Origin: [Bacillus] enclensis
Lineage (GTDB): Bacteria > Bacillota > Bacilli > Bacillales > Bacillaceae_B
Assembly (NCBI RefSeq): GCF_001456935.1
Contig: NZ_KQ758484.1
Location: 124,001 to 188,000, forward strand
Length of the DNA stretch: 64,000 bases
Reading direction: 5' to 3'
Part shown: in pieces, positions 1 through 64,000 of the stretch
Layout of the letters: every line of letters begins with the position of its first letter
Position numbering within the stretch: the first letter of the stretch is position 1
Program-made: the position numbers and the translations under genes
The notes under the pieces: generated by a model
Database searches by the model: none
What the model was told of the DNA's origin: nothing
What the model saw: only the letters and a program-made list of their open reading frames with translations

Positions 1-265
1 CCTTCAACGACCCTACCGATAAATCCGAAAATGCTTCATCCCTGTCGATATATCCGAGAAGCTTGAACGTCTGGTACAACGCCGCGAAAAACACAATCGC
101 GGTGATATACAGCCCGATCAAAAAGGGATATTGTAAATAATCCAGCGAAGGATTCAGTTCTGCGAAAAATCCGGCGATCTCCGGCAGGACGAACAGGCAT
201 AAAGCCAGAACCGGAAGCCCCATGAAAAATAAAACGACTTTCAAAAAGAGCGTCTCCCTTTTCAT
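1..265 (-). CDS. DUF2975-like membrane protein, 3' part cut by window edge
   Basis: Reading from the ATG at 265 gives an open frame to the window edge (88 codons, no stop). It starts MKRETLFLKVV and shows two hydrophobic segments, about residues 8-33 and 46-66, with a short loop between. This pattern and the segment resembling LGYIDRDEAFSDLSV are typical of DUF2975 membrane proteins, which are often paired with a small XRE regulator. A GGAGTGAGG ribosome-binding site lies just upstream. The function of the family is unknown; the assignment is from pattern memory and moderate. Confidence 0.6.
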   Translation of the reverse strand, partial: MKRETLFLKVVLFFMGLPVLALCLFVLPEIAGFFAELNPSLDYLQYPFLIGLYITAIVFFAALYQTFKLLGYIDRDEAFSDLSVGSLK

Positions 266-378
266 AAAAACACCTCACTCCTTAATCTCATATTGAATTT
301 ACCACATTATTTATTGATTTACAATAAATAATTATTGAATAAAATAATTTATGAGCACTTCATTAAAAACTAGGTGAT

Positions 379-408
379 GGAATAAACATGCAAACACAGC
401 GCATACTA
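379..408 (+). promoter_or_regulatory. Candidate sigma-G promoter of the ger operon
   Basis: GGAATA (379-384) and CATACTA (402-408) are separated by 17 bp, close to the forespore sigma-G consensus TGMATA-N17/18-CATAMTA. GerA-type operons are usually transcribed in the forespore by sigma-G, so the position about 95 bp before gerA fits. No transcript data. Confidence 0.5.
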
Positions 409-502
409 CCATACTGACATACTCTACAACTATTTGGTTGTACGCACGTGGTACCAGAGCAGCAAAACATGCTGAAAATGCCTTATCTAAAGGGTGAGTA
501 AA

Positions 503-1990
503 ATGAAAAAGAAGGCATCTGATTCACTGGAAAAAAGGGTTTCGGCGATCCTTGAAGCATTGGGTGAAAGCTCGGACGTAAAAAAAAGACATCTCCATCT
601 TCAAGGAAGCGACCGCAGCGCCTATCTATTATATATTGAGGGGATCGTGGATTCCGCTTCGATACAGCATCATATCATAGAGCCGCTGCTTAAAAAGCCG
701 GCAATCAGTGATGATGATCTACTCATTCCATCCTTGACTCAATCTGTTCTGGAAATTCCGGAAATCAAGACGATCAAGGGTATGCAAAATGTCATTTCTG
801 AACTGCTTGATGGGCAAACCATCATTTTGTTAGAAGAGCGGGAAGAAATCCTTTCAGCCGATACAGCCAAATGGCAGGAAAGGACCCTGTCAAGCCCTAA
901 GGGTCAAAGGACCATTGAGGGACCCGATGTCGGTTTCACCGAAAGCAGGAGCGGCAATGTTGCATTGATCAGAAAATACGTAAAAAATCCCTTCATGCAT
1001 ATCGAAACGGAATCGTATGGGAAAGAAACCAATACTTCCGTGTCCCTTGTGTATTTAGAAAATATGGTAGACCTCGAAATCCTGAATGAAATCAAACGCA
1101 AACTGAATCAGATCTCGCTTGATTCGATTATAGGATCCAATTATATTGCCGAGTATCTGACAAAGGAATCGAAGACGATTTTCCCATTGACCTTGAATAC
1201 GGACCGTCCTGATGTCGCGTCGGCAGAAGTGCTGGAGGGGCGGGTGTGTATCGTGGTTGACGGATCGCCCTTCTGCCTGATCGCCCCGGCCGTATTCATC
1301 CAGTTTTTCCAGTCGTCGGATGATTATTATATCAACAGCGAAGCAGTGAAATTCGTGCGGCCGTTCCGCTTCATCCTTTTTTGGCTTTCCGTGTACATAC
1401 CCGCTCTTTATGTGGCTTTCACTACGTTCCATAAGGGGCTTCTGCCGGTGAATCTGTTGGTCGGATTCCTTGCCCAGAGGGAATCTGTCCCTTTTCCGAC
1501 CGTCTTTGAAGTACTCCTTGTCTTTATTTTGACAGAAGCCATTTATGAAGGATCGAGCCGGCTGCCGCAAAGCGTTGTCATCACCATCTCCCTGTTCGGT
1601 GCAATCGTATTCGGAGAGGCTTCCGTAGAGGCCCAGCTCGTTCAGCCTGTTACCCTGGTCATCATCAGTGCTTCATTCATCCTGTCGAGCATCATCCCGA
1701 TTGCCATCATGAGCTATGCCGTCAGGATTCTGAAGCTCATGCTCATTCTGCTCGGTGCCCTGCTCGGGTTATATGGAATTGCCTTATTCACTCTGATGCT
1801 TCTCGTGCACCTTTGTTATCTGCGGTCATTTACTGTCCCGTACCTTGCACCCGTCTCCCCTTTCACATGGCGCGATGTGGCCAAGGATGTATTTTTACGG
1901 AATCCAATCCCGGACATCAACAAAACCGTCCCATCCTTCCATAAGGAGGAGCCGTTGGAAACAAACGAGGAAAAGGAGAATGACTCTTGA
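503..1990 (+). CDS. GerA-family spore germination receptor subunit A
   Basis: A subunit of a nutrient germinant receptor in the spore inner membrane. The protein has a hydrophilic N-terminal half (about residues 1-280) followed by several membrane segments, with the family signature around PFPTVFEVLLV...EGSSRLP and a FGEASVEAQLV segment matching the usual IGQAAVEAGLV. Length of about 495 residues is normal for GerAA/GerKA. I prefer the ATG at 503, which follows GGTGAG, over an in-frame GTG at 494 with no ribosome-binding site. It overlaps the next gene by 4 bp, so the operon order is A-C-B. The germinant cannot be read from sequence. Confidence 0.93.
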   Translation: MKKKASDSLEKRVSAILEALGESSDVKKRHLHLQGSDRSAYLLYIEGIVDSASIQHHIIEPLLKKPAISDDDLLIPSLTQSVLEIPEIKTIKGMQNVISELLDGQTIILLEEREEILSADTAKWQERTLSSPKGQRTIEGPDVGFTESRSGNVALIRKYVKNPFMHIETESYGKETNTSVSLVYLENMVDLEILNEIKRKLNQISLDSIIGSNYIAEYLTKESKTIFPLTLNTDRPDVASAEVLEGRVCIVVDGSPFCLIAPAVFIQFFQSSDDYYINSEAVKFVRPFRFILFWLSVYIPALYVAFTTFHKGLLPVNLLVGFLAQRESVPFPTVFEVLLVFILTEAIYEGSSRLPQSVVITISLFGAIVFGEASVEAQLVQPVTLVIISASFILSSIIPIAIMSYAVRILKLMLILLGALLGLYGIALFTLMLLVHLCYLRSFTVPYLAPVSPFTWRDVAKDVFLRNPIPDINKTVPSFHKEEPLETNEEKENDS

Positions 1991-3156
1991 ATCTGACCAA
2001 CTTCCGAATCATCATCATCCTTTTAATCCTGATGGGGGCAGTCATTGTCGGCTATACCAAATCAAGCCGGTTAAATGAAGTTGAACTGGTATCGGGCCTT
2101 GGGATCGATAAAGTGGATGATCAGTATTCCATTACCCTGCAGGTTTTCAATCCTGCTGCAAACCAGAAGAATGCAGTCGACCCGACCGGGGGATTCACGT
2201 ATATCCAGACCGGCCGGACCATCCCTGAAGCACTCATGAAAATCAAGAGAAATACACTGAAAGAAGCGATATTGGATACCATCCAAGTCGTGATTGTGAG
2301 CGAGAAGGTTGCAAAGGAAGAGGGGCTGAATGAAGCACTTGACTTTCTTGTAAGGGACCCAAGAATACCTGCGCACATCAATACCGTTCTGATAAGAAAT
2401 CAGAGTCCGGAAGTATTTTTCAAATTATTCACCCCCCAGCAGAAGCTCTCCTCGCTCTATACAAAAACGATGGTGGAAAACTCCAAGTCTTCGTGGGGAA
2501 ATCTGGTGAATACGTCTTCTGAGCGGATCAAAAGCCTTTTGGAGGACAAGACGTCCGATGTCGTCATCCCCTACGTAGAGGTTCATGGGGACATACAAGA
2601 AGGGATGTCTAAAAGGAATATCGAGGATTTCACCCCTGCCACCATCATCTCTCTCGAGGGATTGGCATCATTCAAAGGGGAAAAGCTTCATTCCTTTTTA
2701 ACTTTCGAAGAAAGCAATACATTGGCCATGATCAAAGGAATCGACCAAACCGTCTCGATTTCCACCCCATGCCCGGATGGGGACGATCATTTCACCATCG
2801 ATACGATACAGACTTCTTCATCCCTTTCAACCTTGAAGGACCCACTTTCTTACCAGTTGAAGGTATCGATTGAAGGCAATCTGGAGGAAAGCACCTGCAG
2901 CCGTGATTTGCTTTCCCAATCAACTAAAGCAGATTTGGAAAGAACAATGGAAGCCAAAATCAAGGCAGACATAGAGGCATTGATTAAGAAGGTCCGGGAA
3001 GACGGAACGGATATCATCGGTCTGCGTGATACTCTATTTCGGGAGCAGCCGGAAGCCTGGAAAGAAAAGCAGAATGATGAGGATTTCTTTTCCTCGGCCG
3101 ACATCAGGACAAGCGTCGACGTAACCTTCATCCGATTCGGCCATACCAAGCATTAG
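1987..3156 (+). CDS. Ger(x)C-family germination protein lacking the lipobox cysteine
   Basis: The C subunit of a GerA-type receptor, normally a lipoprotein on the outer face of the spore inner membrane. The TTG start overlaps the gerA stop and follows AAGGAG. After a hydrophobic segment (about residues 7-22), the family pattern L-x-G-C-W-D-x-x-E-L-N-E would be expected, but here it reads VGYTKSSRLNE, so the acylated cysteine is absent. The rest matches the family (LVSGLGIDKV, later a domain ending in VDVTFIRFG). Either this protein is anchored by an uncleaved signal, or the C subunit works without lipid. Confidence 0.9.
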   Translation: MNLTNFRIIIILLILMGAVIVGYTKSSRLNEVELVSGLGIDKVDDQYSITLQVFNPAANQKNAVDPTGGFTYIQTGRTIPEALMKIKRNTLKEAILDTIQVVIVSEKVAKEEGLNEALDFLVRDPRIPAHINTVLIRNQSPEVFFKLFTPQQKLSSLYTKTMVENSKSSWGNLVNTSSERIKSLLEDKTSDVVIPYVEVHGDIQEGMSKRNIEDFTPATIISLEGLASFKGEKLHSFLTFEESNTLAMIKGIDQTVSISTPCPDGDDHFTIDTIQTSSSLSTLKDPLSYQLKVSIEGNLEESTCSRDLLSQSTKADLERTMEAKIKADIEALIKKVREDGTDIIGLRDTLFREQPEAWKEKQNDEDFFSSADIRTSVDVTFIRFGHTKH

Positions 3157-3182
3157 TAGTCTTTGTAAGGAGGAAGGCTGAC

Positions 3183-4286
3183 ATGAATAAAGTCACCATC
3201 ACCCCGCTTGAACTGTGCTCGATGATGCTTCTTTTCCTGACGGGAAGCACGATTGTGGTGGGTTTGAACTTTTCAGCGAGGGAAGACAGCATCCTGGCGA
3301 TCGCCATGGAAATAGGATTCGGCATCGCGCTGTCCTATTTTTATCTCTATTTGGTAAAAAGAAGCTCTTGGAAGGAGTTTGTCCCTCTTCTGGAGTTGGG
3401 ATTTGGTTCTCTGCCCGCAAAGCTCTTCGCAATTGTGTTCAGTTTCTATTTCCTGTATATCGCGAGCCGGGTGATGAATGACTTTGCTTTCTTCACAACC
3501 CAGCTGATTTATCCAGACTCCCCGAAGTGGATCGCTGCCATTCCCTTCCTGATCGTGGTCGGGTACTGCATCATGCTCGGGATCGAAGCCATTGCAAGGA
3601 GCGGCCTCATCATGACCGCATTTTTACTGGTGATCATTGCCGCTTTATGGCTGCTCGGTTTCTTTTCTGAGGAATTTCAAGCTGAATACCTGTTTCCCCT
3701 TTTCGCTCAAGGATGGGAGCCCCTGAAGAAAATGATTTTTCCGACCGGCCTTACCTTTCCTTACGGGGAACTCGTCGTATTCCTTGTGATACTTCCTTCA
3801 CTGAATAAGAAAGAAAAGCTCACAAAGGTCGTATGGATACCTGTGGTCACCGCCGGCTTGATCATCATGATCACGATGGAGTTGATCATTGGCATTCTGC
3901 ATGCCCCGTTTGCCAATACTTATTACTTCCCTTTTGCCAAAGCAATGGAACTGGTGACGTATTTAGGCATTGTGGAACATTTGGAGATTTTCACCTACTT
4001 GTTATTACTGGGGGGCGGTTTCATGAAGGTGTCCGTTTTTATCTATGCCGCACAGGCCGTCTTGACACAGCTGTTCAAATTGAAACAAAAAAGCTGGCAT
4101 GTCATGGTTTTAATTGCGTCCGTCTACCTGCTTTCTCTTTACCGAAGTGAAGATATCGCCGAACACTTATATGTGGGCCTGAAGCTCGTCCCTTATTATC
4201 TTCATATCCCGATTCAGTTTGCCCTTCCACTCCTGTTGGGACTGGTTGTCTTCTGGAGGACAAGGAAGAAAGGATCAGCATCATGA
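3183..4286 (+). CDS. GerB-family germination receptor permease subunit
   Basis: Subunit B of the germinant receptor, an APC-superfamily membrane protein of about ten helices expected to bind the nutrient signal. The sequence is hydrophobic throughout, begins MNKVTITPLELCSMMLLF, and has the usual family length (367 residues). AAGGAGGA lies 8 bp before the ATG, and a terminator follows immediately, closing the three-gene operon. Confidence 0.93.
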   Translation: MNKVTITPLELCSMMLLFLTGSTIVVGLNFSAREDSILAIAMEIGFGIALSYFYLYLVKRSSWKEFVPLLELGFGSLPAKLFAIVFSFYFLYIASRVMNDFAFFTTQLIYPDSPKWIAAIPFLIVVGYCIMLGIEAIARSGLIMTAFLLVIIAALWLLGFFSEEFQAEYLFPLFAQGWEPLKKMIFPTGLTFPYGELVVFLVILPSLNKKEKLTKVVWIPVVTAGLIIMITMELIIGILHAPFANTYYFPFAKAMELVTYLGIVEHLEIFTYLLLLGGGFMKVSVFIYAAQAVLTQLFKLKQKSWHVMVLIASVYLLSLYRSEDIAEHLYVGLKLVPYYLHIPIQFALPLLLGLVVFWRTRKKGSAS

Positions 4287-4289
4287 AAA

Positions 4290-4314
4290 AAACGTGCAGG
4301 CAGCCTGCACGTTT
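4290..4314 (+). terminator. Terminator of the ger operon
   Basis: AAACGTGCAGG and its complement enclose a 3-base loop immediately after the gerB stop. The T tract is short (GTTTCTCT). Confidence 0.75.
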
Positions 4315-4336
4315 CTCTAGTCTATGTATAAGTGGA

Positions 4337-4660
4337 TTATTTGTAGCCCAATTCAGATTGAATATCCCTCTCCGTCATCTTCAAGGCGTCCTCATACGTC
4401 CTGATTCCGGCAGAAGCCCAGAGATGATACAGCCTCTTTAAATCATTCCTGTTATACACCTGTCCTGAATATTCACTGTAAAAATAAACAAGAAGGACAT
4501 TCACCACTTCCACCGGAAGCAGGTTCATGCTTTTTATCGATTCGATCGAGATCTTTTCAAGACCCCGAAGATTACTGTTTAAAATGGTTTGCGTCATTTG
4601 GAAAGGGTCCGCGCTGTAGATCAAATTCTTTTCTTCTTCGCTCAAATTTTTCAAATTCAT
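4337..4660 (-). CDS. Small protein resembling the DnaD/DnaB C-terminal domain
   Basis: A 107-residue soluble protein. The part from LPVEVVNVLLVYFYSE to WASAGIRTYEDALKM resembles the DnaB_2/DnaD C-terminal helical domain of Gram-positive replication initiation proteins, in which an NVL-DY motif is followed by a W-x-R-x-x-I-x-T-x-x-E-A-M motif. The upstream in-frame extension to 4762 is rejected because AGGAGG sits 7 bp before the ATG at 4660. It has no winged-helix domain and stands alone, so a role in replication restart is only a guess. Confidence 0.6.
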   Translation of the reverse strand: MNLKNLSEEEKNLIYSADPFQMTQTILNSNLRGLEKISIESIKSMNLLPVEVVNVLLVYFYSEYSGQVYNRNDLKRLYHLWASAGIRTYEDALKMTERDIQSELGYK

Positions 4661-4809
4661 TTGAAAACCTCCTTTCCAAATCTTGTTCCAATTATAATGG
4701 TAAAAGAAGGTACTTACAAGGTCAAATATGCTTCTTTTATAAAAACTTAATATACCATCCATTTATCCATGATTACCGCTGTATTGAAGCAGGTGGCTGA
4801 CATCACTTA

Positions 4810-5292
4810 TCAAGCCCTCAATCTTTCTTCTTCAACCGCTTCTTCAGACTTATCTTTCTTCGGTTTCTCCAATTTATACAGAAGCACGCCGCCGATCAAA
4901 AGTGCGATTCCTGTGAGCTTCTGCCAGGAAAGGGAACTTGCCTCAAAACCGAACCAACCGCCTGTATTGATGACGAATGCAATCACAATCTGCGAGATGA
5001 GTGCGATCGAAATCGCATACGCAGGGCCGATCAGGGTGACGCCCCTCATCAGGAAGAAGACGATCCCGACACCGAACACCCCGCTGAATAAATAAATGGG
5101 ATTCACATCCCCGAACTCAAACAGGTTCCGCTGCTCCACTCCGTAAAAAACGGGCAGAGAACAGACAAGGCCGAGTCCGAGCACGAGTGTCGTCGTTGCC
5201 CACGGTCCCGTTTTTTCACTGACCCGTGCATTGAATACATTCTGCAGGCTGATCAAGATGCCTGCGATCACCGCTAAACCTGCACCAAACAT
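4810..5292 (-). CDS. YdcZ-family (DMT superfamily) membrane transporter, second subunit
   Basis: A 160-residue protein with about five membrane helices (FGAGLAVIAGILISLQNVFNA at the start, IALLIGGVLLYKLEKPKK near the end) and a charged tail. These are hallmarks of DUF606/YdcZ half-size drug/metabolite transporters. It is the last gene of an operon that runs YdcZ (6444), Crp regulator (6000), YdcZ (5292). Two unequal YdcZ proteins suggest a heterodimer. The substrate is unknown. Confidence 0.85.
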   Translation of the reverse strand: MFGAGLAVIAGILISLQNVFNARVSEKTGPWATTTLVLGLGLVCSLPVFYGVEQRNLFEFGDVNPIYLFSGVFGVGIVFFLMRGVTLIGPAYAISIALISQIVIAFVINTGGWFGFEASSLSWQKLTGIALLIGGVLLYKLEKPKKDKSEEAVEEERLRA

Positions 5293-5304
5293 TTCAGCAC
5301 CTCC

Positions 5305-6000
5305 TTACTCATAGATGTTTCCTTTTGCCAGCATACTGAGTTTTTTCAAGTCTTTTATTTTAATCGAGCCATTCTCACGCCCGATGATATCGTCCGCAGA
5401 CATTTTCTTTAACACCCGGTTCAGATGACGGTAGCTGGTCCCGATCCATTCGGCCAGCTCCGTCAGATTGGCTGTCTTCATCTCTCCGTGAAATACGGTT
5501 CCCTCCCCGACTTCGGAAATCGACAAGAGATAGCTCGCCAGCCTCACTTCGACCGGATACAGCATATGCATGCTCGTTGCGTGCATTTCCGTGTAAAACT
5601 TATGCGCCATCGTGTCGAAGAGGAACCGGATGACAGCAGGATGCTCCCCTTCGAGCCGAGCCAAATCCTTGAAGGGGAGGGCGAGGAACTCCCCGTCCGT
5701 CACGGCTTCGACTGAGTTGATGACCGCGCTTCCCCGTGAATATTCCACATCCCCGATCAATGCCGGGGGACGTTTGAACCGGTTGATGAGCAGCTTCCCT
5801 TCCGGTGTGTGGGTGAAGATCTTGATTTTCCCTTTCATCAGGAAATAAAGCTCGTCAAGCTGATCCCCTGTCGAAAACAGGACGTCCCCTTTTTCAAAAG
5901 AGTAGACGTGCAGATGCTTCCTGAACCCTGCAGGAAACAATTCCCCGAGTTCCGTTCCTTTTATATAATCATCGATTTGTACGTTCTGAACTTCTTTCAC
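5305..6000 (-). CDS. Crp/Fnr-family transcriptional regulator (YeiL-like)
   Basis: A 231-residue regulator. Residues about 20-130 form a cyclic-nucleotide-binding-type barrel (EKGDVLFSTGDQLDELYFLMKG), and residues about 165-210 form a Crp-type helix-turn-helix (LTELAEWIGTSYRHLNRVLK). No cysteine cluster for an iron-sulfur centre is visible, so it is not an Fnr oxygen sensor. It lies between two YdcZ transporter genes in the same operon and probably controls them, as YeiL-like proteins do in related bacilli; the ligand is unknown. Confidence 0.85.
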   Translation of the reverse strand: MKEVQNVQIDDYIKGTELGELFPAGFRKHLHVYSFEKGDVLFSTGDQLDELYFLMKGKIKIFTHTPEGKLLINRFKRPPALIGDVEYSRGSAVINSVEAVTDGEFLALPFKDLARLEGEHPAVIRFLFDTMAHKFYTEMHATSMHMLYPVEVRLASYLLSISEVGEGTVFHGEMKTANLTELAEWIGTSYRHLNRVLKKMSADDIIGRENGSIKIKDLKKLSMLAKGNIYE

Positions 6001-6018
6001 AATCCTTTACTCCTTCTT

Positions 6019-6444
6019 TTACAATTGGAAAAGGACCACCCCGAAAAGCATCATGATGAGTCCGATTCCCTGCCTCCGCGTCACGGGTACTTTCCGTTCC
6101 CCGAACCAGCCCCGCGATTCGATGACGAAGGCGGTCCCGATCTGTGCCGCAAGAAGGATGGCTATGGCGGGTGCCGGACCGATCATATGGATCGCCGTCA
6201 GTTCGGAAAACACAACGACGACGCCGAACGAACCGCCGATCAGATAAAGGAACGGCACCTGCCTGAAACTTTTCCCTTTTCCATCTCTTACGTTTATATA
6301 AATCAGCATGGCGATCGTAAAGGCAGCGAGATGGACGATGGACGTCGTATGCCACCCGCCGATCGCGTCGCTCATCCTTGCATTGAAAATGCCCTGCATG
6401 GTGATGCACAGACCCCCAAGCAGCGCAAAAAGTGCACCTCTCAT
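6019..6444 (-). CDS. YdcZ-family (DMT superfamily) membrane transporter, first subunit
   Basis: A 141-residue, very hydrophobic protein with about five helices and the QGIFNARMSD segment shared with its paralogue at 4810-5292 (SLQNVFNARVSE). It is the promoter-proximal gene of the YdcZ-Crp-YdcZ operon, with 18 bp between it and the regulator. AGGAGG precedes the start. Confidence 0.85.
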   Translation of the reverse strand: MRGALFALLGGLCITMQGIFNARMSDAIGGWHTTSIVHLAAFTIAMLIYINVRDGKGKSFRQVPFLYLIGGSFGVVVVFSELTAIHMIGPAPAIAILLAAQIGTAFVIESRGWFGERKVPVTRRQGIGLIMMLFGVVLFQL

Positions 6445-6540
6445 CTTACATCCTCCTATTCTGAACTATATTAAATAGGAGAATCACATTTCACAAAAGG
6501 ACATATGTCCTAAGCATACCCATTCCTGCTTCATAGTAAA

Positions 6541-6591
6541 AGGCCCGTCCCTCGCTGCGGTAAAGCATCACCGCAGCGAGGGACGGGCCTT
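6541..6591 (-). terminator. Strong hairpin terminator with GGCCCGTCCCTCG arm
   Basis: A long perfect stem (AGGCCCGTCCCTCGCTGCGG and its complement) with a 10-base loop, giving a T tract on the minus strand after the YkvA gene. The same stem recurs almost unchanged at 8163-8215, and its outer part at three other sites. Confidence 0.88.
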
Positions 6592-6598
6592 CAAGCGT

Positions 6599-6967
6599 TT
6601 ATATTTTTTTATCCACTTCTGATGTATCCACATTCTCACCGAACCAGTCCGTCAATTTGGCCTTCGCTTTTGCTTTCACGTCGTCATCGATATACATCGC
6701 GACCTGCAGCAAAGCAACGCCGAGCGCACCGAGGTCATCCGTAAACCCGATACCGACCGCCATGTCCGGGATCAAATCCGTCGGCAGGATAAAATAGCCG
6801 AGGGCACCGATGATCACCATCTTCGCCTTCTTCGGCACATCCGGTTTCTGCAGCACAAAATAAAGAAGAAGCGCGGTATAAACGACCGAGTGACCTGCTT
6901 TCAATCCAAACTTTTTCAACTTTCCCCAAAACTTCTCTTCTGAAAAGTGTTTCTCCGTATCGTTCAT
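6599..6967 (-). CDS. YkvA-family (DUF1232) membrane protein
   Basis: A 122-residue protein with the DUF1232 core, seen as GALGYFILPTDLIPDMAVGIGFTDD across residues about 63-90, preceded by one hydrophobic helix. The start at 6967 follows GGAGGTGG. The family is widespread but without a known biochemical role. The terminator directly downstream suggests it is transcribed alone. Confidence 0.88.
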   Translation of the reverse strand: MNDTEKHFSEEKFWGKLKKFGLKAGHSVVYTALLLYFVLQKPDVPKKAKMVIIGALGYFILPTDLIPDMAVGIGFTDDLGALGVALLQVAMYIDDDVKAKAKAKLTDWFGENVDTSEVDKKI

Positions 6968-7097
6968 TTCCCTTCCACCTCCAATATGAAAACACATCTG
7001 CTGCTTCCTATTGTAGAAGCTTTGCCGTGATTAGACAAATTTTATAGCATTTGGAGGGGCATCAATTTACCTCCGACCGGGAACGGGTGAACTGCCA

Positions 7098-8027
7098 TTA
7101 ATGTTGATGATCGTGGGTTGCCCCACACATCAGCGAATCCTCATGAGGGTGATCCTCATTTTCCATCTGGATGGTCACATGACCGATCCCGTTACTTCTC
7201 AGTTCATGCTCAATCGTACGCAGAAGCCGCTGGCATTCCCCGATCGTCAACCTGCCGTCGACAACCGCATGACATGAAAGGGCGTTCTGGCCGCTCGTAA
7301 TGCTCCAGACGTGAAGATCATGGATGCGTTCGATCCCTTCCACGCTTTCTACCGTCTTGATGACCTCATCAAGATCCACATTCTTAGGTGTTCCTTCCAT
7401 CAATACGTGGACCGCATCCTTCGTGACCCTCCAGCCGCTGATCAACACGAGTACGGCCACAATCACGCTCGCAAGCGGATCGGCCCATCCCCAGTCAAAG
7501 AACATGATCAGCAGTGCTGCAATGATCGCCCCGACAGACCCGAGCAGATCACCCAGTACGTGAAGGAATGCCGCCCTTAAATTCAGATTCTCTTCTGTAT
7601 CGCCGCGCATGAGCATCCAGGCAACGACGATGTTGACGATCAAGCCGATGACAGCGATGATCAGCATCCCGGTCGACGCCACTTCCGGCGGTTCCATGAA
7701 GCGGTGATATGCCTCATAAAAAATATAAATCGAGATAAGAACAAGCGTCACCCCGTTAAAAACGGCGGCCAGGATTTCAAACCGTTTGTACCCGTATGTC
7801 TTGCTGTAATCCGCTACTTTCTCGCCGAGTGTAAAGGCAAGCAGCCCGATCCCGAGCGACACCGAATCGCTCAGCATATGCCCCGCATCGGACAACAGCG
7901 CCAGACTGTTTGTCAGAAACCCGCCGGCGGCTTCAACAATCATATAGCCGGTAATGATGATAAAACTGATCCATAATGCCTTTTTATTCGCTCCATGCGT
8001 ATGGTCATGTCCATGATCGTGTCCCAT
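7098..8027 (-). CDS. czcD: Cation diffusion facilitator, CzcD-type zinc exporter
   Basis: A proton-coupled exporter of Zn2+ and related ions in the cell membrane. It has a His-rich N terminus (GHDHGHDHTHG), six helices, the metal-site motifs LLSDAGHMLSDS in helix 2 and HVLGDLLGS in helix 5, and a C-terminal cytoplasmic domain (from about residue 210) ending in a second His-rich stretch. Length of 309 is typical. A perfect inverted repeat after the -10 box (8095-8120) points to repression by an ArsR/SmtB-family zinc sensor such as CzrA, which is not encoded nearby. Confidence 0.93.
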   Translation of the reverse strand: MGHDHGHDHTHGANKKALWISFIIITGYMIVEAAGGFLTNSLALLSDAGHMLSDSVSLGIGLLAFTLGEKVADYSKTYGYKRFEILAAVFNGVTLVLISIYIFYEAYHRFMEPPEVASTGMLIIAVIGLIVNIVVAWMLMRGDTEENLNLRAAFLHVLGDLLGSVGAIIAALLIMFFDWGWADPLASVIVAVLVLISGWRVTKDAVHVLMEGTPKNVDLDEVIKTVESVEGIERIHDLHVWSITSGQNALSCHAVVDGRLTIGECQRLLRTIEHELRSNGIGHVTIQMENEDHPHEDSLMCGATHDHQH

Positions 8028-8094
8028 TCCATTTCCTCCTGTCCCTCATATTCTTCCCGTGTATTAAACGGATATTATCAGTTTTCATATATAA

Positions 8095-8152
8095 TATATA
8101 TGAACATGTAATCATATATACACATTATAAAATCATACCAACCCATTGTCAA
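8095..8152 (-). promoter_or_regulatory. czcD promoter with ArsR/SmtB-type operator
   Basis: On the minus strand, TTGACA (8152-8147) and TATAAT (8129-8124) are spaced 17 bp apart. Directly downstream is a perfect 9-bp inverted repeat, TATATATGA-N8-TCATATATA (8095-8120), the layout of CzrA-like zinc repressor operators. Confidence 0.8.
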
Positions 8153-8162
8153 ACAATACAGA

Positions 8163-8215
8163 AAAAGGCCCGTCCCTCGCTGCAGTAACGCATCACTGCA
8201 GCGAGGGACGGGCCT
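8163..8215 (-). terminator. Terminator, near-copy of the hairpin at 6541
   Basis: A stem of AAGGCCCGTCCCTCGCTGCAG with its complement. It lies downstream of the M24 peptidase gene with a T tract on the minus strand. Confidence 0.88.
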
Positions 8216-8234
8216 TCAAGCTTGTATCCTAACC

Positions 8235-9482
8235 CTATATCAAATAGAATCCCATCTGCCTTTTCGCCATATATTCTACCTTCCCGTCCAGAAGCGCCAC
8301 CGGCTCCTCCAGATAGATCGGCACCTCCTGCCCCCATTCAGGCACGAACTGACGGATATTGAATTCCATCGCATAGCATGTATTCGCGGTCAGCGGCAGG
8401 TCACCCTTTACCGGCACATCCCCCTGCTGATCATAGAGGCCGATCAGCGCACCCGCCTCGTGGCAGTGCGGACCGACCGGATGGCAATAGATCATCGCGT
8501 CGATCTGTTCCTTTTTCGCGGCCGCCATCGCCGTACGGAATACTTCATTCCCCGTTTTCCCTTCCTTCATGTGGAAGCTCAGGATGTCTTCCATCCGAAG
8601 GGCCGTGAAGAACGCAGACTGTAGCCCTTCCGGTGCCTCCGTTTCCCCCGGTTTCAGCACATAGGCAAGCTGCTGCGTATCGGTGGCCAGTCCCAGGTAA
8701 AGGATCCCGAAATCCAAATGGACGATATCGCCATGGCGGATGATCTCCCCCTCGATCCGGTCCATCTCGGATCCCTTCCGCTGCAAGTCGACAGTCGGGT
8801 AAAAAGAAGTCTGGAGCCCGAGATCCAGCACCCGCTGGCGGATCCAGTCCACCACATCCTCCGTCGTCGTGATCCCAGGATGGATGACCCTTGCAGACAA
8901 TGCCTCCTCCGCAATCCCCCTCGCCAGTTCAGCAATCGCAGGATACGCCATCATTTCCTTACCGCTCCTCACCGACAGCCAGTCGACGATAAGAGGCTGC
9001 GCACTCACAAACCGGTCTCTGTATTCACTCAAGACCATCTGCAGATGTTCATAGTGGGTATGACTCAGTCCGTCCCCGGCAGCAAAGGAGTGCGACACAT
9101 TCAACCCGATTCTTTCCGGTTCGCACATCTCCACCGTGTTCTTCAGGCATTCCCACTGATCCCCTTCCGCCCTGTTCCAGATCCTTTCATAAAAAGGCTC
9201 AAAGCTGGGATTCGGGTGGATCGCGCCTCGCTTCAACTGGCCGGCCTCATCCAGCCAGAAGACCAATATCGTCAGTCTCCTCGAGCTGTCGATCGCAGCA
9301 GGATACAGCGTCTTCAGGACCGGATCTTCATGATACTCCCGTCCGGTCACAATCCACATATCAAGCTCATGCTTCTTCATCAAAGCCGGCAAGAGTGTAT
9401 TCAAGCGGTGGAACAGCCAGCGGTTCCCGACTTCCTCCCTCTTCTTCAGCGGCATAATCAAAGACAGCGATTCATTCTTCAT
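8235..9482 (-). CDS. M24-family metallopeptidase (Xaa-Pro aminopeptidase-like)
   Basis: A 415-residue protein with an N-terminal creatinase-type domain and a C-terminal pita-bread domain (from about residue 160). Candidate metal ligands are visible in VHLDFGILY and ATDTQ (two Asp), IYCHPVGPHCHEAG (His), and AMEFNI and IYLEEPV (two Glu). The motif sequences differ from textbook prolidase, so substrate preference is uncertain. The ATG at 9482 follows GGAGGAG with 7 bp spacing; a longer frame to 9539 lacks a ribosome-binding site. Confidence 0.85.
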   Translation of the reverse strand: MKNESLSLIMPLKKREEVGNRWLFHRLNTLLPALMKKHELDMWIVTGREYHEDPVLKTLYPAAIDSSRRLTILVFWLDEAGQLKRGAIHPNPSFEPFYERIWNRAEGDQWECLKNTVEMCEPERIGLNVSHSFAAGDGLSHTHYEHLQMVLSEYRDRFVSAQPLIVDWLSVRSGKEMMAYPAIAELARGIAEEALSARVIHPGITTTEDVVDWIRQRVLDLGLQTSFYPTVDLQRKGSEMDRIEGEIIRHGDIVHLDFGILYLGLATDTQQLAYVLKPGETEAPEGLQSAFFTALRMEDILSFHMKEGKTGNEVFRTAMAAAKKEQIDAMIYCHPVGPHCHEAGALIGLYDQQGDVPVKGDLPLTANTCYAMEFNIRQFVPEWGQEVPIYLEEPVALLDGKVEYMAKRQMGFYLI

Positions 9483-9637
9483 GGTCCATCTCCTCCACGT
9501 ATCTCTCTTTCTATTTATCCTTCGACAAAGTCCGGCCATTTCCTTTTAAAAGAAAACTTCCCCCGGGTCCGGTCCGTCTAATCGTATGGAGGAAAATAAA
9601 CCTTTATCCCGAACAACAGACATATGGGGGAATCCAA

Positions 9638-9829
9638 ATGAAAAAGTTCATCAAACCATTTTTAGCGCTGGAATGGATCACGATCTTGGGAGCCTCGTCC
9701 GCTGCCTATATCAAGTGGGATTTTCCGCTGGCAGTCTGCATAGGTATTGTAGTACTGGCCGCCTTTTTGACGCTGTTTTTCTCGAAGATGCATGAAATGA
9801 AAGAAGAAGAAATGAATGATGGAAAATAG
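9638..9829 (+). CDS. Small two-helix membrane protein, unknown function
   Basis: A 63-residue protein with two predicted helices (about residues 8-26 and 29-48) and a charged tail ending EMKEEEMNDGK. GGGGGA precedes the ATG. It is followed closely by another mini-gene (9856-9951). No family recognised. Confidence 0.65.
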   Translation: MKKFIKPFLALEWITILGASSAAYIKWDFPLAVCIGIVVLAAFLTLFFSKMHEMKEEEMNDGK

Positions 9830-9855
9830 CGCTTCCTGAAATGGAGGTTGATAAA

Positions 9856-9951
9856 ATGGACATGATCATTGATCTGCTCCTTGAGGTGGGGGTCGTCTTC
9901 TTACTATTGATATCGTTTTTGATTTTTACGATTTTGAATAACAAGAAATAA
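9856..9951 (+). CDS. 31-residue single-helix membrane peptide
   Basis: ATGGAGG lies 8 bp before an ATG that opens 31 codons: MDMIIDLLLEVGVVFLLL, then a Phe/Ile-rich stretch and a terminal NNKK. One transmembrane helix with a basic C-terminus. It sits 26 bp after a small membrane-protein gene, suggesting a two-gene unit. Coding status rests on the ribosome-binding site and composition only. Confidence 0.5.
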   Translation: MDMIIDLLLEVGVVFLLLISFLIFTILNNKK

Positions 9952-10009
9952 GGCTTTGAAAAAACAATAAAACTACAAGCTTCAGATCCCCAATTTATGT
10001 GTAGTCCAT

Positions 10010-10150
10010 TTATGCCGCTCATGATTTCCGTGCAAGACTTCGCTTTCCGCGGGCGGTTGGTGAGCCTCCTCGGCTTCGCCTGCGGGGTCTCACCTAACAC
10101 GCTTTTCCCGCAGGAGTCTTCGTCTTGCACTCCAATCAACCGCTGGAACA
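10010..10150. repeat. Nested-palindrome intergenic element of the Bacillaceae type
   Basis: Outer arms GTGCAAGAC (10030-10038) and GTCTTGCAC (10122-10130) enclose CGCTTTCCGCGGG...CCCGCAGGAGTCT and an inner stem GGTGAGCCTCCTCGGC with its imperfect complement ending GGGGTCTCACC. I recognise this core as a dispersed repeat seen in many Bacillus-group genomes, though not under a formal name. It has no coding potential. Confidence 0.7.
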
Positions 10151-10182
10151 AGCTGGATACTGAGCTCACAGTAAAACAAAAC

Positions 10183-10232
10183 CAAAAAATCCCAAACCTA
10201 TTTGACCTTAAAATGCAAATAAGTTTGGGTTT
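10183..10232 (-). terminator. Terminator of the LysE-type exporter gene
   Basis: CCCAAACYTATTTG and its complement pair across a 12-base loop, followed on the minus strand by ATTTTTTGG. Confidence 0.75.
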
Positions 10233-10268
10233 CCCTTAGACTGAGTCATTCTTGTCAACCTCATATCT

Positions 10269-10883
10269 TTATCTTTTTTCAAAAGCCAGTTTCAATCCAA
10301 AGCCGATCAGGACGACGCCTGTCGCTCTTTCCATCCAGCTCTGTACGCTCGGCGTCATGAGCCAGCTGCGCAGGTAGTTGATGAAGAAGACGTAGACAAA
10401 GAACCAGCCGATCGAAAGCAGGCTGTAGACCACTCCCATCAGCACAAGCTGCCCGGCTGCCTGGGATTGTCCGGTTACAAACTGGGGCAGGAATGTCAGG
10501 AAGAAGACGGCCACTTTCGGATTGAATACATTGGTAAACAGCCCTTGCTTGAACGCAGACCGTTTCACCGCAGGCATCGTGTCTTCCATTTCAGCAGCTG
10601 TCTCTTTCTTCTTCACAAAAGAACTCACACCAAGATAGATCAGATAGACGGCCCCGACATACTTGACGACTTCAAAGGCAGCCGCCGACTTCATCAGGAT
10701 GGCGGATAAGCCGAACGCAGCCGCAACCGTATGAACCAGGCAGCCGGACGCGATACCGAGGGCCATCTTGAAGCCATCGCCCTTTCCGTCGGAAATCGTC
10801 CGTTTCGTCAGCAGGGCCGTATCGATCCCCGGACTCATCACGACAAACAATGAAAGCAAGAGAAACGTAAGAAAATCATTCAT
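10269..10883 (-). CDS. LysE/RhtB-family amino-acid exporter
   Basis: A 204-residue, six-helix membrane protein with the family signature SPGIDTALLTKRTISDGKGD near residue 20 and NPKVAVFFLTFLPQF around residue 125. Such proteins export amino acids or homoserine-lactone-like molecules by proton exchange. The start at 10883 is chosen because it begins the family-like MNDFLTFLLL; a longer frame to 10979 has an atypical N-terminus. Substrate unknown. Confidence 0.88.
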   Translation of the reverse strand: MNDFLTFLLLSLFVVMSPGIDTALLTKRTISDGKGDGFKMALGIASGCLVHTVAAAFGLSAILMKSAAAFEVVKYVGAVYLIYLGVSSFVKKKETAAEMEDTMPAVKRSAFKQGLFTNVFNPKVAVFFLTFLPQFVTGQSQAAGQLVLMGVVYSLLSIGWFFVYVFFINYLRSWLMTPSVQSWMERATGVVLIGFGLKLAFEKR

Positions 10884-10970
10884 GACATCCCATACCCCCT
10901 GATAAAAAAGTACATTTATTTTAACACGGCCGGAACGTTGGTGATAATAAATTTTTAAAAAATTCAAATA

Positions 10971-11018
10971 AAAAAGCACCTCCCTAGGTACATGTCACGC
11001 ACGAAGGGAAAGGTGCTT
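10971..11018. terminator. Terminator of the VOC protein gene
   Basis: AAGCACCT and its complement AGGTGCTT close a long loop containing a second pairing of CCCT with AGGG. A T tract follows on the minus strand. Confidence 0.7.
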
Positions 11019-11030
11019 CTCATCATTTAC

Positions 11031-11426
11031 TTATTTCGCATTCTCATCCGGCTGATGGACCCCGAAAATATTCCCTTCCGGATCGGTGTAATAACCCTGC
11101 CAGGCCATGCCGGGAAGCGCATGTTTAGGAAGGGCCACCTTACCGCCGAGCTCAAGGATCTTCTTCTCTGCTGCATCATAATCCTCTACACCCATCGTAC
11201 AGGAATACCCGTTCAGAGGCTGATTTGCCTCAGGGCGCGGTCCCTGACGTTTCATGATTGCTCCATTGATTCCGGGCACACTCTCATCACCCGTCACCGC
11301 CCCGAAATAAGGCATCCCCGCATATTCACTCCAGTCCTCGAACTTCCAGCCGAAGACCTCTCCGTAAAATTCCTTCCCTTTTTCCACATCTTCTACATGA
11401 ATTTCAAAATGCACCATCCGTCCCAT
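11031..11426 (-). CDS. VOC-family (glyoxalase/dioxygenase-like) protein
   Basis: A 131-residue vicinal-oxygen-chelate protein. It begins MGRMVHFEIHVEDVEKGKEF with the paired beta-alpha-beta modules, and the second half carries KVALPKHALPGMAWQGYYTDPEGNIFG, typical of CDD27-type glyoxalase-like proteins. Catalytic metal ligands cannot be confirmed. The start at 11426 follows GGAGGGG. Confidence 0.85.
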   Translation of the reverse strand: MGRMVHFEIHVEDVEKGKEFYGEVFGWKFEDWSEYAGMPYFGAVTGDESVPGINGAIMKRQGPRPEANQPLNGYSCTMGVEDYDAAEKKILELGGKVALPKHALPGMAWQGYYTDPEGNIFGVHQPDENAK

Positions 11427-11667
11427 AGTTTCCCCTCCGTCAATCAATAATTTCATAATTCTGATAAATCCAGTTTACCTCTTTATAGTAAACGATTTTG
11501 TACATGCTGTACAATGGTAGATTGGAAGCTTTTCCTAGAATGGAATCCCTCCTGACAACCTTGTTGTCTACCTGTAGATAGAGACCAACTTTCATAATCC
11601 TGAATCTTTTCACTCCCATCAAACGTATCTATAGTAGCTGTAAAATATACAGAGTGAGGTGTTGACC

Positions 11668-11772
11668 ATGTTTTTCAGGATCTTTCATAAATCTAACCGC
11701 TTCACAAAAATCGCGCTATTGACTGTTACTGTACTTCTGCTCCTTGGCGGGGTATCTTTACTCCTGCTTTAG
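11668..11772 (+). CDS. 34-residue hydrophobic peptide
   Basis: ATG at 11668 preceded by GAGGTG, then a basic N-terminus (FFRIFHKSNRFTK) and a Leu-rich helix ending GGVSLLLL. It would be a single-pass membrane peptide. It lies 62 bp before a GNAT gene. No homologue is recognised; it could be a chance reading frame. Confidence 0.4.
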   Translation: MFFRIFHKSNRFTKIALLTVTVLLLLGGVSLLLL

Positions 11773-11834
11773 GTGTACAGCCGCTGAATCGGGATTTTCA
11801 AGAAATTATGTACTATCAAGGAGGAAAACTGAAT

Positions 11835-12296
11835 ATGGTGACTTTACAAAAGATGAACACAGATGAATTCCAGAGATATCTGGATACTGCAGCCGCTGAC
11901 TATGCGAAGGAAAAAGTCTCGGCGGGAAACTGGGAGGAAGAAGAATCCCTGCAAAAAGCGAAAGATGAATTCAGTAATCTTCTCCCGGATGGCGAGAATT
12001 CCGAAAACAACTACTTATTCACGATATTGAACGAAAAAAATGAAGGGGCAGGAATCATATGGCTTGCCAGACAATCCCCTGAGAAAGGCTTTATCTATGA
12101 TATCCGGATCAAAGATGAGTACCAGGGAAAAGGCTATGGCAAAGAAACCATGAAAGCAATAGAAGAAAAAGCGAAACAACTCGGAATGAACAAAATAGGC
12201 CTGCACGTCTTCGGACATAACAAGATTGCCCGGGGCTTATATGAAAAGATCGGCTACAAGACCACCAACGTGGTGATGGAGAAGGAAGTCCTCTGA
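11835..12296 (+). CDS. GNAT-family N-acetyltransferase
   Basis: A 153-residue acetyl-CoA-dependent acetyltransferase. The acetyl-CoA-binding motif is visible as QGKGYGKETMKAIEEKA at about residues 99-115, followed by the C-terminal GLYEKIGYKTTNVVMEKEV. AAGGAGGA lies 9 bp before the ATG at 11835. Substrate unknown. Confidence 0.88.
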   Translation: MVTLQKMNTDEFQRYLDTAAADYAKEKVSAGNWEEEESLQKAKDEFSNLLPDGENSENNYLFTILNEKNEGAGIIWLARQSPEKGFIYDIRIKDEYQGKGYGKETMKAIEEKAKQLGMNKIGLHVFGHNKIARGLYEKIGYKTTNVVMEKEVL

Positions 12297-12309
12297 CTTC
12301 TATCTAAAA

Positions 12310-12345
12310 AAAGAACCTTTGCCTTCCAACCCGGCAAAGGTTCTT
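12310..12345. terminator. Bidirectional terminator between the GNAT gene and lysA
   Basis: AAAGAACCTTTGCC pairs with GGCAAAGGTTCTTT across a 9-base loop, flanked by A and T tracts. It serves the convergent genes on both sides. Confidence 0.88.
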
Positions 12346-12350
12346 TCTGT

Positions 12351-13637
12351 TTAACGGTCAAGTCTCACGAGATCTGCATACGTTTCCCGTTCGATCACCA
12401 CGCGCGACTCCCCGTCTTTCACAAACACTACGGCCGGACGCGGGATCCGGTTATAGTTGTTAGCCATCGAATATCCGTAGGCACCGGTACTGAACACAGC
12501 AAGGGTGTCTCCGAAGTTGACCGGCGGCAGCTTCAGATCCCAGATGAGCATGTCCCCTGACTCACAGCACTTCCCGGCAATGCTGACAAGCTCCGTGCAT
12601 TCCTCATTCGGACGGTTTGCCAGCACCGCATGATATTTCGCCCCGTAAAGAGCCGGACGAAGATTATCGGTCATCCCTCCGTCTACCGACACATACGTGC
12701 GCACATCCGGGATGATTTTCTTGGATCCGACTTTATAGAGTGTCGTGCCTGCCTCGGCGACGATGCTGCGTCCGGGTTCCACCCATACTTCCGGCAGCGG
12801 ATACCCGTTCTCTCCGAAGCTTTCCTTCACGCAGTCCGTGATCGCTTTTACATATTCGGAAATCGGAAGCGGCTTATCTTCTTCCGTATAACGCACCCCG
12901 AAGCCTCCCCCGATATTCAAAACCGGCAGCGTGACTTCGCATTCCAGCCTCACACTTTGAAGGAAATCGGACAGCACGGTGATCGCCTGCTGGAATCCGT
13001 CAAGTTCAAATATCTGCGACCCGATATGCGAGTGGATCCCTAGCACATTGTAATGCGGCTTGCAAAGGGCGATCTGCATTGCGCGGTCGGCCTGTCCGGT
13101 CGAAATGCCAAACCCGAACTTCGAATCGTCCTGCCCCGTCATGATGTAGTCATGCGTATGGGCCTCAACTCCCGGCGTCACGCGGAGCAGGATATTCACC
13201 TGCTGCTCCCGCTCTTTCGCCAGCTCATGCAGAAGCTCAAGCTCAAGGAAGCTATCGACCACAAAGCAGCCGATCCCTGCTTCAAGCGCCATCACGAGTT
13301 CTTCCTCAGATTTATTGTTTCCGTGAAAATGAATCCGTCCAGCCGGGAATCCTGCTTCGAGAGCCGTATACAGTTCCCCGCCGGACACGACATCCAGCGA
13401 CAGATTCTCCTCTTCCGCAAGGCGCACCATTTCCTTGCACATAAACGCCTTGCTCGCATACGCCACCTGGAACTCAAGCCCGCTCTCGATGAACGACTCG
13501 CGGAACGCGCGTGCATTGCGGCGGATCATGTCCTCATCATAGACCATCAGCGGCGTACCGTAAGCTGCCGTCAGTTCGCCTGTGCTCACTCCGCCGATCT
13601 CCAATTGTCCCTGTACATTCGTTGTCATTGCTGTCAT
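12351..13637 (-). CDS. lysA: Diaminopimelate decarboxylase
   Basis: Catalyses the last step of lysine synthesis, meso-diaminopimelate to lysine and CO2, using PLP. The PLP lysine is in VAYASKAFMCKEM near residue 55; HSHIGSQIFE and GGGFGVRY are phosphate- and cofactor-binding motifs; GKCCESGD holds the dimer-site cysteine. The 428-residue length is typical. The ATG at 13637 follows AGGAGGAG with 7 bp spacing. An L-box riboswitch and attenuator precede it, so it is shut off by lysine. Confidence 0.97.
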   Translation of the reverse strand: MTAMTTNVQGQLEIGGVSTGELTAAYGTPLMVYDEDMIRRNARAFRESFIESGLEFQVAYASKAFMCKEMVRLAEEENLSLDVVSGGELYTALEAGFPAGRIHFHGNNKSEEELVMALEAGIGCFVVDSFLELELLHELAKEREQQVNILLRVTPGVEAHTHDYIMTGQDDSKFGFGISTGQADRAMQIALCKPHYNVLGIHSHIGSQIFELDGFQQAITVLSDFLQSVRLECEVTLPVLNIGGGFGVRYTEEDKPLPISEYVKAITDCVKESFGENGYPLPEVWVEPGRSIVAEAGTTLYKVGSKKIIPDVRTYVSVDGGMTDNLRPALYGAKYHAVLANRPNEECTELVSIAGKCCESGDMLIWDLKLPPVNFGDTLAVFSTGAYGYSMANNYNRIPRPAVVFVKDGESRVVIERETYADLVRLDR

Positions 13638-13680
13638 CTTGAATCTCCTCCTGAAACCCCTCCGAAAAAAACTACACAAA

Positions 13681-13711
13681 AAAACCGTATGAAGCGATGC
13701 TCATACGGTTT
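13681..13711 (-). terminator. Riboswitch-controlled attenuator of lysA
   Basis: AAACCGTATGA and its complement with an 8-base loop, followed by TTTTTTTGTG on the minus strand, lie between the lysine aptamer and the lysA ribosome-binding site. Confidence 0.88.
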
Positions 13712-13755
13712 CCTGATCAAAACGAAGAACGTTCTGAAGAATTCTGTATTAACAT

Positions 13756-13930
13756 CTCTTCAATAGTTCTCCACAACGTGACCATTGTGACAGTCTGACA
13801 CTTGTTCAATGCCAGCCCAACAGGAAACCGATTGGCTGTTTCCCGTTTCGGCGATCTGCCTTTCACTTTCCGTCCCGGGATCCATCATCCTCAGGAAAGC
13901 TACTCCTCATTCTCGCGCCTCTATTATCAG
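13756..13930 (-). promoter_or_regulatory. Lysine (L-box) riboswitch
   Basis: On the minus strand the conserved aptamer blocks appear in order: AGAGGCGCGA, GGAGTAGC, GAGGATGATGG, AAAGTGAAAGGCAGATCGCC, GAAACGGGAAACAGCC, TTGGGCTGGCA and ACTGTCACAATGG. These match the L-box consensus (GAGGUGCGA, AGUA, GCCGAA, GGCUG, ACUGUCA). With the downstream hairpin at 13681-13711 it would stop lysA transcription when lysine is abundant. Confidence 0.93.
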
Positions 13931-14141
13931 AGAGTAAGTTATTAGTTTGTACAGCAACTATACCACCGCCGCGGAAAAATTGTCAATCAATTTCATCTAT
14001 TCGGGCCGCGGCCGTTTTCTTTTGGGGATCGAGAAGAAAGTTGTCCTTTTTTATAAAAATATTGCCTTCTTACATATAAAGTGTTCCATTTATTATCCTA
14101 ACCTTATCCTTTTACCGGGCTATACTCTGCTCTACCCTGGA

Positions 14142-14270
14142 ATTGTGCCTCTCAGATAGATTATTCTGCCCTTCAGAGGGATTTTTGTACCTTTCAATTA
14201 CATAATTCTACCCTTCATCGGATTATTGTACCTTATAAAAAAATAATTGTGCCCTTCATGTCGAATTTCC
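14142..14270 (+). repeat. Short-unit array 1a (six units, period 20-21 bp)
   Basis: Cores TTGTGCC, TTCTGCC, TTGTACC, TTCTACC, TTGTACC, TTGTGCC start at intervals of 21, 21, 21, 20 and 21 bp, mostly followed by TTCA. It closes with TGTCGAATTTCC (14259-14270). Confidence 0.85.
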
Positions 14271-14436
14271 TCTATTCGCGAAGCAGAGGCGTATTTTCTT
14301 TTATGATTGAGAAGAACGCAGTCCTTTCTATTAAAAACAATGTCTTTTCTCATATTTATTATGCCCTTCATCATTATAACCGCTTCCATCATTATAACCG
14401 CTTCTTTTCCCTAACCATTTCCTGCCTCTTACCGAA

Positions 14437-14564
14437 ATTGTGCCTCTCAAATAACTTATTCTACCCTTCAAATATTATTTGTACCTTTCAAAAACATAAT
14501 TCTACCCCTCATTTCATCATTGCACCTTATAAAAAAATAATTGCGCCCTTCATGTCAAATTTCC
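14437..14564 (+). repeat. Short-unit array 1b (six units, period 20-21 bp)
   Basis: Cores TTGTGCC, TTCTACC, TTGTACC, TTCTACC, TTGCACC, TTGCGCC at intervals of 21, 20, 21, 20 and 21 bp, closing with TGTCAAATTTCC (14553-14564). It is the paralogue of array 1a. Confidence 0.85.
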
Positions 14565-14722
14565 TATACAAACGAAAGCTTTCCCATGATTCAATCATCC
14601 AGAATGGGGTAAACTATCCTCGTTGCTTATTTTATAAAAGCATCCGCTACAAGGGAGAAGAACCCATAACATCCATTCACGACACCAAACTGCATTTTTT
14701 GCAAAATAAACGATCTTCTTCC

Positions 14723-14776
14723 TTGACTTTTTCACCTGCATATATAATAATAAATATCGAATTAGAATTATTATAA
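14723..14776 (+). promoter_or_regulatory. ahpCF promoter with PerR box
   Basis: TTGACT at 14723-14728 and an AT-rich -10 region (TATAATAAT from 14743) precede TTAGAATTATTATAA (14762-14776), which matches the PerR consensus TTATAATNATTATAA at all but one position. PerR repression lifted by peroxide is the known control of ahpCF in Bacillus. Confidence 0.85.
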
Positions 14777-14830
14777 AGTATTAATAATTCTCAATCACAT
14801 CACTACAATCATTTAGGAGGAATTTACACT

Positions 14831-15394
14831 ATGTCTTTAATCGGAACAGAAGTAAAACCATTCAAAGCAGAAGCATTCAAAGATGGTGAATTCATCACTG
14901 TCACTGACGAAAGCCTGAAAGGTCAATGGAGCATTTTCTGCTTCTACCCTGCAGACTTCACATTTGTATGCCCTACAGAACTTGAAGACCTTCAAAATAA
15001 CTACGAGGCTCTTAAAGCCCTTGGCGTAGAAGTATATTCCGTTTCTACAGATACACATTTCACACACAAAGGCTGGCATGACAGCTCTGAAAAAATCGGT
15101 AAAATCAAATACGCGATGATCGGGGATCCATCTCAAACAGTATCCCGCAACTTCGAAGTATTGAACGAAGAAGACGGTCTTGCTGACCGCGGAACATTCA
15201 TCATCGATCCTGATGGTGTCATCCAAACAGTTGAAATCAATGCTGGCGGCATCGGCCGTGATGCAGATATCCTAATCAGCAAAATCAAGGCGGCACAATA
15301 CGTGCGCAACAACCCAGGCGAAGTTTGCCCGGCTAAATGGCAGGAAGGTTCTGAAACACTTAAGCCAAGCCTTGACCTAGTTGGTAAATTATAA
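14831..15394 (+). CDS. ahpC: Alkyl hydroperoxide reductase, peroxiredoxin subunit
   Basis: A 2-Cys peroxiredoxin that reduces H2O2 and organic hydroperoxides. The peroxidatic Cys47 lies in DFTFVCPTE and the resolving Cys166 in GEVCPAKW. Length of 187 is standard. TAGGAGGA precedes the ATG and ahpF follows after 15 bp, so the pair forms the usual operon. Confidence 0.98.
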
Positions 15395-15409
15395 GGAGTG
15401 CAGTAAATC

Positions 15410-16939
15410 ATGCTCGAAGCAGATATTAAAGCACAATTGGAACAGTACCTCCAGATGCTTGAGGGCGACATCGTCCTGAAGGTATCTGCAGGTGATGACG
15501 ACACATCTAAGGACACGGTGGCTCTCGTTGAAGAGATTGCTTCCATGTCCCCAAAGATCACTGTCGAAAAAGCTGATCTTCCAAGAACACCAAGCTTCAG
15601 CGTGAATCGTGCCGGAGAGGAGGATACCGGGGTCCATTTCGCCGGTATCCCGCTCGGACATGAGTTCACTTCACTGGTGCTTGCCCTTCTTCAAGTCAGC
15701 GGCAGACCGCCGAAAGTTGACCAGAGTGTCATCGATCAGATCAAGAGCATCAAAGGCGAACATCACTTCGAAACGTATGTCAGCTTGAGCTGCCATAACT
15801 GTCCTGACGTTGTACAGGCCCTCAACATCATGAGTGTGCTCAATCCGAACATCACTCATACGATGATTGACGGTGCTGCATATAAAGAAGAGGTAGAATA
15901 CAAGAACATCATGGCCGTTCCATCCGTCTACCTGAACGCTGAATTCTTCAGCGGCGGACGCACGACCATTGAAGAAATCCTCGCGAAAATCGTTGAAGGC
16001 CCTGATGCCAGCGAGCTATCTGACAAGGACCCATACGACGTCCTTGTTGTCGGCGGCGGACCTGCCGGATCCAGTGCAGCAATCTATGCAGCACGTAAAG
16101 GAATCCGCACAGGGATCGTAGCTGAACGATTCGGCGGCCAGGTGCTTGATACGATGAGCATCGAGAACTTCATCAGCGTCAAGCAGACGGAAGGACCGAA
16201 GCTTGTCGCAAGCCTTGAAGAACACGTGAAGGACTACGGCATCGATGTCATGAACCTTCAGCGTGCCAAGCGCCTTGAAAAGAAAGACATGATCGAGCTT
16301 GAACTTGAAAACGGCGCAGTCCTTAAGAGTAAAAGCCTGATCATCTCGACAGGTGCCCGCTGGAGAAACATCGGCGTCCCTGGCGAACAGGAATTCAAGA
16401 ACAAAGGTGTGGCCTACTGCCCTCACTGTGACGGTCCATTATTCGAAGGCAAAGACGTAGCGGTCATCGGCGGCGGTAACTCCGGTGTCGAAGCAGCAAT
16501 CGACCTTGCCGGAATCGTCAACCACGTAACGGTTCTCGAGTTCAACTCGGAACTGAAAGCGGACGACGTCCTGCAAAAACGCCTTCACAGCCTTCCGAAT
16601 GTGACAGTCATCACGAACGCACAGACTCAGGAGATCACCGGAGCCGACAAGGTGAACGGAATCACCTACACCGATCGTGATACACATGAGGAACACCACA
16701 TCGAACTGCAAGGTGTCTTCGTCCAGATCGGTCTTGTACCAAACACCGACTGGCTCGACGAAACCATCGAACGTACACGCTTCGGTGAAATCGTCGTCGA
16801 CAAGCACGGCTCTACAAGTCTTCCTGGCGTATTCGCTGCCGGAGACTGCACAGACAGTGCCTACAACCAGATCATCATCTCAATGGGATCAGGAGCGACC
16901 GCAGCACTGGGCGCGTTCGACTACCTTATCCGTAATTGA
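15410..16939 (+). CDS. ahpF: Alkyl hydroperoxide reductase, NAD(P)H-dependent flavoprotein subunit
   Basis: Passes electrons from NAD(P)H through FAD and two disulfides to AhpC. An N-terminal tandem thioredoxin-like domain carries SCHNCPD (about residue 127-131); the FAD motif is [17 protein letters not shown] (about 212-228); the redox motif is YCPHCDGP (about 341); and the NAD motif is [15 protein letters not shown]. Length of 509 is standard. Confidence 0.98.
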
Positions 16940-16944
16940 TAGCA

Positions 16945-16983
16945 AAAGCCGCATCCTGATTGATTGCAGGATGCGGCTTTTTT
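16945..16983 (+). terminator. Terminator of ahpCF
   Basis: AAAGCCGCATCCTG pairs with CAGGATGCGGCTTT, followed by TTTTTT. Confidence 0.93.
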
Positions 16984-17030
16984 GGGTCCGGGCCGTGGTT
17001 TTCCGGCTGGGACGGGTGGTGAAACCGGGT

Positions 17031-17054
17031 CGCGGGGACAGGTTACCCGACCCA
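17031..17054 (+). repeat. Left copy of inverted repeat flanking the gene at 17067-17744
   Basis: CGCGGGGACAGGT followed by TACCC and GACCCA. Its inverted partner is at 17785-17808: 13 bp are perfect, and GACCCA is again shared after a mismatched spacer. Confidence 0.6.
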
Positions 17055-17066
17055 TTTTTCAAGTAC

Positions 17067-17744
17067 CTATTTATTCCGCCTTCTATACAAATCCATCGTC
17101 TTAAACCCTTCAGCTAGGACCGTCTCCATTTCCTTCAGGCGTTTCTCCTGCGTTTCCTTCCGTTTCGCACTGTAAACATAGCGCGCCCAATCCTTTCGGT
17201 ACCCGGGCGTCAACCCTGCATATAGAGAAGCTATCTCTTCATTACCGCCCAAATATGTTTCAATATCTTCAATATGATCGATATAATCATCCACCGACTG
17301 GCTCTTTTTCGCACTCTCAGCCTTCTTCACCTTCTTAGGCGCCGCCTTCATGCCCACCACAGTGAATACATCATCCAGGCTGATCATCCTCGAGAATTTG
17401 AGGCTGCTTCCGTGAACATATCCTTCTTCATCATAATGATTTTCATTATAGATGCTGTCCCGCTCTATGTACGCATCGTATTTCGGGTTGTTCTTTTTAG
17501 GATAAGCAAAGTACAGATAGCCGTTATCCTTCACCAATCCCTTTTCCACCACTTCCTTCAGACGAGACGCAAACTCTTTTAAATCAAACACAAAGATAAA
17601 CACAAGATCATATTGGTCTTTTTCAATCGATGTGTCAAAGTCCACCCCGCTGAAGTCATCGATATCCTCCGGAAGGTTGAGGATGAGCTTATCAGGATAT
17701 TTGCCAAAATTCAATTTTTCAGTAACCGGTTTGGTTGAGTTCAT
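17067..17744 (-). CDS. YdeI/OmpD-associated (OmdA)-domain protein
   Basis: A 225-residue soluble protein. The C-terminal 50 residues, GYRKDWARYVYSAKRKETQ and onward, match the OmdA domain of YdeI-like proteins. The N-terminal part (about 1-150) resembles a DUF3052-like alpha/beta domain but I am not sure. The short Lys-rich linker KKVKKAESAKKS separates the two. It is bracketed by an inverted repeat. No function is established. Confidence 0.65.
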   Translation of the reverse strand: MNSTKPVTEKLNFGKYPDKLILNLPEDIDDFSGVDFDTSIEKDQYDLVFIFVFDLKEFASRLKEVVEKGLVKDNGYLYFAYPKKNNPKYDAYIERDSIYNENHYDEEGYVHGSSLKFSRMISLDDVFTVVGMKAAPKKVKKAESAKKSQSVDDYIDHIEDIETYLGGNEEIASLYAGLTPGYRKDWARYVYSAKRKETQEKRLKEMETVLAEGFKTMDLYRRRNK

Positions 17745-17784
17745 AACAAGGCTCCTTTTTTCAAAAATTCACCACAGGGCCCAT

Positions 17785-17808
17785 TGGGTCAAGGGACCTG
17801 TCCCCGCG
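17785..17808 (-). repeat. Right copy of inverted repeat flanking the gene at 17067-17744
   Basis: TGGGTCAAGGGACCTGTCCC continuing to CGCG, the inverse of 17031-17054. A related AGCGGGGACA word follows at about 17825, and another CTGTCCCCGC lies at about 39850. Confidence 0.6.
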
Positions 17809-17852
17809 GCTCCCTCTGGCCGCCTAAGCGGGGACACGGGCAGCATACTCCT

Positions 17853-18944
17853 CTATTCCCACTTAAACACCCAGCTTGCAATCATGAATCCGCCGACGAG
17901 CCATGCACCCAGGATGAGCGTCTCGGTACCGAGCGCCATGATCGATGTCCCGAGGTTCATCGTCTCACGGAGTGCTGAAGCGAGATGGGCAATCGGCAGG
18001 ATCTTCACGATAGGCTGAATGAAATCCGGCATATTGCTGATCGGGAAGAAGACGCCTCCCAGGAACAGAAGCGGGAATGATACAAAGCCTGCGATCGGCC
18101 CCGCACTTTCCGGATTCTTCGCCATTCCTGCGATGATGAAGCCGAGTGCCATGAACGCAAGCGTCCCCAGCACGATGAAGAAAATCAGTGCAAGCCAGGA
18201 GCCTGCAACATTGATGTCAAAAATAAGATTCGCAATGAGGACGACCAGCAGTGCCTGCGTCCCGTTCAGCAGTAGGCGTGCCGTGATCTGTGCGGCGATG
18301 AACGTCGATGCTTTCAATCTCGTCCCCTGCATCCGGCGCAGGATCCCGCGCTCGCGCCAGGCCGAAATCTGTCCGGCTACACCGTTCATATTGTTACTCA
18401 TGATCATCATCGCCACAATCCCAGGGACAAGGAAATCGATATAGCGGATGTTCAGCGCCTCGATCCCGACCTTCTCGACCATTACGAGCGGCTCGTAGCC
18501 GGCAAGCTCCTTGCTGTATTGATCGATGACGCCGTTCACCACCGTCAGTCCGAGTTCAGCGGTCGTCAGGTTCTTTTCATTGTAATAAACAGGCACGGAA
18601 AAGGCTCCATTACGGGCATCGATGCTGTCCCCATATCCTTTCGGGATTTCGATCAGAAGCTGGATATCACCGTTTTCGACAGCTTGCTTCCCCTCTTTGA
18701 CCGAACCGTAATCAGAGGTTTCTATCCCCTCATTTTTATCAAAAAGAGCTTTCAGGTCCTTGGATGGTCCGCTATCATCCTTATCGACGAGCCCTGCCGT
18801 CAGCGACATCGTGTTCCCTCCGCCGACGAATGAACCGAGCGCCACCATCAGGATGACCGGAAAAAGCAAGGTAAAGAAAAGTACCTGTTTGTTCCGCGCA
18901 AAAATCCGCAATTGTGCCAGGGTCAGCTGCCAATATGCTCTCAT
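17853..18944 (-). CDS. ABC-2 type exporter permease
   Basis: A 363-residue membrane subunit of an ABC exporter. One N-terminal helix (about 18-38) is followed by a large extracytoplasmic domain (about 40-185) and then five helices, the layout of ABC-2/DrrB-like permeases. It overlaps the upstream ATPase by 4 bp (ATGA). It likely exports a drug, lipid or peptide. Confidence 0.9.
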   Translation of the reverse strand: MRAYWQLTLAQLRIFARNKQVLFFTLLFPVILMVALGSFVGGGNTMSLTAGLVDKDDSGPSKDLKALFDKNEGIETSDYGSVKEGKQAVENGDIQLLIEIPKGYGDSIDARNGAFSVPVYYNEKNLTTAELGLTVVNGVIDQYSKELAGYEPLVMVEKVGIEALNIRYIDFLVPGIVAMMIMSNNMNGVAGQISAWRERGILRRMQGTRLKASTFIAAQITARLLLNGTQALLVVLIANLIFDINVAGSWLALIFFIVLGTLAFMALGFIIAGMAKNPESAGPIAGFVSFPLLFLGGVFFPISNMPDFIQPIVKILPIAHLASALRETMNLGTSIMALGTETLILGAWLVGGFMIASWVFKWE

Positions 18945-19867
18945 GATTCACGCAGCCTCCTTCCTGTCATATGGATGAAGACATCCTCTAGAGTCGCCTG
19001 CCGCGTCTGCAGATCCCTGATTTCAAAGCCATGCACCGAAGACGCTTCAATGAGCGATGTCAGGGCAATCTGCAGGTCATCTGTATACAGCTGGACGAAC
19101 GTATCCTTGACCGCCGCTTCTTTCACGCCGTCCATTTTCCCGAACCACTCCTGCTCTGGAGGATCATCCAGATAAAACTCGACCGTACTCGCCGACTGCA
19201 GTGTCTTCACCAGATTCTCCGGCGTATCGAGCGCAATCAGCTCCCCCTGATCCATGATGCCGATCCGGTCGCAGAGCACATGGGCTTCATCCATATAATG
19301 CGTCGACAGGAGCACCGTCTTCCCTCGCTCCTTCAACCGCAGCACGATATCCCATAGCGTCCGCCTCGCCTGTGGATCAAGTCCCGTCGTCGGCTCATCA
19401 AGGAACACAATCGCCGGATCATGGATCAGTGCCAGCGCAATCGCCAGCCGCTGTTTCTGGCCGCCCGAAAGCCCCTTGATCCGGTCCCTCCGCTTCTCGG
19501 TCAGCAGCATGTCTTCAATCAGACCGTCAATATCCACATGACTCGGATAAAAGCTTGCATACAAATGAAGGATCTCCTCCACCTTCAGCAGCTCGAACAA
19601 TGACGTCGATTGGAGCTGGACCCCGATCACTTCCTTCACCTTATTCACTTCTTTCCGGACATCATGACCGGACAGGCTTGCCGTCCCTTCATCCGGCTTC
19701 CGGAGGCCGACCAGCATCTCGATCGTCGTCGTCTTCCCGGCCCCGTTCGGACCAAGCAGGCCGAAGATCTCTCCCTTTTCGACTTGGAACACGACCCCGT
19801 TCACAGCCGTGAATGTCCCGTACCGCTTGACTAGATTCTTTACATCAACCATTACTTCTTCAGGCAT
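18941..19867 (-). CDS. ABC transporter ATP-binding protein (DrrA-like)
   Basis: A 308-residue ATPase with Walker A GPNGAGKTT (about residue 38), Q-loop VQLQ, signature LSGGQKQRLAIA, Walker B VFLDEPTTGLD and the H-loop STHYMDEA. The C-terminal 80 residues are the usual accessory domain of DrrA-like exporters. It is the first gene of a two-gene operon with the permease. Confidence 0.94.
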   Translation of the reverse strand: MPEEVMVDVKNLVKRYGTFTAVNGVVFQVEKGEIFGLLGPNGAGKTTTIEMLVGLRKPDEGTASLSGHDVRKEVNKVKEVIGVQLQSTSLFELLKVEEILHLYASFYPSHVDIDGLIEDMLLTEKRRDRIKGLSGGQKQRLAIALALIHDPAIVFLDEPTTGLDPQARRTLWDIVLRLKERGKTVLLSTHYMDEAHVLCDRIGIMDQGELIALDTPENLVKTLQSASTVEFYLDDPPEQEWFGKMDGVKEAAVKDTFVQLYTDDLQIALTSLIEASSVHGFEIRDLQTRQATLEDVFIHMTGRRLRES

Positions 19868-19928
19868 AATGAACCTCCTTTTCTAAAAAAACATACCGCC
19901 CCGTATTGATTGAGCGGCCTAAGATTGT

Positions 19929-20357
19929 CTATACACGATGATGATCTGCACGCCAATTCTGCACAGCCTTCTTAATGTCTTTTGGTGATAAATCCTCATC
20001 CAGCGTCCGTGCCGCCAGCCCCGGAAACTCTTCATCCGGTGCGAAACGAAGCGCAATCACCTGCTTCACTGTGAGACGCGGGTCCAGGTCACTCCCCGTC
20101 AACCGGTAGTGACGAAAATCTTCTTCGGTCCTGATGATCCGGTCCTGCAGCTGCAGGGCATACAATCTCAGTTTTGCCATAATCAATAGAAACGTAACCG
20201 CCGCAAACAGCACAATGAAACTGAGCAGTGTTTCTTCGGCAACGTTTTTTACAAAAAAGATGATGGACAAAATGAATGTCGCAAGCGACAACAGGGATAT
20301 CCCGTAGTGATACACCGGATCGACCTTACTGTGATTTTCATAGTTTTGCTGCTTCAT
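19929..20357 (-). CDS. DUF6526-like membrane protein
   Basis: A 142-residue protein with two helices at about 16-37 and 43-63, followed by a soluble tail with LYALQLQDRIIRTEEDFR and DPRLTVKQVIALRFAPDEEF, typical of DUF6526 proteins. The function is unknown. The gene begins 20 bp after AGGAGGT-like sequence and lies 60 bp beyond the ABC transporter operon start. Confidence 0.75.
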   Translation of the reverse strand: MKQQNYENHSKVDPVYHYGISLLSLATFILSIIFFVKNVAEETLLSFIVLFAAVTFLLIMAKLRLYALQLQDRIIRTEEDFRHYRLTGSDLDPRLTVKQVIALRFAPDEEFPGLAARTLDEDLSPKDIKKAVQNWRADHHRV

Positions 20358-20576
20358 ATGTACCTCCTGAAGTGTGATAGTTTCATTATATACCAGTTGG
20401 AGAGTTGTTGGAGAAATGTGACAAAAAAAGAACGCGCTGGTTGGGTCGAAAGCATATGGTTAAGAGGCCGTTATAGGTCGTTTTTTTATGGAATATGGGC
20501 TGGTCATGAGGATTTCGTGAAAGGTTGCTGCATTTAGAGAAGGATTTGGACTTCACAGAAGCATCCTCTTTTAATG

Positions 20577-20699
20577 ATTGTGCCCGCTGATGAATAATTG
20601 CGCCAGTTTCCATTTTATTGCGCCACTTTGGCGAGAATTGCGCCGGATTCCTGTTTATTGCGCCACTTCCCGGATAATTGCGCCACTTGTCGAATTTCC
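20577..20699 (+). repeat. Short-unit array 2 (six units, exact 20-bp period)
   Basis: Six units start with ATTGTGCC then ATTGCGCC five times, every 20 bp exactly, and the last runs into TGTCGAATTTCC (20688-20699). The 12 bp after each core vary freely. It lies on the far side of the terminator at 20705-20752. Confidence 0.9.
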
Positions 20700-20704
20700 A
20701 CTAT

Positions 20705-20752
20705 AAAAAAAGGCCCGTCCTTCATCACATCAAAGTGATAAAGGACGGACCT
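20705..20752 (-). terminator. Terminator of the SDR gene, GGCCCGTCC family
   Basis: GGCCCGTCCTTCATCAC and an imperfect complement with a 6-base loop, followed on the minus strand by a T tract. The outer arm matches the dispersed hairpins at 6541 and 8163. Confidence 0.85.
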
Positions 20753-20778
20753 CTCAAACCGGGCACCTGTGCCACAAT

Positions 20779-21612
20779 CTATACAGTAAACGGCGCGACA
20801 TACCGCCCGTCAATATCAGTGAAGCCGTACTCCTTCGCAAGGTCACCAGCCTTAAATACCTGCCCGCTTTTCTCCATCACGTCCGGGTCACCCGCGAGTG
20901 CAGTGATGGCCCGTCCGATATAGCGCGGCGACTCGGTCTGCTTCAAATCCTCGAAGTCCTTCCAATTCTCTTCATCCGCCCCGAAATGCTTCAGGACCAG
21001 TTCCGTCCTCATGAATCCGGGGGAAACGGCAAGGACCGCAATCCCATCCTCCTTCAATTCTTCTGACACACCATACGCCATCCGGACAAGCGCATTTTTT
21101 GCCAGGTCATAATAAAACTGTCCGGTGTACCTGCCCTCATCCCAGAAGGTGGTATGAAAGATGACCCCTCCCCGATTTTCGCGGAGCAGCGGGATCGCAT
21201 AATGATTCGTCGCCAATTGAGCCCGCACACCCGCCGTGAACATCTTATCCCAAAGAGCAAGAGGCAGCTCCCAGAAAGCCCCCGGTTCCACGCCGATATC
21301 ATGCGCTCCCCATACATTATTAACGAGAATGTCCAGCTTCCCCTGTTCTTCTCGTATCTGATTGATGACGGCTTCTGTTTCCGCATCGATCGTATGGTCA
21401 CACCGGACCGCAACAGCCTTCCCGCCTGCCGCTTCAATTTCAGAAACGGTATCATCAATCGTCCCCGGCCAATCATTGGTTGCGTCTCCCTTCGTACTCC
21501 GGCCCGTCACATAAACGGCCGCTCCCGCTTTTCCAAGCTCGATCGCTATTCCACGGCCCGCTCCCCGGCTCGCTCCGGTCACGAGTGCTACTTTTCCAGA
21601 TAATGATTTCAT
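20779..21612 (-). CDS. SDR-family NAD(P)-dependent oxidoreductase
   Basis: A 277-residue Rossmann enzyme with the cofactor motif VTGASRGAGRGIAIELG, the NNVWG segment, and the catalytic pair Tyr-x-x-x-Lys in YYDLAKNALVRMA. It resembles the longer SDRs annotated as dehydrogenase/reductase member 1-like. The ATG at 21612 is chosen for its 8-bp spacing from GGAAGGAA; ATGs at 21618 and further upstream are possible. The WYL regulator is divergent, 113 bp away, and may control it. Confidence 0.9.
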   Translation of the reverse strand: MKSLSGKVALVTGASRGAGRGIAIELGKAGAAVYVTGRSTKGDATNDWPGTIDDTVSEIEAAGGKAVAVRCDHTIDAETEAVINQIREEQGKLDILVNNVWGAHDIGVEPGAFWELPLALWDKMFTAGVRAQLATNHYAIPLLRENRGGVIFHTTFWDEGRYTGQFYYDLAKNALVRMAYGVSEELKEDGIAVLAVSPGFMRTELVLKHFGADEENWKDFEDLKQTESPRYIGRAITALAGDPDVMEKSGQVFKAGDLAKEYGFTDIDGRYVAPFTV

Positions 21613-21725
21613 GTCCATCATTCCTTCCATCTTCAAGATACTCTCATTATACGATTGTATTCTTGACATCAAGTGTCATATTTAATTAAATAAAATTAAT
21701 AAATTTCAAGAAAAAGGTGAACGAA

Positions 21726-22691
21726 ATGAGAGGCGACAGACTGATTTCCATCCTTATATTATTGCAGTCTCACGGCCGGATGACCGCGGGAGAATTGGCA
21801 AAAGAGCTCGAAGTATCAGAAAGGACCATCTACAGGGACATGGATGCATTAAGCGGGACTGGCATCCCCGTCGTTGCGGACCGGGGGAAAAACGGCGGCT
21901 GGTCGCTGCTTGAAAATTACAGGACTGATTTGACCGGATTGAAGGAAGCTGAAATTCAGGCACTCTTCGTTTCACCATCCGCACATCTGCTCGAGGATCT
22001 CGGCCTGACCCGCATCTCCTCGGAAGCAAGGAACAAATTGATTGCCTCCCTTCCATCGACTTATCGCGAAAACGCCAAGGACGTCTGGAATCGGATCCAT
22101 ATCGACACCCGTTCCTGGCGCAGACAGCAGGAAAAAACAGCTTCGTTCGAAGTTCTTAAACAAGCAATATGGGAAGAAAGCAAATTAAGGATCACCTATC
22201 AGCAGGCAGACGGAAAGACCGCCGACCGCATCGTCTCCCCGCTCGGCCTCGTGGCCAAAGGCGACCTCTGGTATCTGATCGCCGCCAAGGATAACGGCGA
22301 CATCCGGAACTACCGGGCGTCGCGCATCCAACACGCCGAACTCCTCGAAGAAACATTCATCCGGCCGGTTGACTTCGACCTCGTCGAATACTGGAATTCT
22401 TCCACCAAAGCCTTCATCAAGAACCTGCCCAGCTATGAAGTGAAGGTGGAGGCAGCCGCAGCCGTCGTTTCAAGGCTCACCTTCAGCGGCCGGTTCGCAC
22501 GGGTCCTTGAAGTTGGTGCAGAAAACGGAGAGGGGCGGGTACCCGTTACACTTTCGTTCGATACGGAAAATGAAGCCTTGGGCTATTTGCTCGGTTTCGG
22601 GGATCAGCTGAAAGTTGTCGAGCCCGAAGGATTGGGCAGCAGGATTTTGGAGATGGCTGAGAGGACGGCGGCTTTTTATCGGGAGGATTAG
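21726..22691 (+). CDS. HTH-WYL transcriptional regulator (YafY-like)
   Basis: A 321-residue regulator with an N-terminal DeoR-type helix-turn-helix (MTAGELAKELEVSERTIYRD, about residues 18-37) and a WYL ligand-binding domain (from about 140) followed by a C-terminal WCX module. The ATG at 21726 follows AAAGGTGA; a GTG nine bases earlier is weaker. It is divergent from an SDR gene. Confidence 0.9.
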   Translation: MRGDRLISILILLQSHGRMTAGELAKELEVSERTIYRDMDALSGTGIPVVADRGKNGGWSLLENYRTDLTGLKEAEIQALFVSPSAHLLEDLGLTRISSEARNKLIASLPSTYRENAKDVWNRIHIDTRSWRRQQEKTASFEVLKQAIWEESKLRITYQQADGKTADRIVSPLGLVAKGDLWYLIAAKDNGDIRNYRASRIQHAELLEETFIRPVDFDLVEYWNSSTKAFIKNLPSYEVKVEAAAAVVSRLTFSGRFARVLEVGAENGEGRVPVTLSFDTENEALGYLLGFGDQLKVVEPEGLGSRILEMAERTAAFYRED

Positions 22692-22801
22692 TGGAATTTT
22701 TATAAAATAGAGGCCTTTTTTCTCTATCGAAGGATTAACCACGGGGTTGGACGCTGCTGAATAGGCTGGAGGCAGCGTCAATAATAGTCCCATACAGAAT
22801 A

Positions 22802-22904
22802 ATTGTGCCGGAATCTGATTTATTGTGCCTCTTTTTAAATAATCGTGCCGGTATCCTGATATATGTGCCAAAATCACGATAATCTTGCCGATTGTCGAAT
22901 TTCC
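22802..22904 (+). repeat. Short-unit array 3 (five or six units, exact 20-bp period)
   Basis: ATTGTGCC, ATTGTGCC, ATCGTGCC, ATATGTGCC and ATCTTGCC cores repeat every 20 bp; a degenerate unit (ATAGTCCC) sits one period upstream. The array ends in TGTCGAATTTCC (22893-22904). It separates two co-directional genes. Confidence 0.88.
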
Positions 22905-22989
22905 TTTATCAGCCGTTTGGCAGCGGGTGAAAGGATTCCAAGAGTTTCCATCGTATTATTACTATATTCCCTTTTAAGGAGCGAAAACG

Positions 22990-23697
22990 ATGACCTACCA
23001 GGAAATCATGCAAAAACTCGAAGAACTCGGCTCGGATCAGACAAAACGGATCTTCCTGAATCACGGCGCGAAAGAACCGTTTTTCGGTGTAAAGGTCGGG
23101 GATTTGAAAAAGCTGGTCAAATACGTAAAAAAGGATCATGAACTTGCCCTCAAACTTTATGATTCCGGCAATCACGATGCCATGTATCTGGCCGGTCTCT
23201 CCGTCAACCCGAAGCTTATCTCAAAAGAAACGCTTGAAGACTGGGCGGAAAAAGCCAACTGGTATATGCTTGCGGAATACACGGTTGCCGGCGTTGCCGC
23301 AGAAAGTGATTATGCGAGGGAGCTTGCGAAGAAATGGATGGATTCGGATGAAGAGATGATGGCCGTTTGCGGCTGGAGCACCTACTCAAATTATCTGTCG
23401 ATCACACCGGATGAGGAGCTTGATTTGAACGAAATCAGGGTGCTCCTGAACCGGGCGAAGAACTCTGTCCATAATGAGCGGAACCGCGTACGCTATGTGA
23501 TGAACGGCTTTGTCATTTCAGTCGGAAGCTATGTCCCGGCCCTTCACGAGGAAGCACTGGGTGTTGCAGAGTCGATCGGGAAGGTTCATGTAGACGTGGG
23601 AAATACCGCATGCAAGGTGCCTCTTGCTACAACATATATTAAGAAAATTGTGGACAAAGATCGTGTCGGACTGAAGCGGAAGACGTGCATCTGCTGA
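22990..23697 (+). CDS. AlkD-like DNA alkylation repair protein
   Basis: A 235-residue all-helical protein with HEAT-like repeats. It begins MTYQEIMQKLEELGSDQTKR, has FFGVKVGDLKKLVKYVKKD and AVCGWSTYSN, features of the DNA alkylation repair (AlkC/AlkD) family that flips or excises N-alkylated bases. The C-terminal VGLKRKTCIC is typical of this Bacillus subgroup. AAGGAG precedes the ATG. Confidence 0.85.
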   Translation: MTYQEIMQKLEELGSDQTKRIFLNHGAKEPFFGVKVGDLKKLVKYVKKDHELALKLYDSGNHDAMYLAGLSVNPKLISKETLEDWAEKANWYMLAEYTVAGVAAESDYARELAKKWMDSDEEMMAVCGWSTYSNYLSITPDEELDLNEIRVLLNRAKNSVHNERNRVRYVMNGFVISVGSYVPALHEEALGVAESIGKVHVDVGNTACKVPLATTYIKKIVDKDRVGLKRKTCIC

Positions 23698-23709
23698 CCT
23701 TCCAAGTAA

Positions 23710-23748
23710 AAAAACACCTCCGAATACCTGAATCGGAGGTGTTTTTTT
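23710..23748 (+). terminator. Terminator of the AlkD-like gene
   Basis: AAACACCTCCGA with its complement TCGGAGGTGTTT around a 10-base loop, then a seven-T tract. Confidence 0.93.
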
Positions 23749-23793
23749 ATATTAATACGTTAAATGTCTTTTGAAAATGGCTAATTGATGCGG

Positions 23794-23925
23794 ATTGTGC
23801 CCCATAATCGGATAATTGCACCCTTTATTCAATTATTAGGCCTCTCCCCATTCTCATTGCGTCCTTCAATCAGTTAATTGTGCCCTTCATCTGAATCATT
23901 CTACCCTTCATGTCGAAGTTTCTCC
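23794..23925 (+). repeat. Short-unit array 4 (six units, period 20-21 bp)
   Basis: Units begin ATTGTGCC, ATTGCACC, ATTAGGCC, ATTGCGTC, ATTGTGCC and ATTCTACC at intervals of 21, 20, 21, 21 and 21 bp, then TGTCGAAGTTTC (23911). It lies between convergent genes, beyond the 23710 terminator. Confidence 0.85.
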
Positions 23926-23966
23926 ATCTAACATGACACACCAAACCGCTACCTATCCAATCCAAG

Positions 23967-25607
23967 CTAACGCTTCAACCCATTAATCCTCTTCGTCAAC
24001 TCCAAAAACCGCGCATCCAGTTCCGCATACTCCGCGTCCCCCGGCACCATGAAACTGAGCCGCCCAAGAACTTCCTGCCTCTCCGTCTCAAGCTTCAACC
24101 TTAATTCCTCCGCATCATTTCGCACGGCAGCCGGCTCACTCAATTGTTTAAGCACCCTGCCATCCTCGATCACGATCACGATCTTCACATCCGTCGTCTT
24201 TTCCACAAAATAGCGGTCATGCGATACGACGATCAGCGTGCCGTCATACTGAGCCAGCGTCTCCTCCAGCTGTTCCCGCGAAGGCAAATCAAGGTGGTTC
24301 GTCGGCTCATCCAGGATCAATACATCCTTCTCTTCCAAAATATACTTCATGAGCTTGCACTTCACCCGCTCGCCCATGCTCATATCCCGGATTGGTTCCT
24401 GCCACTGAGCCGCTGTAAACCCAAGGTGCTTCATGAGTGTCTGCACCCGGCCCCTTCCCTCGAATGTTTCCTTGTAGAAAAGCTGCGCAGGCGTCTCATC
24501 AAGCGGAAGATCGAACACCTCCTGGGTCAGATAGCCGATCCCGGCAGAAGGTGATACCCACACATCGCCAAGAAATTCCTCCAGCCCCATGATGATCTTC
24601 AGCAAAGTCGTCTTCCCGCTCCCGTTCGGTCCGGTGATCGACACCTTCTCGCCGTGCTGGATCGTGAAATTAGCTCCGCTGAACAGAGGCTTCCCGCCAA
24701 ATGACTTCGAGAGGTCCTTCACTTCCAGGAACCGCTTGCCCTTTTTATGCTGTGAGTTGATCGAAAACCTCACCACATGATCCTCTTCCACCTGTTCGAC
24801 CTTCGCTTTCTCAAGCTCCCTCTCCAGCCGCTTCTGCTTCGATTTCACCTGGCTGTCCATCCGCTTCGCCTTTACCCGGTAGAACTCCTTATATCCTTCT
24901 TGCTTCGTCGACTGGGCATGGGCCTTATCAGACCAGGAAGTGAGCTCCCGCATCTGGCCCTCGATCCGCTTCACCATCTTCTGCTGCTTTTCATATTCAC
25001 GCTGCTGCGTCAGCCGCTTCTGCTCGCGGGCTTCCATATAACTTGAATAATTCCCCTTATGCTCGATCAGGCCACCATGTTCAAGCGACCAGATCTTCGT
25101 CACCGCTTCGTCGAGAAAGTGGCGGTCATGCGACACCAGGATGATGGTGCCCCTGTATTCCCTGACTTGTTTTTTCAATAAGGATAAACTTTCTCCGTCC
25201 AGATGATTCGTCGGCTCATCAAGCAGCAAGAGATCCGCACTTCCGGCAAATCCTTTCGCAAGCCTTGCCTTCAGCTTCTCCCCGCCGCTCAAATGCGTGT
25301 ATTCATGCGGGGGCACCTGCCATTTTTCCAGGAGTTTCACTTCCTCTGCCGAACCCTCATCTGAAAAATAGTCCTCCGATTCCTGAACGACCATTTCCAT
25401 GTTCAAGCCGTCCTCCAGCAGGATTATCCGACCCTCCGCCGGCCTAATATCGCCATGAATCAAATTCAGGAGCGTCGACTTCCCTGCACCATTCCGGCCG
25501 ATGATCCCGATCACGTCCCCTTCCTGCACACTTCCGTTCAAACCTTCAAATAACTTCTCATCCACTATCTCATATCCCACATTCACTAATTTCAGCAGTT
25601 CTTTCAT
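23967..25607 (-). CDS. vmlR: ABC-F ribosome protection protein, VmlR type
   Basis: A soluble ABC-F ATPase that binds the ribosomal E site and dislodges lincosamides, streptogramin A and pleuromutilins. The N-terminal half carries Walker A GRNGAGKST, signature LSGGEKLKARLAKG and Walker B LLLLDEPTNHLD; the second ATPase has GPNGSGKTTLLK, MGERVKCKLM and LILDEPTNHLDLP. The interdomain arm KRLTQQREYEKQQKMVKRIE and the 546-residue length closely resemble B. subtilis VmlR as I remember it. A 250-nt attenuator-like leader precedes it. Confidence 0.9.
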   Translation of the reverse strand: MKELLKLVNVGYEIVDEKLFEGLNGSVQEGDVIGIIGRNGAGKSTLLNLIHGDIRPAEGRIILLEDGLNMEMVVQESEDYFSDEGSAEEVKLLEKWQVPPHEYTHLSGGEKLKARLAKGFAGSADLLLLDEPTNHLDGESLSLLKKQVREYRGTIILVSHDRHFLDEAVTKIWSLEHGGLIEHKGNYSSYMEAREQKRLTQQREYEKQQKMVKRIEGQMRELTSWSDKAHAQSTKQEGYKEFYRVKAKRMDSQVKSKQKRLERELEKAKVEQVEEDHVVRFSINSQHKKGKRFLEVKDLSKSFGGKPLFSGANFTIQHGEKVSITGPNGSGKTTLLKIIMGLEEFLGDVWVSPSAGIGYLTQEVFDLPLDETPAQLFYKETFEGRGRVQTLMKHLGFTAAQWQEPIRDMSMGERVKCKLMKYILEEKDVLILDEPTNHLDLPSREQLEETLAQYDGTLIVVSHDRYFVEKTTDVKIVIVIEDGRVLKQLSEPAAVRNDAEELRLKLETERQEVLGRLSFMVPGDAEYAELDARFLELTKRINGLKR

Positions 25608-25620
25608 AAAATCTTCCCCT

Positions 25621-25895
25621 TTCCGAAAAAGGAGGACACTAAAAAAATCCTCCCAGTTGATCTGGAAGGATTAGCCGTACCTGTAACGTGCACAAACAAA
25701 GCTATCCCTGTGATAGCTCCTGCAGCATCTTTAAAAATGGGCAGACTAATCCTATTTTGGTCCCGAGTTGAAATCAATCTATTTCAATTCATCGCGAAAA
25801 TAAGATTAGTTCTTCATCGTCCACCCATCACTCCTGTCATTTATTAGTAATTATACTATACCACGGAATCCATGAATGTGGCAAAAGGAAAAAGT
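25621..25895 (-). promoter_or_regulatory. Attenuator leader of vmlR
   Basis: On the minus strand, TTGCCA and TATAGT (18-bp spacing, near 25885-25860) are followed by a leader with AGGAGTG and minimal reading frames (ATGGGTGGACGATGA, or ATGAAGAACTAA). Near its end AATCCTTCCAG pairs with CTGGGAGGATT before TTTTTTT, a terminator just ahead of the vmlR ribosome-binding site. ATAGGATTAGTCTGCC and GGCTAATCC segments offer alternative pairings. Translation-coupled antitermination on antibiotic stress is the known mode for ABC-F genes; here it is inferred. Confidence 0.75.
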
Positions 25896-26029
25896 TAATA
25901 AAGCATATGCCTGCCTTCTCACCCGCTAAAAACTTTTCTTCAATAATTTGCAATTCAGAGAAGATTTAAGCACAAGATAAGTGGTAAGATATACTCTGGA
26001 GAATTATTTTCAGAAAGTTTACGATCAAT

Positions 26030-26097
26030 GTGCGGAATGTATACCCAGTCAGAGTGGACAACCCCATTTTACAGGGTGGACCCGCACGGTATATTCA
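26030..26097 (+). other. Structured 5' leader upstream of the TerC-family gene
   Basis: GTGCGG near 26032 can pair with CCGCAC near 26090, enclosing a smaller ACCCC/GGGGT-like hairpin and two GTGGAC words. The element lies about 20 bp before the ribosome-binding site. It does not match the yybP-ykoY manganese riboswitch consensus that often precedes TerC genes, so its role is open. Confidence 0.35.
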
Positions 26098-26117
26098 TGT
26101 GAAAAGGAGAGTTATTA

Positions 26118-26897
26118 TTGGATTCGATTTGGTTAGAATACGGTTGGACATTATTGATTCTTATCGGCCTTGAAGGCCTGTTATCAGCGGATAACGCGCT
26201 TGTCCTTGCTGTCATTGCGAAGCACCTTCCTGATGATCAGAAGAAAAAAGCCATCAGCTACGGAATCTTTTTGGCATTCGCCTTCCGTTTTGGTGCGCTG
26301 TTTGCGATTTCGTTCATCGCCAATGTCTGGCAGATCCAGGCGATCGGTGCCGCTTACCTGCTTTACCTCGGATTAAAGCACGTAATCAAGGCTAAGTTCG
26401 GTAAGAAAAATGAAAATATACGGGAAGACACGGAAGAAGAAGCAAAAGGAAAGGGCTTCTGGCCGACAGTCAGCAAGATCGCCCTCGCCGACCTTGCGTT
26501 TGCGATTGATTCGATCCTTGCTGCAGTCGCACTTGCCCTCGGACTCCCAGATTCACCGCTTCCTGATTTCGGAGGCATGGACGGAGGTAAATTCCTGATC
26601 GTTGTCCTTGGCGGAATCGCCGGCCTGATCCTCATCAAGTATGCAGCAACATGGTTCGTGAAACTTCTTGAAACACGCCCGGCACTCGAGACAACCGCTT
26701 ATGCGATCGTTGCCTGGGTCGGTGTGAAGCTTGCCGTCATCACGCTTGCACATGAAGACATCCATGTATTGGCCCATGACTTCCCGCACAGCACACTCTG
26801 GACCCTGATTTTCTACGGCGTCCTCGTGGGCATCGCCCTATTCGGCTGGTTCGCACCAAGCAACAAGAACCTGAAAGATAAAGAACTGATGAAATAA
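26118..26897 (+). CDS. TerC-family membrane protein (YceF/YkoY-like)
   Basis: A 259-residue protein of about seven to eight helices. The family motifs are LEGLLSADNALVLAVIAKHLP and LADLAFAIDSILAAVALALG, each with conserved acidic residues in the membrane. Related B. subtilis YceF and YkoY have been linked to manganese export that loads secreted enzymes; I infer a similar role. It begins with TTG, 8 bp after AAAGGAGA, and a strong terminator follows. Confidence 0.9.
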   Translation: MDSIWLEYGWTLLILIGLEGLLSADNALVLAVIAKHLPDDQKKKAISYGIFLAFAFRFGALFAISFIANVWQIQAIGAAYLLYLGLKHVIKAKFGKKNENIREDTEEEAKGKGFWPTVSKIALADLAFAIDSILAAVALALGLPDSPLPDFGGMDGGKFLIVVLGGIAGLILIKYAATWFVKLLETRPALETTAYAIVAWVGVKLAVITLAHEDIHVLAHDFPHSTLWTLIFYGVLVGIALFGWFAPSNKNLKDKELMK

Positions 26898-26899
26898 AA

Positions 26900-26936
26900 A
26901 AATGGCCTGCCCTCTCAAAGAGGACAGGCCATTTTC
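26900..26936. terminator. Bidirectional terminator after the TerC gene
   Basis: AAAATGGCCTG(C)CCTCT pairs with AGAGG(A)CAGGCCATTTT around a 3-base loop. It also ends the convergent flavoenzyme gene. Confidence 0.92.
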
Positions 26937-26946
26937 TTGTTACATC

Positions 26947-28065
26947 TTACACCCCGGGGAACCATCCCGGTGTATTGATGATTGCATTCCACAGAGGATC
27001 CGGTACAACCAGTTCCTTCTGTTTCTCCTGATCGATTTCCGTCACGATCTCATCTTCTTTTCCTTCTTCAATCTTCTTCACCCAGTCCGGATCGATGATA
27101 AGTTCACGGCCGAGCGCCAGAAGCGGCACACCGGTCCCGAATGCCTTCAATGCGTCTTCAGCTGAGTATATTGAACCTACCCCGATTAAAGGCGTACGGT
27201 CGCCGATTGTTTCCATCAGATAGTCCATCCGCGGCTTTTCGGTATCCTCCACACCTCTTCTTGGTGTTGAGAAGAACTCGAAAAGGGACACATGGAGATA
27301 ATCCAGTTCTTTATCGGCAAGTGTATCAACCAATGCCAGCGTATCCCCCATCGAGAAACCTTCCTCTTCAGGCTCTTCAGGTGAAAATCGGTATCCGACA
27401 AGGAAAGATGGATCCGCATGCTCTGCGACAACACTTTTCACTTTCTCAACGATCGCAAGCGGGAAAGCCATGCGTTTTTCAAGGCTCCCACCGAAACGGT
27501 CTTCACGCTGATTCGTCATTGGAGAGAAAAATTGATGGATGAGGTAGCCGTTCGCACCGTGGATTTCGACACCGTCATAGCCCGCTTCGATCGCACGGCG
27601 TGTCGTCTCGCCGAACGCTTCGATGATTTCTTCCACTTCCGCTTCGGACAATGAGCGTGCTTTTTTCTCACCGTTTTCATCCTTCACTTCACTCGCACTT
27701 ACAACATCCCCGTCCACAAGATCCGGCGGACACTGCACGCCTCCGTGGAAAATCTGCAGGACTGCTTTCGCCCCTTGATCCTTGATTGCTTTTGCCAGTC
27801 TTTCAAGGCTTGGGATCATCTCATCGGAATCAGCGCCGAACTCACCCGGGAACCCCTTCCCGTTCGCCGTCACATTCGTACACGCGGTGATAACCATGCT
27901 GACATCCTTCGAACGGCGCGCATAGTATTCGACCTCTGCGTCCGTCACATTCCCGTCTTCGTCCGATGAAAAATTAGTCATCGGCGCCATGATGATGCGG
28001 TTTTTCAACTCGACTCCGTTTTTAAATGTATATGGAGATAACAGTTCTTTATATTTTCCGTTCAT
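26947..28065 (-). CDS. NADH:flavin oxidoreductase (old yellow enzyme family)
   Basis: A 372-residue FMN enzyme of the NemA/OYE type. RIIMAPMTNFSSDEDGNVTDAE marks the N-terminal FMN site, HGANGYLIHQFFSPMTNQR the active-site helix with His-x-x-Asn for substrate carbonyl binding, and DRFGGSLEKR the conserved loop. Probable substrates are enones, quinones or nitro compounds. The ATG at 28065 follows AAGGAGG at 7 bp. Confidence 0.92.
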   Translation of the reverse strand: MNGKYKELLSPYTFKNGVELKNRIIMAPMTNFSSDEDGNVTDAEVEYYARRSKDVSMVITACTNVTANGKGFPGEFGADSDEMIPSLERLAKAIKDQGAKAVLQIFHGGVQCPPDLVDGDVVSASEVKDENGEKKARSLSEAEVEEIIEAFGETTRRAIEAGYDGVEIHGANGYLIHQFFSPMTNQREDRFGGSLEKRMAFPLAIVEKVKSVVAEHADPSFLVGYRFSPEEPEEEGFSMGDTLALVDTLADKELDYLHVSLFEFFSTPRRGVEDTEKPRMDYLMETIGDRTPLIGVGSIYSAEDALKAFGTGVPLLALGRELIIDPDWVKKIEEGKEDEIVTEIDQEKQKELVVPDPLWNAIINTPGWFPGV

Positions 28066-28179
28066 GATTTTGCCTCCTTCAAGTTGTTCAAGAGCTATCA
28101 TAGTAGATGTGCATATTTTTGACCAACTATCTGCTTATCCGATGTGCGGGCGAAACTCTTCTGCATTACCCGTGAAGTT

Positions 28180-28348
28180 AATTGATAATAAAAAAGACAT
28201 TTCGATGATAAAGACCTGTACTCGATTTCAACCCTGTCTTTTTGAGAATATATCTTACCGAGTTTGCCATTTCGATAATAAACTTTTCATTTTCGATAAA
28301 AGAACGGCTTTTTCCGATAATAAATCTTTCAATATCGATAATAAAATT
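28180..28348 (+). repeat. Short-unit array 5 (TCGATAATAAA type, period ~21 bp)
   Basis: TTTCGATAATAAA-like cores occur at about 28181, 28200, 28271, 28292, 28313 and 28334; the last four are spaced 21 bp, and two degenerate units (CTCGATTTCAA, TTGAGAATATA) fill the gap. The core differs from other arrays but the period is the same. It lies beyond the doxX terminator. Confidence 0.7.
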
Positions 28349-28502
28349 AGCGCACGATCGAAAATCAACAAAAATTCCCGTCCAAAAGAAATTGGTCAAG
28401 CTATACGCGGGTCAACCTCCCAAGAAATCGGACCATTTCCTAAAATCATTCGGGATTTCCCTTCTTTTTTGCTCATTTTCACCAAAAATAATCCTATCAA
28501 TC

Positions 28503-28536
28503 AAAAAAGGACCGGATACCCATCCGATCCCCTTTC
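28503..28536 (-). terminator. Terminator of the doxX-type gene
   Basis: AAAGGGGATCGGAT pairs with ATCCGGTCCTTT, ending in TTTTTT on the minus strand. The stretch from here back to the doxX stop (28540-28656) holds nothing else I can support. Confidence 0.85.
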
Positions 28537-28656
28537 TACAATCGAAATCACTCCATGTCCCCGACCTCAATCGTAATCAACGTTCGATCAAGCTGTTCGC
28601 GATGGGCAGCATTAATTTTTCTCCTTGATTTGCTGCTAATATCTACCCTTCACTGT

Positions 28657-29055
28657 TTAAAATAAAAATGCATCCAAGGCATATTGGCCCGGTCCGATCA
28701 ATGCAACCCCGATTGCCACTGCAATCAGCGTCAGGTTATACTCATAGCCGTTGGACGTCACCCAAATTCCATTTTGTCCGTGCACCTTGATGATCGCCAT
28801 CAGCATGGTTGCTGCAATCAAGATTCCTGCAAGCGGAGTCAATAGACCAAGTACGAACAACAATCCTCCAACGAACTCTGAAAGGCCTGCAAGCAGAGCC
28901 AGCGTAACACCAGGCTTCATCCCGATTGATTCAAACCAGCCGCCTGTTCCCTTCAAGCCATGACCCCCGAACCATCCAAACAACTTCTGCGCTCCGTGAC
29001 CGATGAATAACACACCAATGACCAGACGAATAATCAATAATCCTAAACTTACCAT
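28657..29055 (-). CDS. DoxX-family membrane protein (MhqP/CatD-like)
   Basis: A 132-residue, four-helix membrane protein with the signature [20 protein letters not shown] and a second [20 protein letters not shown]. In B. subtilis, DoxX proteins MhqP and CatD belong to quinone/catechol stress regulons. Upstream MhqR-like palindromes (29077 and 29195) support a role in quinone or electrophile defence. TAGGAGGAA precedes the start. Confidence 0.92.
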
Positions 29056-29076
29056 TTTACATTCCTCCTAATAATT

Positions 29077-29094
29077 TATCTTGAATTCGAGATA
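29077..29094 (-). promoter_or_regulatory. MhqR-like operator, proximal
   Basis: TATCTTGAATTCGAGATA is close to the MhqR palindrome TATCTCGAATTCGAGATA. It overlaps the doxX 5' region, 22 bp before the start codon. Confidence 0.75.
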
Positions 29095-29179
29095 TTTACC
29101 CAAAAAAATTTATAACTGCATGTAAACGTGTTTGAACAGATTCAGCCCCTCTGTATGCCGTGTCCGCTTCCTGACAAAC

Positions 29180-29212
29180 TATCTTGAAATTAAATATCTT
29201 GAATATGAGATA
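29180..29212 (-). promoter_or_regulatory. MhqR-like operators, distal pair
   Basis: TATCTTGAATATGAGATA (29195-29212) is a second near-consensus palindrome, abutted by a degenerate TATCTTGAAATTAAATA (29180). The rest of the 29213-29424 gap holds only an isolated AACCCG/CGGGTT hairpin near 29358. Confidence 0.65.
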
Positions 29213-29432
29213 ATTTTATATCATTCCCTCTCACGTGTCAATAGGCGTTTTACTATTTTTATAAAAAGCTGTTTTCTAAATGATTGTTGCTATTCGTATA
29301 TAGGCTTATAACCTGAATGCAGCTTGAAAATCTTCAACAAGAGACGGACGTACAACCCGAAAATGCCGAAGTTCCGGGTTTTTTCTTGTTTGTATAGCAA
29401 CAAAATATACGAAAAGAGCCTTATAAAATAAA

Positions 29433-29457
29433 GACCCCTCCCCACTTCAAGGGGTCC
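29433..29457 (-). terminator. Terminator of chrA
   Basis: GGACCCCT and AGGGGTC pair around TGAAGTGGGG, followed on the minus strand by TTTATTTTA. Confidence 0.75.
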
Positions 29458-29464
29458 ACCGGTA

Positions 29465-30667
29465 TTAAAATCCAAGTGCCTGCAAAATATATCCGCCCGC
29501 AACCCCAATGATCACAATCATCCAGGCAGGGACTTTCCAAACATTAAGCAGTGCGAATAAAACCGCACCCAGAGCAAAATCCGAACCATCAAGAATCGAG
29601 CTTTTGATCACTGGATCATAAAATGCAGCGAGCAGGATTCCGACCACGCTGGCATTCACCCCCATAAGGATTCCCTGGAATGCGGCGCGCTTTCGCAGCT
29701 CGCTCAGGAAAGGAAGTGCAGCCACAATGAGCAGGAATGAAGGCAGAAAGATCGCCGCTGTCGCTACCGCAGCCCCTGCAATACCTTCCATCATCGTTCC
29801 AAGATAACTCGAAAACGTGAACAACGGACCCGGTACAGCCTGCGCCATTCCGTAACCTGCCAGGAATTCATCAGCCGACAGCAGACCTTGCGGAACGAGT
29901 TCCCTTTCAATCATCGGAAGGACCACATGTCCGCCGCCGAACACAAGTGACCCTACCCTGAAGAAGACATCAAAGATATTGAGCAGGCTGCTGTTGAAGG
30001 TGTTATTCAAAATTGGAAGAAAGATTAATAATCCGATTAATACAGATAACGAGGCCAATCCGGTTTTTTTCGAAATACTGACGTGGAACGGCTCGATCTT
30101 TGATTCAGCCTTATCCTTAAACAGTTTCCACCCCAGCAGGCCGGCAGCCACAATAATCAAGATCTGGATCCACGCTGATGGAGCCACCAGCATGATCACC
30201 GCTGCCCCAAGCGCAATCGCGATCATGCTTTTATCCGGTGTCAGTTTTTTCCCCAAGCCGATCAATGCATGGAGTACAACGGCAGCCGCGACTACCTTCA
30301 AACTGTGGATAAACCCTGCATCTCCAAGCGTAAAAGTTTGGTAAAGCAGTGCAAAAATCACTAGTACAATCACCGAAGGCAATGTAAATCCAAGGAATGA
30401 AATGATCCCTCCCAGGATCCCCCCGCGCAGCATGCCGATCGAAATCCCCACCTGGCTGCTCGCCGGCCCAGGAAGGAACTGGCATAATGCGATCAGATCT
30501 GCATACGTCTTATCCGTCAGCCACTTCCTTCTGTCCACATACTCATCCTTAAAATAAGCAAGATGCGCCACAGGTCCGCCAAACGAAGTCAGTCCAAGCT
30601 TGGTGGACGTGAATAATATTTCAAGCAGTACCGACCATCTGCTTCTATCTTTAAGCTGTTGATTCAA
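29465..30667 (-). CDS. chrA: Chromate transporter family protein, long two-domain form
   Basis: A 400-residue CHR-family membrane protein with two homologous halves; the N-terminal half has FTSTKLGLTSFGGPVAHLAYF and LCQFLPGPASSQVGISIGML, the C-terminal half has RVGSLVFGGGHVVLPMIERE and QAVPGPLFTFSSYLG. ChrA proteins expel chromate. The TTG at 30667, about 8 bp after AAGGTG, fits better than the TTG at 30673. It sits 17 bp behind a PadR repressor gene in one operon. Confidence 0.93.
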   Translation of the reverse strand: MNQQLKDRSRWSVLLEILFTSTKLGLTSFGGPVAHLAYFKDEYVDRRKWLTDKTYADLIALCQFLPGPASSQVGISIGMLRGGILGGIISFLGFTLPSVIVLVIFALLYQTFTLGDAGFIHSLKVVAAAVVLHALIGLGKKLTPDKSMIAIALGAAVIMLVAPSAWIQILIIVAAGLLGWKLFKDKAESKIEPFHVSISKKTGLASLSVLIGLLIFLPILNNTFNSSLLNIFDVFFRVGSLVFGGGHVVLPMIERELVPQGLLSADEFLAGYGMAQAVPGPLFTFSSYLGTMMEGIAGAAVATAAIFLPSFLLIVAALPFLSELRKRAAFQGILMGVNASVVGILLAAFYDPVIKSSILDGSDFALGAVLFALLNVWKVPAWMIVIIGVAGGYILQALGF

Positions 30668-30684
30668 TTTCAAACACCTTCCTT

Positions 30685-30990
30685 CTACTTGATTTCTTTA
30701 AAGAGCTCATAAGCCTTCGCCCTGGCTTCCTGCAGGACGGTATCCCCTTTATCGGTCGTGCGGTAATATTTCCGGATCTTCCCGTCCACATTGACATCTT
30801 CCCTGGAGAGGAGCCCGTCCTTTTCCATGCCGTGAAGAATCGGATAGAGCGTCCCGGCGCTGATATCATACCCGTGCTCATGGAGCTCCTCCACCATCCA
30901 GGCCCCGTAGACCGGCTCCTCTTTCGCATGGTGAAGGATATGAATGTGGATGAATCCCAGGAACAGTTTCCGCAGTACTTTATTTTCCAT
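30685..30990 (-). CDS. PadR-family repressor
   Basis: A 101-residue winged-helix protein: KLFLGFIHIHILHHA, YGAWMVEELHEHGYDISAGTLYPILHGMEKDGLL and the wing KIRKYYRTTDKG. The family represses detoxification genes and is released by the toxic compound or a metabolite. It is the first gene of an operon with chrA, so control of chromate export is likely. Confidence 0.92.
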   Translation of the reverse strand: MENKVLRKLFLGFIHIHILHHAKEEPVYGAWMVEELHEHGYDISAGTLYPILHGMEKDGLLSREDVNVDGKIRKYYRTTDKGDTVLQEARAKAYELFKEIK

Positions 30991-31019
30991 AAAAAATCCC
31001 TCCCTGCATGCATTATCAA

Positions 31020-31041
31020 ACTTCGATATCGATTTTCGATT
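31020..31041 (-). promoter_or_regulatory. Candidate PadR operator
   Basis: TTCGATATCGA followed by TTTTCGAT contains a perfect TCGATATCGA palindrome and an overlapping second half-site, 30 bp before the padR start. Inferred from position only. Confidence 0.4.
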
Positions 31042-31114
31042 TTGATTTTATACCATCTTAAACTCCGATTCAACTCTTTCCACATATCTTTACACAGACG
31101 TAACAATCCAACCT

Positions 31115-31151
31115 AAAAAAGGAACTTCCGTTGAGAAACGAAAGTTCCTTT
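31115..31151. terminator. Terminator of cwlJ
   Basis: AAAAGGAACTTTCG and its near complement CGGAAGTTCCTTTTTT form a stem with T tracts on the minus strand, 4 bp beyond the cwlJ stop. Confidence 0.88.
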
Positions 31152-31154
31152 TCT

Positions 31155-31595
31155 TCAGCCTCCATACACACTTGCACAAGTCCCGGCTGCCGGTTCATAA
31201 TAACAGTGATTTTTGAACTGCCCTGCAAACGGCTGCCCGTACCATGTCGGCGGGCACGGTGCATACGGATTGAAATACCATAGGGCATATTTACCCGGGT
31301 GCTGCCTCCAGTAATCCAGGTTCTGTTTCGCGAGCCTTTTCTCAACCGATCTCGCTCTGTTATAAAAAAGATTCCCCTTCTGAACCGCTTCAAACGAATA
31401 ATTACTGCCCTGCACCTGAAAGATGACCTGCCGGATGGTCCTGACATCTCTGAAATCCAGACAATCCGCCACAGCACGGTTTACGATGACATTGCCCACA
31501 TACAGCATGCCCTGCTTCCCTTCACCCTCAGCTTCGGCCCTCATCATCCTGGCCATCAACGCAACGTCCGCATCTGTATATTTCACTCTTGGCAT
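31155..31595 (-). CDS. cwlJ: Spore cortex-lytic enzyme of the CwlJ/SleB family
   Basis: A 146-residue cell-wall hydrolase that degrades cortex peptidoglycan during germination. The catalytic region is MMRAEAEGEGKQGMLYVGN with the conserved Glu, followed by TIRQVIFQVQGSNYSFEAV and KYALWYFNPYAPCPP. It has no signal peptide, as expected for CwlJ, which sits in the coat. The ATG at 31595 follows GAGGTG. It resembles B. subtilis CwlJ over its whole length. Confidence 0.92.
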   Translation of the reverse strand: MPRVKYTDADVALMARMMRAEAEGEGKQGMLYVGNVIVNRAVADCLDFRDVRTIRQVIFQVQGSNYSFEAVQKGNLFYNRARSVEKRLAKQNLDYWRQHPGKYALWYFNPYAPCPPTWYGQPFAGQFKNHCYYEPAAGTCASVYGG

Positions 31596-31667
31596 AATTT
31601 TCACCTCAGAAATAGTGTATGAAAAAAGAGTGGGTTGATGTCCGGATTCTTATATTGATGTGTAAAA

Positions 31668-31707
31668 AAACAGGGCTGCAGATTCCGGTGGAAATGCAGT
31701 CCCTGTT
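31668..31707 (-). terminator. Terminator downstream of the coiled-coil gene and array 6
   Basis: AAACAGGG(C)TGCA pairs with TGCA(G)TCCCTGTTT, followed on the minus strand by TTTTTTTACAC. If transcripts from 31927 run this far, array 6 would be in their 3' untranslated region. Confidence 0.65.
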
Positions 31708-31738
31708 TATTAGTGTTTTTTTTTTGCGGATGATGGAG

Positions 31739-31902
31739 GGAACTGGCTCAAATACGGGTAAATGAGCCAGGCTCAATCTGCGGTGTCTGTGCCTGGCACA
31801 AATCGCCCAGATTGTGCCAGGCACAATTAACCCTGATTGTTCCTGGCACAAAACACACCATTTGTTCCTGGCACAAAACCGCCAATCCGTGCCTGACACC
31901 GC
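31739..31902 (+). repeat. Short-unit array 6 (seven palindromic units, exact 25-bp period)
   Basis: Palindromic cores of 14 bp repeat every 25 bp: a partial GAACTGGCTCAA, TGAGCCAGGCTCAA, TGTGCCTGGCACAA, TGTGCCAGGCACAA, two TGTTCCTGGCACAA, and a decayed CGTGCCTGACACC. The 11-bp spacers are unrelated to each other. Confidence 0.9.
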
Positions 31903-31926
31903 CTGCCCCCAAAAAACTCACTTATC

Positions 31927-33717
31927 TTACCTGAACAAATTCAAAAACAACTCCCAGAACCCTTTCTCTTTCTCAGGTTCCGCCTTCTTGACTTTTTTCT
32001 CTTCCTTCTCAATGCTCTCCGTCTTGATTACGAACTGGACCGAGGAGACTTTCTTATTCTCAGAAGAAACGAAGGAGACCGGTTTGAAATCGGACTTATC
32101 GTATTCTGCCAGCATCTTATCGATTTCAGCCTGCATCTTTTCAGGAAGGTCTTTTGTTTCCTGATGCAATTCAGATGTACCGTCATGGAGCTCGTTCACC
32201 CCGCCTGACAGTTCACTTGTTCCGCCGGCAAGCTCAGCGATTCCGGAATGGAGCTTTCCGTAATTCGCGGAAAGCTCACCCACACCGTTTGTATAACTTA
32301 CAAGTCCTGAGTGGAACTTTCCATATTGGCCTGACAGCTGGCTCAGTCCTTTTTGAAGTTCCGCCAGACCGCTCATGTCCGTTTCCTTCAGGGAAGAGGA
32401 CAGATTGTTCGAGATCGACGTCAGCTGTCCACTGATTTCCTTCACCGCACCGTTCATTTGATTCAGCGACGGCTCGACTGCTGCAAACGCTTGATTCACG
32501 CTGTCATACGTCCCTTTCACCTTTTGCGCAGCTGCATGGGACGCTGCCAGCTTATCGACGACTTCCGGATTCGCCGCACTCTCACGCAAAGCAGCGATAT
32601 CTTCTTCAGAAACCTGACTGGCCGGAATCTCCTTGATGGCTCCATCCAGTGCGGCATAAGCCTGCGAATAATTATCCTTCAGCTTCGTCATCCCGGCTGC
32701 CGTCTCATTTAATCCGCCAGCAAGCTGATTCAGCCCCGCAGGCAGTTCATTCAAACTGGACAAATCCACTTCAGCCGATTGCCCGGATAGGGACTTATTA
32801 ATGGTTGCAAGCGCATCGCGGATCGAACTTGACGCACCGACTAACTGAGACGACGATCCGTTCAGTTCCCCAAGTCCATTTTTCACCTGTGCAGATCCAT
32901 CCTGGAGGCTTGCTGCACCGTTATTGAGCTGTGACACCCCGTCCTCTAGCTCAGCCACGCCGTCATTCAACTGGCCGATTGCATCAGACAGTTCGGACAT
33001 ATCATCGGTCATGCCCTCGGTCCCTGTCGTATCGATCGGAAGCGTGGACGGGACCGCAGCGATTTCGACTCCTTTGAATTCAAAGTCCTTCACATCCGCT
33101 TCCACTGTCAGCTTCTTCTCTTTTCCAGGCATGACGGTGAAGGTGACCTGCTTATTCTTGCCGGCATTCGCCACCATCCCGTCCCCCGCTTCGATATTTT
33201 CATACGTATTCGGGAGGCTCAGTGATACCTGCAGTAAATAGTTTTCGTAAAAAACAGAGTCGCCGCTCGTATTTTCAGCGGTATCGATGTTGATTTCAAG
33301 ATGCCCGCTCTTTCCGGCAAGCTCAGAGGGATCCACCTTCTGTCCATCGAGTACATAGGAAACCTTCACATCCCACGGAAGCTCCGTCTCTTCACTCATA
33401 TTCCCTTGATACGTAAATTTCCCTTCGGGGGCTTCCATTTCGATTTTCTTCCCTTCCTGGTTCAGTTCTTTCAGGTCGGTCAGGTTCTTTACGCTGCTGT
33501 AGCGGCCGTAATCGAGGATCTTACCTGCGCGAGCGACATCAAACGTATTCACGACATAGATATGATCGAGGCCGCCGTCCGCGGTCAAGGTCGCATACAC
33601 CACCTCATCCTTCGACGACACCTTCCCTTCCGTTGCAGCCTGGACAGGCACACTCAGAAATGAAGGCAAGAACAGCATCAATGCGAGTGCACTATAGGTC
33701 AGTCGTTTTTTTCTCAT
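31927..33717 (-). CDS. Secreted coiled-coil partner of the MMPL exporter (YhgE-like)
   Basis: A 596-residue protein with a signal peptide (about residues 1-28, ending SVPVQAA), a beta-rich domain, then long heptad-like repeats of the form LNDGVAELEDGVSQLNNG (about 235-290 and 465-525). Such coiled coils occur in YhgE/Pip and in MMPL-associated proteins. Unlike YhgE it has no membrane domain at the C-terminus, only a short FWELFLNLF end. The third ATG (33717) has the best spacing from GAGGAG. It overlaps the MMPL gene's stop. Confidence 0.75.
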   Translation of the reverse strand: MRKKRLTYSALALMLFLPSFLSVPVQAATEGKVSSKDEVVYATLTADGGLDHIYVVNTFDVARAGKILDYGRYSSVKNLTDLKELNQEGKKIEMEAPEGKFTYQGNMSEETELPWDVKVSYVLDGQKVDPSELAGKSGHLEINIDTAENTSGDSVFYENYLLQVSLSLPNTYENIEAGDGMVANAGKNKQVTFTVMPGKEKKLTVEADVKDFEFKGVEIAAVPSTLPIDTTGTEGMTDDMSELSDAIGQLNDGVAELEDGVSQLNNGAASLQDGSAQVKNGLGELNGSSSQLVGASSSIRDALATINKSLSGQSAEVDLSSLNELPAGLNQLAGGLNETAAGMTKLKDNYSQAYAALDGAIKEIPASQVSEEDIAALRESAANPEVVDKLAASHAAAQKVKGTYDSVNQAFAAVEPSLNQMNGAVKEISGQLTSISNNLSSSLKETDMSGLAELQKGLSQLSGQYGKFHSGLVSYTNGVGELSANYGKLHSGIAELAGGTSELSGGVNELHDGTSELHQETKDLPEKMQAEIDKMLAEYDKSDFKPVSFVSSENKKVSSVQFVIKTESIEKEEKKVKKAEPEKEKGFWELFLNLFR

Positions 33718-33719
33718 CA

Positions 33720-35777
33720 TCATTTCTCCTCATAATAGTTTGATTTATATGTCGTTTTCTTATTGAATTTATCAAATACCAGAAGCATCGCCGGCAGCAC
33801 GAACAATACCATGATGAACGCGAGGAGCGCCCCTCTTCCCATCAAGAGCCCGATGGAACCGACGATCGGATTGGAGGACGTAATCCAAAGGATGAATCCG
33901 ACACTCGACAGGATCGCCGCTGAAATCGAGATCGAGAACGTTTTTTCATCAAGCGTCCTCACGATGGCCGCTTTCGCAGGCATCTCCTTCCGGTAATGGG
34001 TGTACGCTTCCGTGAACAGGATTCCATAGTCGACCGTCGCGGCCAGCTGCACCGTACTGATGATCAAATAGCCGACGAACACGAGCGGCGTATTCGTAAA
34101 GTACGGGATCGACAGATTGATCCAGACCGCCGATTCGATGGTGATAAGCAGGATGATCGGAATGGTGATCGACCGGAAGCTGAACAGGAGTACGAGCGCA
34201 ATCGTCACAACCGTCAGCACGTTGACGACCACATTATCCTTCGTGACCGTATTTTTGATATCATACAGCGTCACGCTTTCGCCAAGCGCAAGGGCATCAT
34301 CCCCGTAATAATCGGAGGCCGCTTTTTTCACCTTTTCGACGATTGAAAAAGGGACCTCGCCTTCTGTACTCTGATTCGTGTTAATGACGATCCGGCTGTA
34401 ATTTTCCGAGTAGAATTCATCGGTGATCGACTTGTCGAGATAGTCAGGCGGGATCTCGGTCCCGACCTGATTCACATACGCCATGACGCCCGTGACATAG
34501 TCGAGGTTCTCGATATCCTCGACAAGCTCTTTCTCTTTCGCCATATCCCCTTTAGGGACAAGCATGACGATCGGCGTGGTCTCACCGAATGCCTCTTCCA
34601 CCTTTTTGAAATCACTGCCTACCCGGGTGTCTTCAGGCGCTTCACCCGAACCGTAGATGAACTTAGTGTTCGTCTGCCCCAGAAAAGCCGGCACAATGAT
34701 CGCGAACACAAGGATCAAACTCGGTATCTTCAATTTGACCACTTTGTTCCCGATACCCTTGAAGTCCGGAACGAAGCTCTTATGCTTCGTTTTATCCATC
34801 CATTTATAAAAAACAAGCGTCAGAGCAGGCAGGAAGACCATCACGCTGATGAAACTCAGGACGATCCCCTTCACGAGGTTCACGCCAAGGTCCGACCCGA
34901 TCTGAAATTCCATGAACGTCAGCGCGATGAAGCCGAAGAACGTCGTCGCCGCACTCGCCGTGATTGCCGGGAACGACTTCTTCATCGCAAGCTTCATCGC
35001 TTCTTCAGGATTATCCGTCTCCTTCCGGTAATCCTGGAAGCTGTACAGCAGGAACACCGCGTAATCAAGCGACACCGCCAGCTGCAGGATCGGCGCAACC
35101 GACTGCGTCACGAATGACACTTCCCCCAGGAAGATGTTCGTCCCGAGGTTGATCAGAACCGACACCCCGATCGCCGTCAAGAAGAACAGCGGCTCGACCC
35201 AAGATGTCGTCGAGAGGACGAGAATCAGAATGATCAGCGGAACGAGAAGCATCCCCGCATACATTGACTCATTGCCGGCCATCTTCTGAGAGTTCGCCGT
35301 ATTGGCTGCTTCCCCGGCAATCGCCCCTTCTTCCCCGATCAGCTCATAAATTTCGTCCGTGATCCGGACTTCATCACCGGTCCGCACACTGATCGAAAAC
35401 AGCGCATTCCGGTCTTTATAGTAATTCTCGACCGTATCCCGGTCCGCCACCTCAAGCGGCGTGTTGAGGTCGACCATATCATCAAGCCACATGACGTCAG
35501 TCACTCCGTCAATCGACTCCAGTTTTTCCTTATAGGCCATTGCCTCCTGGATCGATACATCGGTGACCATGACCCGGGTATCCGGCACCGCTCCCGTAAA
35601 TTCTTCCTCCATGGTCTCCATCGCCCGCGTCGCCTCGGCATCATCGGGCAGATAATCGACCATATTATAATTGACCTTCACGAAAAACTGCGCTGCCGTC
35701 GACAGGACCGTCAACAGCACAAACACGATCAGCACAGCCTTCTTATGCTTTATAATCCACGATGCAATATTTGTCAT
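33720..35777 (-). CDS. MMPL-family RND transporter
   Basis: A 685-residue exporter with two RND halves of six helices each. Asp-Tyr pairs needed for proton relay in MmpL proteins are present in both halves (SLDYAVFLLYSFQ and ATVDYGILFTEAY), as are two large extracytoplasmic domains. It is probably co-transcribed with the coiled-coil gene downstream, and is divergent from a TetR regulator. Likely exports a lipid or hydrophobic toxicant. Confidence 0.9.
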   Translation of the reverse strand: MTNIASWIIKHKKAVLIVFVLLTVLSTAAQFFVKVNYNMVDYLPDDAEATRAMETMEEEFTGAVPDTRVMVTDVSIQEAMAYKEKLESIDGVTDVMWLDDMVDLNTPLEVADRDTVENYYKDRNALFSISVRTGDEVRITDEIYELIGEEGAIAGEAANTANSQKMAGNESMYAGMLLVPLIILILVLSTTSWVEPLFFLTAIGVSVLINLGTNIFLGEVSFVTQSVAPILQLAVSLDYAVFLLYSFQDYRKETDNPEEAMKLAMKKSFPAITASAATTFFGFIALTFMEFQIGSDLGVNLVKGIVLSFISVMVFLPALTLVFYKWMDKTKHKSFVPDFKGIGNKVVKLKIPSLILVFAIIVPAFLGQTNTKFIYGSGEAPEDTRVGSDFKKVEEAFGETTPIVMLVPKGDMAKEKELVEDIENLDYVTGVMAYVNQVGTEIPPDYLDKSITDEFYSENYSRIVINTNQSTEGEVPFSIVEKVKKAASDYYGDDALALGESVTLYDIKNTVTKDNVVVNVLTVVTIALVLLFSFRSITIPIILLITIESAVWINLSIPYFTNTPLVFVGYLIISTVQLAATVDYGILFTEAYTHYRKEMPAKAAIVRTLDEKTFSISISAAILSSVGFILWITSSNPIVGSIGLLMGRGALLAFIMVLFVLPAMLLVFDKFNKKTTYKSNYYEEK

Positions 35778-35834
35778 TTTTCAACCTCACTTGTTTCTCC
35801 AACATTTTCACCTTATCATTATAATAAACACCGT

Positions 35835-35911
35835 GTTGGATATTCAACGGACAGTTGGGTAGTGAATGTTCTATAGCCAACACTCTTCTGCCATATGTCG
35901 GATAACTGACA
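35835..35911. promoter_or_regulatory. Candidate TetR operators between MMPL and tetR
   Basis: Two inverted repeats lie in the divergent promoter region: GTTG-GATATT-CAAC (35835-35848) and TGTC-GGATAACT-GACA (35896-35911). Inferred from position. Confidence 0.4.
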
Positions 35912-35945
35912 ATGTGGCTGAAATTGGAAAGAAAGGAACATGGAT

Positions 35946-36512
35946 ATGACTTCAAAAATGGACAGGCGCAAACAATACACCCGCATGGTTTTAAAAGAAA
36001 GCCTCCTGAAGCTGCTTCAGGAAAAATCAATCTCGAATCTCACCATCAAAGAAATCTGCGAAACGGCAGACATCAACCGTTCCACCTACTACGCCCACTA
36101 CTCGAACCAATACGAGCTGCTCGAATCAATCGAAGAAGAATTCATCGAAGACCTCGTCGCAACGCTTGGCAGGTATAATTTTTCAAAAGAAGAGGAAGCC
36201 CTTCAGATGACCGAAAAACTATTCGAATTCCTCGCAGACAAAAACGGAATCTGCAAGATCCTCCTCAGCGAGAACACCGATATGTATTTCTTGAAAAAAG
36301 GAATGGGCATCACCCACGAATTCATCTTCAAAAACTGGGTCACCGACAGCCGGATCGACCAGGAAACCTATGAATACATCAATATGTTCATGGTGAGCGG
36401 AAGTATTCATGTGATAAAAAATTGGCTGGAAAACGGAATGGATAAAACACCCGGGGAGATGGCGGGGATACTGCATCATTTTATTAATCGGGGGTTGTCG
36501 GGGGTGCGGTAA
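35946..36512 (+). CDS. TetR/AcrR-family regulator
   Basis: A 188-residue repressor with an N-terminal helix-turn-helix (SNLTIKEICETADINRSTYY, about residues 26-45) and a ligand-binding helical domain of the TetR_C_33/YhgD-like type. The ATG at 35946 is 8 bp after AAAGGA; an ATG six bases earlier is closer to the site. Divergent from the MMPL operon, which it likely controls. Confidence 0.9.
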   Translation: MTSKMDRRKQYTRMVLKESLLKLLQEKSISNLTIKEICETADINRSTYYAHYSNQYELLESIEEEFIEDLVATLGRYNFSKEEEALQMTEKLFEFLADKNGICKILLSENTDMYFLKKGMGITHEFIFKNWVTDSRIDQETYEYINMFMVSGSIHVIKNWLENGMDKTPGEMAGILHHFINRGLSGVR

Positions 36513-36526
36513 GAGCGGTGAATCAT

Positions 36527-36731
36527 GAAAAACCGGCAGCCGGCCTTTAAAACCGGCCCTCACACGTCGGTCATAAGGCGATGGAGAAGGCACTTGCAGA
36601 TAATTGTGCCTTTCGTCGATGGAATTCTACCTCTCATTTGATTAATTGCACCCCTTATTTTTTTATTGTGCCTTTCATAAAAAAAATTGCGCCCTTCCCG
36701 CCAATAATTGCGCCCTTCGTGTCGAATAATC
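36527..36731 (+). repeat. Array 7 with conserved 5' flank (six units, period 20-21 bp)
   Basis: A flank ATGAAAAACCGGC...GGCGATGGAGAAGGCA leads into units TTGTGCC, TTCTACC, TTGCACC, TTGTGCC, TTGCGCC, TTGCGCC at 21, 21, 20, 21, 21 bp, closing with TGTCGAATAATC (36720-36731). The flank, unit order and spacings match array 8. Confidence 0.88.
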
Positions 36732-36738
36732 TTTACCC

Positions 36739-36775
36739 AAAAAAAAGAAGGGCATCCCACGGACACCCTTCTTCC
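36739..36775 (-). terminator. Terminator of the rhodanese-MBL gene
   Basis: GAAGGGTGTCC and GGATGCCCTTC pair around GTG, followed by TTTTTTTT on the minus strand. Confidence 0.9.
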
Positions 36776-36786
36776 TTTCAACCAAA

Positions 36787-37920
36787 TCAATCCGTATGGT
36801 GAACCGCACAGCGGTTCGGACCGATTTCAAGCTCCTGCTTCCGCGCACGATCAGCATCCTGCACTCCGCGGTTGATCATGATGATTTCTTCGAAGTTTGG
36901 CGGTTTGACTGAACTTGCGGATTTCTCCACGTCATCAAGGAATGCTTCCCGGGAAGCGGTGAACATCTTCTCATTTCGCGTCCTGATATTCCCTAATGTG
37001 TCGCCGATATATCCGTCTTCATTCAGTTCCGTATCGAAGTCTGCATAGTGGGATGGAAGGACGATGACATCATCCGCAATCTCGGACACTTTTGTGTAGA
37101 CCGTGTTGTACAGGTCATTCGCCCATTCCCTGACCTTGTTTCCGAGATCGGGTCGGCCGAGCCCGCTGACAAAGATTGTATCGCCGGAGAATAATAGTTT
37201 CTTATTCACGAAGAACGATACACTCCCTGGCGTATGGCCCGGTGTCTTCACGGCGAGTACTTCAAGTTCGATGTCCTTGAACACGATTTTCTCATGATCT
37301 TCGAATGGGTTGAAATCGAAGACCGCTCCTTCACTCTTCATCAAGTAATAGGATCCGCCTGTTGCATCGGCAAGTTCCTTCCCGCCTGAAATATGGTCGG
37401 CGTGCAGGTGTGAGTCCACGATATGGGTGATATTCGCACCCTCAGCCTTTGCAGCTTCCATATACTGATCTACAAATCTCGCCGGATCTATAATCAGTGC
37501 TTCGTCATCGGAAACGACCATATACGATAAGCAGCCTTTTCCGACCCGGACAAATTGATAGACCTTGATCTTTTCATCTTCATAGACCTTCGTCTGGTGC
37601 AGATGCTCGCTCCAGGATTTCATCCCGCCGCTGAGGTAGGCTGTATCGATTCCCTCTTCATCAAGCATATCAGCCACCAGCATCGAAGACCCTTCTTTCG
37701 CACACACAATCAGGATCTCACGGCCGGATGGGAGCTTCGCCTTGATTTCTTCCACACCATCAAGCAGCTCGAAATAAGGTACATTCAAATAATCGAAGTT
37801 TTCTCCTTCAATTTTCCAATCCTCGAAGTCACTGACATTGCGGACATCCAGTATAAAGAGGTTTTCTTTATTCAAAATCTTTTCAGTCACATCTGCAGCC
37901 GTCCATTTTTTCACAGCCAT
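36787..37920 (-). CDS. Rhodanese-MBL fusion, persulfide dioxygenase-like
   Basis: A 377-residue fusion. Residues 1-110 form a rhodanese domain with the candidate active cysteine Cys73 in LIVCAKEGSS; residues about 120-330 form an ETHE1-like metallo-beta-lactamase domain with HLHADHISGG, TPGHTPGSV and FSGDTIF metal-site motifs. Such proteins oxidise glutathione- or coenzyme-A-type persulfides. In CstB the order is MBL first, so this is the reverse arrangement. It is the second gene after a glutaredoxin-like gene, with a CstR/CsoR-like site between. Confidence 0.88.
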   Translation of the reverse strand: MAVKKWTAADVTEKILNKENLFILDVRNVSDFEDWKIEGENFDYLNVPYFELLDGVEEIKAKLPSGREILIVCAKEGSSMLVADMLDEEGIDTAYLSGGMKSWSEHLHQTKVYEDEKIKVYQFVRVGKGCLSYMVVSDDEALIIDPARFVDQYMEAAKAEGANITHIVDSHLHADHISGGKELADATGGSYYLMKSEGAVFDFNPFEDHEKIVFKDIELEVLAVKTPGHTPGSVSFFVNKKLLFSGDTIFVSGLGRPDLGNKVREWANDLYNTVYTKVSEIADDVIVLPSHYADFDTELNEDGYIGDTLGNIRTRNEKMFTASREAFLDDVEKSASSVKPPNFEEIIMINRGVQDADRARKQELEIGPNRCAVHHTD

Positions 37921-37924
37921 CACT

Positions 37925-37940
37925 TTACCCCCTACGGTAT
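37925..37940 (-). promoter_or_regulatory. CstR/CsoR-like operator, internal
   Basis: TTACCCCCTACGGTAT has the C-tract/G-tract palindrome typical of CsoR-family sites (ATACCCCYRGGGGTAT). It sits just before the rhodanese-MBL start codon. Confidence 0.5.
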
Positions 37941-37958
37941 ATTTATTTATAAAAAAAT

Positions 37959-38198
37959 TTACTTATTCAACAGTTCCATTACTTTATTAGGATCGAAGCC
38001 CAGTACCCACTGTCCGTTCACTTCAGTCTGCGGCACACCCATCTGCCCAGTCGTTTCGACTAGTTTCCTTACTGCCACAGGGTCTTCCTGAACATTCACT
38101 TCTTTAAATGGAATCCCCTGACCGCTCAGGAAGTTTTTCATCATGGTGCAGTAAGGACAAGTATTTGTCGAGTAAACCGTTACGTTTTGATTCATCAT
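37959..38198 (-). CDS. Glutaredoxin-like protein
   Basis: A 79-residue thioredoxin-fold protein with redox motif CPYC at residues 14-17 and cis-proline MGVPQTEVNG near residue 53. It lies first in an operon with the rhodanese-MBL protein, behind a promoter with a CsoR-family operator, so it likely handles sulfur or persulfide stress. AAGGAGAG precedes the ATG pair. Confidence 0.9.
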   Translation of the reverse strand: MMNQNVTVYSTNTCPYCTMMKNFLSGQGIPFKEVNVQEDPVAVRKLVETTGQMGVPQTEVNGQWVLGFDPNKVMELLNK

Positions 38199-38267
38199 GG
38201 ATCTCTCCTTTTATTTTGATTAGTTTCATTAGCCTTCATTAAGCGGGGAATTTTTTCTGTTCTCCTT

Positions 38268-38310
38268 ATACCCCTACAGGTATTTTATTTGGTATTTTAT
38301 AGAATGTCAA
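38268..38310 (-). promoter_or_regulatory. Promoter and CstR/CsoR-like operator of the sulfur operon
   Basis: On the minus strand TTGACA (38310-38305), a 17-bp spacer and TAAAAT (38287-38282) are followed by an overlapping operator read on the plus strand as ATACCCCTACAGGTAT (38268-38283). A repressor bound there would block initiation. Confidence 0.75.
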
Positions 38311-38425
38311 CGATTTAAGTTGAAGATTTTGTGAACGTGATTTTCCCTTTGTGCCCATACTCTTCTCCCATACTGTGAATACCCTTTAAGAAAGCCCCTT
38401 TTAACCAAGCGAGGTGATTAGAATA

Positions 38426-38605
38426 ATGTATTCAAGATACTTACCAGCCGTCCCTCTCATGCCGAGGCAATACTCCGCAAATGTCTGCTCCTACCGGTTG
38501 GAAATGCTGGAAAAACAGATTCATGAGCTTGATCGTACGGTCTATAGATTAAGCCGGAAGGTGCACCGGCTGGAACAGCTTGCCGGTTCCACTCGTCATT
38601 TCTGA
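38426..38605 (+). CDS. Small coiled-coil protein, unknown
   Basis: A 59-residue protein: a Pro/Tyr-rich start (MYSRYLPAVPLMPRQYSAN), a short CSYR segment, and an amphipathic helix LEMLEKQIHELDRTVYRLSR likely to form a coiled coil. GAGGTG lies 9 bp before the ATG. The composition recalls small spore-coat-type proteins of bacilli, but I do not recognise the family. Confidence 0.6.
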   Translation: MYSRYLPAVPLMPRQYSANVCSYRLEMLEKQIHELDRTVYRLSRKVHRLEQLAGSTRHF

Positions 38606-38623
38606 GCCGCGCCATAAAAGCAG

Positions 38624-38660
38624 GGCCTGAACGTGGATGATGCTCCTGCGTTCAGGCCCT
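38624..38660. terminator. Terminator between the small coiled-coil gene and amine oxidase
   Basis: GGGCCTGAACG and CGTTCAGGCCC pair around 15 bases; A and T tracts on either side allow use in both directions. Confidence 0.85.
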
Positions 38661-38674
38661 TGTATTTATTCCAA

Positions 38675-39760
38675 CTACCTTATTTCCTTTACAGCACGCT
38701 CTGCTGAACGAAGTGCCCCTTCAAGATGCCCGCCGTGTTCCAGGGAGGTTTCTGTCCCGGCAAATAATAGTTTCTTCTCCCAGATCCCCGCATTCACCGG
38801 GGGACCGTATGCCGGAAAGGCCGCCATCCGTTCGGCATCTTCCTCAACAGCGGTCAGCGGCTCAGCGGACCAATCTTTATATAACAATGCGATCGGTTTT
38901 TCCGCAGCCGGACCGAATAGCCGTTTCAGCTGGTTAAGAACAAGCTGGAGCGTCCTGTCCTTCCCTAGTTCCCTGCGTGTCTCCGCTGGAATCCCAAAGA
39001 AACCGAAGAGTGCACCATTCCCTGAAGGAAGCGAGGCATCATGGATTTCCTGAAGGGGGCCTGCCCAGCTCATGGCCTGTCCTGATAAACCTTCTTTGCG
39101 CCAGAATGGCCGGTCATACACAGCCACAACCTTTGCATGACCGCCCATCCACGTCGGTTTTTCCAGCAGGCTGGCTGAAAGATCCCGGGGGAGCGGGGGT
39201 GAGAACTCAATCTTCCCGGCTGCTATCCGCGGGGGCAGGGCCAGGATGACGGCGGCTGCACGGATCTTCTTCTCTCCAACAGGCTGCTCCACTTCAAGCT
39301 CAACAGTCCCTTCCTCACTCATTTGAACGGCCTTCACTGATGAATGCAATTCGACAGTTCCCTCAGGAAGGGTCTCTGCCACGGCTTCTATGAGCGTCCG
39401 CACTCCCCCTTCGATCCGCATTGATTTTTCAACAGCACCAGCGGGCAGCACATGCCGCTCTGCAGGTTGACTTTCCGTTTGTTCGAACAGCAGGGCTCCT
39501 TCCGTATGCTGTTCAAACACCGGTATGCCCAGTTCACTAATCAAATTCTTAATATAAGTCTCATGCTCCGGCCAGAACCAAGTCGGGCCCAGGTCATACA
39601 TGCCCGCGTCAGGACCGTTACCTGCGGGTTCACTCAATACCCTGCCCCCGATGCGGCCGCGTGCTTCCAAAACCCGGCATGGGATTCCTTTTGCTATAAG
39701 CAGGGAAGCCGCCCTGAGTCCGCTCAGTCCTGCTCCGACAATAATGATGGGATCTTTCAT
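38675..39760 (-). CDS. FAD-dependent amine oxidase family protein
   Basis: A 361-residue flavoenzyme with dinucleotide motif VGAGLSGLRAASLL at the N-terminus, RGRIGGRVLS after it, and the C-terminal FAD motif LFAGTETSLEHGGHLEGAL. It is slightly shorter than classic monoamine oxidases. AAGGAGG lies 8 bp before the ATG. The substrate is unknown. Confidence 0.9.
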   Translation of the reverse strand: MKDPIIIVGAGLSGLRAASLLIAKGIPCRVLEARGRIGGRVLSEPAGNGPDAGMYDLGPTWFWPEHETYIKNLISELGIPVFEQHTEGALLFEQTESQPAERHVLPAGAVEKSMRIEGGVRTLIEAVAETLPEGTVELHSSVKAVQMSEEGTVELEVEQPVGEKKIRAAAVILALPPRIAAGKIEFSPPLPRDLSASLLEKPTWMGGHAKVVAVYDRPFWRKEGLSGQAMSWAGPLQEIHDASLPSGNGALFGFFGIPAETRRELGKDRTLQLVLNQLKRLFGPAAEKPIALLYKDWSAEPLTAVEEDAERMAAFPAYGPPVNAGIWEKKLLFAGTETSLEHGGHLEGALRSAERAVKEIR

Positions 39761-39861
39761 TTGCCAACCTCCTTTTATACAATTTCCTGATTCTTATATG
39801 AAAGCAGATTATCAGATTTCCTTATGAAGTACAAAGGAAGAGAACTGTCCCCGCACTTCAT

Positions 39862-40149
39862 CTATACATACAAGACTTTTAACAGAATAGCGATCAGGAC
39901 AAACGGAACCGGAATGACGGGAATCATCCCCAACAGTCCTATCAAACTTCCTGATTCCCTCCTATGCCGAAACATATAAACAATATTAGGAATAAGGACA
40001 ATGAAGCTGAGCTGTACGATGGCGATTGCCGCCTCTTCCAGAAACTTACCGCCATCCTCGCCGAAAAAGATGGCTATCATCAACATGAATGCCAATCCCA
40101 GATATAGAGGAAATAATTTTATATTAAAGCGTAAATATCTCTTAAACAT
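39862..40149 (-). CDS. Small three-helix membrane protein, unknown
   Basis: A 95-residue protein with helices at about 11-27, 37-57 and 68-93. The ATG at 40149 follows GAGAGGTGA; an in-frame extension to 40176 is unlikely. No family recognised. Confidence 0.65.
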   Translation of the reverse strand: MFKRYLRFNIKLFPLYLGLAFMLMIAIFFGEDGGKFLEEAAIAIVQLSFIVLIPNIVYMFRHRRESGSLIGLLGMIPVIPVPFVLIAILLKVLYV

Positions 40150-40282
40150 GGAAATCACCTCTCTACTACATACCACAGGGAGGAGGCTGATTCCCCCTAT
40201 ATAGTTTCAAAACTCGTTTTTGTGTAGAGACTTGAGGAAGGAATCAACCTTCCATGTTGACAATGTATTTTGATCCATGTTA

Positions 40283-40298
40283 ATTTGTATATGCAAAT
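40283..40298 (+). promoter_or_regulatory. MarR operator copy 1
   Basis: ATTTGTATATGCAAAT, the inverse orientation of the 16-bp palindrome found three times downstream. It overlaps an in-frame ATG before the marR start, implying autoregulation. Confidence 0.75.
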
Positions 40299-40314
40299 GA
40301 AAGAGGTGAAGGTC

Positions 40315-40752
40315 TTGAAAAACGAAGAGGAAGAAGTCCTTATCCATTGTCTATATTTTACCGCCAGCCGCTTTGCGCGCAATATTACTAAACTGGCTGA
40401 AAAGTTCCTTGATGCCGGTGAGCTGGCCCCTTCCTATTTTTATATGATCATGGTCGTTCACTTCCATCCGGAAATCACTCAGAAAGAGCTGTGCCGGAAA
40501 CTGTCGATTGCTCCTTCGACCAGCACCCGCTTCATCGATAAGCTCGAAAAGAAACAACTCGTCTCAAGAAAGATGTCTGGAAAACAGACGTTTATCTCCC
40601 TGACACAAGAAGGAGAAGAAATGTACAGACAGTTCCGCGTTTCAATCAAGGAACTATTCGATGATTATTCCGAAACATTGGGAAGAGATTTCAGCCTTAA
40701 CTTAAGCAGAATGCTGCACGAGGCAAGCAACAAGCTGGAAAAAGAAGAGTGA
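40315..40752 (+). CDS. MarR-family regulator
   Basis: A 145-residue winged-helix regulator with QKELCRKLSIAPSTSTRFID (recognition helix, about residues 55-74) and the wing segment VSRKMSGKQTFISLTQEGEE. A TTG start at 40315 follows AAGAGGTG with good spacing; the in-frame ATG at 40297 lies inside an operator palindrome. Four copies of one palindrome flank it, so it probably represses itself and the SDR/oxidoreductase pair downstream. Confidence 0.88.
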   Translation: MKNEEEEVLIHCLYFTASRFARNITKLAEKFLDAGELAPSYFYMIMVVHFHPEITQKELCRKLSIAPSTSTRFIDKLEKKQLVSRKMSGKQTFISLTQEGEEMYRQFRVSIKELFDDYSETLGRDFSLNLSRMLHEASNKLEKEE

Positions 40753-40781
40753 TTGCATGAAGAGCTCTTTTTTACCTATTC

Positions 40782-40899
40782 ATTTGCATATACAAACAAC
40801 CTCTTCTCACCGTCTTTTTCATTCTATCATTTGCACATACAAATAAAACGACTGACCATATCCGCTTATTTTTTTACTCTATCATTTGCATATACAAAT
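40782..40899 (+). promoter_or_regulatory. MarR operator copies 2-4
   Basis: ATTTGCATATACAAAC (40782), ATTTGCACATACAAAT (40829) and ATTTGCATATACAAAT (40884) are three near-identical 16-bp palindromes, spaced 47 and 55 bp, all between marR and the SDR gene. TCTATC precedes the last two. Confidence 0.85.
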
Positions 40900-40925
40900 A
40901 TCATTCTAATCAGGAGGAAACAAAT

Positions 40926-41591
40926 ATGAAGAAAACCATCGTCATCATCGGAGCAGGTAAAGGAATCAGCTTTCAGGCTGCAAAAACATTCGGAGCGAAA
41001 GGATTTAACGTCGCCCTGATTTCACGCACTCAGGAATCGTTGGAAAAACTGGAACAGAATCTGGCTTCGCAGAAGATCAATGCGAAAGGTTTTCAAGGAG
41101 ACGTTTCATCTCCTGCCTCACTGCGGAAGGCGCTGCGTTCAGTAAGAGCAGCATTTGGAGAAACAATCGATGTCCTTCTCTACAATGCGGCTTCGATCAA
41201 ACCCGGAAACCCGACAACGATCAGTCCGGAAGACTTCGTATATGATTTCAAAGTCAACACGGCAGGAGCGCTTACTGCCGTGCAGGAAGTCCTGCCTGAC
41301 TTAGAAGCGCGCGCAGGCTCCATCCTCCTTACAGGGGGCGGCCTTGCACTGAATCCATATGCAGAATATGCTTCCCTTTCTGTTGGGAAAGCGGCCCTGC
41401 GGAATCTCGCATACAGCCTGAATCAGGAACTCAGCCCAAAGGGAGTATACGCAGGAACCTTGACCATCAACGGATTTGTACAGGAAGACACCTATTTTTC
41501 AGCAGAAAATATCGCCGAAGCCATTTATGACATGCATATAGACCGCACTAACGCAGAAGTGGTGTATGGACAGGAGGAAAAATCACAATGA
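40926..41591 (+). CDS. SDR-family protein with atypical active site
   Basis: A 221-residue Rossmann protein with a modified cofactor motif IIGAGKGISFQAAK, NAAS segment and conserved lysine in SVGKAALRNLAYSL. The Tyr normally four residues before that Lys is Leu (SLSVGK), so standard dehydrogenase chemistry is doubtful. AGGAGGA precedes the ATG and the next gene overlaps by 4 bp. Confidence 0.85.
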   Translation: MKKTIVIIGAGKGISFQAAKTFGAKGFNVALISRTQESLEKLEQNLASQKINAKGFQGDVSSPASLRKALRSVRAAFGETIDVLLYNAASIKPGNPTTISPEDFVYDFKVNTAGALTAVQEVLPDLEARAGSILLTGGGLALNPYAEYASLSVGKAALRNLAYSLNQELSPKGVYAGTLTINGFVQEDTYFSAENIAEAIYDMHIDRTNAEVVYGQEEKSQ

Positions 41592-42112
41592 AAACACTCG
41601 TCATCGTCGCACATCCGAATATCAACGAATCCAGGATAAACAAAACCTGGAAACAAAGATTATCAGAGGAACCGGACATCACTGTTCACGATTTATACGA
41701 AGAATATCCCCATAAGCATATCGATGTCGAAAGGGAACAGGCGCTTCTCCTCGCTCATGACAGAATCGTCTTCCAATTCCCTTTCTACTGGTACAGCAGC
41801 CCTTCACTATTAAAAGAATGGCAGGACGCCGTACTCACATATGGCTGGGCATACGGTTCCGAGGGGACAAAACTGCACGGGAAGGATTTCATGCTGGCCA
41901 TTTCAACAGGCGGGCCCGAAGCAGCCTATCAGGCAGGAGGGTACAACCACTACAGTATGAGCGAACTCACAAAGCCTTTCCAGGCAACGGCCAATTTGAC
42001 AGGGATGCGCTTCCTCCCTTCTTTCGTGCTTCAAGGGGTGCGGATGCTGGGTGAAGATCAGGTGAGGGAGAGTGCAGAAGAGTATATCAATCACATTACG
42101 TTATCCAGGTAA
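41588..42112 (+). CDS. NAD(P)H-dependent flavodoxin-fold oxidoreductase
   Basis: A 174-residue FMN-dependent quinone reductase-like protein of the KefF/YwrO group: MKTLVIVAHPNINESRINKT (phosphate loop), FQFPFYWYSSPSLLKEWQDAV and TGGPEAAYQAGGYNHYS. It is translationally coupled to the SDR gene. With the MarR operators upstream, a role in quinone or aldehyde detoxification is likely. Confidence 0.9.
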   Translation: MKTLVIVAHPNINESRINKTWKQRLSEEPDITVHDLYEEYPHKHIDVEREQALLLAHDRIVFQFPFYWYSSPSLLKEWQDAVLTYGWAYGSEGTKLHGKDFMLAISTGGPEAAYQAGGYNHYSMSELTKPFQATANLTGMRFLPSFVLQGVRMLGEDQVRESAEEYINHITLSR

Positions 42113-42129
42113 AAAAATTCATCAAATTT

Positions 42130-42161
42130 AAAGGAGATATCCATTAGGACATCTCCTTTTT
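42130..42161 (+). terminator. Terminator of the SDR-oxidoreductase operon
   Basis: AAAGGAGAT and ATCTCCTTT pair around 14 bases, ending in TTTTT. Confidence 0.88.
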
Positions 42162-42207
42162 GCTATAAAACTTATAACAAATCAGGTTAGAACTTCACTG
42201 AATATCC

Positions 42208-42412
42208 ATGAAAACCGGCAAACGGTCCTTGCAGCCGGCCATCACAGACTGTAGAAAGGCTATGGAGAAGGCAGTCGGGGCTAATTGCACCCTTCATCAA
42301 GGGAATAGTGCCTTTCAATTGATTAATTACACCCCATATTTTTTTATTATGCCCTTCGTAAAAATAATTGCGCCCTTCCCGCTGTAAATTATGCCCTTCA
42401 TGTCGAATAATC
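42208..42412 (+). repeat. Array 8 with conserved 5' flank (six units, period 20-21 bp)
   Basis: A flank ATGAAAACCGGCA...GGCTATGGAGAAGGCA precedes units TTGCACC, TAGTGCC, TTACACC, TTATGCC, TTGCGCC, TTATGCC at 21, 21, 20, 21, 21 bp and TGTCGAATAATC (42401-42412). It is a diverged copy of array 7, beyond the 42130 terminator. The 42413-42575 stretch after it holds only a small AAGCCGCC/GGCTT inverted repeat. Confidence 0.88.
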
Positions 42413-42575
42413 TTTATCATAAGAAGAAACCAGTCTCTGCAGCCAGGCATTTGATCAGGAATGATAAGAAAACCAAAATAAAGCCGCCATTTGGCTTACT
42501 TATTCCAATGCGCGTATGCGTCATCTTCAAGGACCAAACCATTGTTTACACGCAGACAAAACGATGCGTATGCTT

Positions 42576-44099
42576 TTAATTAGGTTGATTACCGTTTTCC
42601 CCATCTAATTCAAACGGTGAATATACCCCATCATAATCAACGATCGTCACCATTCCCCTGTCGGCATGATTGTTATCGTGGCAGTGGAACAGCCACTCTC
42701 CCGGGTTCTCCGCCTTGAAATAGATAACGTATTCTTCTCCCGGTTTCACATGGATGAGGTCCTTCACGATTGGCTGGTCGAATTCTTCCCCGTTTTTTGA
42801 GTTGACTTGAAACCGGTGACCATGCAAATGCATAGGATGATTCATCCTGCCTGTATTTTTCAATGTAACCTTCACTATGTCTCCTTCATTTACTTCTATC
42901 GGCGGCGTATCGGGAAAGGTTTTATCATTGATTTGAAATGACATGCCTTCTCCCATATCCATCCCCATGCTTAAGTCCATCGTGTAATTTACATCAGGGG
43001 TAGGTGTTTCTTTGAATATGGTGTTTTCACTTCCATACGATATCCCTTTGGAGACACCTTTTCCGGAAGCCAGCACTGCTTTGTCTTTGGAGGCATTATT
43101 CCCTGATACAATTGGAATCACCATGTCTTCTGCATTTTTTACATTCTGTTCCTGGCCGATGAACATCGTTTCTTCGTTCAGTTTGGTAAACTCTACATCA
43201 AATCGTTCACCCGGTGCAATTTCCAGTACATTGGAGGTATTCCCTTCTGACACAACTTTTTCTCCGTCACTGGCAATTACACGCATGGAACCTTCGGGGA
43301 ACACTAACTTGTGCACCTGGTAACCCGCATTGACGAATCGCAATCTTGCTTTTTCACCTTTTTCCATCTTAAGGGGCTCAATGGCATCAGCTGATTTTCC
43401 ATTCACTGTGAACGTGTCATACATTTGTTTCGTATCCGCTTCCCCGTCACCGGACATCGCACCCTTCATCATTCCCCCCATATTGGATAAATCACGTTTT
43501 TCCTGATCTACTGCCCATTCATCAAGAATGAAAAATTCATCTTTTTCATACTCTTTTTCTTTTTCTTCAATGACCAACGGGCCATACAAGCCTTTATCCA
43601 CCTGTTTTGAGCTTTGTTGATGAGAATGATACCAGTAAGTACCGGCATCATTTGCAATAAACTCATAGGTGAAACTTTCTCCAGGCTGCACCGCATCTTG
43701 AGTCAGTCCGGGAACTCCATCCATCTTGTTCGGCAAGAGGACACCATGCCAGTGAATCGTGACCGGTACATCAAGCTCGTTCTTCAGATTCACTTTTACA
43801 TAATCACCTTCTGTAACCGTGATCGGCTCCCCTGGCACTGTTCCATTATAGGTCCAGGCGTTTACCGATTTCCCATCACTGATTTTCCATTCTTTTTCCT
43901 GGGCGGTTAAATTGAATGTCTTTACATCCCGGTCCCCTTTTTCCTGGGCGCCGACCTCCAATATACTCTTACCACCATTTTTAACTCCCTCAGGTAATGA
44001 CCCGCTTCCGCTTTGGTTCCAAGGGGAATTAAGATAAACCACTACTCCAATGACCAAAAGGATTGCAATTAAAACAGTTCCAATTATTTTCTTATTCAT
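42576..44099 (-). CDS. Multicopper oxidase (cuprous oxidase/laccase-like)
   Basis: A 507-residue exported enzyme with an N-terminal anchor or signal (about residues 5-25) and three cupredoxin domains. Copper ligands appear in IHWHGVLLP, WYHSHQQSS, HPMHLHGHRF and HCHDNNHADRGM (type 1 Met at the end). A Met-rich segment (MDLSMGMDMGEGM) recalls Cu(I)-oxidising CueO-like enzymes. It is encoded 36 bp after a SHOCT membrane protein, probably one operon. Confidence 0.93.
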   Translation of the reverse strand: MNKKIIGTVLIAILLVIGVVVYLNSPWNQSGSGSLPEGVKNGGKSILEVGAQEKGDRDVKTFNLTAQEKEWKISDGKSVNAWTYNGTVPGEPITVTEGDYVKVNLKNELDVPVTIHWHGVLLPNKMDGVPGLTQDAVQPGESFTYEFIANDAGTYWYHSHQQSSKQVDKGLYGPLVIEEKEKEYEKDEFFILDEWAVDQEKRDLSNMGGMMKGAMSGDGEADTKQMYDTFTVNGKSADAIEPLKMEKGEKARLRFVNAGYQVHKLVFPEGSMRVIASDGEKVVSEGNTSNVLEIAPGERFDVEFTKLNEETMFIGQEQNVKNAEDMVIPIVSGNNASKDKAVLASGKGVSKGISYGSENTIFKETPTPDVNYTMDLSMGMDMGEGMSFQINDKTFPDTPPIEVNEGDIVKVTLKNTGRMNHPMHLHGHRFQVNSKNGEEFDQPIVKDLIHVKPGEEYVIYFKAENPGEWLFHCHDNNHADRGMVTIVDYDGVYSPFELDGENGNQPN

Positions 44100-44135
44100 C
44101 GATGAGTCTCCTTACTATTCGCCGATATCAATCCT

Positions 44136-44372
44136 CTATTGATCCAGCTTTCTTTTCAGACGATCATATTCTTCTTCCGTAATATCTCCCTTTGCGAGCC
44201 TCTCTTTTAACACATTCAATGCCTGGTTACTATTTTGATTAGAATGGTGAGACTCATTTTTTGGATTAGACCTCATCATCCAAATGAAAATGGCTATAAT
44301 GGCAATAACAATAAGTACAAACAGAAAACCTGTTCCGAAAAATCCTCCACCCATACCTCCGCCGTTCATCAT
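44136..44372 (-). CDS. Small SHOCT-domain membrane protein
   Basis: A 78-residue protein: a Gly-rich start (MMNGGGMGGGFFGTG), one transmembrane helix (about 14-35), and a SHOCT motif (LKERLAKGDITEEEYDRLKR) at the end. SHOCT proteins often accompany copper and heavy-metal genes; this one precedes a multicopper oxidase. AAAGGAG gives the start. Confidence 0.9.
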   Translation of the reverse strand: MMNGGGMGGGFFGTGFLFVLIVIAIIAIFIWMMRSNPKNESHHSNQNSNQALNVLKERLAKGDITEEEYDRLKRKLDQ

Positions 44373-44432
44373 AAAATCATCTCCTTTGATGGTGTTATTT
44401 ACGCTTTTTCCTCGTTTCAAACAAATACCTCG

Positions 44433-44445
44433 TACCCTATAGGAT
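44433..44445 (-). promoter_or_regulatory. Weak CsoR-like site upstream of the SHOCT-oxidase operon
   Basis: TACCCTATAGGAT resembles a half-strength CsoR copper operator (TACCCNNNNGGGTA), about 60 bp before the start. Only suggestive. Confidence 0.3.
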
Positions 44446-44523
44446 TCTACCCTGAATTTTTGCAGAAAATATGTAGGGGGAGGCAAATTGTGTGGGGAGG
44501 CTTTCCGAGAATGAAAAACACAT

Positions 44524-44561
44524 AAAAGGATACTCCTCAAATAATTGAAGAGTATCCTTTT
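44524..44561. terminator. Bidirectional terminator near the RQC gene
   Basis: AAAAGGATACTC and GAGTATCCTTTT pair around 14 bases, downstream of the RQC-domain gene. Confidence 0.88.
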
Positions 44562-44580
44562 CTTTTGTCATGTATTCTTT

Positions 44581-45342
44581 TTATAAGTACCATCCAGCCC
44601 GACCATCCGACCTTCTGCAATCTTCACACCTCTTTGGCAGTGAGAATCCCTTCTGCTTATAAAACTTCCGCTCTCCGACAGTAAACATGAACCGCTCGCC
44701 GCACTCCCAGCATTTCAATCTTAAGTCCTCAGGCGCCGAACCTTCCAACGCTTCTTTAAGGAGTACCTCCCTTTCTTGTGAAGCTTGTCCGTCAATTCCT
44801 TCCTGCTGCTCCATCGCATGAATCACTTCCTTGATTTCAGCCCGAACCTTTTTATAATCTACTTTCTCCCATGCTTCTAAAAAAGGGAGGAACGCCCGAT
44901 CACCCGATTCCTTGATTTTTTTAAGCATCAAAAGAATCATCCCTCGGTCCCGGTCTTTAAGATAGGTCATGTCCGGTACTGGCTCCCCCTCTTTTACCCA
45001 CTCTCTCCATTCATCGATCAGTTCATCTGCATACTGATCAGATTCAATCTGCCAGCCCCGCTCTGTATACACAATCATCGGGAGTTTTCCGAAATATTCG
45101 ACGTCAAGGAAGTCATGATCGATCATCCAGTCCACTTTCTTCATGATGTCATCAAGTTTCTCCGACTTGAAATACCCGTACATTGGACAGGTATCCAATT
45201 CCAGCTGGAGCACTTTCTTATCTTTTGAACCTTTTAAGATTTTGGAAAGAAGAGACCTTCCTCCCTGTGCAATAATCGAATCTGCGGCCCTTAGGATGGC
45301 CTTTATATCTTTTTGGGATAGCTTTTCTATACGATTGTCCAT
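44581..45342 (-). CDS. RQC-domain protein with C-terminal zinc ribbon
   Basis: A 253-residue protein. Residues about 1-120 look like a RecQ C-terminal winged helix (RQC-minor-1 type): LDTCPMYGYFKSEKLDDIMKKVDWMIDHDFL is the strand-separation motif region. Residues about 215-253 carry two CxxC pairs (KCWECGERF, RCEDCRRSDG) that likely bind zinc. It has no helicase motor. Its start overlaps the stop of a small gene whose product ends in an SSB-like tail. Confidence 0.8.
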   Translation of the reverse strand: MDNRIEKLSQKDIKAILRAADSIIAQGGRSLLSKILKGSKDKKVLQLELDTCPMYGYFKSEKLDDIMKKVDWMIDHDFLDVEYFGKLPMIVYTERGWQIESDQYADELIDEWREWVKEGEPVPDMTYLKDRDRGMILLMLKKIKESGDRAFLPFLEAWEKVDYKKVRAEIKEVIHAMEQQEGIDGQASQEREVLLKEALEGSAPEDLRLKCWECGERFMFTVGERKFYKQKGFSLPKRCEDCRRSDGRAGWYL

Positions 45343-45638
45343 TAAAACGGCAGCTCCTCATCGTTTATAGAGGCGTCAATTTTCTTTCTGTTTACAGACT
45401 TTTCACTACTGTCTATCCGCGCAGTCTTACCTTCAATAATCCGGCCAAACTTCTCTTCATATAATTCACTGATCCAGACCTTCACTGGAGCTTTCCACTT
45501 CTGACTCTTTGAAGGGATATTCTTTATCAAACTCTTCGGTGACATCCCGAGTTCTTTCGCCATTTGAATATCAGCTGAATTTATCCTGCAATGCTTCTTA
45601 GCTTCAGCCCAGACATCAGCATTCTTCTTTTTGGCCAT
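45342..45638 (-). CDS. Small basic protein with an SSB-like acidic C-terminal tip
   Basis: A 98-residue protein: KKKNADVWAEAKKHCRINSA, MAKELGMSPKSLIKNIPSKSQ and WISELYEEKFG form a helical core; the tail ends INDEELPF, close to the DDDLPF tip by which B. subtilis SSB recruits RecQ, RecG and PriA. The TAATG overlap couples it to the RQC gene. No biochemical function is known to me. Confidence 0.75.
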   Translation of the reverse strand: MAKKKNADVWAEAKKHCRINSADIQMAKELGMSPKSLIKNIPSKSQKWKAPVKVWISELYEEKFGRIIEGKTARIDSSEKSVNRKKIDASINDEELPF

Positions 45639-45770
45639 GGTGAATCCTCCTTCCTTGCTGAAAGAACAACCCTCCTGCATCCTGGTTCATTGTTCCCCTC
45701 TATTTTTTATATTTTAACCGTCTTACTTATATGAAAAACTGAGCCCCTAAACACAGTATTGCCGACAGGT

Positions 45771-47432
45771 TTATTTTATCTTCCCTAATTCGCTTAGAAA
45801 AGCCGGCCTTCTTCTATATAGATCCATTAACTCATCTATCAACTCTACTTGTTTCGGCTTGCCTGCAATTCTCTTATAATTTATTAATTTTTGACACACC
45901 TTTTGGTAAGCTTTCCGATTGGAAGAAGAACTTGCAGCATCCCGTATATAACCCTTATAAACTTCATCGACCTTTTCTTTATCATGCTCAATTAATTTAT
46001 GTGCGTATTCTTCAATATATCTGGGATTGCTTTTAACAAATAATAATAATTCTTCCAGGTCATTTTCTTCATCTATCAATTTTAGAAACATACTTCTCGC
46101 CTGCCAGCTTTTGGCTGACTTTAGTTCTTGTTTTAAGTGTCTATAGAAATCCTCTTTATTTTCTGAGGTTAATTCTTTTAAGTCTTCGTAATAGGAAAAA
46201 TCTCCTTGAAACAAAAATTCCTTCGCCAGCATATACTGTTGTTCACGTAATGAAAGGTTCCTATAGGCTAGGTATCTGAACGTTTTCCATTTCGATATTA
46301 ACCCCGGATATTGATGGTCCTTTGCTTCTCCTTCTTTGGCCAACTCAATGACCTCATGATCGTTTTTCTCCAGCAGCAGCTTATTCAATAAATGCTCTCT
46401 AAAAGCTGTATATTGCAAGTGCTCATAAATAAACTCTTCGGCTTCTTCTTGTGTTCCATATTTCTTTGTCAATTCAAGCAATAATTGCAGCATGCTTTCA
46501 ATCTCATAAGGTGAATACCGATCACTTGATCTTTCATCCAACATCGATTCAATTTTGTCAATCAGCCGCTTCCTCAGCGTTATATCATCTACAAGTTCAC
46601 AGCAGATACTCAACAAATCAATTTTGTAATCGTTCCACCCATCTAGAACGTCGTTTTCAACCTGTCCTAATAGCACTCCGAAAATTTCTGACTGGAGAGG
46701 ATCTGTATCATCGATGCCAAAAACGATCTCTTCGATTAATTCAAGGGTTTCGTCAACCAGGGAGCCAATATCTCCGTCAGAATCATCTGCATATTGAAAT
46801 GCACCTATCGCTTCCTCAAATAAAAGAAATGCGATTTCCAGGGCCAAAAGTGTATCTTCAACTTGTCGTGCCTTTTCTGCTACCTCTTCCATTTCTGTGA
46901 CAAATCCTCTAGTAAGACGATACCTGATAAAACCTTCTCTGCCAGTATATTTCCTGATGATAGAATCTATTAATCTGCGGCAGTCTTCAAGGTCCTGCTG
47001 ATCGTCCCCTTTTGAGAATTTAACCAGGAGAGCGTTTTCCAACGCAGGGTCCTGATTCGTTATATCTACGATAATATCAGTCAACTCTTCTTTTGAAAGA
47101 CCTTTTAAAACCATATGAAGGTCTGATTGCCCATCATTTCCCTTGATATCTTCAACATCTTCATTCAACATCTTCGATAATCTAAAATATGCAGCAACCT
47201 CATGTTTACATACAGGTCCAAAATCATAAGGGCAATCACATTTGGAAAAAAGAATCTCACCGTCATCTGCCATCTCAACCAGCACTTCGTAATCATCACT
47301 TCCCTCCACATGAAAAAGAAAAGTGTTTTCGCTCTGTTTAGACGCCTTCGTGACATTGCCATCAATGTAATAGCCATATCCCCTGACTAGAATTGTTTTA
47401 TCTATATACCTCTTGAAATCATGAATATTCAT
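45771..47432 (-). CDS. SWIM zinc-finger protein
   Basis: A 553-residue protein with a SWIM motif near residue 65, CDCPYDFGPVCKH (CxC...CxH), preceded by a beta-rich ISGYDI-like segment. The rest is a long acidic all-helical region of repeat-like pairs. SWIM fingers bind DNA or proteins, often beside SNF2 helicases; no helicase gene is adjacent here. Confidence 0.85.
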   Translation of the reverse strand: MNIHDFKRYIDKTILVRGYGYYIDGNVTKASKQSENTFLFHVEGSDDYEVLVEMADDGEILFSKCDCPYDFGPVCKHEVAAYFRLSKMLNEDVEDIKGNDGQSDLHMVLKGLSKEELTDIIVDITNQDPALENALLVKFSKGDDQQDLEDCRRLIDSIIRKYTGREGFIRYRLTRGFVTEMEEVAEKARQVEDTLLALEIAFLLFEEAIGAFQYADDSDGDIGSLVDETLELIEEIVFGIDDTDPLQSEIFGVLLGQVENDVLDGWNDYKIDLLSICCELVDDITLRKRLIDKIESMLDERSSDRYSPYEIESMLQLLLELTKKYGTQEEAEEFIYEHLQYTAFREHLLNKLLLEKNDHEVIELAKEGEAKDHQYPGLISKWKTFRYLAYRNLSLREQQYMLAKEFLFQGDFSYYEDLKELTSENKEDFYRHLKQELKSAKSWQARSMFLKLIDEENDLEELLLFVKSNPRYIEEYAHKLIEHDKEKVDEVYKGYIRDAASSSSNRKAYQKVCQKLINYKRIAGKPKQVELIDELMDLYRRRPAFLSELGKIK

Positions 47433-47495
47433 TTCAGGTCCACCTTAATGAATTATAATTGAAAGTTTTTCTACTGAAGATGATCATTAAATATT

Positions 47496-47867
47496 TCATT
47501 GTCTCCCACAGCACTTTTTATACTTCGAACCGCTTCCGCATGGACAAGGATCATTCCTCCCAATAGAGGGCCCTTTTTTCACAGGCATTACTACATGATC
47601 ACTTTCCCTTTCTTCAATACCTTCTATGTACTCCGGCAGTAAAGCCATCTTCTTGCAGTAGCGTTTTTCGTTAAATGTTTCTTGGTATTTCATCACAACG
47701 TAAATTTCTTCGGTCAGGACAGTCGCAATCATCTCTTTGGACACCTGTTCTTCAATACCTAAATCCACTAACCTGGCTAAGGTTTTATTCGTGCACTTTG
47801 GATCATCCTGTTTTATTTGATTGTCTACGACTTCTAGATTTGAATTTATAATTAACCATTTCGGCAC
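47496..47867 (-). CDS. SEC-C motif protein
   Basis: A 123-residue protein. The C-terminal SEC-C metal-binding motif is complete: [18 protein letters not shown], binding zinc as in the SecA tail. The rest is a short helical domain. I take the GTG at 47867, 8 bp after AAGGA, because the longer frame to 47954 has an unlikely hydrophobic N-terminus. It lies next to a SWIM-domain gene; function unknown. Confidence 0.82.
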
Positions 47868-48011
47868 TCCCTCATTCCTTGAGCTTATGATTAGTATATA
47901 TAAGATAAATGCTACCATAGCTTTGCTACTGATTGAAGGCAAGGCTTGAAACATGAAAATAGGTCCCTTACCCCCGGCACATTAGAAAAACTGAACCACT
48001 AAAAAACAAAA

Positions 48012-48053
48012 AAGGTGCTTGACCCGCTGATATATACAGGGACCAAACACCTT
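48012..48053 (-). terminator. Terminator of rlmD
   Basis: AAGGTG(T)TTGGTCCC and GGGTCAAGCACCTT pair around 13 bases, then TTTTTTGTTTT on the minus strand. Confidence 0.85.
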
Positions 48054-48072
48054 ATCTTTTACTTTTATTAGT

Positions 48073-49479
48073 TTATTTCAAAACCATCTTCGCCACACAC
48101 TCCACATGCGCCGTCTGCGGAAACATATCCACCGGCTGCAAATACTCAACAGTGTACTGCTTCTTCAAATACTCAATATCCTTTGCCAGCGTAGAAGGAT
48201 TACAGCTCACATACACAAATTTCTTCGGCTTCACTTCCTTGATTGTATCAAGGAACTTCTGGTCGCATCCTGTACGCGGGGGATCGACAACGACTACGTC
48301 CGGTCTCCAGCCTTCTTTTTTCCACTTCGGCATGAGTTCTTCTGCGCTGCCTACGAAGTAATTTGCATGGTCGACTCCGAATCGTTCAGCGTTCTTTTTG
48401 GCGTCGTCGATTCCTTCCTTAATGACATCCATCCCACGGATTTCCTTAGCTCCATCCGCTAACCAAAGTCCGATGGTGCCGACGCCGCAATATGCATCGA
48501 CTACTTTCTCTTCACCAGTCAGAGCCGCTGCTTTTTTCGCTTCGTTATAAAGCTTGGTCGTCTGGATCGGGTTCAGCTGGAAGAATGCACGTGCAGAAAG
48601 TTCATAGGTGAATTCATCAAGGCGTTCTTCGATGCTTTCTTTTCCTGAAAGATGGATCGTTTCGTCCCCAAAAATGATGCCCGTTTTCTTCGGGTTGATG
48701 TTCTGGGCAATCGATACGACTTCCGGCAGGCGTTTCTCGATTTCGGAAATCAATAAATCCTTGCGCGGGATCTTTTTGTCGTTCGTTACCAGTACAACCT
48801 GCACCTGTCCTGTTTCGAATCCGACGCGCGTCACGATCGTTCTCAGGATCGGCTTTTTCTTTTTCTCATCATAGACAGGAATGTTGAAGTCATTGATGAT
48901 GCGTTTGATTTCTGTTGTGACTTTGTTGGTTGCCGAGTGCTGGACGATGCATTCGTCAATGTTGATCAGCTTGTTGGAGTTCATGCTGTAGAGGCCTGCG
49001 AATGCTTTCCCTTTATGGGATTCCACTTGGAACTGGCTCTTGTTGCGGTAGTGCCAAGGGTTGTCCATGCCGATCGTCTGACGTACATCCAGTTCGTCCA
49101 GGTTCAGTTTTGTATGGCGTTCCAGTGACTGCAGAACGATATCGCGCTTTGCTTCGAGCTGACCTTCATACGTGATGTGCTGAAGCTGGCAGCCGCCGCA
49201 TTCTTCATAAACGAGGCAGGGAGCCTTTGTCCGCTGCGGTGACTTCTTTCGGATTTTCTTGATGCGTGCTTCCGTGAATTTCGGGTGCACCTTGGTGACT
49301 TCGACCACCACTTCTTCCCCTGGCAGGGCTCCCGGGACGAAGACGATTTTCCGTTTAAAGAAACCGATGCCCTCGCCGTTGATGCCGATCTTTTTTATCG
49401 TAAGCGGAAACTGCTGTTTCAGCTCGATCTTCACTTCATTATTGTTGCCTTGCCGTTTATTCGTGTATTGCTTTTTCAT
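48073..49479 (-). CDS. rlmD: 23S rRNA (uracil-C5)-methyltransferase, RlmD/RlmCD type
   Basis: A 468-residue SAM-dependent enzyme that makes m5U in 23S rRNA. A TRAM domain (residues about 20-80) is followed by an iron-sulfur motif [17 protein letters not shown] motif [14 protein letters not shown], and the catalytic [11 protein letters not shown] near the C-terminus. The B. subtilis relative handles both U747 and U1939. It follows alkA by 15 bp in one operon. Confidence 0.93.
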
Positions 49480-49494
49480 TGGTTCACGTCCGTT

Positions 49495-50364
49495 CTATTC
49501 GATACTTCTCCATAAATACAGGGATGCATAGCTTAAATAAGGATGCCACGGCGAGCTGAATTGTTTAAGCTCTTCCTGGGTGGGTTTCCTGTCCATATTG
49601 TATAAAATTTTGATGGCGTTCTGAATGCCGATATCGGCTGTCGGAAACAGGTTCGGGCGGCCAAGGCCAAATAAAAGATAGCTCTGTGCCGTCCAGGGTC
49701 CGATGCCGCGGATCTTTGTCAGCTCTTTGATGATGGCTTCATCGTTTTTTTCTGGAAGGGTGTCCAGGTTAAGCTCACCGCTTGCCACCTTCTGTCCGAG
49801 TCCGATGACGTATTCTGCTTTTCGCTGTGAAAACTGGAGCTCCCTGAGTTCTTCCACCGTAAGTGCTGCCGTTTTTTCAGGAGATGGATAAAACCACACT
49901 CCGTCCTTCTGCCAGCCGTAAGTCGTGACAAACCTGTGCGTCAGCGTGAAAGCGAACTTCAGGTTGAGCTGCTGGTGGATGATGCTCTTCACGATGCTCG
50001 CGAACGGATCGAATTCTAGGACAATCGGTGTTCCGGCATGTTCTTCGAATATGGGCTTCAGCGCCGTTTGCAGGAAATGCTCATGCACCTCGTGAAGACC
50101 TTTTTCCCACTGAAAAATCTCAGAGATCCGGTTGTGTTTCTCTTCAAGCTGTTCATCATTTTCAAAGGTGATCGTGAACCCGGGCTCCTCGGTAGTTCCG
50201 ACTGCCTGCACGTTGATAACCTCTCCATCTCCATGCGGCAAATAATATGGCACCTTTACACTGCGGTCTTCCTTATCCACTGCATTCAGCGGGTCCAGCG
50301 AAAGCCTGTCCAGCACCCGGTCGAAATTGTACGGGCCTTCAATCCTGACATTCCTCGTTACCAT
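49495..50364 (-). CDS. DNA-3-methyladenine glycosylase II (AlkA-like)
   Basis: A 289-residue base-excision enzyme removing alkylated purines. The helix-hairpin-helix is ELTKIRGIGPWTAQSYLL, followed by the catalytic Asp in NLFPTADIGIQNA. The N-terminal third is an AlkA-N-like domain. The ATG at 50364 lies 9 bp after GGAGGG. It is related to B. subtilis YfjP by context. Confidence 0.9.
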   Translation of the reverse strand: MVTRNVRIEGPYNFDRVLDRLSLDPLNAVDKEDRSVKVPYYLPHGDGEVINVQAVGTTEEPGFTITFENDEQLEEKHNRISEIFQWEKGLHEVHEHFLQTALKPIFEEHAGTPIVLEFDPFASIVKSIIHQQLNLKFAFTLTHRFVTTYGWQKDGVWFYPSPEKTAALTVEELRELQFSQRKAEYVIGLGQKVASGELNLDTLPEKNDEAIIKELTKIRGIGPWTAQSYLLFGLGRPNLFPTADIGIQNAIKILYNMDRKPTQEELKQFSSPWHPYLSYASLYLWRSIE

Positions 50365-50471
50365 CGTCCTCATCCCTCCGCTTCAAAACTCGTATGTGTA
50401 TTATAGCATATGGCGGGTGTAACCTTTAAACGTTGTATACCGTCTTATTTGGTAGTATCAGGTAAAAGGGG

Positions 50472-50918
50472 ATGGTTGGTTTGAAGAAGTGGATGGCGGC
50501 TTGGATGCTGCTTGTGCTGCTGGCTGGGGGTTGTGATGAGCCGGGGGATCCTGGGATGGAAGCGGGGAAACCGGTCGAGGACTATGAACCAAAAGAAACG
50601 GATATCGTGAACACTCATGGTAAAGTAGAGAACCTTGAACGCTTCGAGGAATTTTATGAAAATGTACGAAATGGAAAGGAAGAAAGTATCCGTATTGTTT
50701 TCTATACAGAAGAAGGGGATCCGATCCTGCACGACATCCGTTTCGACGGTAAAGTATTCAAATCGGTAATGGACACAAGAAGAGATAAGTTCGGAGATGG
50801 AAAAGTGCAAAAATTCACCTGTAATAATATCGAATACACCAATGGTGAAATGGCTGACAATGTGTACAGACTTATAGATTGTGGTAATGATCCCGAAGCC
50901 ATTATCCTTTGGTACTGA
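50472..50918 (+). CDS. DUF4362 lipoprotein
   Basis: A 148-residue secreted lipoprotein. A signal with lipobox LLAGGC places the acylated Cys near residue 21; a C-terminal DUF4362 domain includes GKVENLERFEEFYENVRNG and SIRIVFYTEEGDPILHDIRF. Function unknown. The ATG at 50472 is close to AAAGGGG; a TTG four codons later is possible. Confidence 0.85.
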   Translation: MVGLKKWMAAWMLLVLLAGGCDEPGDPGMEAGKPVEDYEPKETDIVNTHGKVENLERFEEFYENVRNGKEESIRIVFYTEEGDPILHDIRFDGKVFKSVMDTRRDKFGDGKVQKFTCNNIEYTNGEMADNVYRLIDCGNDPEAIILWY

Positions 50919-50931
50919 TACTCGTGCATCG

Positions 50932-50969
50932 AGGGACGGGCCTTTAGCAAGCTAAAGGCCCGTCCCTCC
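50932..50969. terminator. Terminator hairpin, GGCCCGTCCCTC family
   Basis: GAGGGACGGGCCTTTAGC and its full complement with a 2-base loop. It reuses the dispersed arm and separates two convergent genes. Confidence 0.9.
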
Positions 50970-51742
50970 TATTTCATCGCCGGATGTTCATCCAGACTTT
51001 TAAATGTGTAACCGCGTTTTTTCAAATCCTGTATCGCTTTTTCCAATGCATCGGCATTGTCCTTGGAAACAGAATGAAGCAGGATGATTGCTCCCGGATG
51101 GATCTGGGTCATGATGTTGTCATAGGAGTATCTCCATCCGCGCTGCTCGTTTGTCTTCCAATCGACGAAGGCAAGTGACCAGAAGACATGCTTGTACCCT
51201 TCTTCCTGTGCGACTTTAAGGGTCCGTTCGCTGAATACGCCGCGTGGCGGGCGCAGGTACTTCATTTCTTTCTGACCGGTGAGCTCTGCGGTCTTCCCCT
51301 TCACTTTTTCAAGTTCTTCGCGGATCCGCTGGTCAGTCGTGGTGGTGAAGTCGGGATGGTGCCAGGAATGATTCCCGATGATATGTCCTTCTTTGACCAT
51401 TCGTTTTACCAGGTCCTCTGCGCTTAAAAGATAGTGGCCGGTAACGAAGAACGTCGCAGGCACTTTTTCTTTTTTAAGGACATCCAGGACTTTTTCCGTG
51501 TAACCATTTTCGTAGCCATTATCAAACGTGAGGTAAATATCCTTTTTATCAGGGGAGCCTTTATAGAAAGCCCCGTACTTTTCCAGCAGTGCATCATAGG
51601 CCGGTCCAGCTTCCGCAGGTACTTCATCGCGGCTTTTCTTGAAGCCCCAGCCAATAGGGTTGTTCGACACGGCCTTGGCATTGGCCGGCAGGATCAGGAT
51701 GAACAGGGACGAAATCAATAGGATTTTCAGTAACTTAGCCAT
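50969..51742 (-). CDS. pdaA: Spore cortex polysaccharide deacetylase PdaA
   Basis: A 257-residue NodB-fold enzyme that deacetylates N-acetylmuramic acid to form muramic delta-lactam in spore cortex. An N-terminal signal (about 1-25) precedes NPIGWGFKKSRDEVPAEAG; catalytic motifs are YLTFDNGYENGYTEKVL and GNHSWHHPDFT, then LRPPRGVFSE and HPGAIILLH. It matches B. subtilis PdaA closely as I recall it. The start at 51742 follows AAGGAAGG. Confidence 0.95.
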   Translation of the reverse strand: MAKLLKILLISSLFILILPANAKAVSNNPIGWGFKKSRDEVPAEAGPAYDALLEKYGAFYKGSPDKKDIYLTFDNGYENGYTEKVLDVLKKEKVPATFFVTGHYLLSAEDLVKRMVKEGHIIGNHSWHHPDFTTTTDQRIREELEKVKGKTAELTGQKEMKYLRPPRGVFSERTLKVAQEEGYKHVFWSLAFVDWKTNEQRGWRYSYDNIMTQIHPGAIILLHSVSKDNADALEKAIQDLKKRGYTFKSLDEHPAMK

Positions 51743-51822
51743 AATAACCTTCCTTCTCATTCATTTTCTTTAGTTTTTGAGAAGTTAGAGGTTTCATGCT
51801 TACTAAAAGTATCCAAATGTTA

Positions 51823-51941
51823 GGGCTCGTCCAGTTTATGCTCGAAAAGCTTCGTTTTTTGCTCGGCAATTTGGATTTGTGCTCGAAAGCATATGATTTG
51901 TGCTCGAATTCCGGAATTTATGCTCGAGCTGTCGATTTTTC
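51823..51941 (+). repeat. Short-unit array 9 (TGTGCTCGAA type, period 20-21 bp)
   Basis: Five units TTTATGCTCGAA, TTTTTGCTCGG, TTTGTGCTCGAA, TTTGTGCTCGAA and TTTATGCTCGAG repeat every 20-21 bp; GGCTCGTC sits 15 bp ahead. It ends with TGTCGATTTTTC (51930-51941), the same closing slot as other arrays. The core is a related variant (TTGTGC). Confidence 0.82.
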
Positions 51942-51961
51942 TTTAAAGCCCTGCCCTCATA

Positions 51962-52519
51962 TCAAAAAGCCTGATACTCTTCACTGGCAAGTTCCTTCAA
52001 TTTAGCCTTGTTTTTCTCGATGAATTTCCTCACCGCTTCTTCGTCATTCACATCGGGAAAATCCTTAAATTCCTCTTTTAACTCCTTTTCCACCTGCTGT
52101 CTCGAGACATCGAGTGTGAAATCATCGATTTCAAACGAGTATCCTTTCGAATTAGGAACTAAAAGCGCAAGATAAATGGCATTATAATAAAAGTTCTGCT
52201 TATCGACATTTTTCCCGTTGAACCAGTACTTATTGAACTGCTCTTCAGAGATGCCGGAGCCTTCTTCAAGACCGTATGTAACCTTGATTCTTTCATCGGA
52301 CAAGTCGATTCCCTTCACCGTTTCACCGCCTGGCAGGCTTTGAACGATGCTGTATACCTTATTATTGTCCCCGACATAGGTCCCGGTCATTTCCTTTAAC
52401 TTATCCAAATTCACATTTTCAATTTTCGTTATCTTAACTTTATCCGCCGGCTCGCTGCAGGCTGCAAGAACCACTGCCGCGGCAAGTATCATGATGAAGA
52501 ATGCTGTAATCCGTTTCAT
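51962..52519 (-). CDS. DUF4825-like lipoprotein
   Basis: A 185-residue lipoprotein with lipobox VLAAC (Cys near residue 21). The TGTYVGDNNKVYSIVQSLPG segment and following KGIDLSDERIKVTYGLEE resemble the DUF4825 domain; a C-terminal helix-rich tail follows. Function unknown. AGGGATC precedes the ATG. Confidence 0.8.
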   Translation of the reverse strand: MKRITAFFIMILAAAVVLAACSEPADKVKITKIENVNLDKLKEMTGTYVGDNNKVYSIVQSLPGGETVKGIDLSDERIKVTYGLEEGSGISEEQFNKYWFNGKNVDKQNFYYNAIYLALLVPNSKGYSFEIDDFTLDVSRQQVEKELKEEFKDFPDVNDEEAVRKFIEKNKAKLKELASEEYQAF

Positions 52520-52584
52520 AAGATCCCTCCATTTCCCCGTAGTATACTAAAAATGGCGATTGATGGAAAGTTTCTTAGGTAATG

Positions 52585-52614
52585 AAAAAAGCAGCAAAAA
52601 ATCTCATGCTGCTT
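52585..52614 (-). terminator. Terminator after the 58-residue gene
   Basis: AAAGCAGCA and TGCTGCTTT pair around 11 bases, overlapping the end of the small gene, followed by TTTTCATTA on the minus strand. Confidence 0.75.
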
Positions 52615-52791
52615 TTACTGACCTCCAGAACTCCCGCGGTGATCACCCCCAGAATAATTACTATCTTCCCCGGGCTTCGCACCAGGATTGATGCCTGGCA
52701 GGTGATCATCATTTTTTCTCCGCTTCCTCCGGACATCGATCAAATAAGCAAAAATTAAAATCCCTGCAATCATGATCCAGAACCACCACAT
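52615..52791 (-). CDS. 58-residue single-helix membrane protein
   Basis: Not a long frame, but well supported: AAAGGAGG upstream, ATG at 52791, then MWWFWIMIAGILIFAYLIDV, a basic stop-transfer (RRKRRKN) and a Gly/Asn-rich soluble tail ending GSSGGQ, with its own terminator. A Trp-rich membrane anchor with a cytoplasmic tail. Spacing from AAGGAGG to ATG is long (12 bp). Function unknown. Confidence 0.65.
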   Translation of the reverse strand: MWWFWIMIAGILIFAYLIDVRRKRRKNDDHLPGINPGAKPGEDSNYSGGDHRGSSGGQ

Positions 52792-52839
52792 TATAATTGG
52801 ACGCCTCCTTTTTACTATCCTATGTACTTCCGGCGCTCC

Positions 52840-53277
52840 TTAAAACTCCACATAAAACGGGTGGGTCCCTTCGTCAAGGCACTGCCTGATCCGTTCTTTG
52901 AAATTTTGGAAAGTCACCATTTCCAAAGCTTCTTCAACCGGAAAAAAGCCAACTTCAAGGCTTTCTTCAGAGGTAGTCGGTGTCCCCCCTACAGGCCTCG
53001 CTAAAAATAAGGTATTGCAGATGGACTGAGCCACATTTTGAAAAATTCCGCAGAACTTCGTGATTTCCACTTCAATCCCCGATTCCTCGATTGTTTCCCT
53101 GATGGCCGCGTCCTTAAGTGATTCTCCTTCTTCCACCTGACCGCCGGGCATTTCCCAGCCTCTTTCCGGTCCTTTGATCAGCAGCAGCTCACCCTGTTCA
53201 TTTAAAACAATTGTCGCCGCCGAAACAATATGTTTTGGCGGGGTAAAAATGTGCTGTGCCTGTTGATTTTCGCTCAA
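52840..53277 (-). CDS. Nudix hydrolase
   Basis: A 145-residue Nudix pyrophosphohydrolase with the box GGQVEEGESLKDAAIRETIE followed by ESGI (Gx5Ex7REUxEExGU). The start is TTG at 53277, 7 bp after GGAGG. The substrate cannot be told. Confidence 0.92.
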   Translation of the reverse strand: MSENQQAQHIFTPPKHIVSAATIVLNEQGELLLIKGPERGWEMPGGQVEEGESLKDAAIRETIEESGIEVEITKFCGIFQNVAQSICNTLFLARPVGGTPTTSEESLEVGFFPVEEALEMVTFQNFKERIRQCLDEGTHPFYVEF

Positions 53278-53361
53278 AGTGCTTCCTCCATTCCACCTGC
53301 ATCAATATCCTTATTTTACCACAAACTCACCCATTGTTGGAAATTTCCGAATAATGACAAC

Positions 53362-53389
53362 AAAAAAGTCCCGTGTATATCCACGGGAC
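53362..53389 (-). terminator. Terminator of the fumarase gene
   Basis: GTCCCGTG and CACGGGAC pair around 6 bases, then TTTTTTG on the minus strand. Confidence 0.88.
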
Positions 53390-53400
53390 GCTGTTCTTCT

Positions 53401-54957
53401 TTATTTAAATACCGGCTCCTTGAACTGAGCCAGTTTTTCCAATGATGATTTATCGACTTCTTCGTGCAATGAGTTTCCGTGTGAATCCATGGTCACGACC
53501 GCAGTGAACCCTTCTACATTCAGGTGCCACATGGCTTCAGGAATACCGAATTGCATCAAATCGACACCGTCAACACCCTTGATGCAGTCAGCATAGTACT
53601 GAGCTGCTCCGCCGATTGCGTTGAGGTAGACACCACCGTGCTCCTTAAGAGCAGCAAGCGTCTTAGGCCCCATGCCGCCTTTTCCAATGACCGCGCGGAT
53701 GCCGAATCGCTTCATGATATCGCCCTGGTAAGGTTCCTCGCGAATCGATGTCGTCGGACCGGCCGCTTTCACGTGCCAGCTGCCTTCATCGTCCTTCAGC
53801 ATGACCGGTCCGCAGTGGTAGATGATCTGTCCGTCAAGGTCAACCGGCGCATCGTTGTCACTCAAGTGTTTGTGGATCGCGTCGCGGCCCGTGTACATGC
53901 GGCCGTTAATCTTCACTACGTCACCCACTTTAAGTTCGCGGATCTGCTCTTCCGTGATCGGTGCCTGAAGCGTCACAACATTCGGCGCCTCACCGGCATC
54001 AGCAGCGGCCGTCTCAAGTTCAGCTTCGGACCCTTGAGTAAGATCGATCTTCTCGCCTTCCTGATAGAACCACTCAGCGATTCCACCCTCGGAATTAAGC
54101 TTCACACCCAGACGGCGGAACGCCCAGCAGTTGTAGGCAACCGATACGAAGAAGCTTGCCGGAATACGGTTCATCACGCCGGCCTTACAGCCAAGAAGCG
54201 TCGTTTCCCCTCCGAAGCCCATCGTACCGATGCCAAGTTCGTTTGCATTTTCCATCACGTATTCTTCAAGCTTGCGAAGATCTTCATTAGGATTTACGTC
54301 ATCCACTGAACGGAATAGCTGTGCTTTTGCAAGATCATATCCCGAAGAACGGTCTCCCCCGATACCGACGCCGATGAACCCTGCGCTGCATCCCTGACCC
54401 TGTGCCTGGTACACTGAGTGCATCACACATTTTCGGATTCCGTCAAGGTCGCGACCCGCACGGCCCAGTCCTTCAAGCTCACAAGGAAGGCTGTACTGGA
54501 TGTTTTTATTTTCACAGCCGCCGCCTTTCAGGATCAGGCGAGCGTCCACATAGTCCTCTTCCCACTGTTCGAATTTGATGACAGGTGTACCAAGACCCAG
54601 GTTGTCCCCTGAGTTTGCACCAGTGAGGGAATCGACTGAGTTCGGACGGAGTTTCCCGTCCTTTGTCGCCTGTACCATCGCCGCATAGATCGCGTCTTTG
54701 ATTTCAAGCTGATTCACTCCGACCGGAGTCTTTATTTTAAATGTAGGAAGACCTGTATCCTGACAAATCGGAGATACATTGTCATCCGCCATCTTTACGT
54801 TATTCGAAATCGTATCAAGGCTCATCGCCGCCCGCGTCCCCGCATTCTCACGCTCTTTCGCAGAACGGATCGCACGGCGCACATCCTTCGGCAGGTTCGT
54901 GGACGTTTCCACGATCAAGTCATACATACTTTGCTGCAATGTCTCTTTATTCATCAT
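53401..54957 (-). CDS. Class I fumarate hydratase (iron-sulfur)
   Basis: A 518-residue TCA-cycle enzyme that interconverts fumarate and malate with an oxygen-sensitive [4Fe-4S] cluster. The N-terminal alpha domain contains ICQDTGLPTF and GGGCENKN and LLGCKAGVMNR, the last two with candidate cluster cysteines; the C-terminal beta domain has AAGPTTSIREEPY and TVVTMDSHGNS. Single-gene fusion of alpha and beta domains is the usual form. AAAGGGG precedes the ATG. Confidence 0.93.
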   Translation of the reverse strand: MMNKETLQQSMYDLIVETSTNLPKDVRRAIRSAKERENAGTRAAMSLDTISNNVKMADDNVSPICQDTGLPTFKIKTPVGVNQLEIKDAIYAAMVQATKDGKLRPNSVDSLTGANSGDNLGLGTPVIKFEQWEEDYVDARLILKGGGCENKNIQYSLPCELEGLGRAGRDLDGIRKCVMHSVYQAQGQGCSAGFIGVGIGGDRSSGYDLAKAQLFRSVDDVNPNEDLRKLEEYVMENANELGIGTMGFGGETTLLGCKAGVMNRIPASFFVSVAYNCWAFRRLGVKLNSEGGIAEWFYQEGEKIDLTQGSEAELETAAADAGEAPNVVTLQAPITEEQIRELKVGDVVKINGRMYTGRDAIHKHLSDNDAPVDLDGQIIYHCGPVMLKDDEGSWHVKAAGPTTSIREEPYQGDIMKRFGIRAVIGKGGMGPKTLAALKEHGGVYLNAIGGAAQYYADCIKGVDGVDLMQFGIPEAMWHLNVEGFTAVVTMDSHGNSLHEEVDKSSLEKLAQFKEPVFK

Positions 54958-55052
54958 TCTTCCCCTTTCCCCTCAACCAATTGAATTGTATAAACGATTC
55001 ATGATTTTTCACCAATCATTATACTCCTATAAGAATCGGATTGAAAGGGATT

Positions 55053-55499
55053 TCACAAAGGAAATTCCTTTTGGAAATAACAGGACACCTCATCTTCATG
55101 AGTCTCCGAATACCCGTTCTTCTTATAAAATTGAATGGCATCCGCCCACTGTTTATTCGTCTCCAGGATCAGTTTCTGTGCACCCATGGATTTTGCCTTG
55201 TTTTCCAAATGGTCGAGCATCCGCCGGCCGAGACCGTGCTTTCGGTAAGGCTTCAACACAGACATCCTCACAACCTGAAACGTATCTTGAGATTCCCTCC
55301 TGATCGCCCCGGTACAAATCATTCTATCCCCGTCCATCCCCACATAAAATAAATGATCACCCTGCATGTACTCACTCCAGATGTCCTGGATATCAGGGTT
55401 CAGGGTGTGGTCGATGAAACCGAACCGCTCAAGGAATCCGGCCAGGATGACTTCCTTCGCTGCGGGGCACTGCTCTTTTTGTATCGCCTGAATTTGCAT
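55053..55499 (-). CDS. GNAT-family N-acetyltransferase
   Basis: A 148-residue acetyltransferase with the acetyl-CoA loop PYRKHGLGRRMLDHLENKA at about residues 85-103 and WADAIQFYKKNGYSETHE near the end. AAGGAGAG lies before the ATG. Substrate unknown. Confidence 0.9.
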   Translation of the reverse strand: MQIQAIQKEQCPAAKEVILAGFLERFGFIDHTLNPDIQDIWSEYMQGDHLFYVGMDGDRMICTGAIRRESQDTFQVVRMSVLKPYRKHGLGRRMLDHLENKAKSMGAQKLILETNKQWADAIQFYKKNGYSETHEDEVSCYFQKEFPL

Positions 55500-55625
55500 A
55501 TGTATCTCTCCTTTATATGTGAACCACTGTTATGTATTTGACTAAAATCAGGAAAATCCTCCCCGGGGTTAGAGGATATGTGACAGGGTTCATCATTTTC
55601 CGGGAAATAACGATATCATTCTGCC

Positions 55626-55890
55626 TGTGCCAGGAAGAATAAACGGGAATGGTGGCTGGAATTGGTGGCTGTGATTGTGCCAGGCACAAATTAGGTGGAT
55701 TGTTCCTGGCACAATCTGCTCGATTTGTTCCTGGCACAAAACACCAAAAACGTGCCAGGCACCGGTCCTGATCCTGAGCCTGGCTCAATGACCCCGGTTT
55801 GAGCCTGGCTCAAAACCACCCGATTGAGCCTGGCTCAACAAACCCAATTTGAACCTGGCTCAAAACACCAAACCCGAGCCTAGCTCAATC
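55626..55890 (+). repeat. Short-unit array 10 (about eleven units, 25-bp period, two core types)
   Basis: Units about every 25 bp from 55626: a partial TGTGCCAGG and a decayed unit, then TGTGCCAGGCACAA, two TGTTCCTGGCACAA, CGTGCCAGGCACC, and a switch to TGAGCCTGGCTCAA three times, TGAACCTGGCTCAA and CGAGCCTAGCTCAA. The register is kept across the switch. Confidence 0.9.
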
Positions 55891-55921
55891 TACAAACAAC
55901 AGCCCACTCCCAACCCAAAAT

Positions 55922-55950
55922 AAAAAAAAGAGCCCCATCACCAGGACTCT
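55922..55950 (-). terminator. Terminator of the SE1561-type gene
   Basis: AGAGTCC and GGGGCTCTT pair around 8 bases, then TTTTTTT on the minus strand. Array 10 lies beyond it. Confidence 0.75.
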
Positions 55951-56132
55951 TATTCGCTCTTCTTAAATTGTTCGCATTTCGTCTCTATATCATCGATCAT
56001 GGAAATCAGGCGGTCGATATCTTCCACATCGGCCTGTTCAGGGTCGATGGAATCTAATACATCTACAAATAGATTCAAACGCTGTTTCAGGTAATCTACC
56101 TGTGAGTTTTTATCATCTACGGCTTTGCCCAA
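55950..56132 (-). CDS. SE1561-family small protein
   Basis: A 60-residue acidic helical protein: DYLKQRLNLFVDVLDSIDPE and DIDRLISMIDDIETKCEQF. The family is named from Staphylococcus epidermidis and has no known function. I prefer the TTG at 56132, 8 bp after AAAGGAG; that site overlaps the alternative ATG at 56150. Confidence 0.8.
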   Translation of the reverse strand: MGKAVDDKNSQVDYLKQRLNLFVDVLDSIDPEQADVEDIDRLISMIDDIETKCEQFKKSE

Positions 56133-56245
56133 GAGAATCTCTCCTTTCATACCTTTATCATGGTAACCAATAACTTTCGGATTGACAAGGGGTCAGCAGT
56201 TTTCAATAATGAGTTAGTGACTTATTGTAAAGGAGTTTTTACTAT

Positions 56246-57373
56246 ATGAAATCAACTACTCTCTTCAAGAAGATGTCGATCGACCATGACCCTTGGGAGG
56301 CATATCTCGATGTGGAGGAGCACGGAGGCATTACGCTTTCCAACATCGAATTTACCACGACTACGCTCTGCAATATGCGCTGTGAGCACTGTGCAGTCGG
56401 CTACACCCTGACGCCGAAGGATCCGGAGACGCTGCCTATGGATACCGTGTTTCAGCGCCTTGATGAAATCACTGCACTTCGTTCCCTTAGTATTACCGGC
56501 GGGGAGCCGATGCTTTCCAAGAAATCGGTGGAACATGTGGTGCTGCCGCTTTTGAAGTACGCGCATACAAGAGGGGTACATACACAGATCAATTCGAACC
56601 TGACCCTCGACCTTGACCGTTACTTGTTGATTGCCCCTTATCTCGATGTTTTACATATTTCCCACAACTGGGGCACGACAGATGAGTTCATCGATGTCGG
56701 TTTTGCCAATATGGAGAGGAAGCCGACCCGTGAGCAGCGCCAGAAGCTGTTTGACCGGATGATTGAGAACAGCCGCGCGCTTTCTGAAGCTGGTGTGCTT
56801 GTTTCTGCTGAAACGATGCTCAATAAAAACACGCTGCCTTATCTCGAAAAGATCCACCGCCAGGTTGTCGATGAGATGAAATGCGGACGGCACGAGATTC
56901 ACCCTATGTACCCATCAGATTTCGCTTCGAGCCTCGAAACCCTGTCACTTGATGAGACGCGTGATGCAATTAAAGGCATTCTGGAGTTCCGAGATGAAAA
57001 TGTGTGGATGTTGTTCGGCACGCTGCCATTCTATCCATGCAGCACCTCTGAAGAAGACCGCAGCTTATTGAAACAGCTGTACTCAGCCAAAAATGTAAGT
57101 GTACGGAATGACCCTGATGGCCGCTCGCGACTGAACGTCAATATCTTTACTGGTGACGTGATCGTAACCGACTTCGGCGATACGCCGCCGCTGGGGAACA
57201 TTACGAATGACTCACTGCCTGAAATATTCGATAAATGGCAGGAAGGGGAGCTTGCGAAGGAATTGAACTGTCACTGCCCTGCAGCTAAATGTCTCGGACC
57301 GAATGTACTGGTGAAGTCCATGTATTATGAGAATGTTGATTTTTCTAAAAGAAAATCATTGATTGAGCGTTGA
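56246..57373 (+). CDS. yfkAB: YfkAB-type radical SAM protein
   Basis: A 375-residue radical SAM enzyme. The cluster motif is LCNMRCEHCAVGY (CxxxCxxC, about residues 42-49); GGEPML is the SAM-binding segment. The C-terminal CHCPAAKC matches the CxCxxxxC motif that defines the family, probably binding a second cluster. In B. subtilis it is often split as yfkA and yfkB. The substrate is unknown. AAAGGAG precedes the ATG. Confidence 0.93.
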   Translation: MKSTTLFKKMSIDHDPWEAYLDVEEHGGITLSNIEFTTTTLCNMRCEHCAVGYTLTPKDPETLPMDTVFQRLDEITALRSLSITGGEPMLSKKSVEHVVLPLLKYAHTRGVHTQINSNLTLDLDRYLLIAPYLDVLHISHNWGTTDEFIDVGFANMERKPTREQRQKLFDRMIENSRALSEAGVLVSAETMLNKNTLPYLEKIHRQVVDEMKCGRHEIHPMYPSDFASSLETLSLDETRDAIKGILEFRDENVWMLFGTLPFYPCSTSEEDRSLLKQLYSAKNVSVRNDPDGRSRLNVNIFTGDVIVTDFGDTPPLGNITNDSLPEIFDKWQEGELAKELNCHCPAAKCLGPNVLVKSMYYENVDFSKRKSLIER

Positions 57374-57380
57374 TTGACCG

Positions 57381-57412
57381 TCCCGGCTTCAGAATGAGGC
57401 TGGGATTTTTTT
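57381..57412 (+). terminator. Terminator of yfkAB
   Basis: TCCCGGCTTC and its imperfect complement GAGGCTGGGA around 6 bases, then TTTTTTT. Confidence 0.82.
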
Positions 57413-57431
57413 GTTGCTGCGAAAAACGTTA

Positions 57432-57545
57432 ATTGCGCCAGTTTTACGATTTTCGCGCCTCAATTTTAATAATTGCGCCCCTTTCCAGATAATTGCGCCA
57501 GATTCCAATTAATTGCGCCTCTTTCCCGATAATTGCGCAACTAAT
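57432..57545 (+). repeat. Short-unit array 11 (six units, exact 20-bp period)
   Basis: AATTGCGCC-type cores (one TTCGCGCC) repeat every 20 bp; the last (AATTGCGCAA) leads into CTAATAATCATT, which may be a decayed closing motif. It lies just beyond the yfkAB terminator. Confidence 0.88.
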
Positions 57546-57583
57546 AATCATTATTGAAAACCGCCAGCCGCTTCACCAAAACA

Positions 57584-57618
57584 AAAAAACACCCCGGAAA
57601 GAAATAATCCGAAGTGTT
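57584..57618 (-). terminator. Terminator of the small membrane-protein gene
   Basis: AAACACTTCGG and CCGGGGTGTTT pair around 13 bases, then TTTTGTT on the minus strand. Confidence 0.8.
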
Positions 57619-57620
57619 TC

Positions 57621-57800
57621 TTATTTGATCGTTTTGTCATCGATCGGTGCGGGTTCACGTGCCGCTTTCTCAAATGGCTGTTCGCCTAAACCATAGCGCT
57701 TGATTCTTTCTGCGTAATACTTCGCTCGTCTGGATCCGAACCAGATTCTCATAGCCGTCGCCAGCACAAGTACGGCTCCGAATACTAATAGATACTCCAT
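57621..57800 (-). CDS. Small membrane protein, unknown
   Basis: A 59-residue protein with an N-terminal helix (MEYLLVFGAVLVLATAMRIWF) and a basic soluble tail SRRAKYYAERIKRYGLGEQ. AGGAGGTG lies 6 bp before the ATG at 57800. No function known. Confidence 0.78.
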   Translation of the reverse strand: MEYLLVFGAVLVLATAMRIWFGSRRAKYYAERIKRYGLGEQPFEKAAREPAPIDDKTIK

Positions 57801-57926
57801 TCTCATCACCTCCTTTTGTTTAGATTATTCTGAATATTATAACATATCATCAAAATATTTTAAAGGGCTCAGCTGAATTATTTATATACCACCATTCGAC
57901 ACTATTTAAACATGATCATAAGAAAA

Positions 57927-57952
57927 CCCGTCCTTGTATGGTACGGGACGGG
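57927..57952 (-). terminator. Terminator of yfkD, CCCGTCC arm
   Basis: CCCGTCC and GGACGGG pair around a 12-base loop, then TTTTCTT on the minus strand. The shorter arm resembles the dispersed GGCCCGTCC stems. Confidence 0.8.
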
Positions 57953-57961
57953 CCTTCTCTT

Positions 57962-58777
57962 TTATCTAGGTACTTCGCTTGCCATAAATCCGAAATGTAC
58001 ATGATCCTGAATCGGGATCCAGGCTCCTACCCCTTGGGAGGTAACGTTTTTGACGACTACAGAACGTTTGGTGCCTTTCATCTGAAGATACACTTCTCCA
58101 TAGGTCACTTTTCCTTTTTCGTTGATTGCCGGCGCGTATGCATATAGATAGCCCAGGCGTTTTGGGGAAATATTATAGACTTGATTCTTTTTCGTTCCTG
58201 CCCCGACGATTGTCTGGAACGCAAGTGGAAGCTGGGAGTTGTCCATGGCTTTGATCATCATCATTTTTTCCACGTCATCAGCATGAGGGACTTTCGCTGT
58301 CAGCCCGCCTTTTACTACTTTTTGCGCTTCTTGCACGTAGTGAATTTGATAGTTGCCTTTTCCGCCGCGGTTATCATAGTAATTCGTGTTGATTTTCTGG
58401 TATTCCCAGTTCGGGGATGTCTCGGTTGAAGCATAATTGAGCGGCCATTCCCCCAAATAGATGGTCGCACGCAATCCGATGGTAGGTGCTTTATTGATGG
58501 AAGATTCATTCAAAATTCGGATTAGGTTAGGGTTTTCAATTTTAACATTTGCTGTATCCAGAAGCTCCTGGGTAAATTCGCTTGGCTGAAGATACGGCTG
58601 ATCCTGTGTTGAATTCGGGTATGTGTTTTCTTTCGCGATATCCAGGACTGAATTAGGTATGGTGACTTTCCCGGAGTCCGCGTCTTTTCGCGGAGCGGGA
58701 CTTTTTTCAGCATGGGTGCCGGCAGATGCTACAAGAAATGCGAGAATGAACATAAGAACTGTACGCATTATTTTCAT
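57962..58777 (-). CDS. yfkD: YfkD family protein
   Basis: A 271-residue secreted protein with a signal peptide (about residues 1-23, ending SAGTHA). IGLRATIYLGEWPLNYASTE and NYQIHYVQEAQKVVKGGL are typical of the YfkD domain, a family found in spore-formers and without a known role. The position next to cax and YfkF matches B. subtilis. AAAGGAGT lies 7 bp before the ATG. Confidence 0.9.
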   Translation of the reverse strand: MKIMRTVLMFILAFLVASAGTHAEKSPAPRKDADSGKVTIPNSVLDIAKENTYPNSTQDQPYLQPSEFTQELLDTANVKIENPNLIRILNESSINKAPTIGLRATIYLGEWPLNYASTETSPNWEYQKINTNYYDNRGGKGNYQIHYVQEAQKVVKGGLTAKVPHADDVEKMMMIKAMDNSQLPLAFQTIVGAGTKKNQVYNISPKRLGYLYAYAPAINEKGKVTYGEVYLQMKGTKRSVVVKNVTSQGVGAWIPIQDHVHFGFMASEVPR

Positions 58778-58880
58778 TGTGTAGACTCCTTTCAACTTAA
58801 ACTTAAGGGTTTGCCTTTAGTTTTTTCTATGTTGCAGGAGCTTATCCACGGAAAAATAAAATCTTATAACTGAAAGAATA

Positions 58881-58909
58881 TTTACAAAATTCGATAATTA
58901 TTTTATAAT
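58881..58909 (+). promoter_or_regulatory. Strong orphan sigma-A promoter
   Basis: TTTACA (58881-58886), a 17-bp spacer and TATAAT (58904-58909). It points into the gap between two minus-strand genes. Confidence 0.75.
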
Positions 58910-58915
58910 GAAGTC

Positions 58916-59018
58916 ACCTGGAGGGTTGTCAGACATCTTGGAATGCTGGCAGTTTTTCATAATTTTCTATTTTCCCAAAGAAGCAGCGGTTCCCTAAACG
59001 GGAGACCGCTGTTTTTTT
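58916..59018 (+). ncRNA. Candidate small RNA of about 100 nt
   Basis: Between the orphan promoter and an intrinsic terminator (AGCGGTTCCC and GGGAGACCGCT around TAAAC, 58985-59010, then TTTTTTT) lies a short transcript with no gene in the sense direction. The 5' part has a TGTCAGACATC-type hairpin and a GGAGGG motif. A very short peptide frame cannot be excluded. The 59019-59185 remainder of the gap holds nothing I can support. Confidence 0.55.
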
Positions 59019-59185
59019 ATTTTCAGGAAGAGAATCCGGTGCTTCAATTGGATGAAGCAGGATTGATTGGCCGCAGAGGAGGCCTTTACTTCAAATGGCG
59101 GGAGGATGGTAGTACTCGGCCAGGTCTAATGTCGAAAAAAAGACCAGAGGCATCCCTCTGATCTTACTTCCTTCTCTGTGAATGC

Positions 59186-60244
59186 CTACAAAAAGTAAAA
59201 CCCAATTCCCATAATAAAATATGCAGCCAGCAAGGTCAGGCCTTCAAACCAGTTCGTCTCCCCGTCATTCGAGATGATGATCGTGACGAGGACGGCCGAT
59301 ACCATTGCGACCAGCTCCGGAAGTGTGAAGACAAGCGGCATGTTTGTTTCAAAGAACAATGAGGCGAAAACGAGCACCGGTGCGACGAACATGGCAACCT
59401 GAAGGGTTGACCCGACCGCTATTTCCACAGCCACGTCCATCTTGTTCTTATAGGCCATGATGACCGCTGAGGCGTGCTCTGCCGCATTTCCTACAATCGC
59501 GACGATGATGACCCCGATGAACAGCTCGCTCCAGCCGAACGCTTCCCCTACTTCTTCAAATGTATGGACGAGGCTTTCTGACACATACGCAACGGCTGCC
59601 GTTGAAGCTGCAAGAATGAGAATGGCTTTCCCCTTGCTCCATTCCGGCTCTTCTTCATGAGTATTCTTGTCTCCCACCTCTCCATGCTGATAAACACCGC
59701 GGTGCGTGACGAGCTTGAAGAAAAGGGCGAACAGATAAAGGGCAATCAGAATTCCTGCCACCCCGACACTCATCACCATCGTGGCACGTTCATTCATTTC
59801 CTGTGCGAACACTTCCGGTATGACGAATGCTACAATGACCGCAAACATCAGGAGCCCTGAGTTATGGCGTGCATCAAACACATTGAATTTCTGCCGCTTG
59901 AATTTGATTCCACCCACAAAGAATGAAAGTCCCGCCACCAACAGGAGATTGCCGAGTACAGATCCCGTCAAGGAAGCGAGAACGACACCGATGAGTCCTG
60001 CTTTTAATGCAAAAATAGAAATGATGAGTTCAACCGCATTCCCGAATGTGGCATTCAGCAGCCCGCCGATTCGCGGACCAGATATCACAGCAAGACTCTC
60101 CGTCGCTCTGCCCATGAAACCTGCGAGCGCGACGATCGTCAGGCAGTAAATGACGAACATCATCACGGTCGGCCAATGCAGCAGGCTTCCGATGACGGAT
60201 ATCGGAACACCGGCCAATACAAGGATTAAAAAGATTTTATTCAC
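59186..60244 (-). CDS. cax: Calcium/proton antiporter
   Basis: A 352-residue Cax/ChaA-type Ca2+:H+ exchanger with two halves of about five helices. The repeated ion-binding motifs are ATFGNAVELIISIFALKAGL and AIVGNAAEHASAVIMAYKNK. The acidic loop (GDKNTHEEEPEWSK) lies between. It corresponds to B. subtilis YfkE. Confidence 0.94.
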   Translation of the reverse strand: MNKIFLILVLAGVPISVIGSLLHWPTVMMFVIYCLTIVALAGFMGRATESLAVISGPRIGGLLNATFGNAVELIISIFALKAGLIGVVLASLTGSVLGNLLLVAGLSFFVGGIKFKRQKFNVFDARHNSGLLMFAVIVAFVIPEVFAQEMNERATMVMSVGVAGILIALYLFALFFKLVTHRGVYQHGEVGDKNTHEEEPEWSKGKAILILAASTAAVAYVSESLVHTFEEVGEAFGWSELFIGVIIVAIVGNAAEHASAVIMAYKNKMDVAVEIAVGSTLQVAMFVAPVLVFASLFFETNMPLVFTLPELVAMVSAVLVTIIISNDGETNWFEGLTLLAAYFIMGIGFYFL

Positions 60245-60385
60245 GGTACAGTCCTCTTTTCCTGTTTATTATTTGTAAGATCCCTTACTAGTGTATGGAA
60301 TGTATTATTTTTTTTGCGAAGAAACTCATGAAACCACTATGAAAAGACACATTAATAGATAGAACTTTTATAAGGAGGCAATCTT

Positions 60386-60805
60386 ATGACGAACACTCTG
60401 AAAGATAAAGTAACCGAATTATTTTCCCACCATAAAATCGGGACACTGGCCACTATCCGCGACAATAAACCATATTCACGCTTTATGATGTTCAATCATG
60501 ATGATCTTACTCTCTATACCGCCACAAATGAGCATGCCCATAAAGCTGAGGATATCGCACAGAACCCGAATGTCCATATCCTTCTTGGCTACGACCGTGA
60601 TTCAAATCATGAACATTATGTAGAAATCGAAGCAGAAGCATCCGTTGAAGAATCTGCAGAACTCAAGAAGAAATTCTGGTCGGAAGAGCTTAAGCACTGG
60701 ATCGCAAGTCCGGAGGATCCTGAATATCTCCTATTAAAACTCAACCCCGTCACCATCCTTTACTATGCAAAACCGGGGAAAGAACCGCAGGAATTGACTC
60801 TTTAG
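60386..60805 (+). CDS. Pyridoxamine 5'-phosphate oxidase-fold protein (general stress 26-like)
   Basis: A 139-residue split-barrel FMN-binding-type protein: HHKIGTLATIRDNKPYSRFMMF, LTLYTATNEHAHKAEDIAQN and HYVEIEAEASVEE. It resembles B. subtilis YdaG and GS26-type proteins. Cofactor and substrate are unproven. AAGGAGG lies before the ATG. Confidence 0.88.
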   Translation: MTNTLKDKVTELFSHHKIGTLATIRDNKPYSRFMMFNHDDLTLYTATNEHAHKAEDIAQNPNVHILLGYDRDSNHEHYVEIEAEASVEESAELKKKFWSEELKHWIASPEDPEYLLLKLNPVTILYYAKPGKEPQELTL

Positions 60806-60881
60806 CAGGTGCTCGATGCAATACACGACAGAGCGCTCTTTCAGCCTATCAACCATATTCCACCTATTCTTATAGTTGAAA

Positions 60882-60932
60882 CAAAAAAACGGGCCGTCAA
60901 AGGGTAACTTTCCCTTCGAAGGCCCATTTTTT
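60882..60932. terminator. Bidirectional terminator
   Basis: GGGCC(G)TCAAAGGG and CCCTTCGAAGGCCC pair around 7 bases, with A and T tracts, between convergent genes. Confidence 0.85.
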
Positions 60933-60948
60933 CGCTGCTTACACGGCT

Positions 60949-61335
60949 TTACTTTGAAACAAGTTCAAACGTTTCTTCAATTTTGATTGAGTCCTGGACG
61001 GATTGGACCATGGAACAGTTTTTACGCGTAAGCTTCATGGCTTTTTCAATTTTTTTCTCATCGAGGTTTTCTCCCTTGATCGTGAAGTGAAGAGAGATTT
61101 CTTCCACCCGGTTCGCTTCGTCTTCATTTCTTACGACATCCGCTTTGATATGGATATCATCGAAATCGATGCGCATTTTCTCGAGCACCTTGCGAAGGAC
61201 ACCTCCGCTGCAGACCGCTACTGATGATACGAGCAGCTGAAATGGGCGGAATCCGTATTCTTCATTGCCCGATACCTCCAGCTTCCCGAAACCTAAATCT
61301 GTATAAAAACCGCCTTCTTGCATATTGAATTCCAT
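60949..61335 (-). CDS. OsmC-family protein
   Basis: A 128-residue thiol peroxidase-like protein. The two conserved cysteines are in VAVCSGGVLRK (about residue 42) and TRKNCSMVQS (about residue 107), a YhfA-type arrangement. It reduces organic hydroperoxides in related proteins; here inferred. Confidence 0.9.
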   Translation of the reverse strand: MEFNMQEGGFYTDLGFGKLEVSGNEEYGFRPFQLLVSSVAVCSGGVLRKVLEKMRIDFDDIHIKADVVRNEDEANRVEEISLHFTIKGENLDEKKIEKAMKLTRKNCSMVQSVQDSIKIEETFELVSK

Positions 61336-61457
61336 TTAGTACACCTTCCTCATTCATCATTTCTCTAAATTTTACTCTATACCCCGCCCCATTGCCAAAC
61401 AATCGATTCCGGGGTACCATCTAATAAGGAAAAATCTCTAGTTTAGGAGTTTTGCAG

Positions 61458-62642
61458 ATGAATCAATCACTTTCATTCCGCTTCCGGGTGCTTGTGGCCA
61501 TCGTGGCGATTTCGGGCTTTTCACAGGGGATGCTCCTCCCGCTGATCGCCATCATCTTTGAGCAGGACGGCCTTTCCTCTTCGCTGAACGGCCTGAACGC
61601 CACAGCACTTTATATCGGAATCTTACTTGCTTCACCTCTCATGGAAAAACCGCTTCAAAAAATAGGTTACAAACCGATGATCATCATTGGCGGAATCGTC
61701 GTTGCATTATCACTCTTTCTGTTTCCATTATGGAAATCATTCTGGTTCTGGTTTGCACTCCGCCTCTTCATAGGGATCGGCGACCATATGCTCCACTTTG
61801 CCACCCAGACTTGGATCACATCTTTTTCACCAAAAGAACACCGCGGGAGAAACATTTCAATCTATGGCGTATCGTTCGGTATCGGATTTGCAGTCGGCCC
61901 ACTGATGGCACAGCTCATCGAATACAGCCAGGCTCTCCCGTTCATCATTTCATCTCTTTTGAGCCTTCTTGTCTGGAGTTTTGTCTTTAAGCTGAAGAAT
62001 GAGTTCCCTGAACAGCAGAATCTCGGCAGTGCTTCGTTCCTCGGATCATTCCAGCGCTTCGGCAAGGTCCTGAAATACGCCTGGGTCGCGCTTCTTCCGC
62101 CGCTCGGCTACGGATTTCTTGAAGCATCGCTTAACGGGAATTTCCCGGTATTCGCCCTCCGGAATGGTATCTCGGTTGAAGCGGTCTCGATCCTCTTGCC
62201 CGCATTTGCAGTCGGAAGCATCATTTCTCAGGTCCCGCTCGGCGTCATGAGTGATAAATACGGGAGGCAGAACGTGCTGCTGATTGTCATGCTGATCGGA
62301 TTTATGTGCTTTACCGCTGCAGGCTTCGTCTCGGAATCGACGATCGGTTTATTCACCTGCTTCACACTCGCCGGTATGGCGGTTGGATCGACTTTTTCAC
62401 TCGGCATCAGTTATATGACCGATCTCCTTCCGAAGGAATTGCTTCCGGCAGGAAATATTATGTGCGGCATCTTTTTCAGTTTCGGAAGCATGATCGGCCC
62501 GTTCATCGGTGGAATCGTCATCGAATGGTTCAGCGGACCAAGCTTCTTCTATCTGATCAGCTTGATGATGCTGTTGATTTTTGTGAGTCTGCTCGTCTTC
62601 TCCCTGCAAAACAGGCGCCGGGAAGTTTCACAAAATAATTAA
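61458..62642 (+). CDS. Major facilitator superfamily transporter (YfkF-like)
   Basis: A 394-residue transporter of 12 helices. The loop motif GVMSDKYGRQNVL and a cytoplasmic helix pattern are typical MFS exporters. The context (next to cax and yfkD) matches B. subtilis YfkF. TAGGAGT lies 7 bp before the ATG at 61458. Substrate unknown. Confidence 0.88.
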   Translation: MNQSLSFRFRVLVAIVAISGFSQGMLLPLIAIIFEQDGLSSSLNGLNATALYIGILLASPLMEKPLQKIGYKPMIIIGGIVVALSLFLFPLWKSFWFWFALRLFIGIGDHMLHFATQTWITSFSPKEHRGRNISIYGVSFGIGFAVGPLMAQLIEYSQALPFIISSLLSLLVWSFVFKLKNEFPEQQNLGSASFLGSFQRFGKVLKYAWVALLPPLGYGFLEASLNGNFPVFALRNGISVEAVSILLPAFAVGSIISQVPLGVMSDKYGRQNVLLIVMLIGFMCFTAAGFVSESTIGLFTCFTLAGMAVGSTFSLGISYMTDLLPKELLPAGNIMCGIFFSFGSMIGPFIGGIVIEWFSGPSFFYLISLMMLLIFVSLLVFSLQNRRREVSQNN

Positions 62643-62689
62643 TCCGCACAAAACCCTTTTCTTTCTCATATAGATATGGTACTATCAGA

Positions 62690-62704
62690 TTATAATAATT
62701 ATAA
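62690..62704 (+). promoter_or_regulatory. Perfect PerR box
   Basis: TTATAATAATTATAA matches the PerR consensus at all positions. It lies 157 bp before the P-type ATPase start. The B. subtilis iron exporter PfeT is PerR-controlled, which supports the assignment of the gene. Confidence 0.9.
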
Positions 62705-62802
62705 ATTAAGAGATTCTTTAAAAAGTCCATTCAAAACACATATAGATTTGCTGTCATCCCTAACAGGTGGCAGCTTTCGTTGTTTTATAGGGATAATGAC
62801 GT

Positions 62803-62817
62803 TGATTATTATTCTCA
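62803..62817 (+). promoter_or_regulatory. Candidate Fur-like site
   Basis: TGATTATTATTCTCA differs by two positions from the 7-1-7 Fur core TGATAATNATTATCA. It is 44 bp before the ATPase start. Confidence 0.45.
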
Positions 62818-62860
62818 ATTAGGAATCCTGATTTTCAGTTAATCAAAGGAGGAGTACCAT

Positions 62861-64000
62861 ATGAGCTCACAGTCCAAAGCCCTTTCAATCGGAACACCGA
62901 AGGAACAACATCACTTCCTTGAAAAAATAAAACCACACGCAGAATTGATTGCCGCCCTCATAAGCGGTGTGTTCATCTTACTCGGCTGGCTTTTCTCAAA
63001 AGGAGACAGTGAGACCCTCAGTGTCATCTTCTACCTGCTTGCATTCGTCATCGGCGGATTTGCAAAAGCCAAGGAAGGCATTGAAGAAACGATCGAGAAC
63101 AAGGAACTAAATGTCGAGATGCTGATGATTTTTGCCGCGGTCGGTTCCGCGATCATCGGCTACTGGACAGAGGGTGCCATCCTCATCTTCATCTTCGCAG
63201 TCTCAGGAGCGCTCGAAACATATACGATGAACAAAAGTCAGAAGGAAATCTCCGCACTGATGGAAATGCAGCCGGAGGAAGCCTGGCTCGTGACATCCTC
63301 AGGTGAAAAGAAAGTCCACGTCTCTGCGCTCGATATCGGAGATCGTATCCTGATAAAGCCCGGAGAACGCGTACCGACTGACGGAGTGATTGTAAAAGGG
63401 ACGACGTCCATCGACGAGGCAGCCATATCCGGGGAAGCCGTCCCTGTGACAAAGGAAGCAAACGATGAAGTCTTCGCAGGAACTGTCAATATCAACGGTG
63501 CTGTCACTGTCGAAATGACAAAGCCGAGCAGCGAAACCTTGTTCCAGAAAATCATCGACCTCGTGCAATCCGCACAAAGTGAGAAATCTCCTTCCCAGCT
63601 GTTCATCGAACGCTTTGAAGGCACCTATGTTAAAGTGATCCTTGCCGTCGTCTTCCTGATGATGTTCGTCCCTCACTTCCTGCTCGGATGGAGCTGGACG
63701 GAAACCTTTTACCGCGCAATGGTCCTGCTAGTCGTCGCTTCTCCTTGCGCACTGGTGGCATCGATCATGCCGGCCAGCCTGTCCGCGATTTCAAATGGGG
63801 CGCGGCACGGGATCCTTTTTAAAGGCGGGGCTCATCTCGAAAACCTCAGCAACCTGAAAGCCATTGCGTTTGATAAAACAGGGACGCTTACAAAAGGGAA
63901 ACCCGTTGTAACCGATACACTCGTTGCAGAAGGATATGACGAAAAGGAAGTCATGACCGTCATCGCTTCCATCGAAAATCAATCGAACCACCCGCTTGCC
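62861..64000 (+). CDS. P1B-type metal-transporting ATPase, PfeT/ZosA-like, C-terminal part beyond window
   Basis: The first 380 codons of a heavy-metal P-type ATPase, with no stop before the window ends. No N-terminal CxxC metal-binding domain is present. Visible are helices at about 30-50 and 55-70, the actuator SGEAVPVTKE, the transmembrane metal motif ASPCALVASIMPA (SPC), the phosphorylation motif DKTGTLTKG and the start of the nucleotide domain (HPLA). The PerR box upstream points to a PfeT/ZosA-type Fe(II) or Zn(II) pump. Ribosome-binding site AAAGGAGGAG. Confidence 0.9.
   Translation, partial: MSSQSKALSIGTPKEQHHFLEKIKPHAELIAALISGVFILLGWLFSKGDSETLSVIFYLLAFVIGGFAKAKEGIEETIENKELNVEMLMIFAAVGSAIIGYWTEGAILIFIFAVSGALETYTMNKSQKEISALMEMQPEEAWLVTSSGEKKVHVSALDIGDRILIKPGERVPTDGVIVKGTTSIDEAAISGEAVPVTKEANDEVFAGTVNINGAVTVEMTKPSSETLFQKIIDLVQSAQSEKSPSQLFIERFEGTYVKVILAVVFLMMFVPHFLLGWSWTETFYRAMVLLVVASPCALVASIMPASLSAISNGARHGILFKGGAHLENLSNLKAIAFDKTGTLTKGKPVVTDTLVAEGYDEKEVMTVIASIENQSNHPLA

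What the first reader, a model, noticed from the sequence alone, without database searches (positions are those of the whole stretch)
14142..57545. A family of at least twelve intergenic short-unit arrays with strict 20-21 or 25 bp period
Seen directly: arrays at 14142, 14437, 20577, 22802, 23794, 28180, 31739, 36603, 42284, 51823, 55626 and 57432. Most are five or six units long with an identical phase (20 or 21 bp, two DNA turns) and a short core, usually TTG-Y-GCC or a close variant, while the rest of each unit varies freely. The spacing is conserved but the spacer sequence is not, so selection seems to act on position. That fits repeated protein binding to one face of DNA or RNA. I know no named element with this build; the function is unknown.
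Basis: partly seen in the sequence, partly recalled or inferred. Interest (0 to 1): 0.88.

Follow-up and report, generated by a model that had tools for sequence, protein, structure and literature searches.

The report
Phased binding-site arrays between bacterial genes
A Bacillus-like bacterium and several of its relatives carry many short arrays of evenly spaced DNA sites in the quiet gaps between genes, with a core sequence that tends to differ from species to species; they look like docking platforms for an unknown DNA-binding protein.

Summary
The arrays are real and commoner than reported. In 456 kb of this chromosome, 44 of 249 intergenic regions (>=100 bp) hold a 19-22 bp (or 24-25 bp) phased array scoring above every shuffled control, about one per 10 kb. 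They are not one family. At least ten cores occur, fairly uniform within an array. Of 22 TTGNNCC arrays read, 16 end in a cap starting TGTCGAA. Arrays favour convergent gene pairs (14/44 versus 19/205) and lie beyond predicted terminators (31 of 32). Compared with Rossellomorea aquimaris, cores diverge about half as fast as spacers, clearly in the other families and less securely in TTGNNCC. Genus-wide, the two middle core bases are largely species-specific.

Best reading: DNA-level platforms for an unidentified, site-specific, probably oligomerising protein. Units resemble the repeats at IS21/Tn7-type transposon ends (one IS21 group has TTGAGCCACT at 21-22 bp), but in this genome no transposon tip, partner end or full-length transposase accompanies them. 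Neutral-relic and target-immunity readings are not excluded.

The parts
14142..14275 (+). TTGNNCC array (type A), 6 units 20-21 bp, cap TGTCGAATTTCC
   Evidence: orthologue in R. aquimaris
14437..14568 (+). TTGNNCC array (type A), 6 units, cap variant TGTCAAATTTCC; local relative of 14142 (about 72% over 309 alignment columns)
20577..20700 (+). TTGCGCC array (type B), 6 units of exactly 20 bp, cap TTGTCGAATTTCC; one unit more in R. aquimaris
22802..22911 (+). TTGTGCC array (type B), 5 units 20 bp, cap TTGTCGAATTTCC
   Evidence: (read); score equals the shuffle maximum
23794..23926 (+). TTGNNCC array (type A), 6 units, cap ATGTCGAAGTTTC; a type A array also lies next to the orthologous right-hand gene in G023
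28180..28362 (-). array with core TTTATTATCGAAA (minus strand), four regular units at 21-22 bp plus a degenerate copy; not found in the R. aquimaris orthologous gap
31739..31899 (.). 25-bp array of palindromes TTGTGCCTGGCACAA / TTGAGCCTGGCTCAA
   Evidence: strong palindromic fold (z -6.77)
36603..36735 (+). TTGNNCC array (type A), 6 units, cap GTGTCGAATAATCTTTA; R. aquimaris has about three units fewer with the cap kept
42284..42415 (+). degenerate TTGNNCC array (type A), 6 units 20-22 bp, cap ATGTCGAATAATCTTTA; nearly identical in R. aquimaris
   Evidence: not significant by self-similarity
51823..51948 (+). array with core TTTGTGCTCGAA, 5 units 20-21 bp, cap CTGTCGATTTTTCTTTAAA
55626..55890 (.). 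25-bp array of palindromes (TTGTKCC..GGCACAA, then TTGAGCC..GGCTCAA)
   Evidence: the orthologous gap in G023 holds a TTTATCTGCC array instead
57432..57548 (+). TTGCGCC array (type B), 6 units of exactly 20 bp, no clear cap

Best explanation
The arrays are DNA-level docking platforms. Typically five or six sites, two helical turns apart, present the same face to a site-specific protein that binds cooperatively. The platform sits in the quiet DNA between a gene's terminator and the next transcript. Each array family has its own 7-12 bp core, and most TTGNNCC arrays carry a second conserved site (the cap) at one end. Selection holds cores and spacing. When the binding specificity shifts, the cores change together across a genome. 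What the bound array does is inferred: most likely an inter-operon boundary or anchor, or a domesticated transposase-type site. Shown: phase, placement, positional conservation, core slower than spacer overall, largely species-specific cores. Inferred: the protein, cooperativity and function.
For: 44 of 249 intergenic regions score above all 249 shuffled controls, with offsets concentrated on 19-22 and 24-25. Own-R. aquimaris divergence: non-palindromic families together core 36/684 versus spacer 178/1690, p 2.5e-5, flanking intergenic 472/4900; without TTGNNCC 13/447 versus 108/1023, p 1.5e-7 (from one search's rows); TTGNNCC on a larger set (13 of 20 arrays with a spanning alignment) 26/449 versus 139/1204, p 4e-4. 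Arrays kept in place: own and R. aquimaris both 29, own only 6, aquimaris only 3, neither 155; own and G023 both 7, own only 11, G023 only 3, neither 63. Convergent 14/44 versus 19/205, p 2.8e-4; divergent 5/44 versus 56/205, p 0.03. Where a terminator was predicted it lies before the array in 31 of 32 gene ends. Cores: TTGYGCC pairs 42, 39, 50, 31, 23 in G000, G020, G016, G012, G013 against 0 TTGGGCC pairs in each; TTGGGCC pairs 25 and 21 in G004 and G024 against 0 and 1 TTGYGCC pairs. The cap AAATTGTGAACA occurs with TTGGGCC in G004 (1 of 2 arrays read, the other has AACTTGTGAACA) and with TTGTGCC in G012 (1 of 2 read) and G013 (2 of 2). At one orthologous array the core reads CAGCATA in most own units and GCGCATA in G023 while spacers still align. 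Six RNA folds of four TTGNNCC arrays gave z between -1.59 and +1.41.
Against: No binding protein was identified. 20 genes next to the window arrays show no common function and no initiator or transposase domain. For TTGNNCC alone the core/spacer difference is absent (23/237 versus 70/667) and in the four arrays aligned almost without gaps (5/153 versus 16/334, p 0.63); the 'spacer' class includes some flank. Cores were called by consensus (at most 1 mismatch for short cores) in either species, a mild bias; 13 of 38 arrays had no single spanning alignment. Some congeners have no array in the sample read (G025, 0 in 80 kb). Cores are not exclusive everywhere: G006 has 12 TTGGGCC and 11 TTGYGCC pairs, G016 50 TTGYGCC and 7 TTGATCC, G009 9 and 26. 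Spacing along the chromosome is not clearly regular (p 0.075) and family clustering is weak (p 0.06; 0.19 after removing local duplicates).
Confidence: 0.5

Rival explanations
1. The arrays are solitary relics of IS21/Tn7/Mu-type transposon ends: the unit is a transposase-binding repeat, left behind or spread without the transposase, with no present function.
For: TTGAGCC pairs at 21 bp: 6 of the 13 places listed were read, and they lie beside IstA matches, full (G042 twice, G007, G037) or fragmentary (G010, G016). In G042 the end is a tip plus four units 21-22 bp apart with core TTGAGCCACT-like, very close to TTGNGCCACTT. A Tn7-like end in G004 has 20-bp units. IS21 repeats and 22-bp TnsB sites are published (passages of PMC10122671 and PMC9371665). 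A PWM made from array units has its best hit on an upstream or terminal TTGAGCCACT unit in 4 of 12 IS21 loci, two of them copies of one element.
Against: No IstA above the cut-off and no PF09299 match in G000, G012, G013, G016, G020, G023. No partner end or tip: 7 of 20 own upstream stretches have an IS21-tip match of 9 or more of 12, but six of these lie in the units themselves. Only one of the PWM best hits (L067) exceeded its shuffle maximum. Relics should not keep cores at half the spacer rate.
Confidence: 0.17
2. Ordinary operators of several local regulators.
For: Caps look like known regulator boxes (TGTCGAA like a Spo0A box, TTAGAATNATTCTAA like a Fur-type 7-1-7 box; both recalled from memory, not tested). 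TGTCGA lies within 45 bp of an array edge in 9 of 44 versus 5.1% of background windows.
Against: Arrays are rare in divergent promoter regions and lie behind terminators. Neighbouring genes in the window have nothing evident in common.
Confidence: 0.12
3. Neutral tandem satellites that expand and contract by slippage; the common core only reflects shared ancestry.
For: Whole-unit gains and losses between orthologues; local duplicates; for TTGNNCC the core/spacer difference is not seen in every subset.
Against: Core/spacer rate difference in the other families and in the pooled TTGNNCC set, near-exclusive use of one core in several species, positional conservation.
Confidence: 0.1
4. RNA-level elements (3' UTR binding sites or small RNAs).
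For: Placement downstream of genes; the one palindromic array folded is strongly structured (z -6.77).
Against: Beyond predicted terminators, either orientation to neighbours, no significant structure in four TTGNNCC arrays, only unrelated Rfam hits in the window.
Confidence: 0.05

Closest known systems
IS21-family transposon ends (IstA-binding direct repeats)
   Same: Direct repeats at about 21-23 bp, short core with variable spacer, several copies; one IS21 group of the order has core TTGAGCCACT.
   Different: The own arrays have no TG...CA tip, no inverted partner, no istA/istB, usually five or six units, stable positions and many cores per genome.
Tn7 / CAST / Mu ends (22-bp TnsB or MuA sites)
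   Same: Multiple two-turn sites next to a terminal motif.
   Different: No PF09299 transposase in the array-rich genomes tested, no second end; hundreds of arrays per genome extrapolated from the sampled density.
Plasmid iterons
   Same: Several direct repeats of about 20 bp, same face of the helix (recalled).
   Different: Scattered over the chromosome, no Rep gene among 20 neighbours, many different cores.
TAACTGA intergenic direct repeats of Beggiatoaceae and cyanobacteria (PMC4679880; outline, abstract and passages read)
   Same: Many intergenic direct-repeat sets in one genome with no known binder.
   Different: Heptamer repeats, in the main genome mostly just upstream of start codons; ours are 20-25 bp units with free spacers, behind terminators.
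REP/BIME and STAR-type bacterial intergenic repeats
   Same: Short intergenic repeats in many copies (recalled).
   Different: As recalled, not phased in five- or six-unit arrays; only our 25-bp type is palindromic.

Membership tests
IS21 transposon end | two or more direct repeats of about 23 bp with a shared core | tested here: met
   20-22 bp units, core close to that of one IS21 group (repeats separated by 23 bp in published IS21)
IS21 transposon end | terminal tip ending in CA next to the repeats | tested here: not met
   own TGTCGAA caps run on into TCTTTA-like sequence; the IS21-tip search upstream of 20 own arrays found 7 matches of 9 or more, six of them inside units. Some G004, G012, G013 caps do end ...GTGAACA
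IS21 transposon end | paired inverted ends around istA/istB | tested here: not met
   only two weak, short IstA matches in G000; three PF01695 matches in G000, 26-35 bits, not identified further
Tn7/Mu-type element | DDE transposase of the TnsB/MuA class | tested here: not met
   PF09299 none in G000, G012, G013, G016, G020, G023
Plasmid-type iteron origin | adjacent replication initiator gene | tested here: not met
   20 window neighbours scanned with Pfam, none an initiator
CRISPR array | near-identical repeats of 24 bp or more with unique spacers of similar length | tested here: not met
   units 20-25 bp with short cores
Rfam RNA family | match at gathering score over an array | tested here: not met
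   in the window only the lysine riboswitch and ncr1575 hit, neither on an array
Phage or plasmid element | similar arrays in phage or plasmid records | tested here: not met
   no match for one B array in phages and plasmids and one F array in plasmids; one viral-contig hit of the capped pattern, where I see only two core copies and no array; no viral-contig hit for TTCGCGCATA triplets
Spo0A box (cap) | binding by Spo0A | not testable with these tools
   resemblance of TGTCGAA only, recalled

The most novel reading that the evidence does not exclude
The arrays are a genome-wide vaccination against transposons: domesticated sets of transposase end-sites, about one per 10 kb, that make the chromosome look already occupied to IS21/Tn7/Mu-like elements and so trigger their target immunity. 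Core families track the invading elements, which would explain many cores, fast species-specific switching, lack of partner ends and placement in quiet DNA.
Probability: 0.07. Interest if true: 0.95.

Novelty: categorically new. Interest (0 to 1): 0.8.

Why it matters
If the reading holds, this chromosome devotes roughly one intergenic gap in six (44 of 249 sampled) to phased protein-binding platforms, and related species carry the same build with another core. This would be a bacterial counterpart of fast-evolving site/binder pairs. It gives a concrete route to the binder: pull-down on one array, and comparison of sister species with CG, TG, GG or AT in the core. It would bear on how inter-operon boundaries or transposon resistance are built.

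Tried and rejected
Single-family view: rejected; at least ten cores in 456 kb.

RNA element: six folds of four TTGNNCC arrays not significant, placement beyond terminators.

Orientation to replication: the sampled contig has one replichore sign (GC skew and gene strand) and arrays lie in both orientations on it, so no strict rule (read off).

Mobile element in the present: no plasmid or phage match for the arrays tried; dispersed same-family copies share mainly the array and little flank, apart from local duplicates and a few pairs with 50-80 bp of shared flank; positions stable against R. aquimaris.

Transposon-immunity correlation: of the genomes with 3 or more TTGYGCC pairs (10 of 36 in the genus set), none has IstA above the cut-off, which looked suggestive. 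But G004, rich in TTGGGCC arrays, has both IS21 and a PF09299 element, and the unbiased 20-kb samples are too small. I therefore do not claim a correlation.

Sampling: several congeners were read at places already known to hold arrays, so they are not used for density.

G036 (another family) has 209 TTGGGCC pairs, nearly all listed ones at 21 bp. Three stretches read are open in several frames on both strands because 21 is a multiple of three, so coding is not excluded.

Inconclusive: spacing regularity, family clustering. One search failed (BLAST parameters) and was redone. In one search, two arrays (181432, 438500) look misregistered by a unit and one (217698) had no core called; all were kept in the counts. 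In one search, four of the 44 (C3:102089, 124291, 132086, 401000) look like plain AT-rich sequence and were kept too. Of the six own-only arrays, one (443795) has a shorter array in R. aquimaris and one (401000) is AT-rich; of the three aquimaris-only, one (373630) is just under threshold in own.
Full report
OBSERVATION. Arrays can be read at all twelve places. Fixed-period autocorrelation (84-bp windows, periods 15-30) put 9 of the 12 above the best of 20 Markov shuffles of the window, and three unlisted places as well. A jitter-tolerant banded self-alignment put 9 of the 11 intergenic regions that hold the 12 arrays above the best of 249 shuffled intergenic regions. 22802 tied with that maximum. 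The 42284 region scored 9 or less and rests on homology to 36603 and on its orthologue. In the whole genome, TTGYGCC pairs with a 12-16 base gap occur 42 times and the reversed control 0 times.

NOT ONE FAMILY. I read 392 kb more of the same contig, giving 456 kb with the window. The autocorrelation scan found 40 regions at 0.53 or more, against a maximum of 0.512 in three second-order Markov controls. A few look coding or are long perfect repeats; those outside the window were printed, except one long perfect repeat, and read. Cores include TTGNNCC (types A and B), TATGATCC, TTATTATCGAAA, TTATTATCAAAA, TTATTTTCAA, AATCTTCGAATTT, GTCAGCATAAA, TTGTCGGTAAA, GGCCTGTATTT, 25-bp palindromes built from TTGTGCC, TTGAGCC or TTGTACC half-sites, TTTGTGCTCGAA, TTTATGCGCGAA and TATGTGCG. 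Of 249 intergenic regions of 100 bp or more, 44 exceed every shuffled control. Best offsets were 20 (19), 21 (10), 19 (6), 22 (2), 18 (1), 25 (5), 24 (1). Four of the 44 look merely AT-rich. Mean distance between arrays is 10.1 kb.

CAP. Of 22 TTGNNCC arrays of this genome read end on the same side with TGTCGAA followed mostly by an A/T run and TC or CC. The other six have variants (for example TGTCAAA) or none. Family F arrays end in or near AGAATCATTCTAA. TGTCGA lies within 45 bp of an array edge in 9 of 44 arrays against 5.1% of background windows. Two loci carry a B array without cap followed by an A array (L014, L022).

PLACE. Array regions are convergent in 14 of 44 versus 19 of 205 regions without arrays (p 2.8e-4) and divergent in 5 of 44 versus 56 of 205 (p 0.03). 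Of 51 gene 3' ends facing one of 42 listed arrays, 32 have a predicted intrinsic terminator (57 of 127 ends without arrays do), and in 31 of the 32 it lies between the gene and the array. Genes and terminators are my own predictions. Array orientation relative to neighbours is mixed. Neighbours in the window are ordinary: decarboxylase, peroxiredoxin, WYL regulator, ABC protein, multicopper oxidase, YfkB, YfkD and others (20 genes).

SELECTION. Own and R. aquimaris (G020) were aligned at 25 of 38 arrays; 13 had no single spanning alignment. Without the palindromes, cores differ at 36 of 684 positions, spacers at 178 of 1690 (p 2.5e-5), other intergenic DNA at 472 of 4900, coding DNA at 350 of 5310. 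Palindromic arrays: core 66/565, spacer 190/745. By family the picture is uneven. Without TTGNNCC and palindromes it is 13/447 versus 108/1023 (p 1.5e-7). TTGNNCC alone shows no difference (23/237 versus 70/667), where two arrays look misregistered. A larger TTGNNCC set (20 arrays; 13 with a spanning alignment, 5 partial, 2 without orthologue fetched) gives 26/449 versus 139/1204 (p 4e-4), but its four nearly ungapped arrays alone give 5/153 versus 16/334 (p 0.63). So constraint on the core is well supported for the other families and only moderately for TTGNNCC. Unit numbers change by whole units while the cap stays (36603, 20577).

POSITION AND CORE SWITCHING. Of 249 own intergenic regions, 193 have an orthologue in R. 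aquimaris: arrays in both 29, own only 6, aquimaris only 3, neither 155. In G023 (median protein identity 82%), 84 have an orthologue: both 7, own only 11, G023 only 3, neither 63. Among the seven shared, three keep the type (212175, 281658, 311638), two have another type (179673 palindromes against TTTATCTGCC; 330398 TTATTTTCAA against palindromes) and two a changed core (217150, 225710). At 217150 the spacers still align while CAGCATA in own and aquimaris reads GCGCATA in G023 (alignment of repeats is ambiguous, and one own unit already reads GCGCATA).

SPECIES-DEPENDENT CORE. TTGYGCC pairs: G000 42, G020 39, G016 50, G012 31, G013 23, G006 11, G015 10, G009 9 (some matches in other genomes are coding). 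TTGGGCC pairs: 0 in G000, G020, G016, G012, G013; G004 25, G024 21, G006 12. TTGATCC pairs: G009 26 (mostly one region), G016 7, others four or fewer. Reversed controls are 0-4 per genome. So several species use one core nearly alone and three use two. G004 (TTGGGCC), G012 and G013 (TTGTGCC) share the cap AAATTGTGAACA in four of six arrays read. In G016, two TTGATCC-like arrays carry the own-type cap TGTCGAATTTCCTTTA or TGTCGAATTTTCTTTA. Some congeners showed none in the sample (G025, 0 in 80 kb). In other families of the order, G041 and G053 had no flagged region in 60 kb each and the three flagged in G044 look coding (not tested), but G036 has 209 TTGGGCC pairs. In genome contigs the capped pattern hit R. 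aquimaris (2 loci) plus 3 unrelated records, which I did not read; the own genome may be left out there.

TRANSPOSON RESEMBLANCE. TTGAGCC pairs at 21 bp were listed at 13 places in ten genomes. The six I read lie beside IstA matches: full in G042 (two copies), G007 and G037, fragments in G010 and G016. In G042 the end is tip TGATTATTGCGG, then four units 21, 22 and 22 bp apart around GAGCC. A Tn7-like end in G004 has 20-bp units and tip ...GTCAGTAAACA (its link to the PF09299 gene about 6 kb away is inferred). A PWM from array units has its best hit on a TTGAGCCACT unit in L366, L365 (copies of one element), L067 and L061 of 12 IS21 loci; only in L067 does it exceed the shuffle maximum. Published IS21 repeats are separated by 23 bp and two are needed for integration (PMC10122671, passages); TnsB sites are 22 bp (PMC9371665, passages). 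The array-rich genomes G000, G012, G013, G016, G020 and G023 lack IstA above the cut-off and PF09299; G004 has both and is array-rich.

INTERPRETATION. Phase, core constraint, silence of the location and species-dependent cores point to a trans-acting DNA-binding factor acting on DNA. Which protein, and to what end, is open. I rank a functional binding platform first (0.5), neutral transposon-end relics next (0.17), and keep target-immunity arrays as the boldest reading (0.07). Literature searches (listings, plus PMC4679880 outline, abstract and passages) showed no described element of this build in the held open-access library. Subscription papers are not covered.

Noticed in passing
window 29256-29428: An insertion of about 170 bp absent from the R. 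aquimaris orthologue, with what look like imperfect terminal inverted repeats and a short target duplication; related copies (72-78%) at eight or more places in R. aquimaris. Looks like a MITE.
   Followed up: partly
window 13756-13931 (minus): Lysine riboswitch upstream of a PLP decarboxylase gene.
   Followed up: no
window 25641-25850 (minus): Match to the Bacillus sRNA family ncr1575.
   Followed up: no
G036:C2, L356-L358: Another family of the order has very long TTGGGCC arrays with a 21-bp period (209 pairs in the genome); whether coding is unclear.
   Followed up: partly
L014, L022: Composite loci: a TTGCGCC array without cap followed by a type A array.
   Followed up: no
own contig C3 near 307998, 340700-340900, 358200, 368500, 413760: A further dispersed intergenic repeat of about 75-145 bp hit by the flank of the array at C3:340900.
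   Followed up: no
G009:C14:305419-306680 and 343832-345050: TTGATCC arrays that seem to be duplicated in blocks of a few hundred bp.
   Followed up: no
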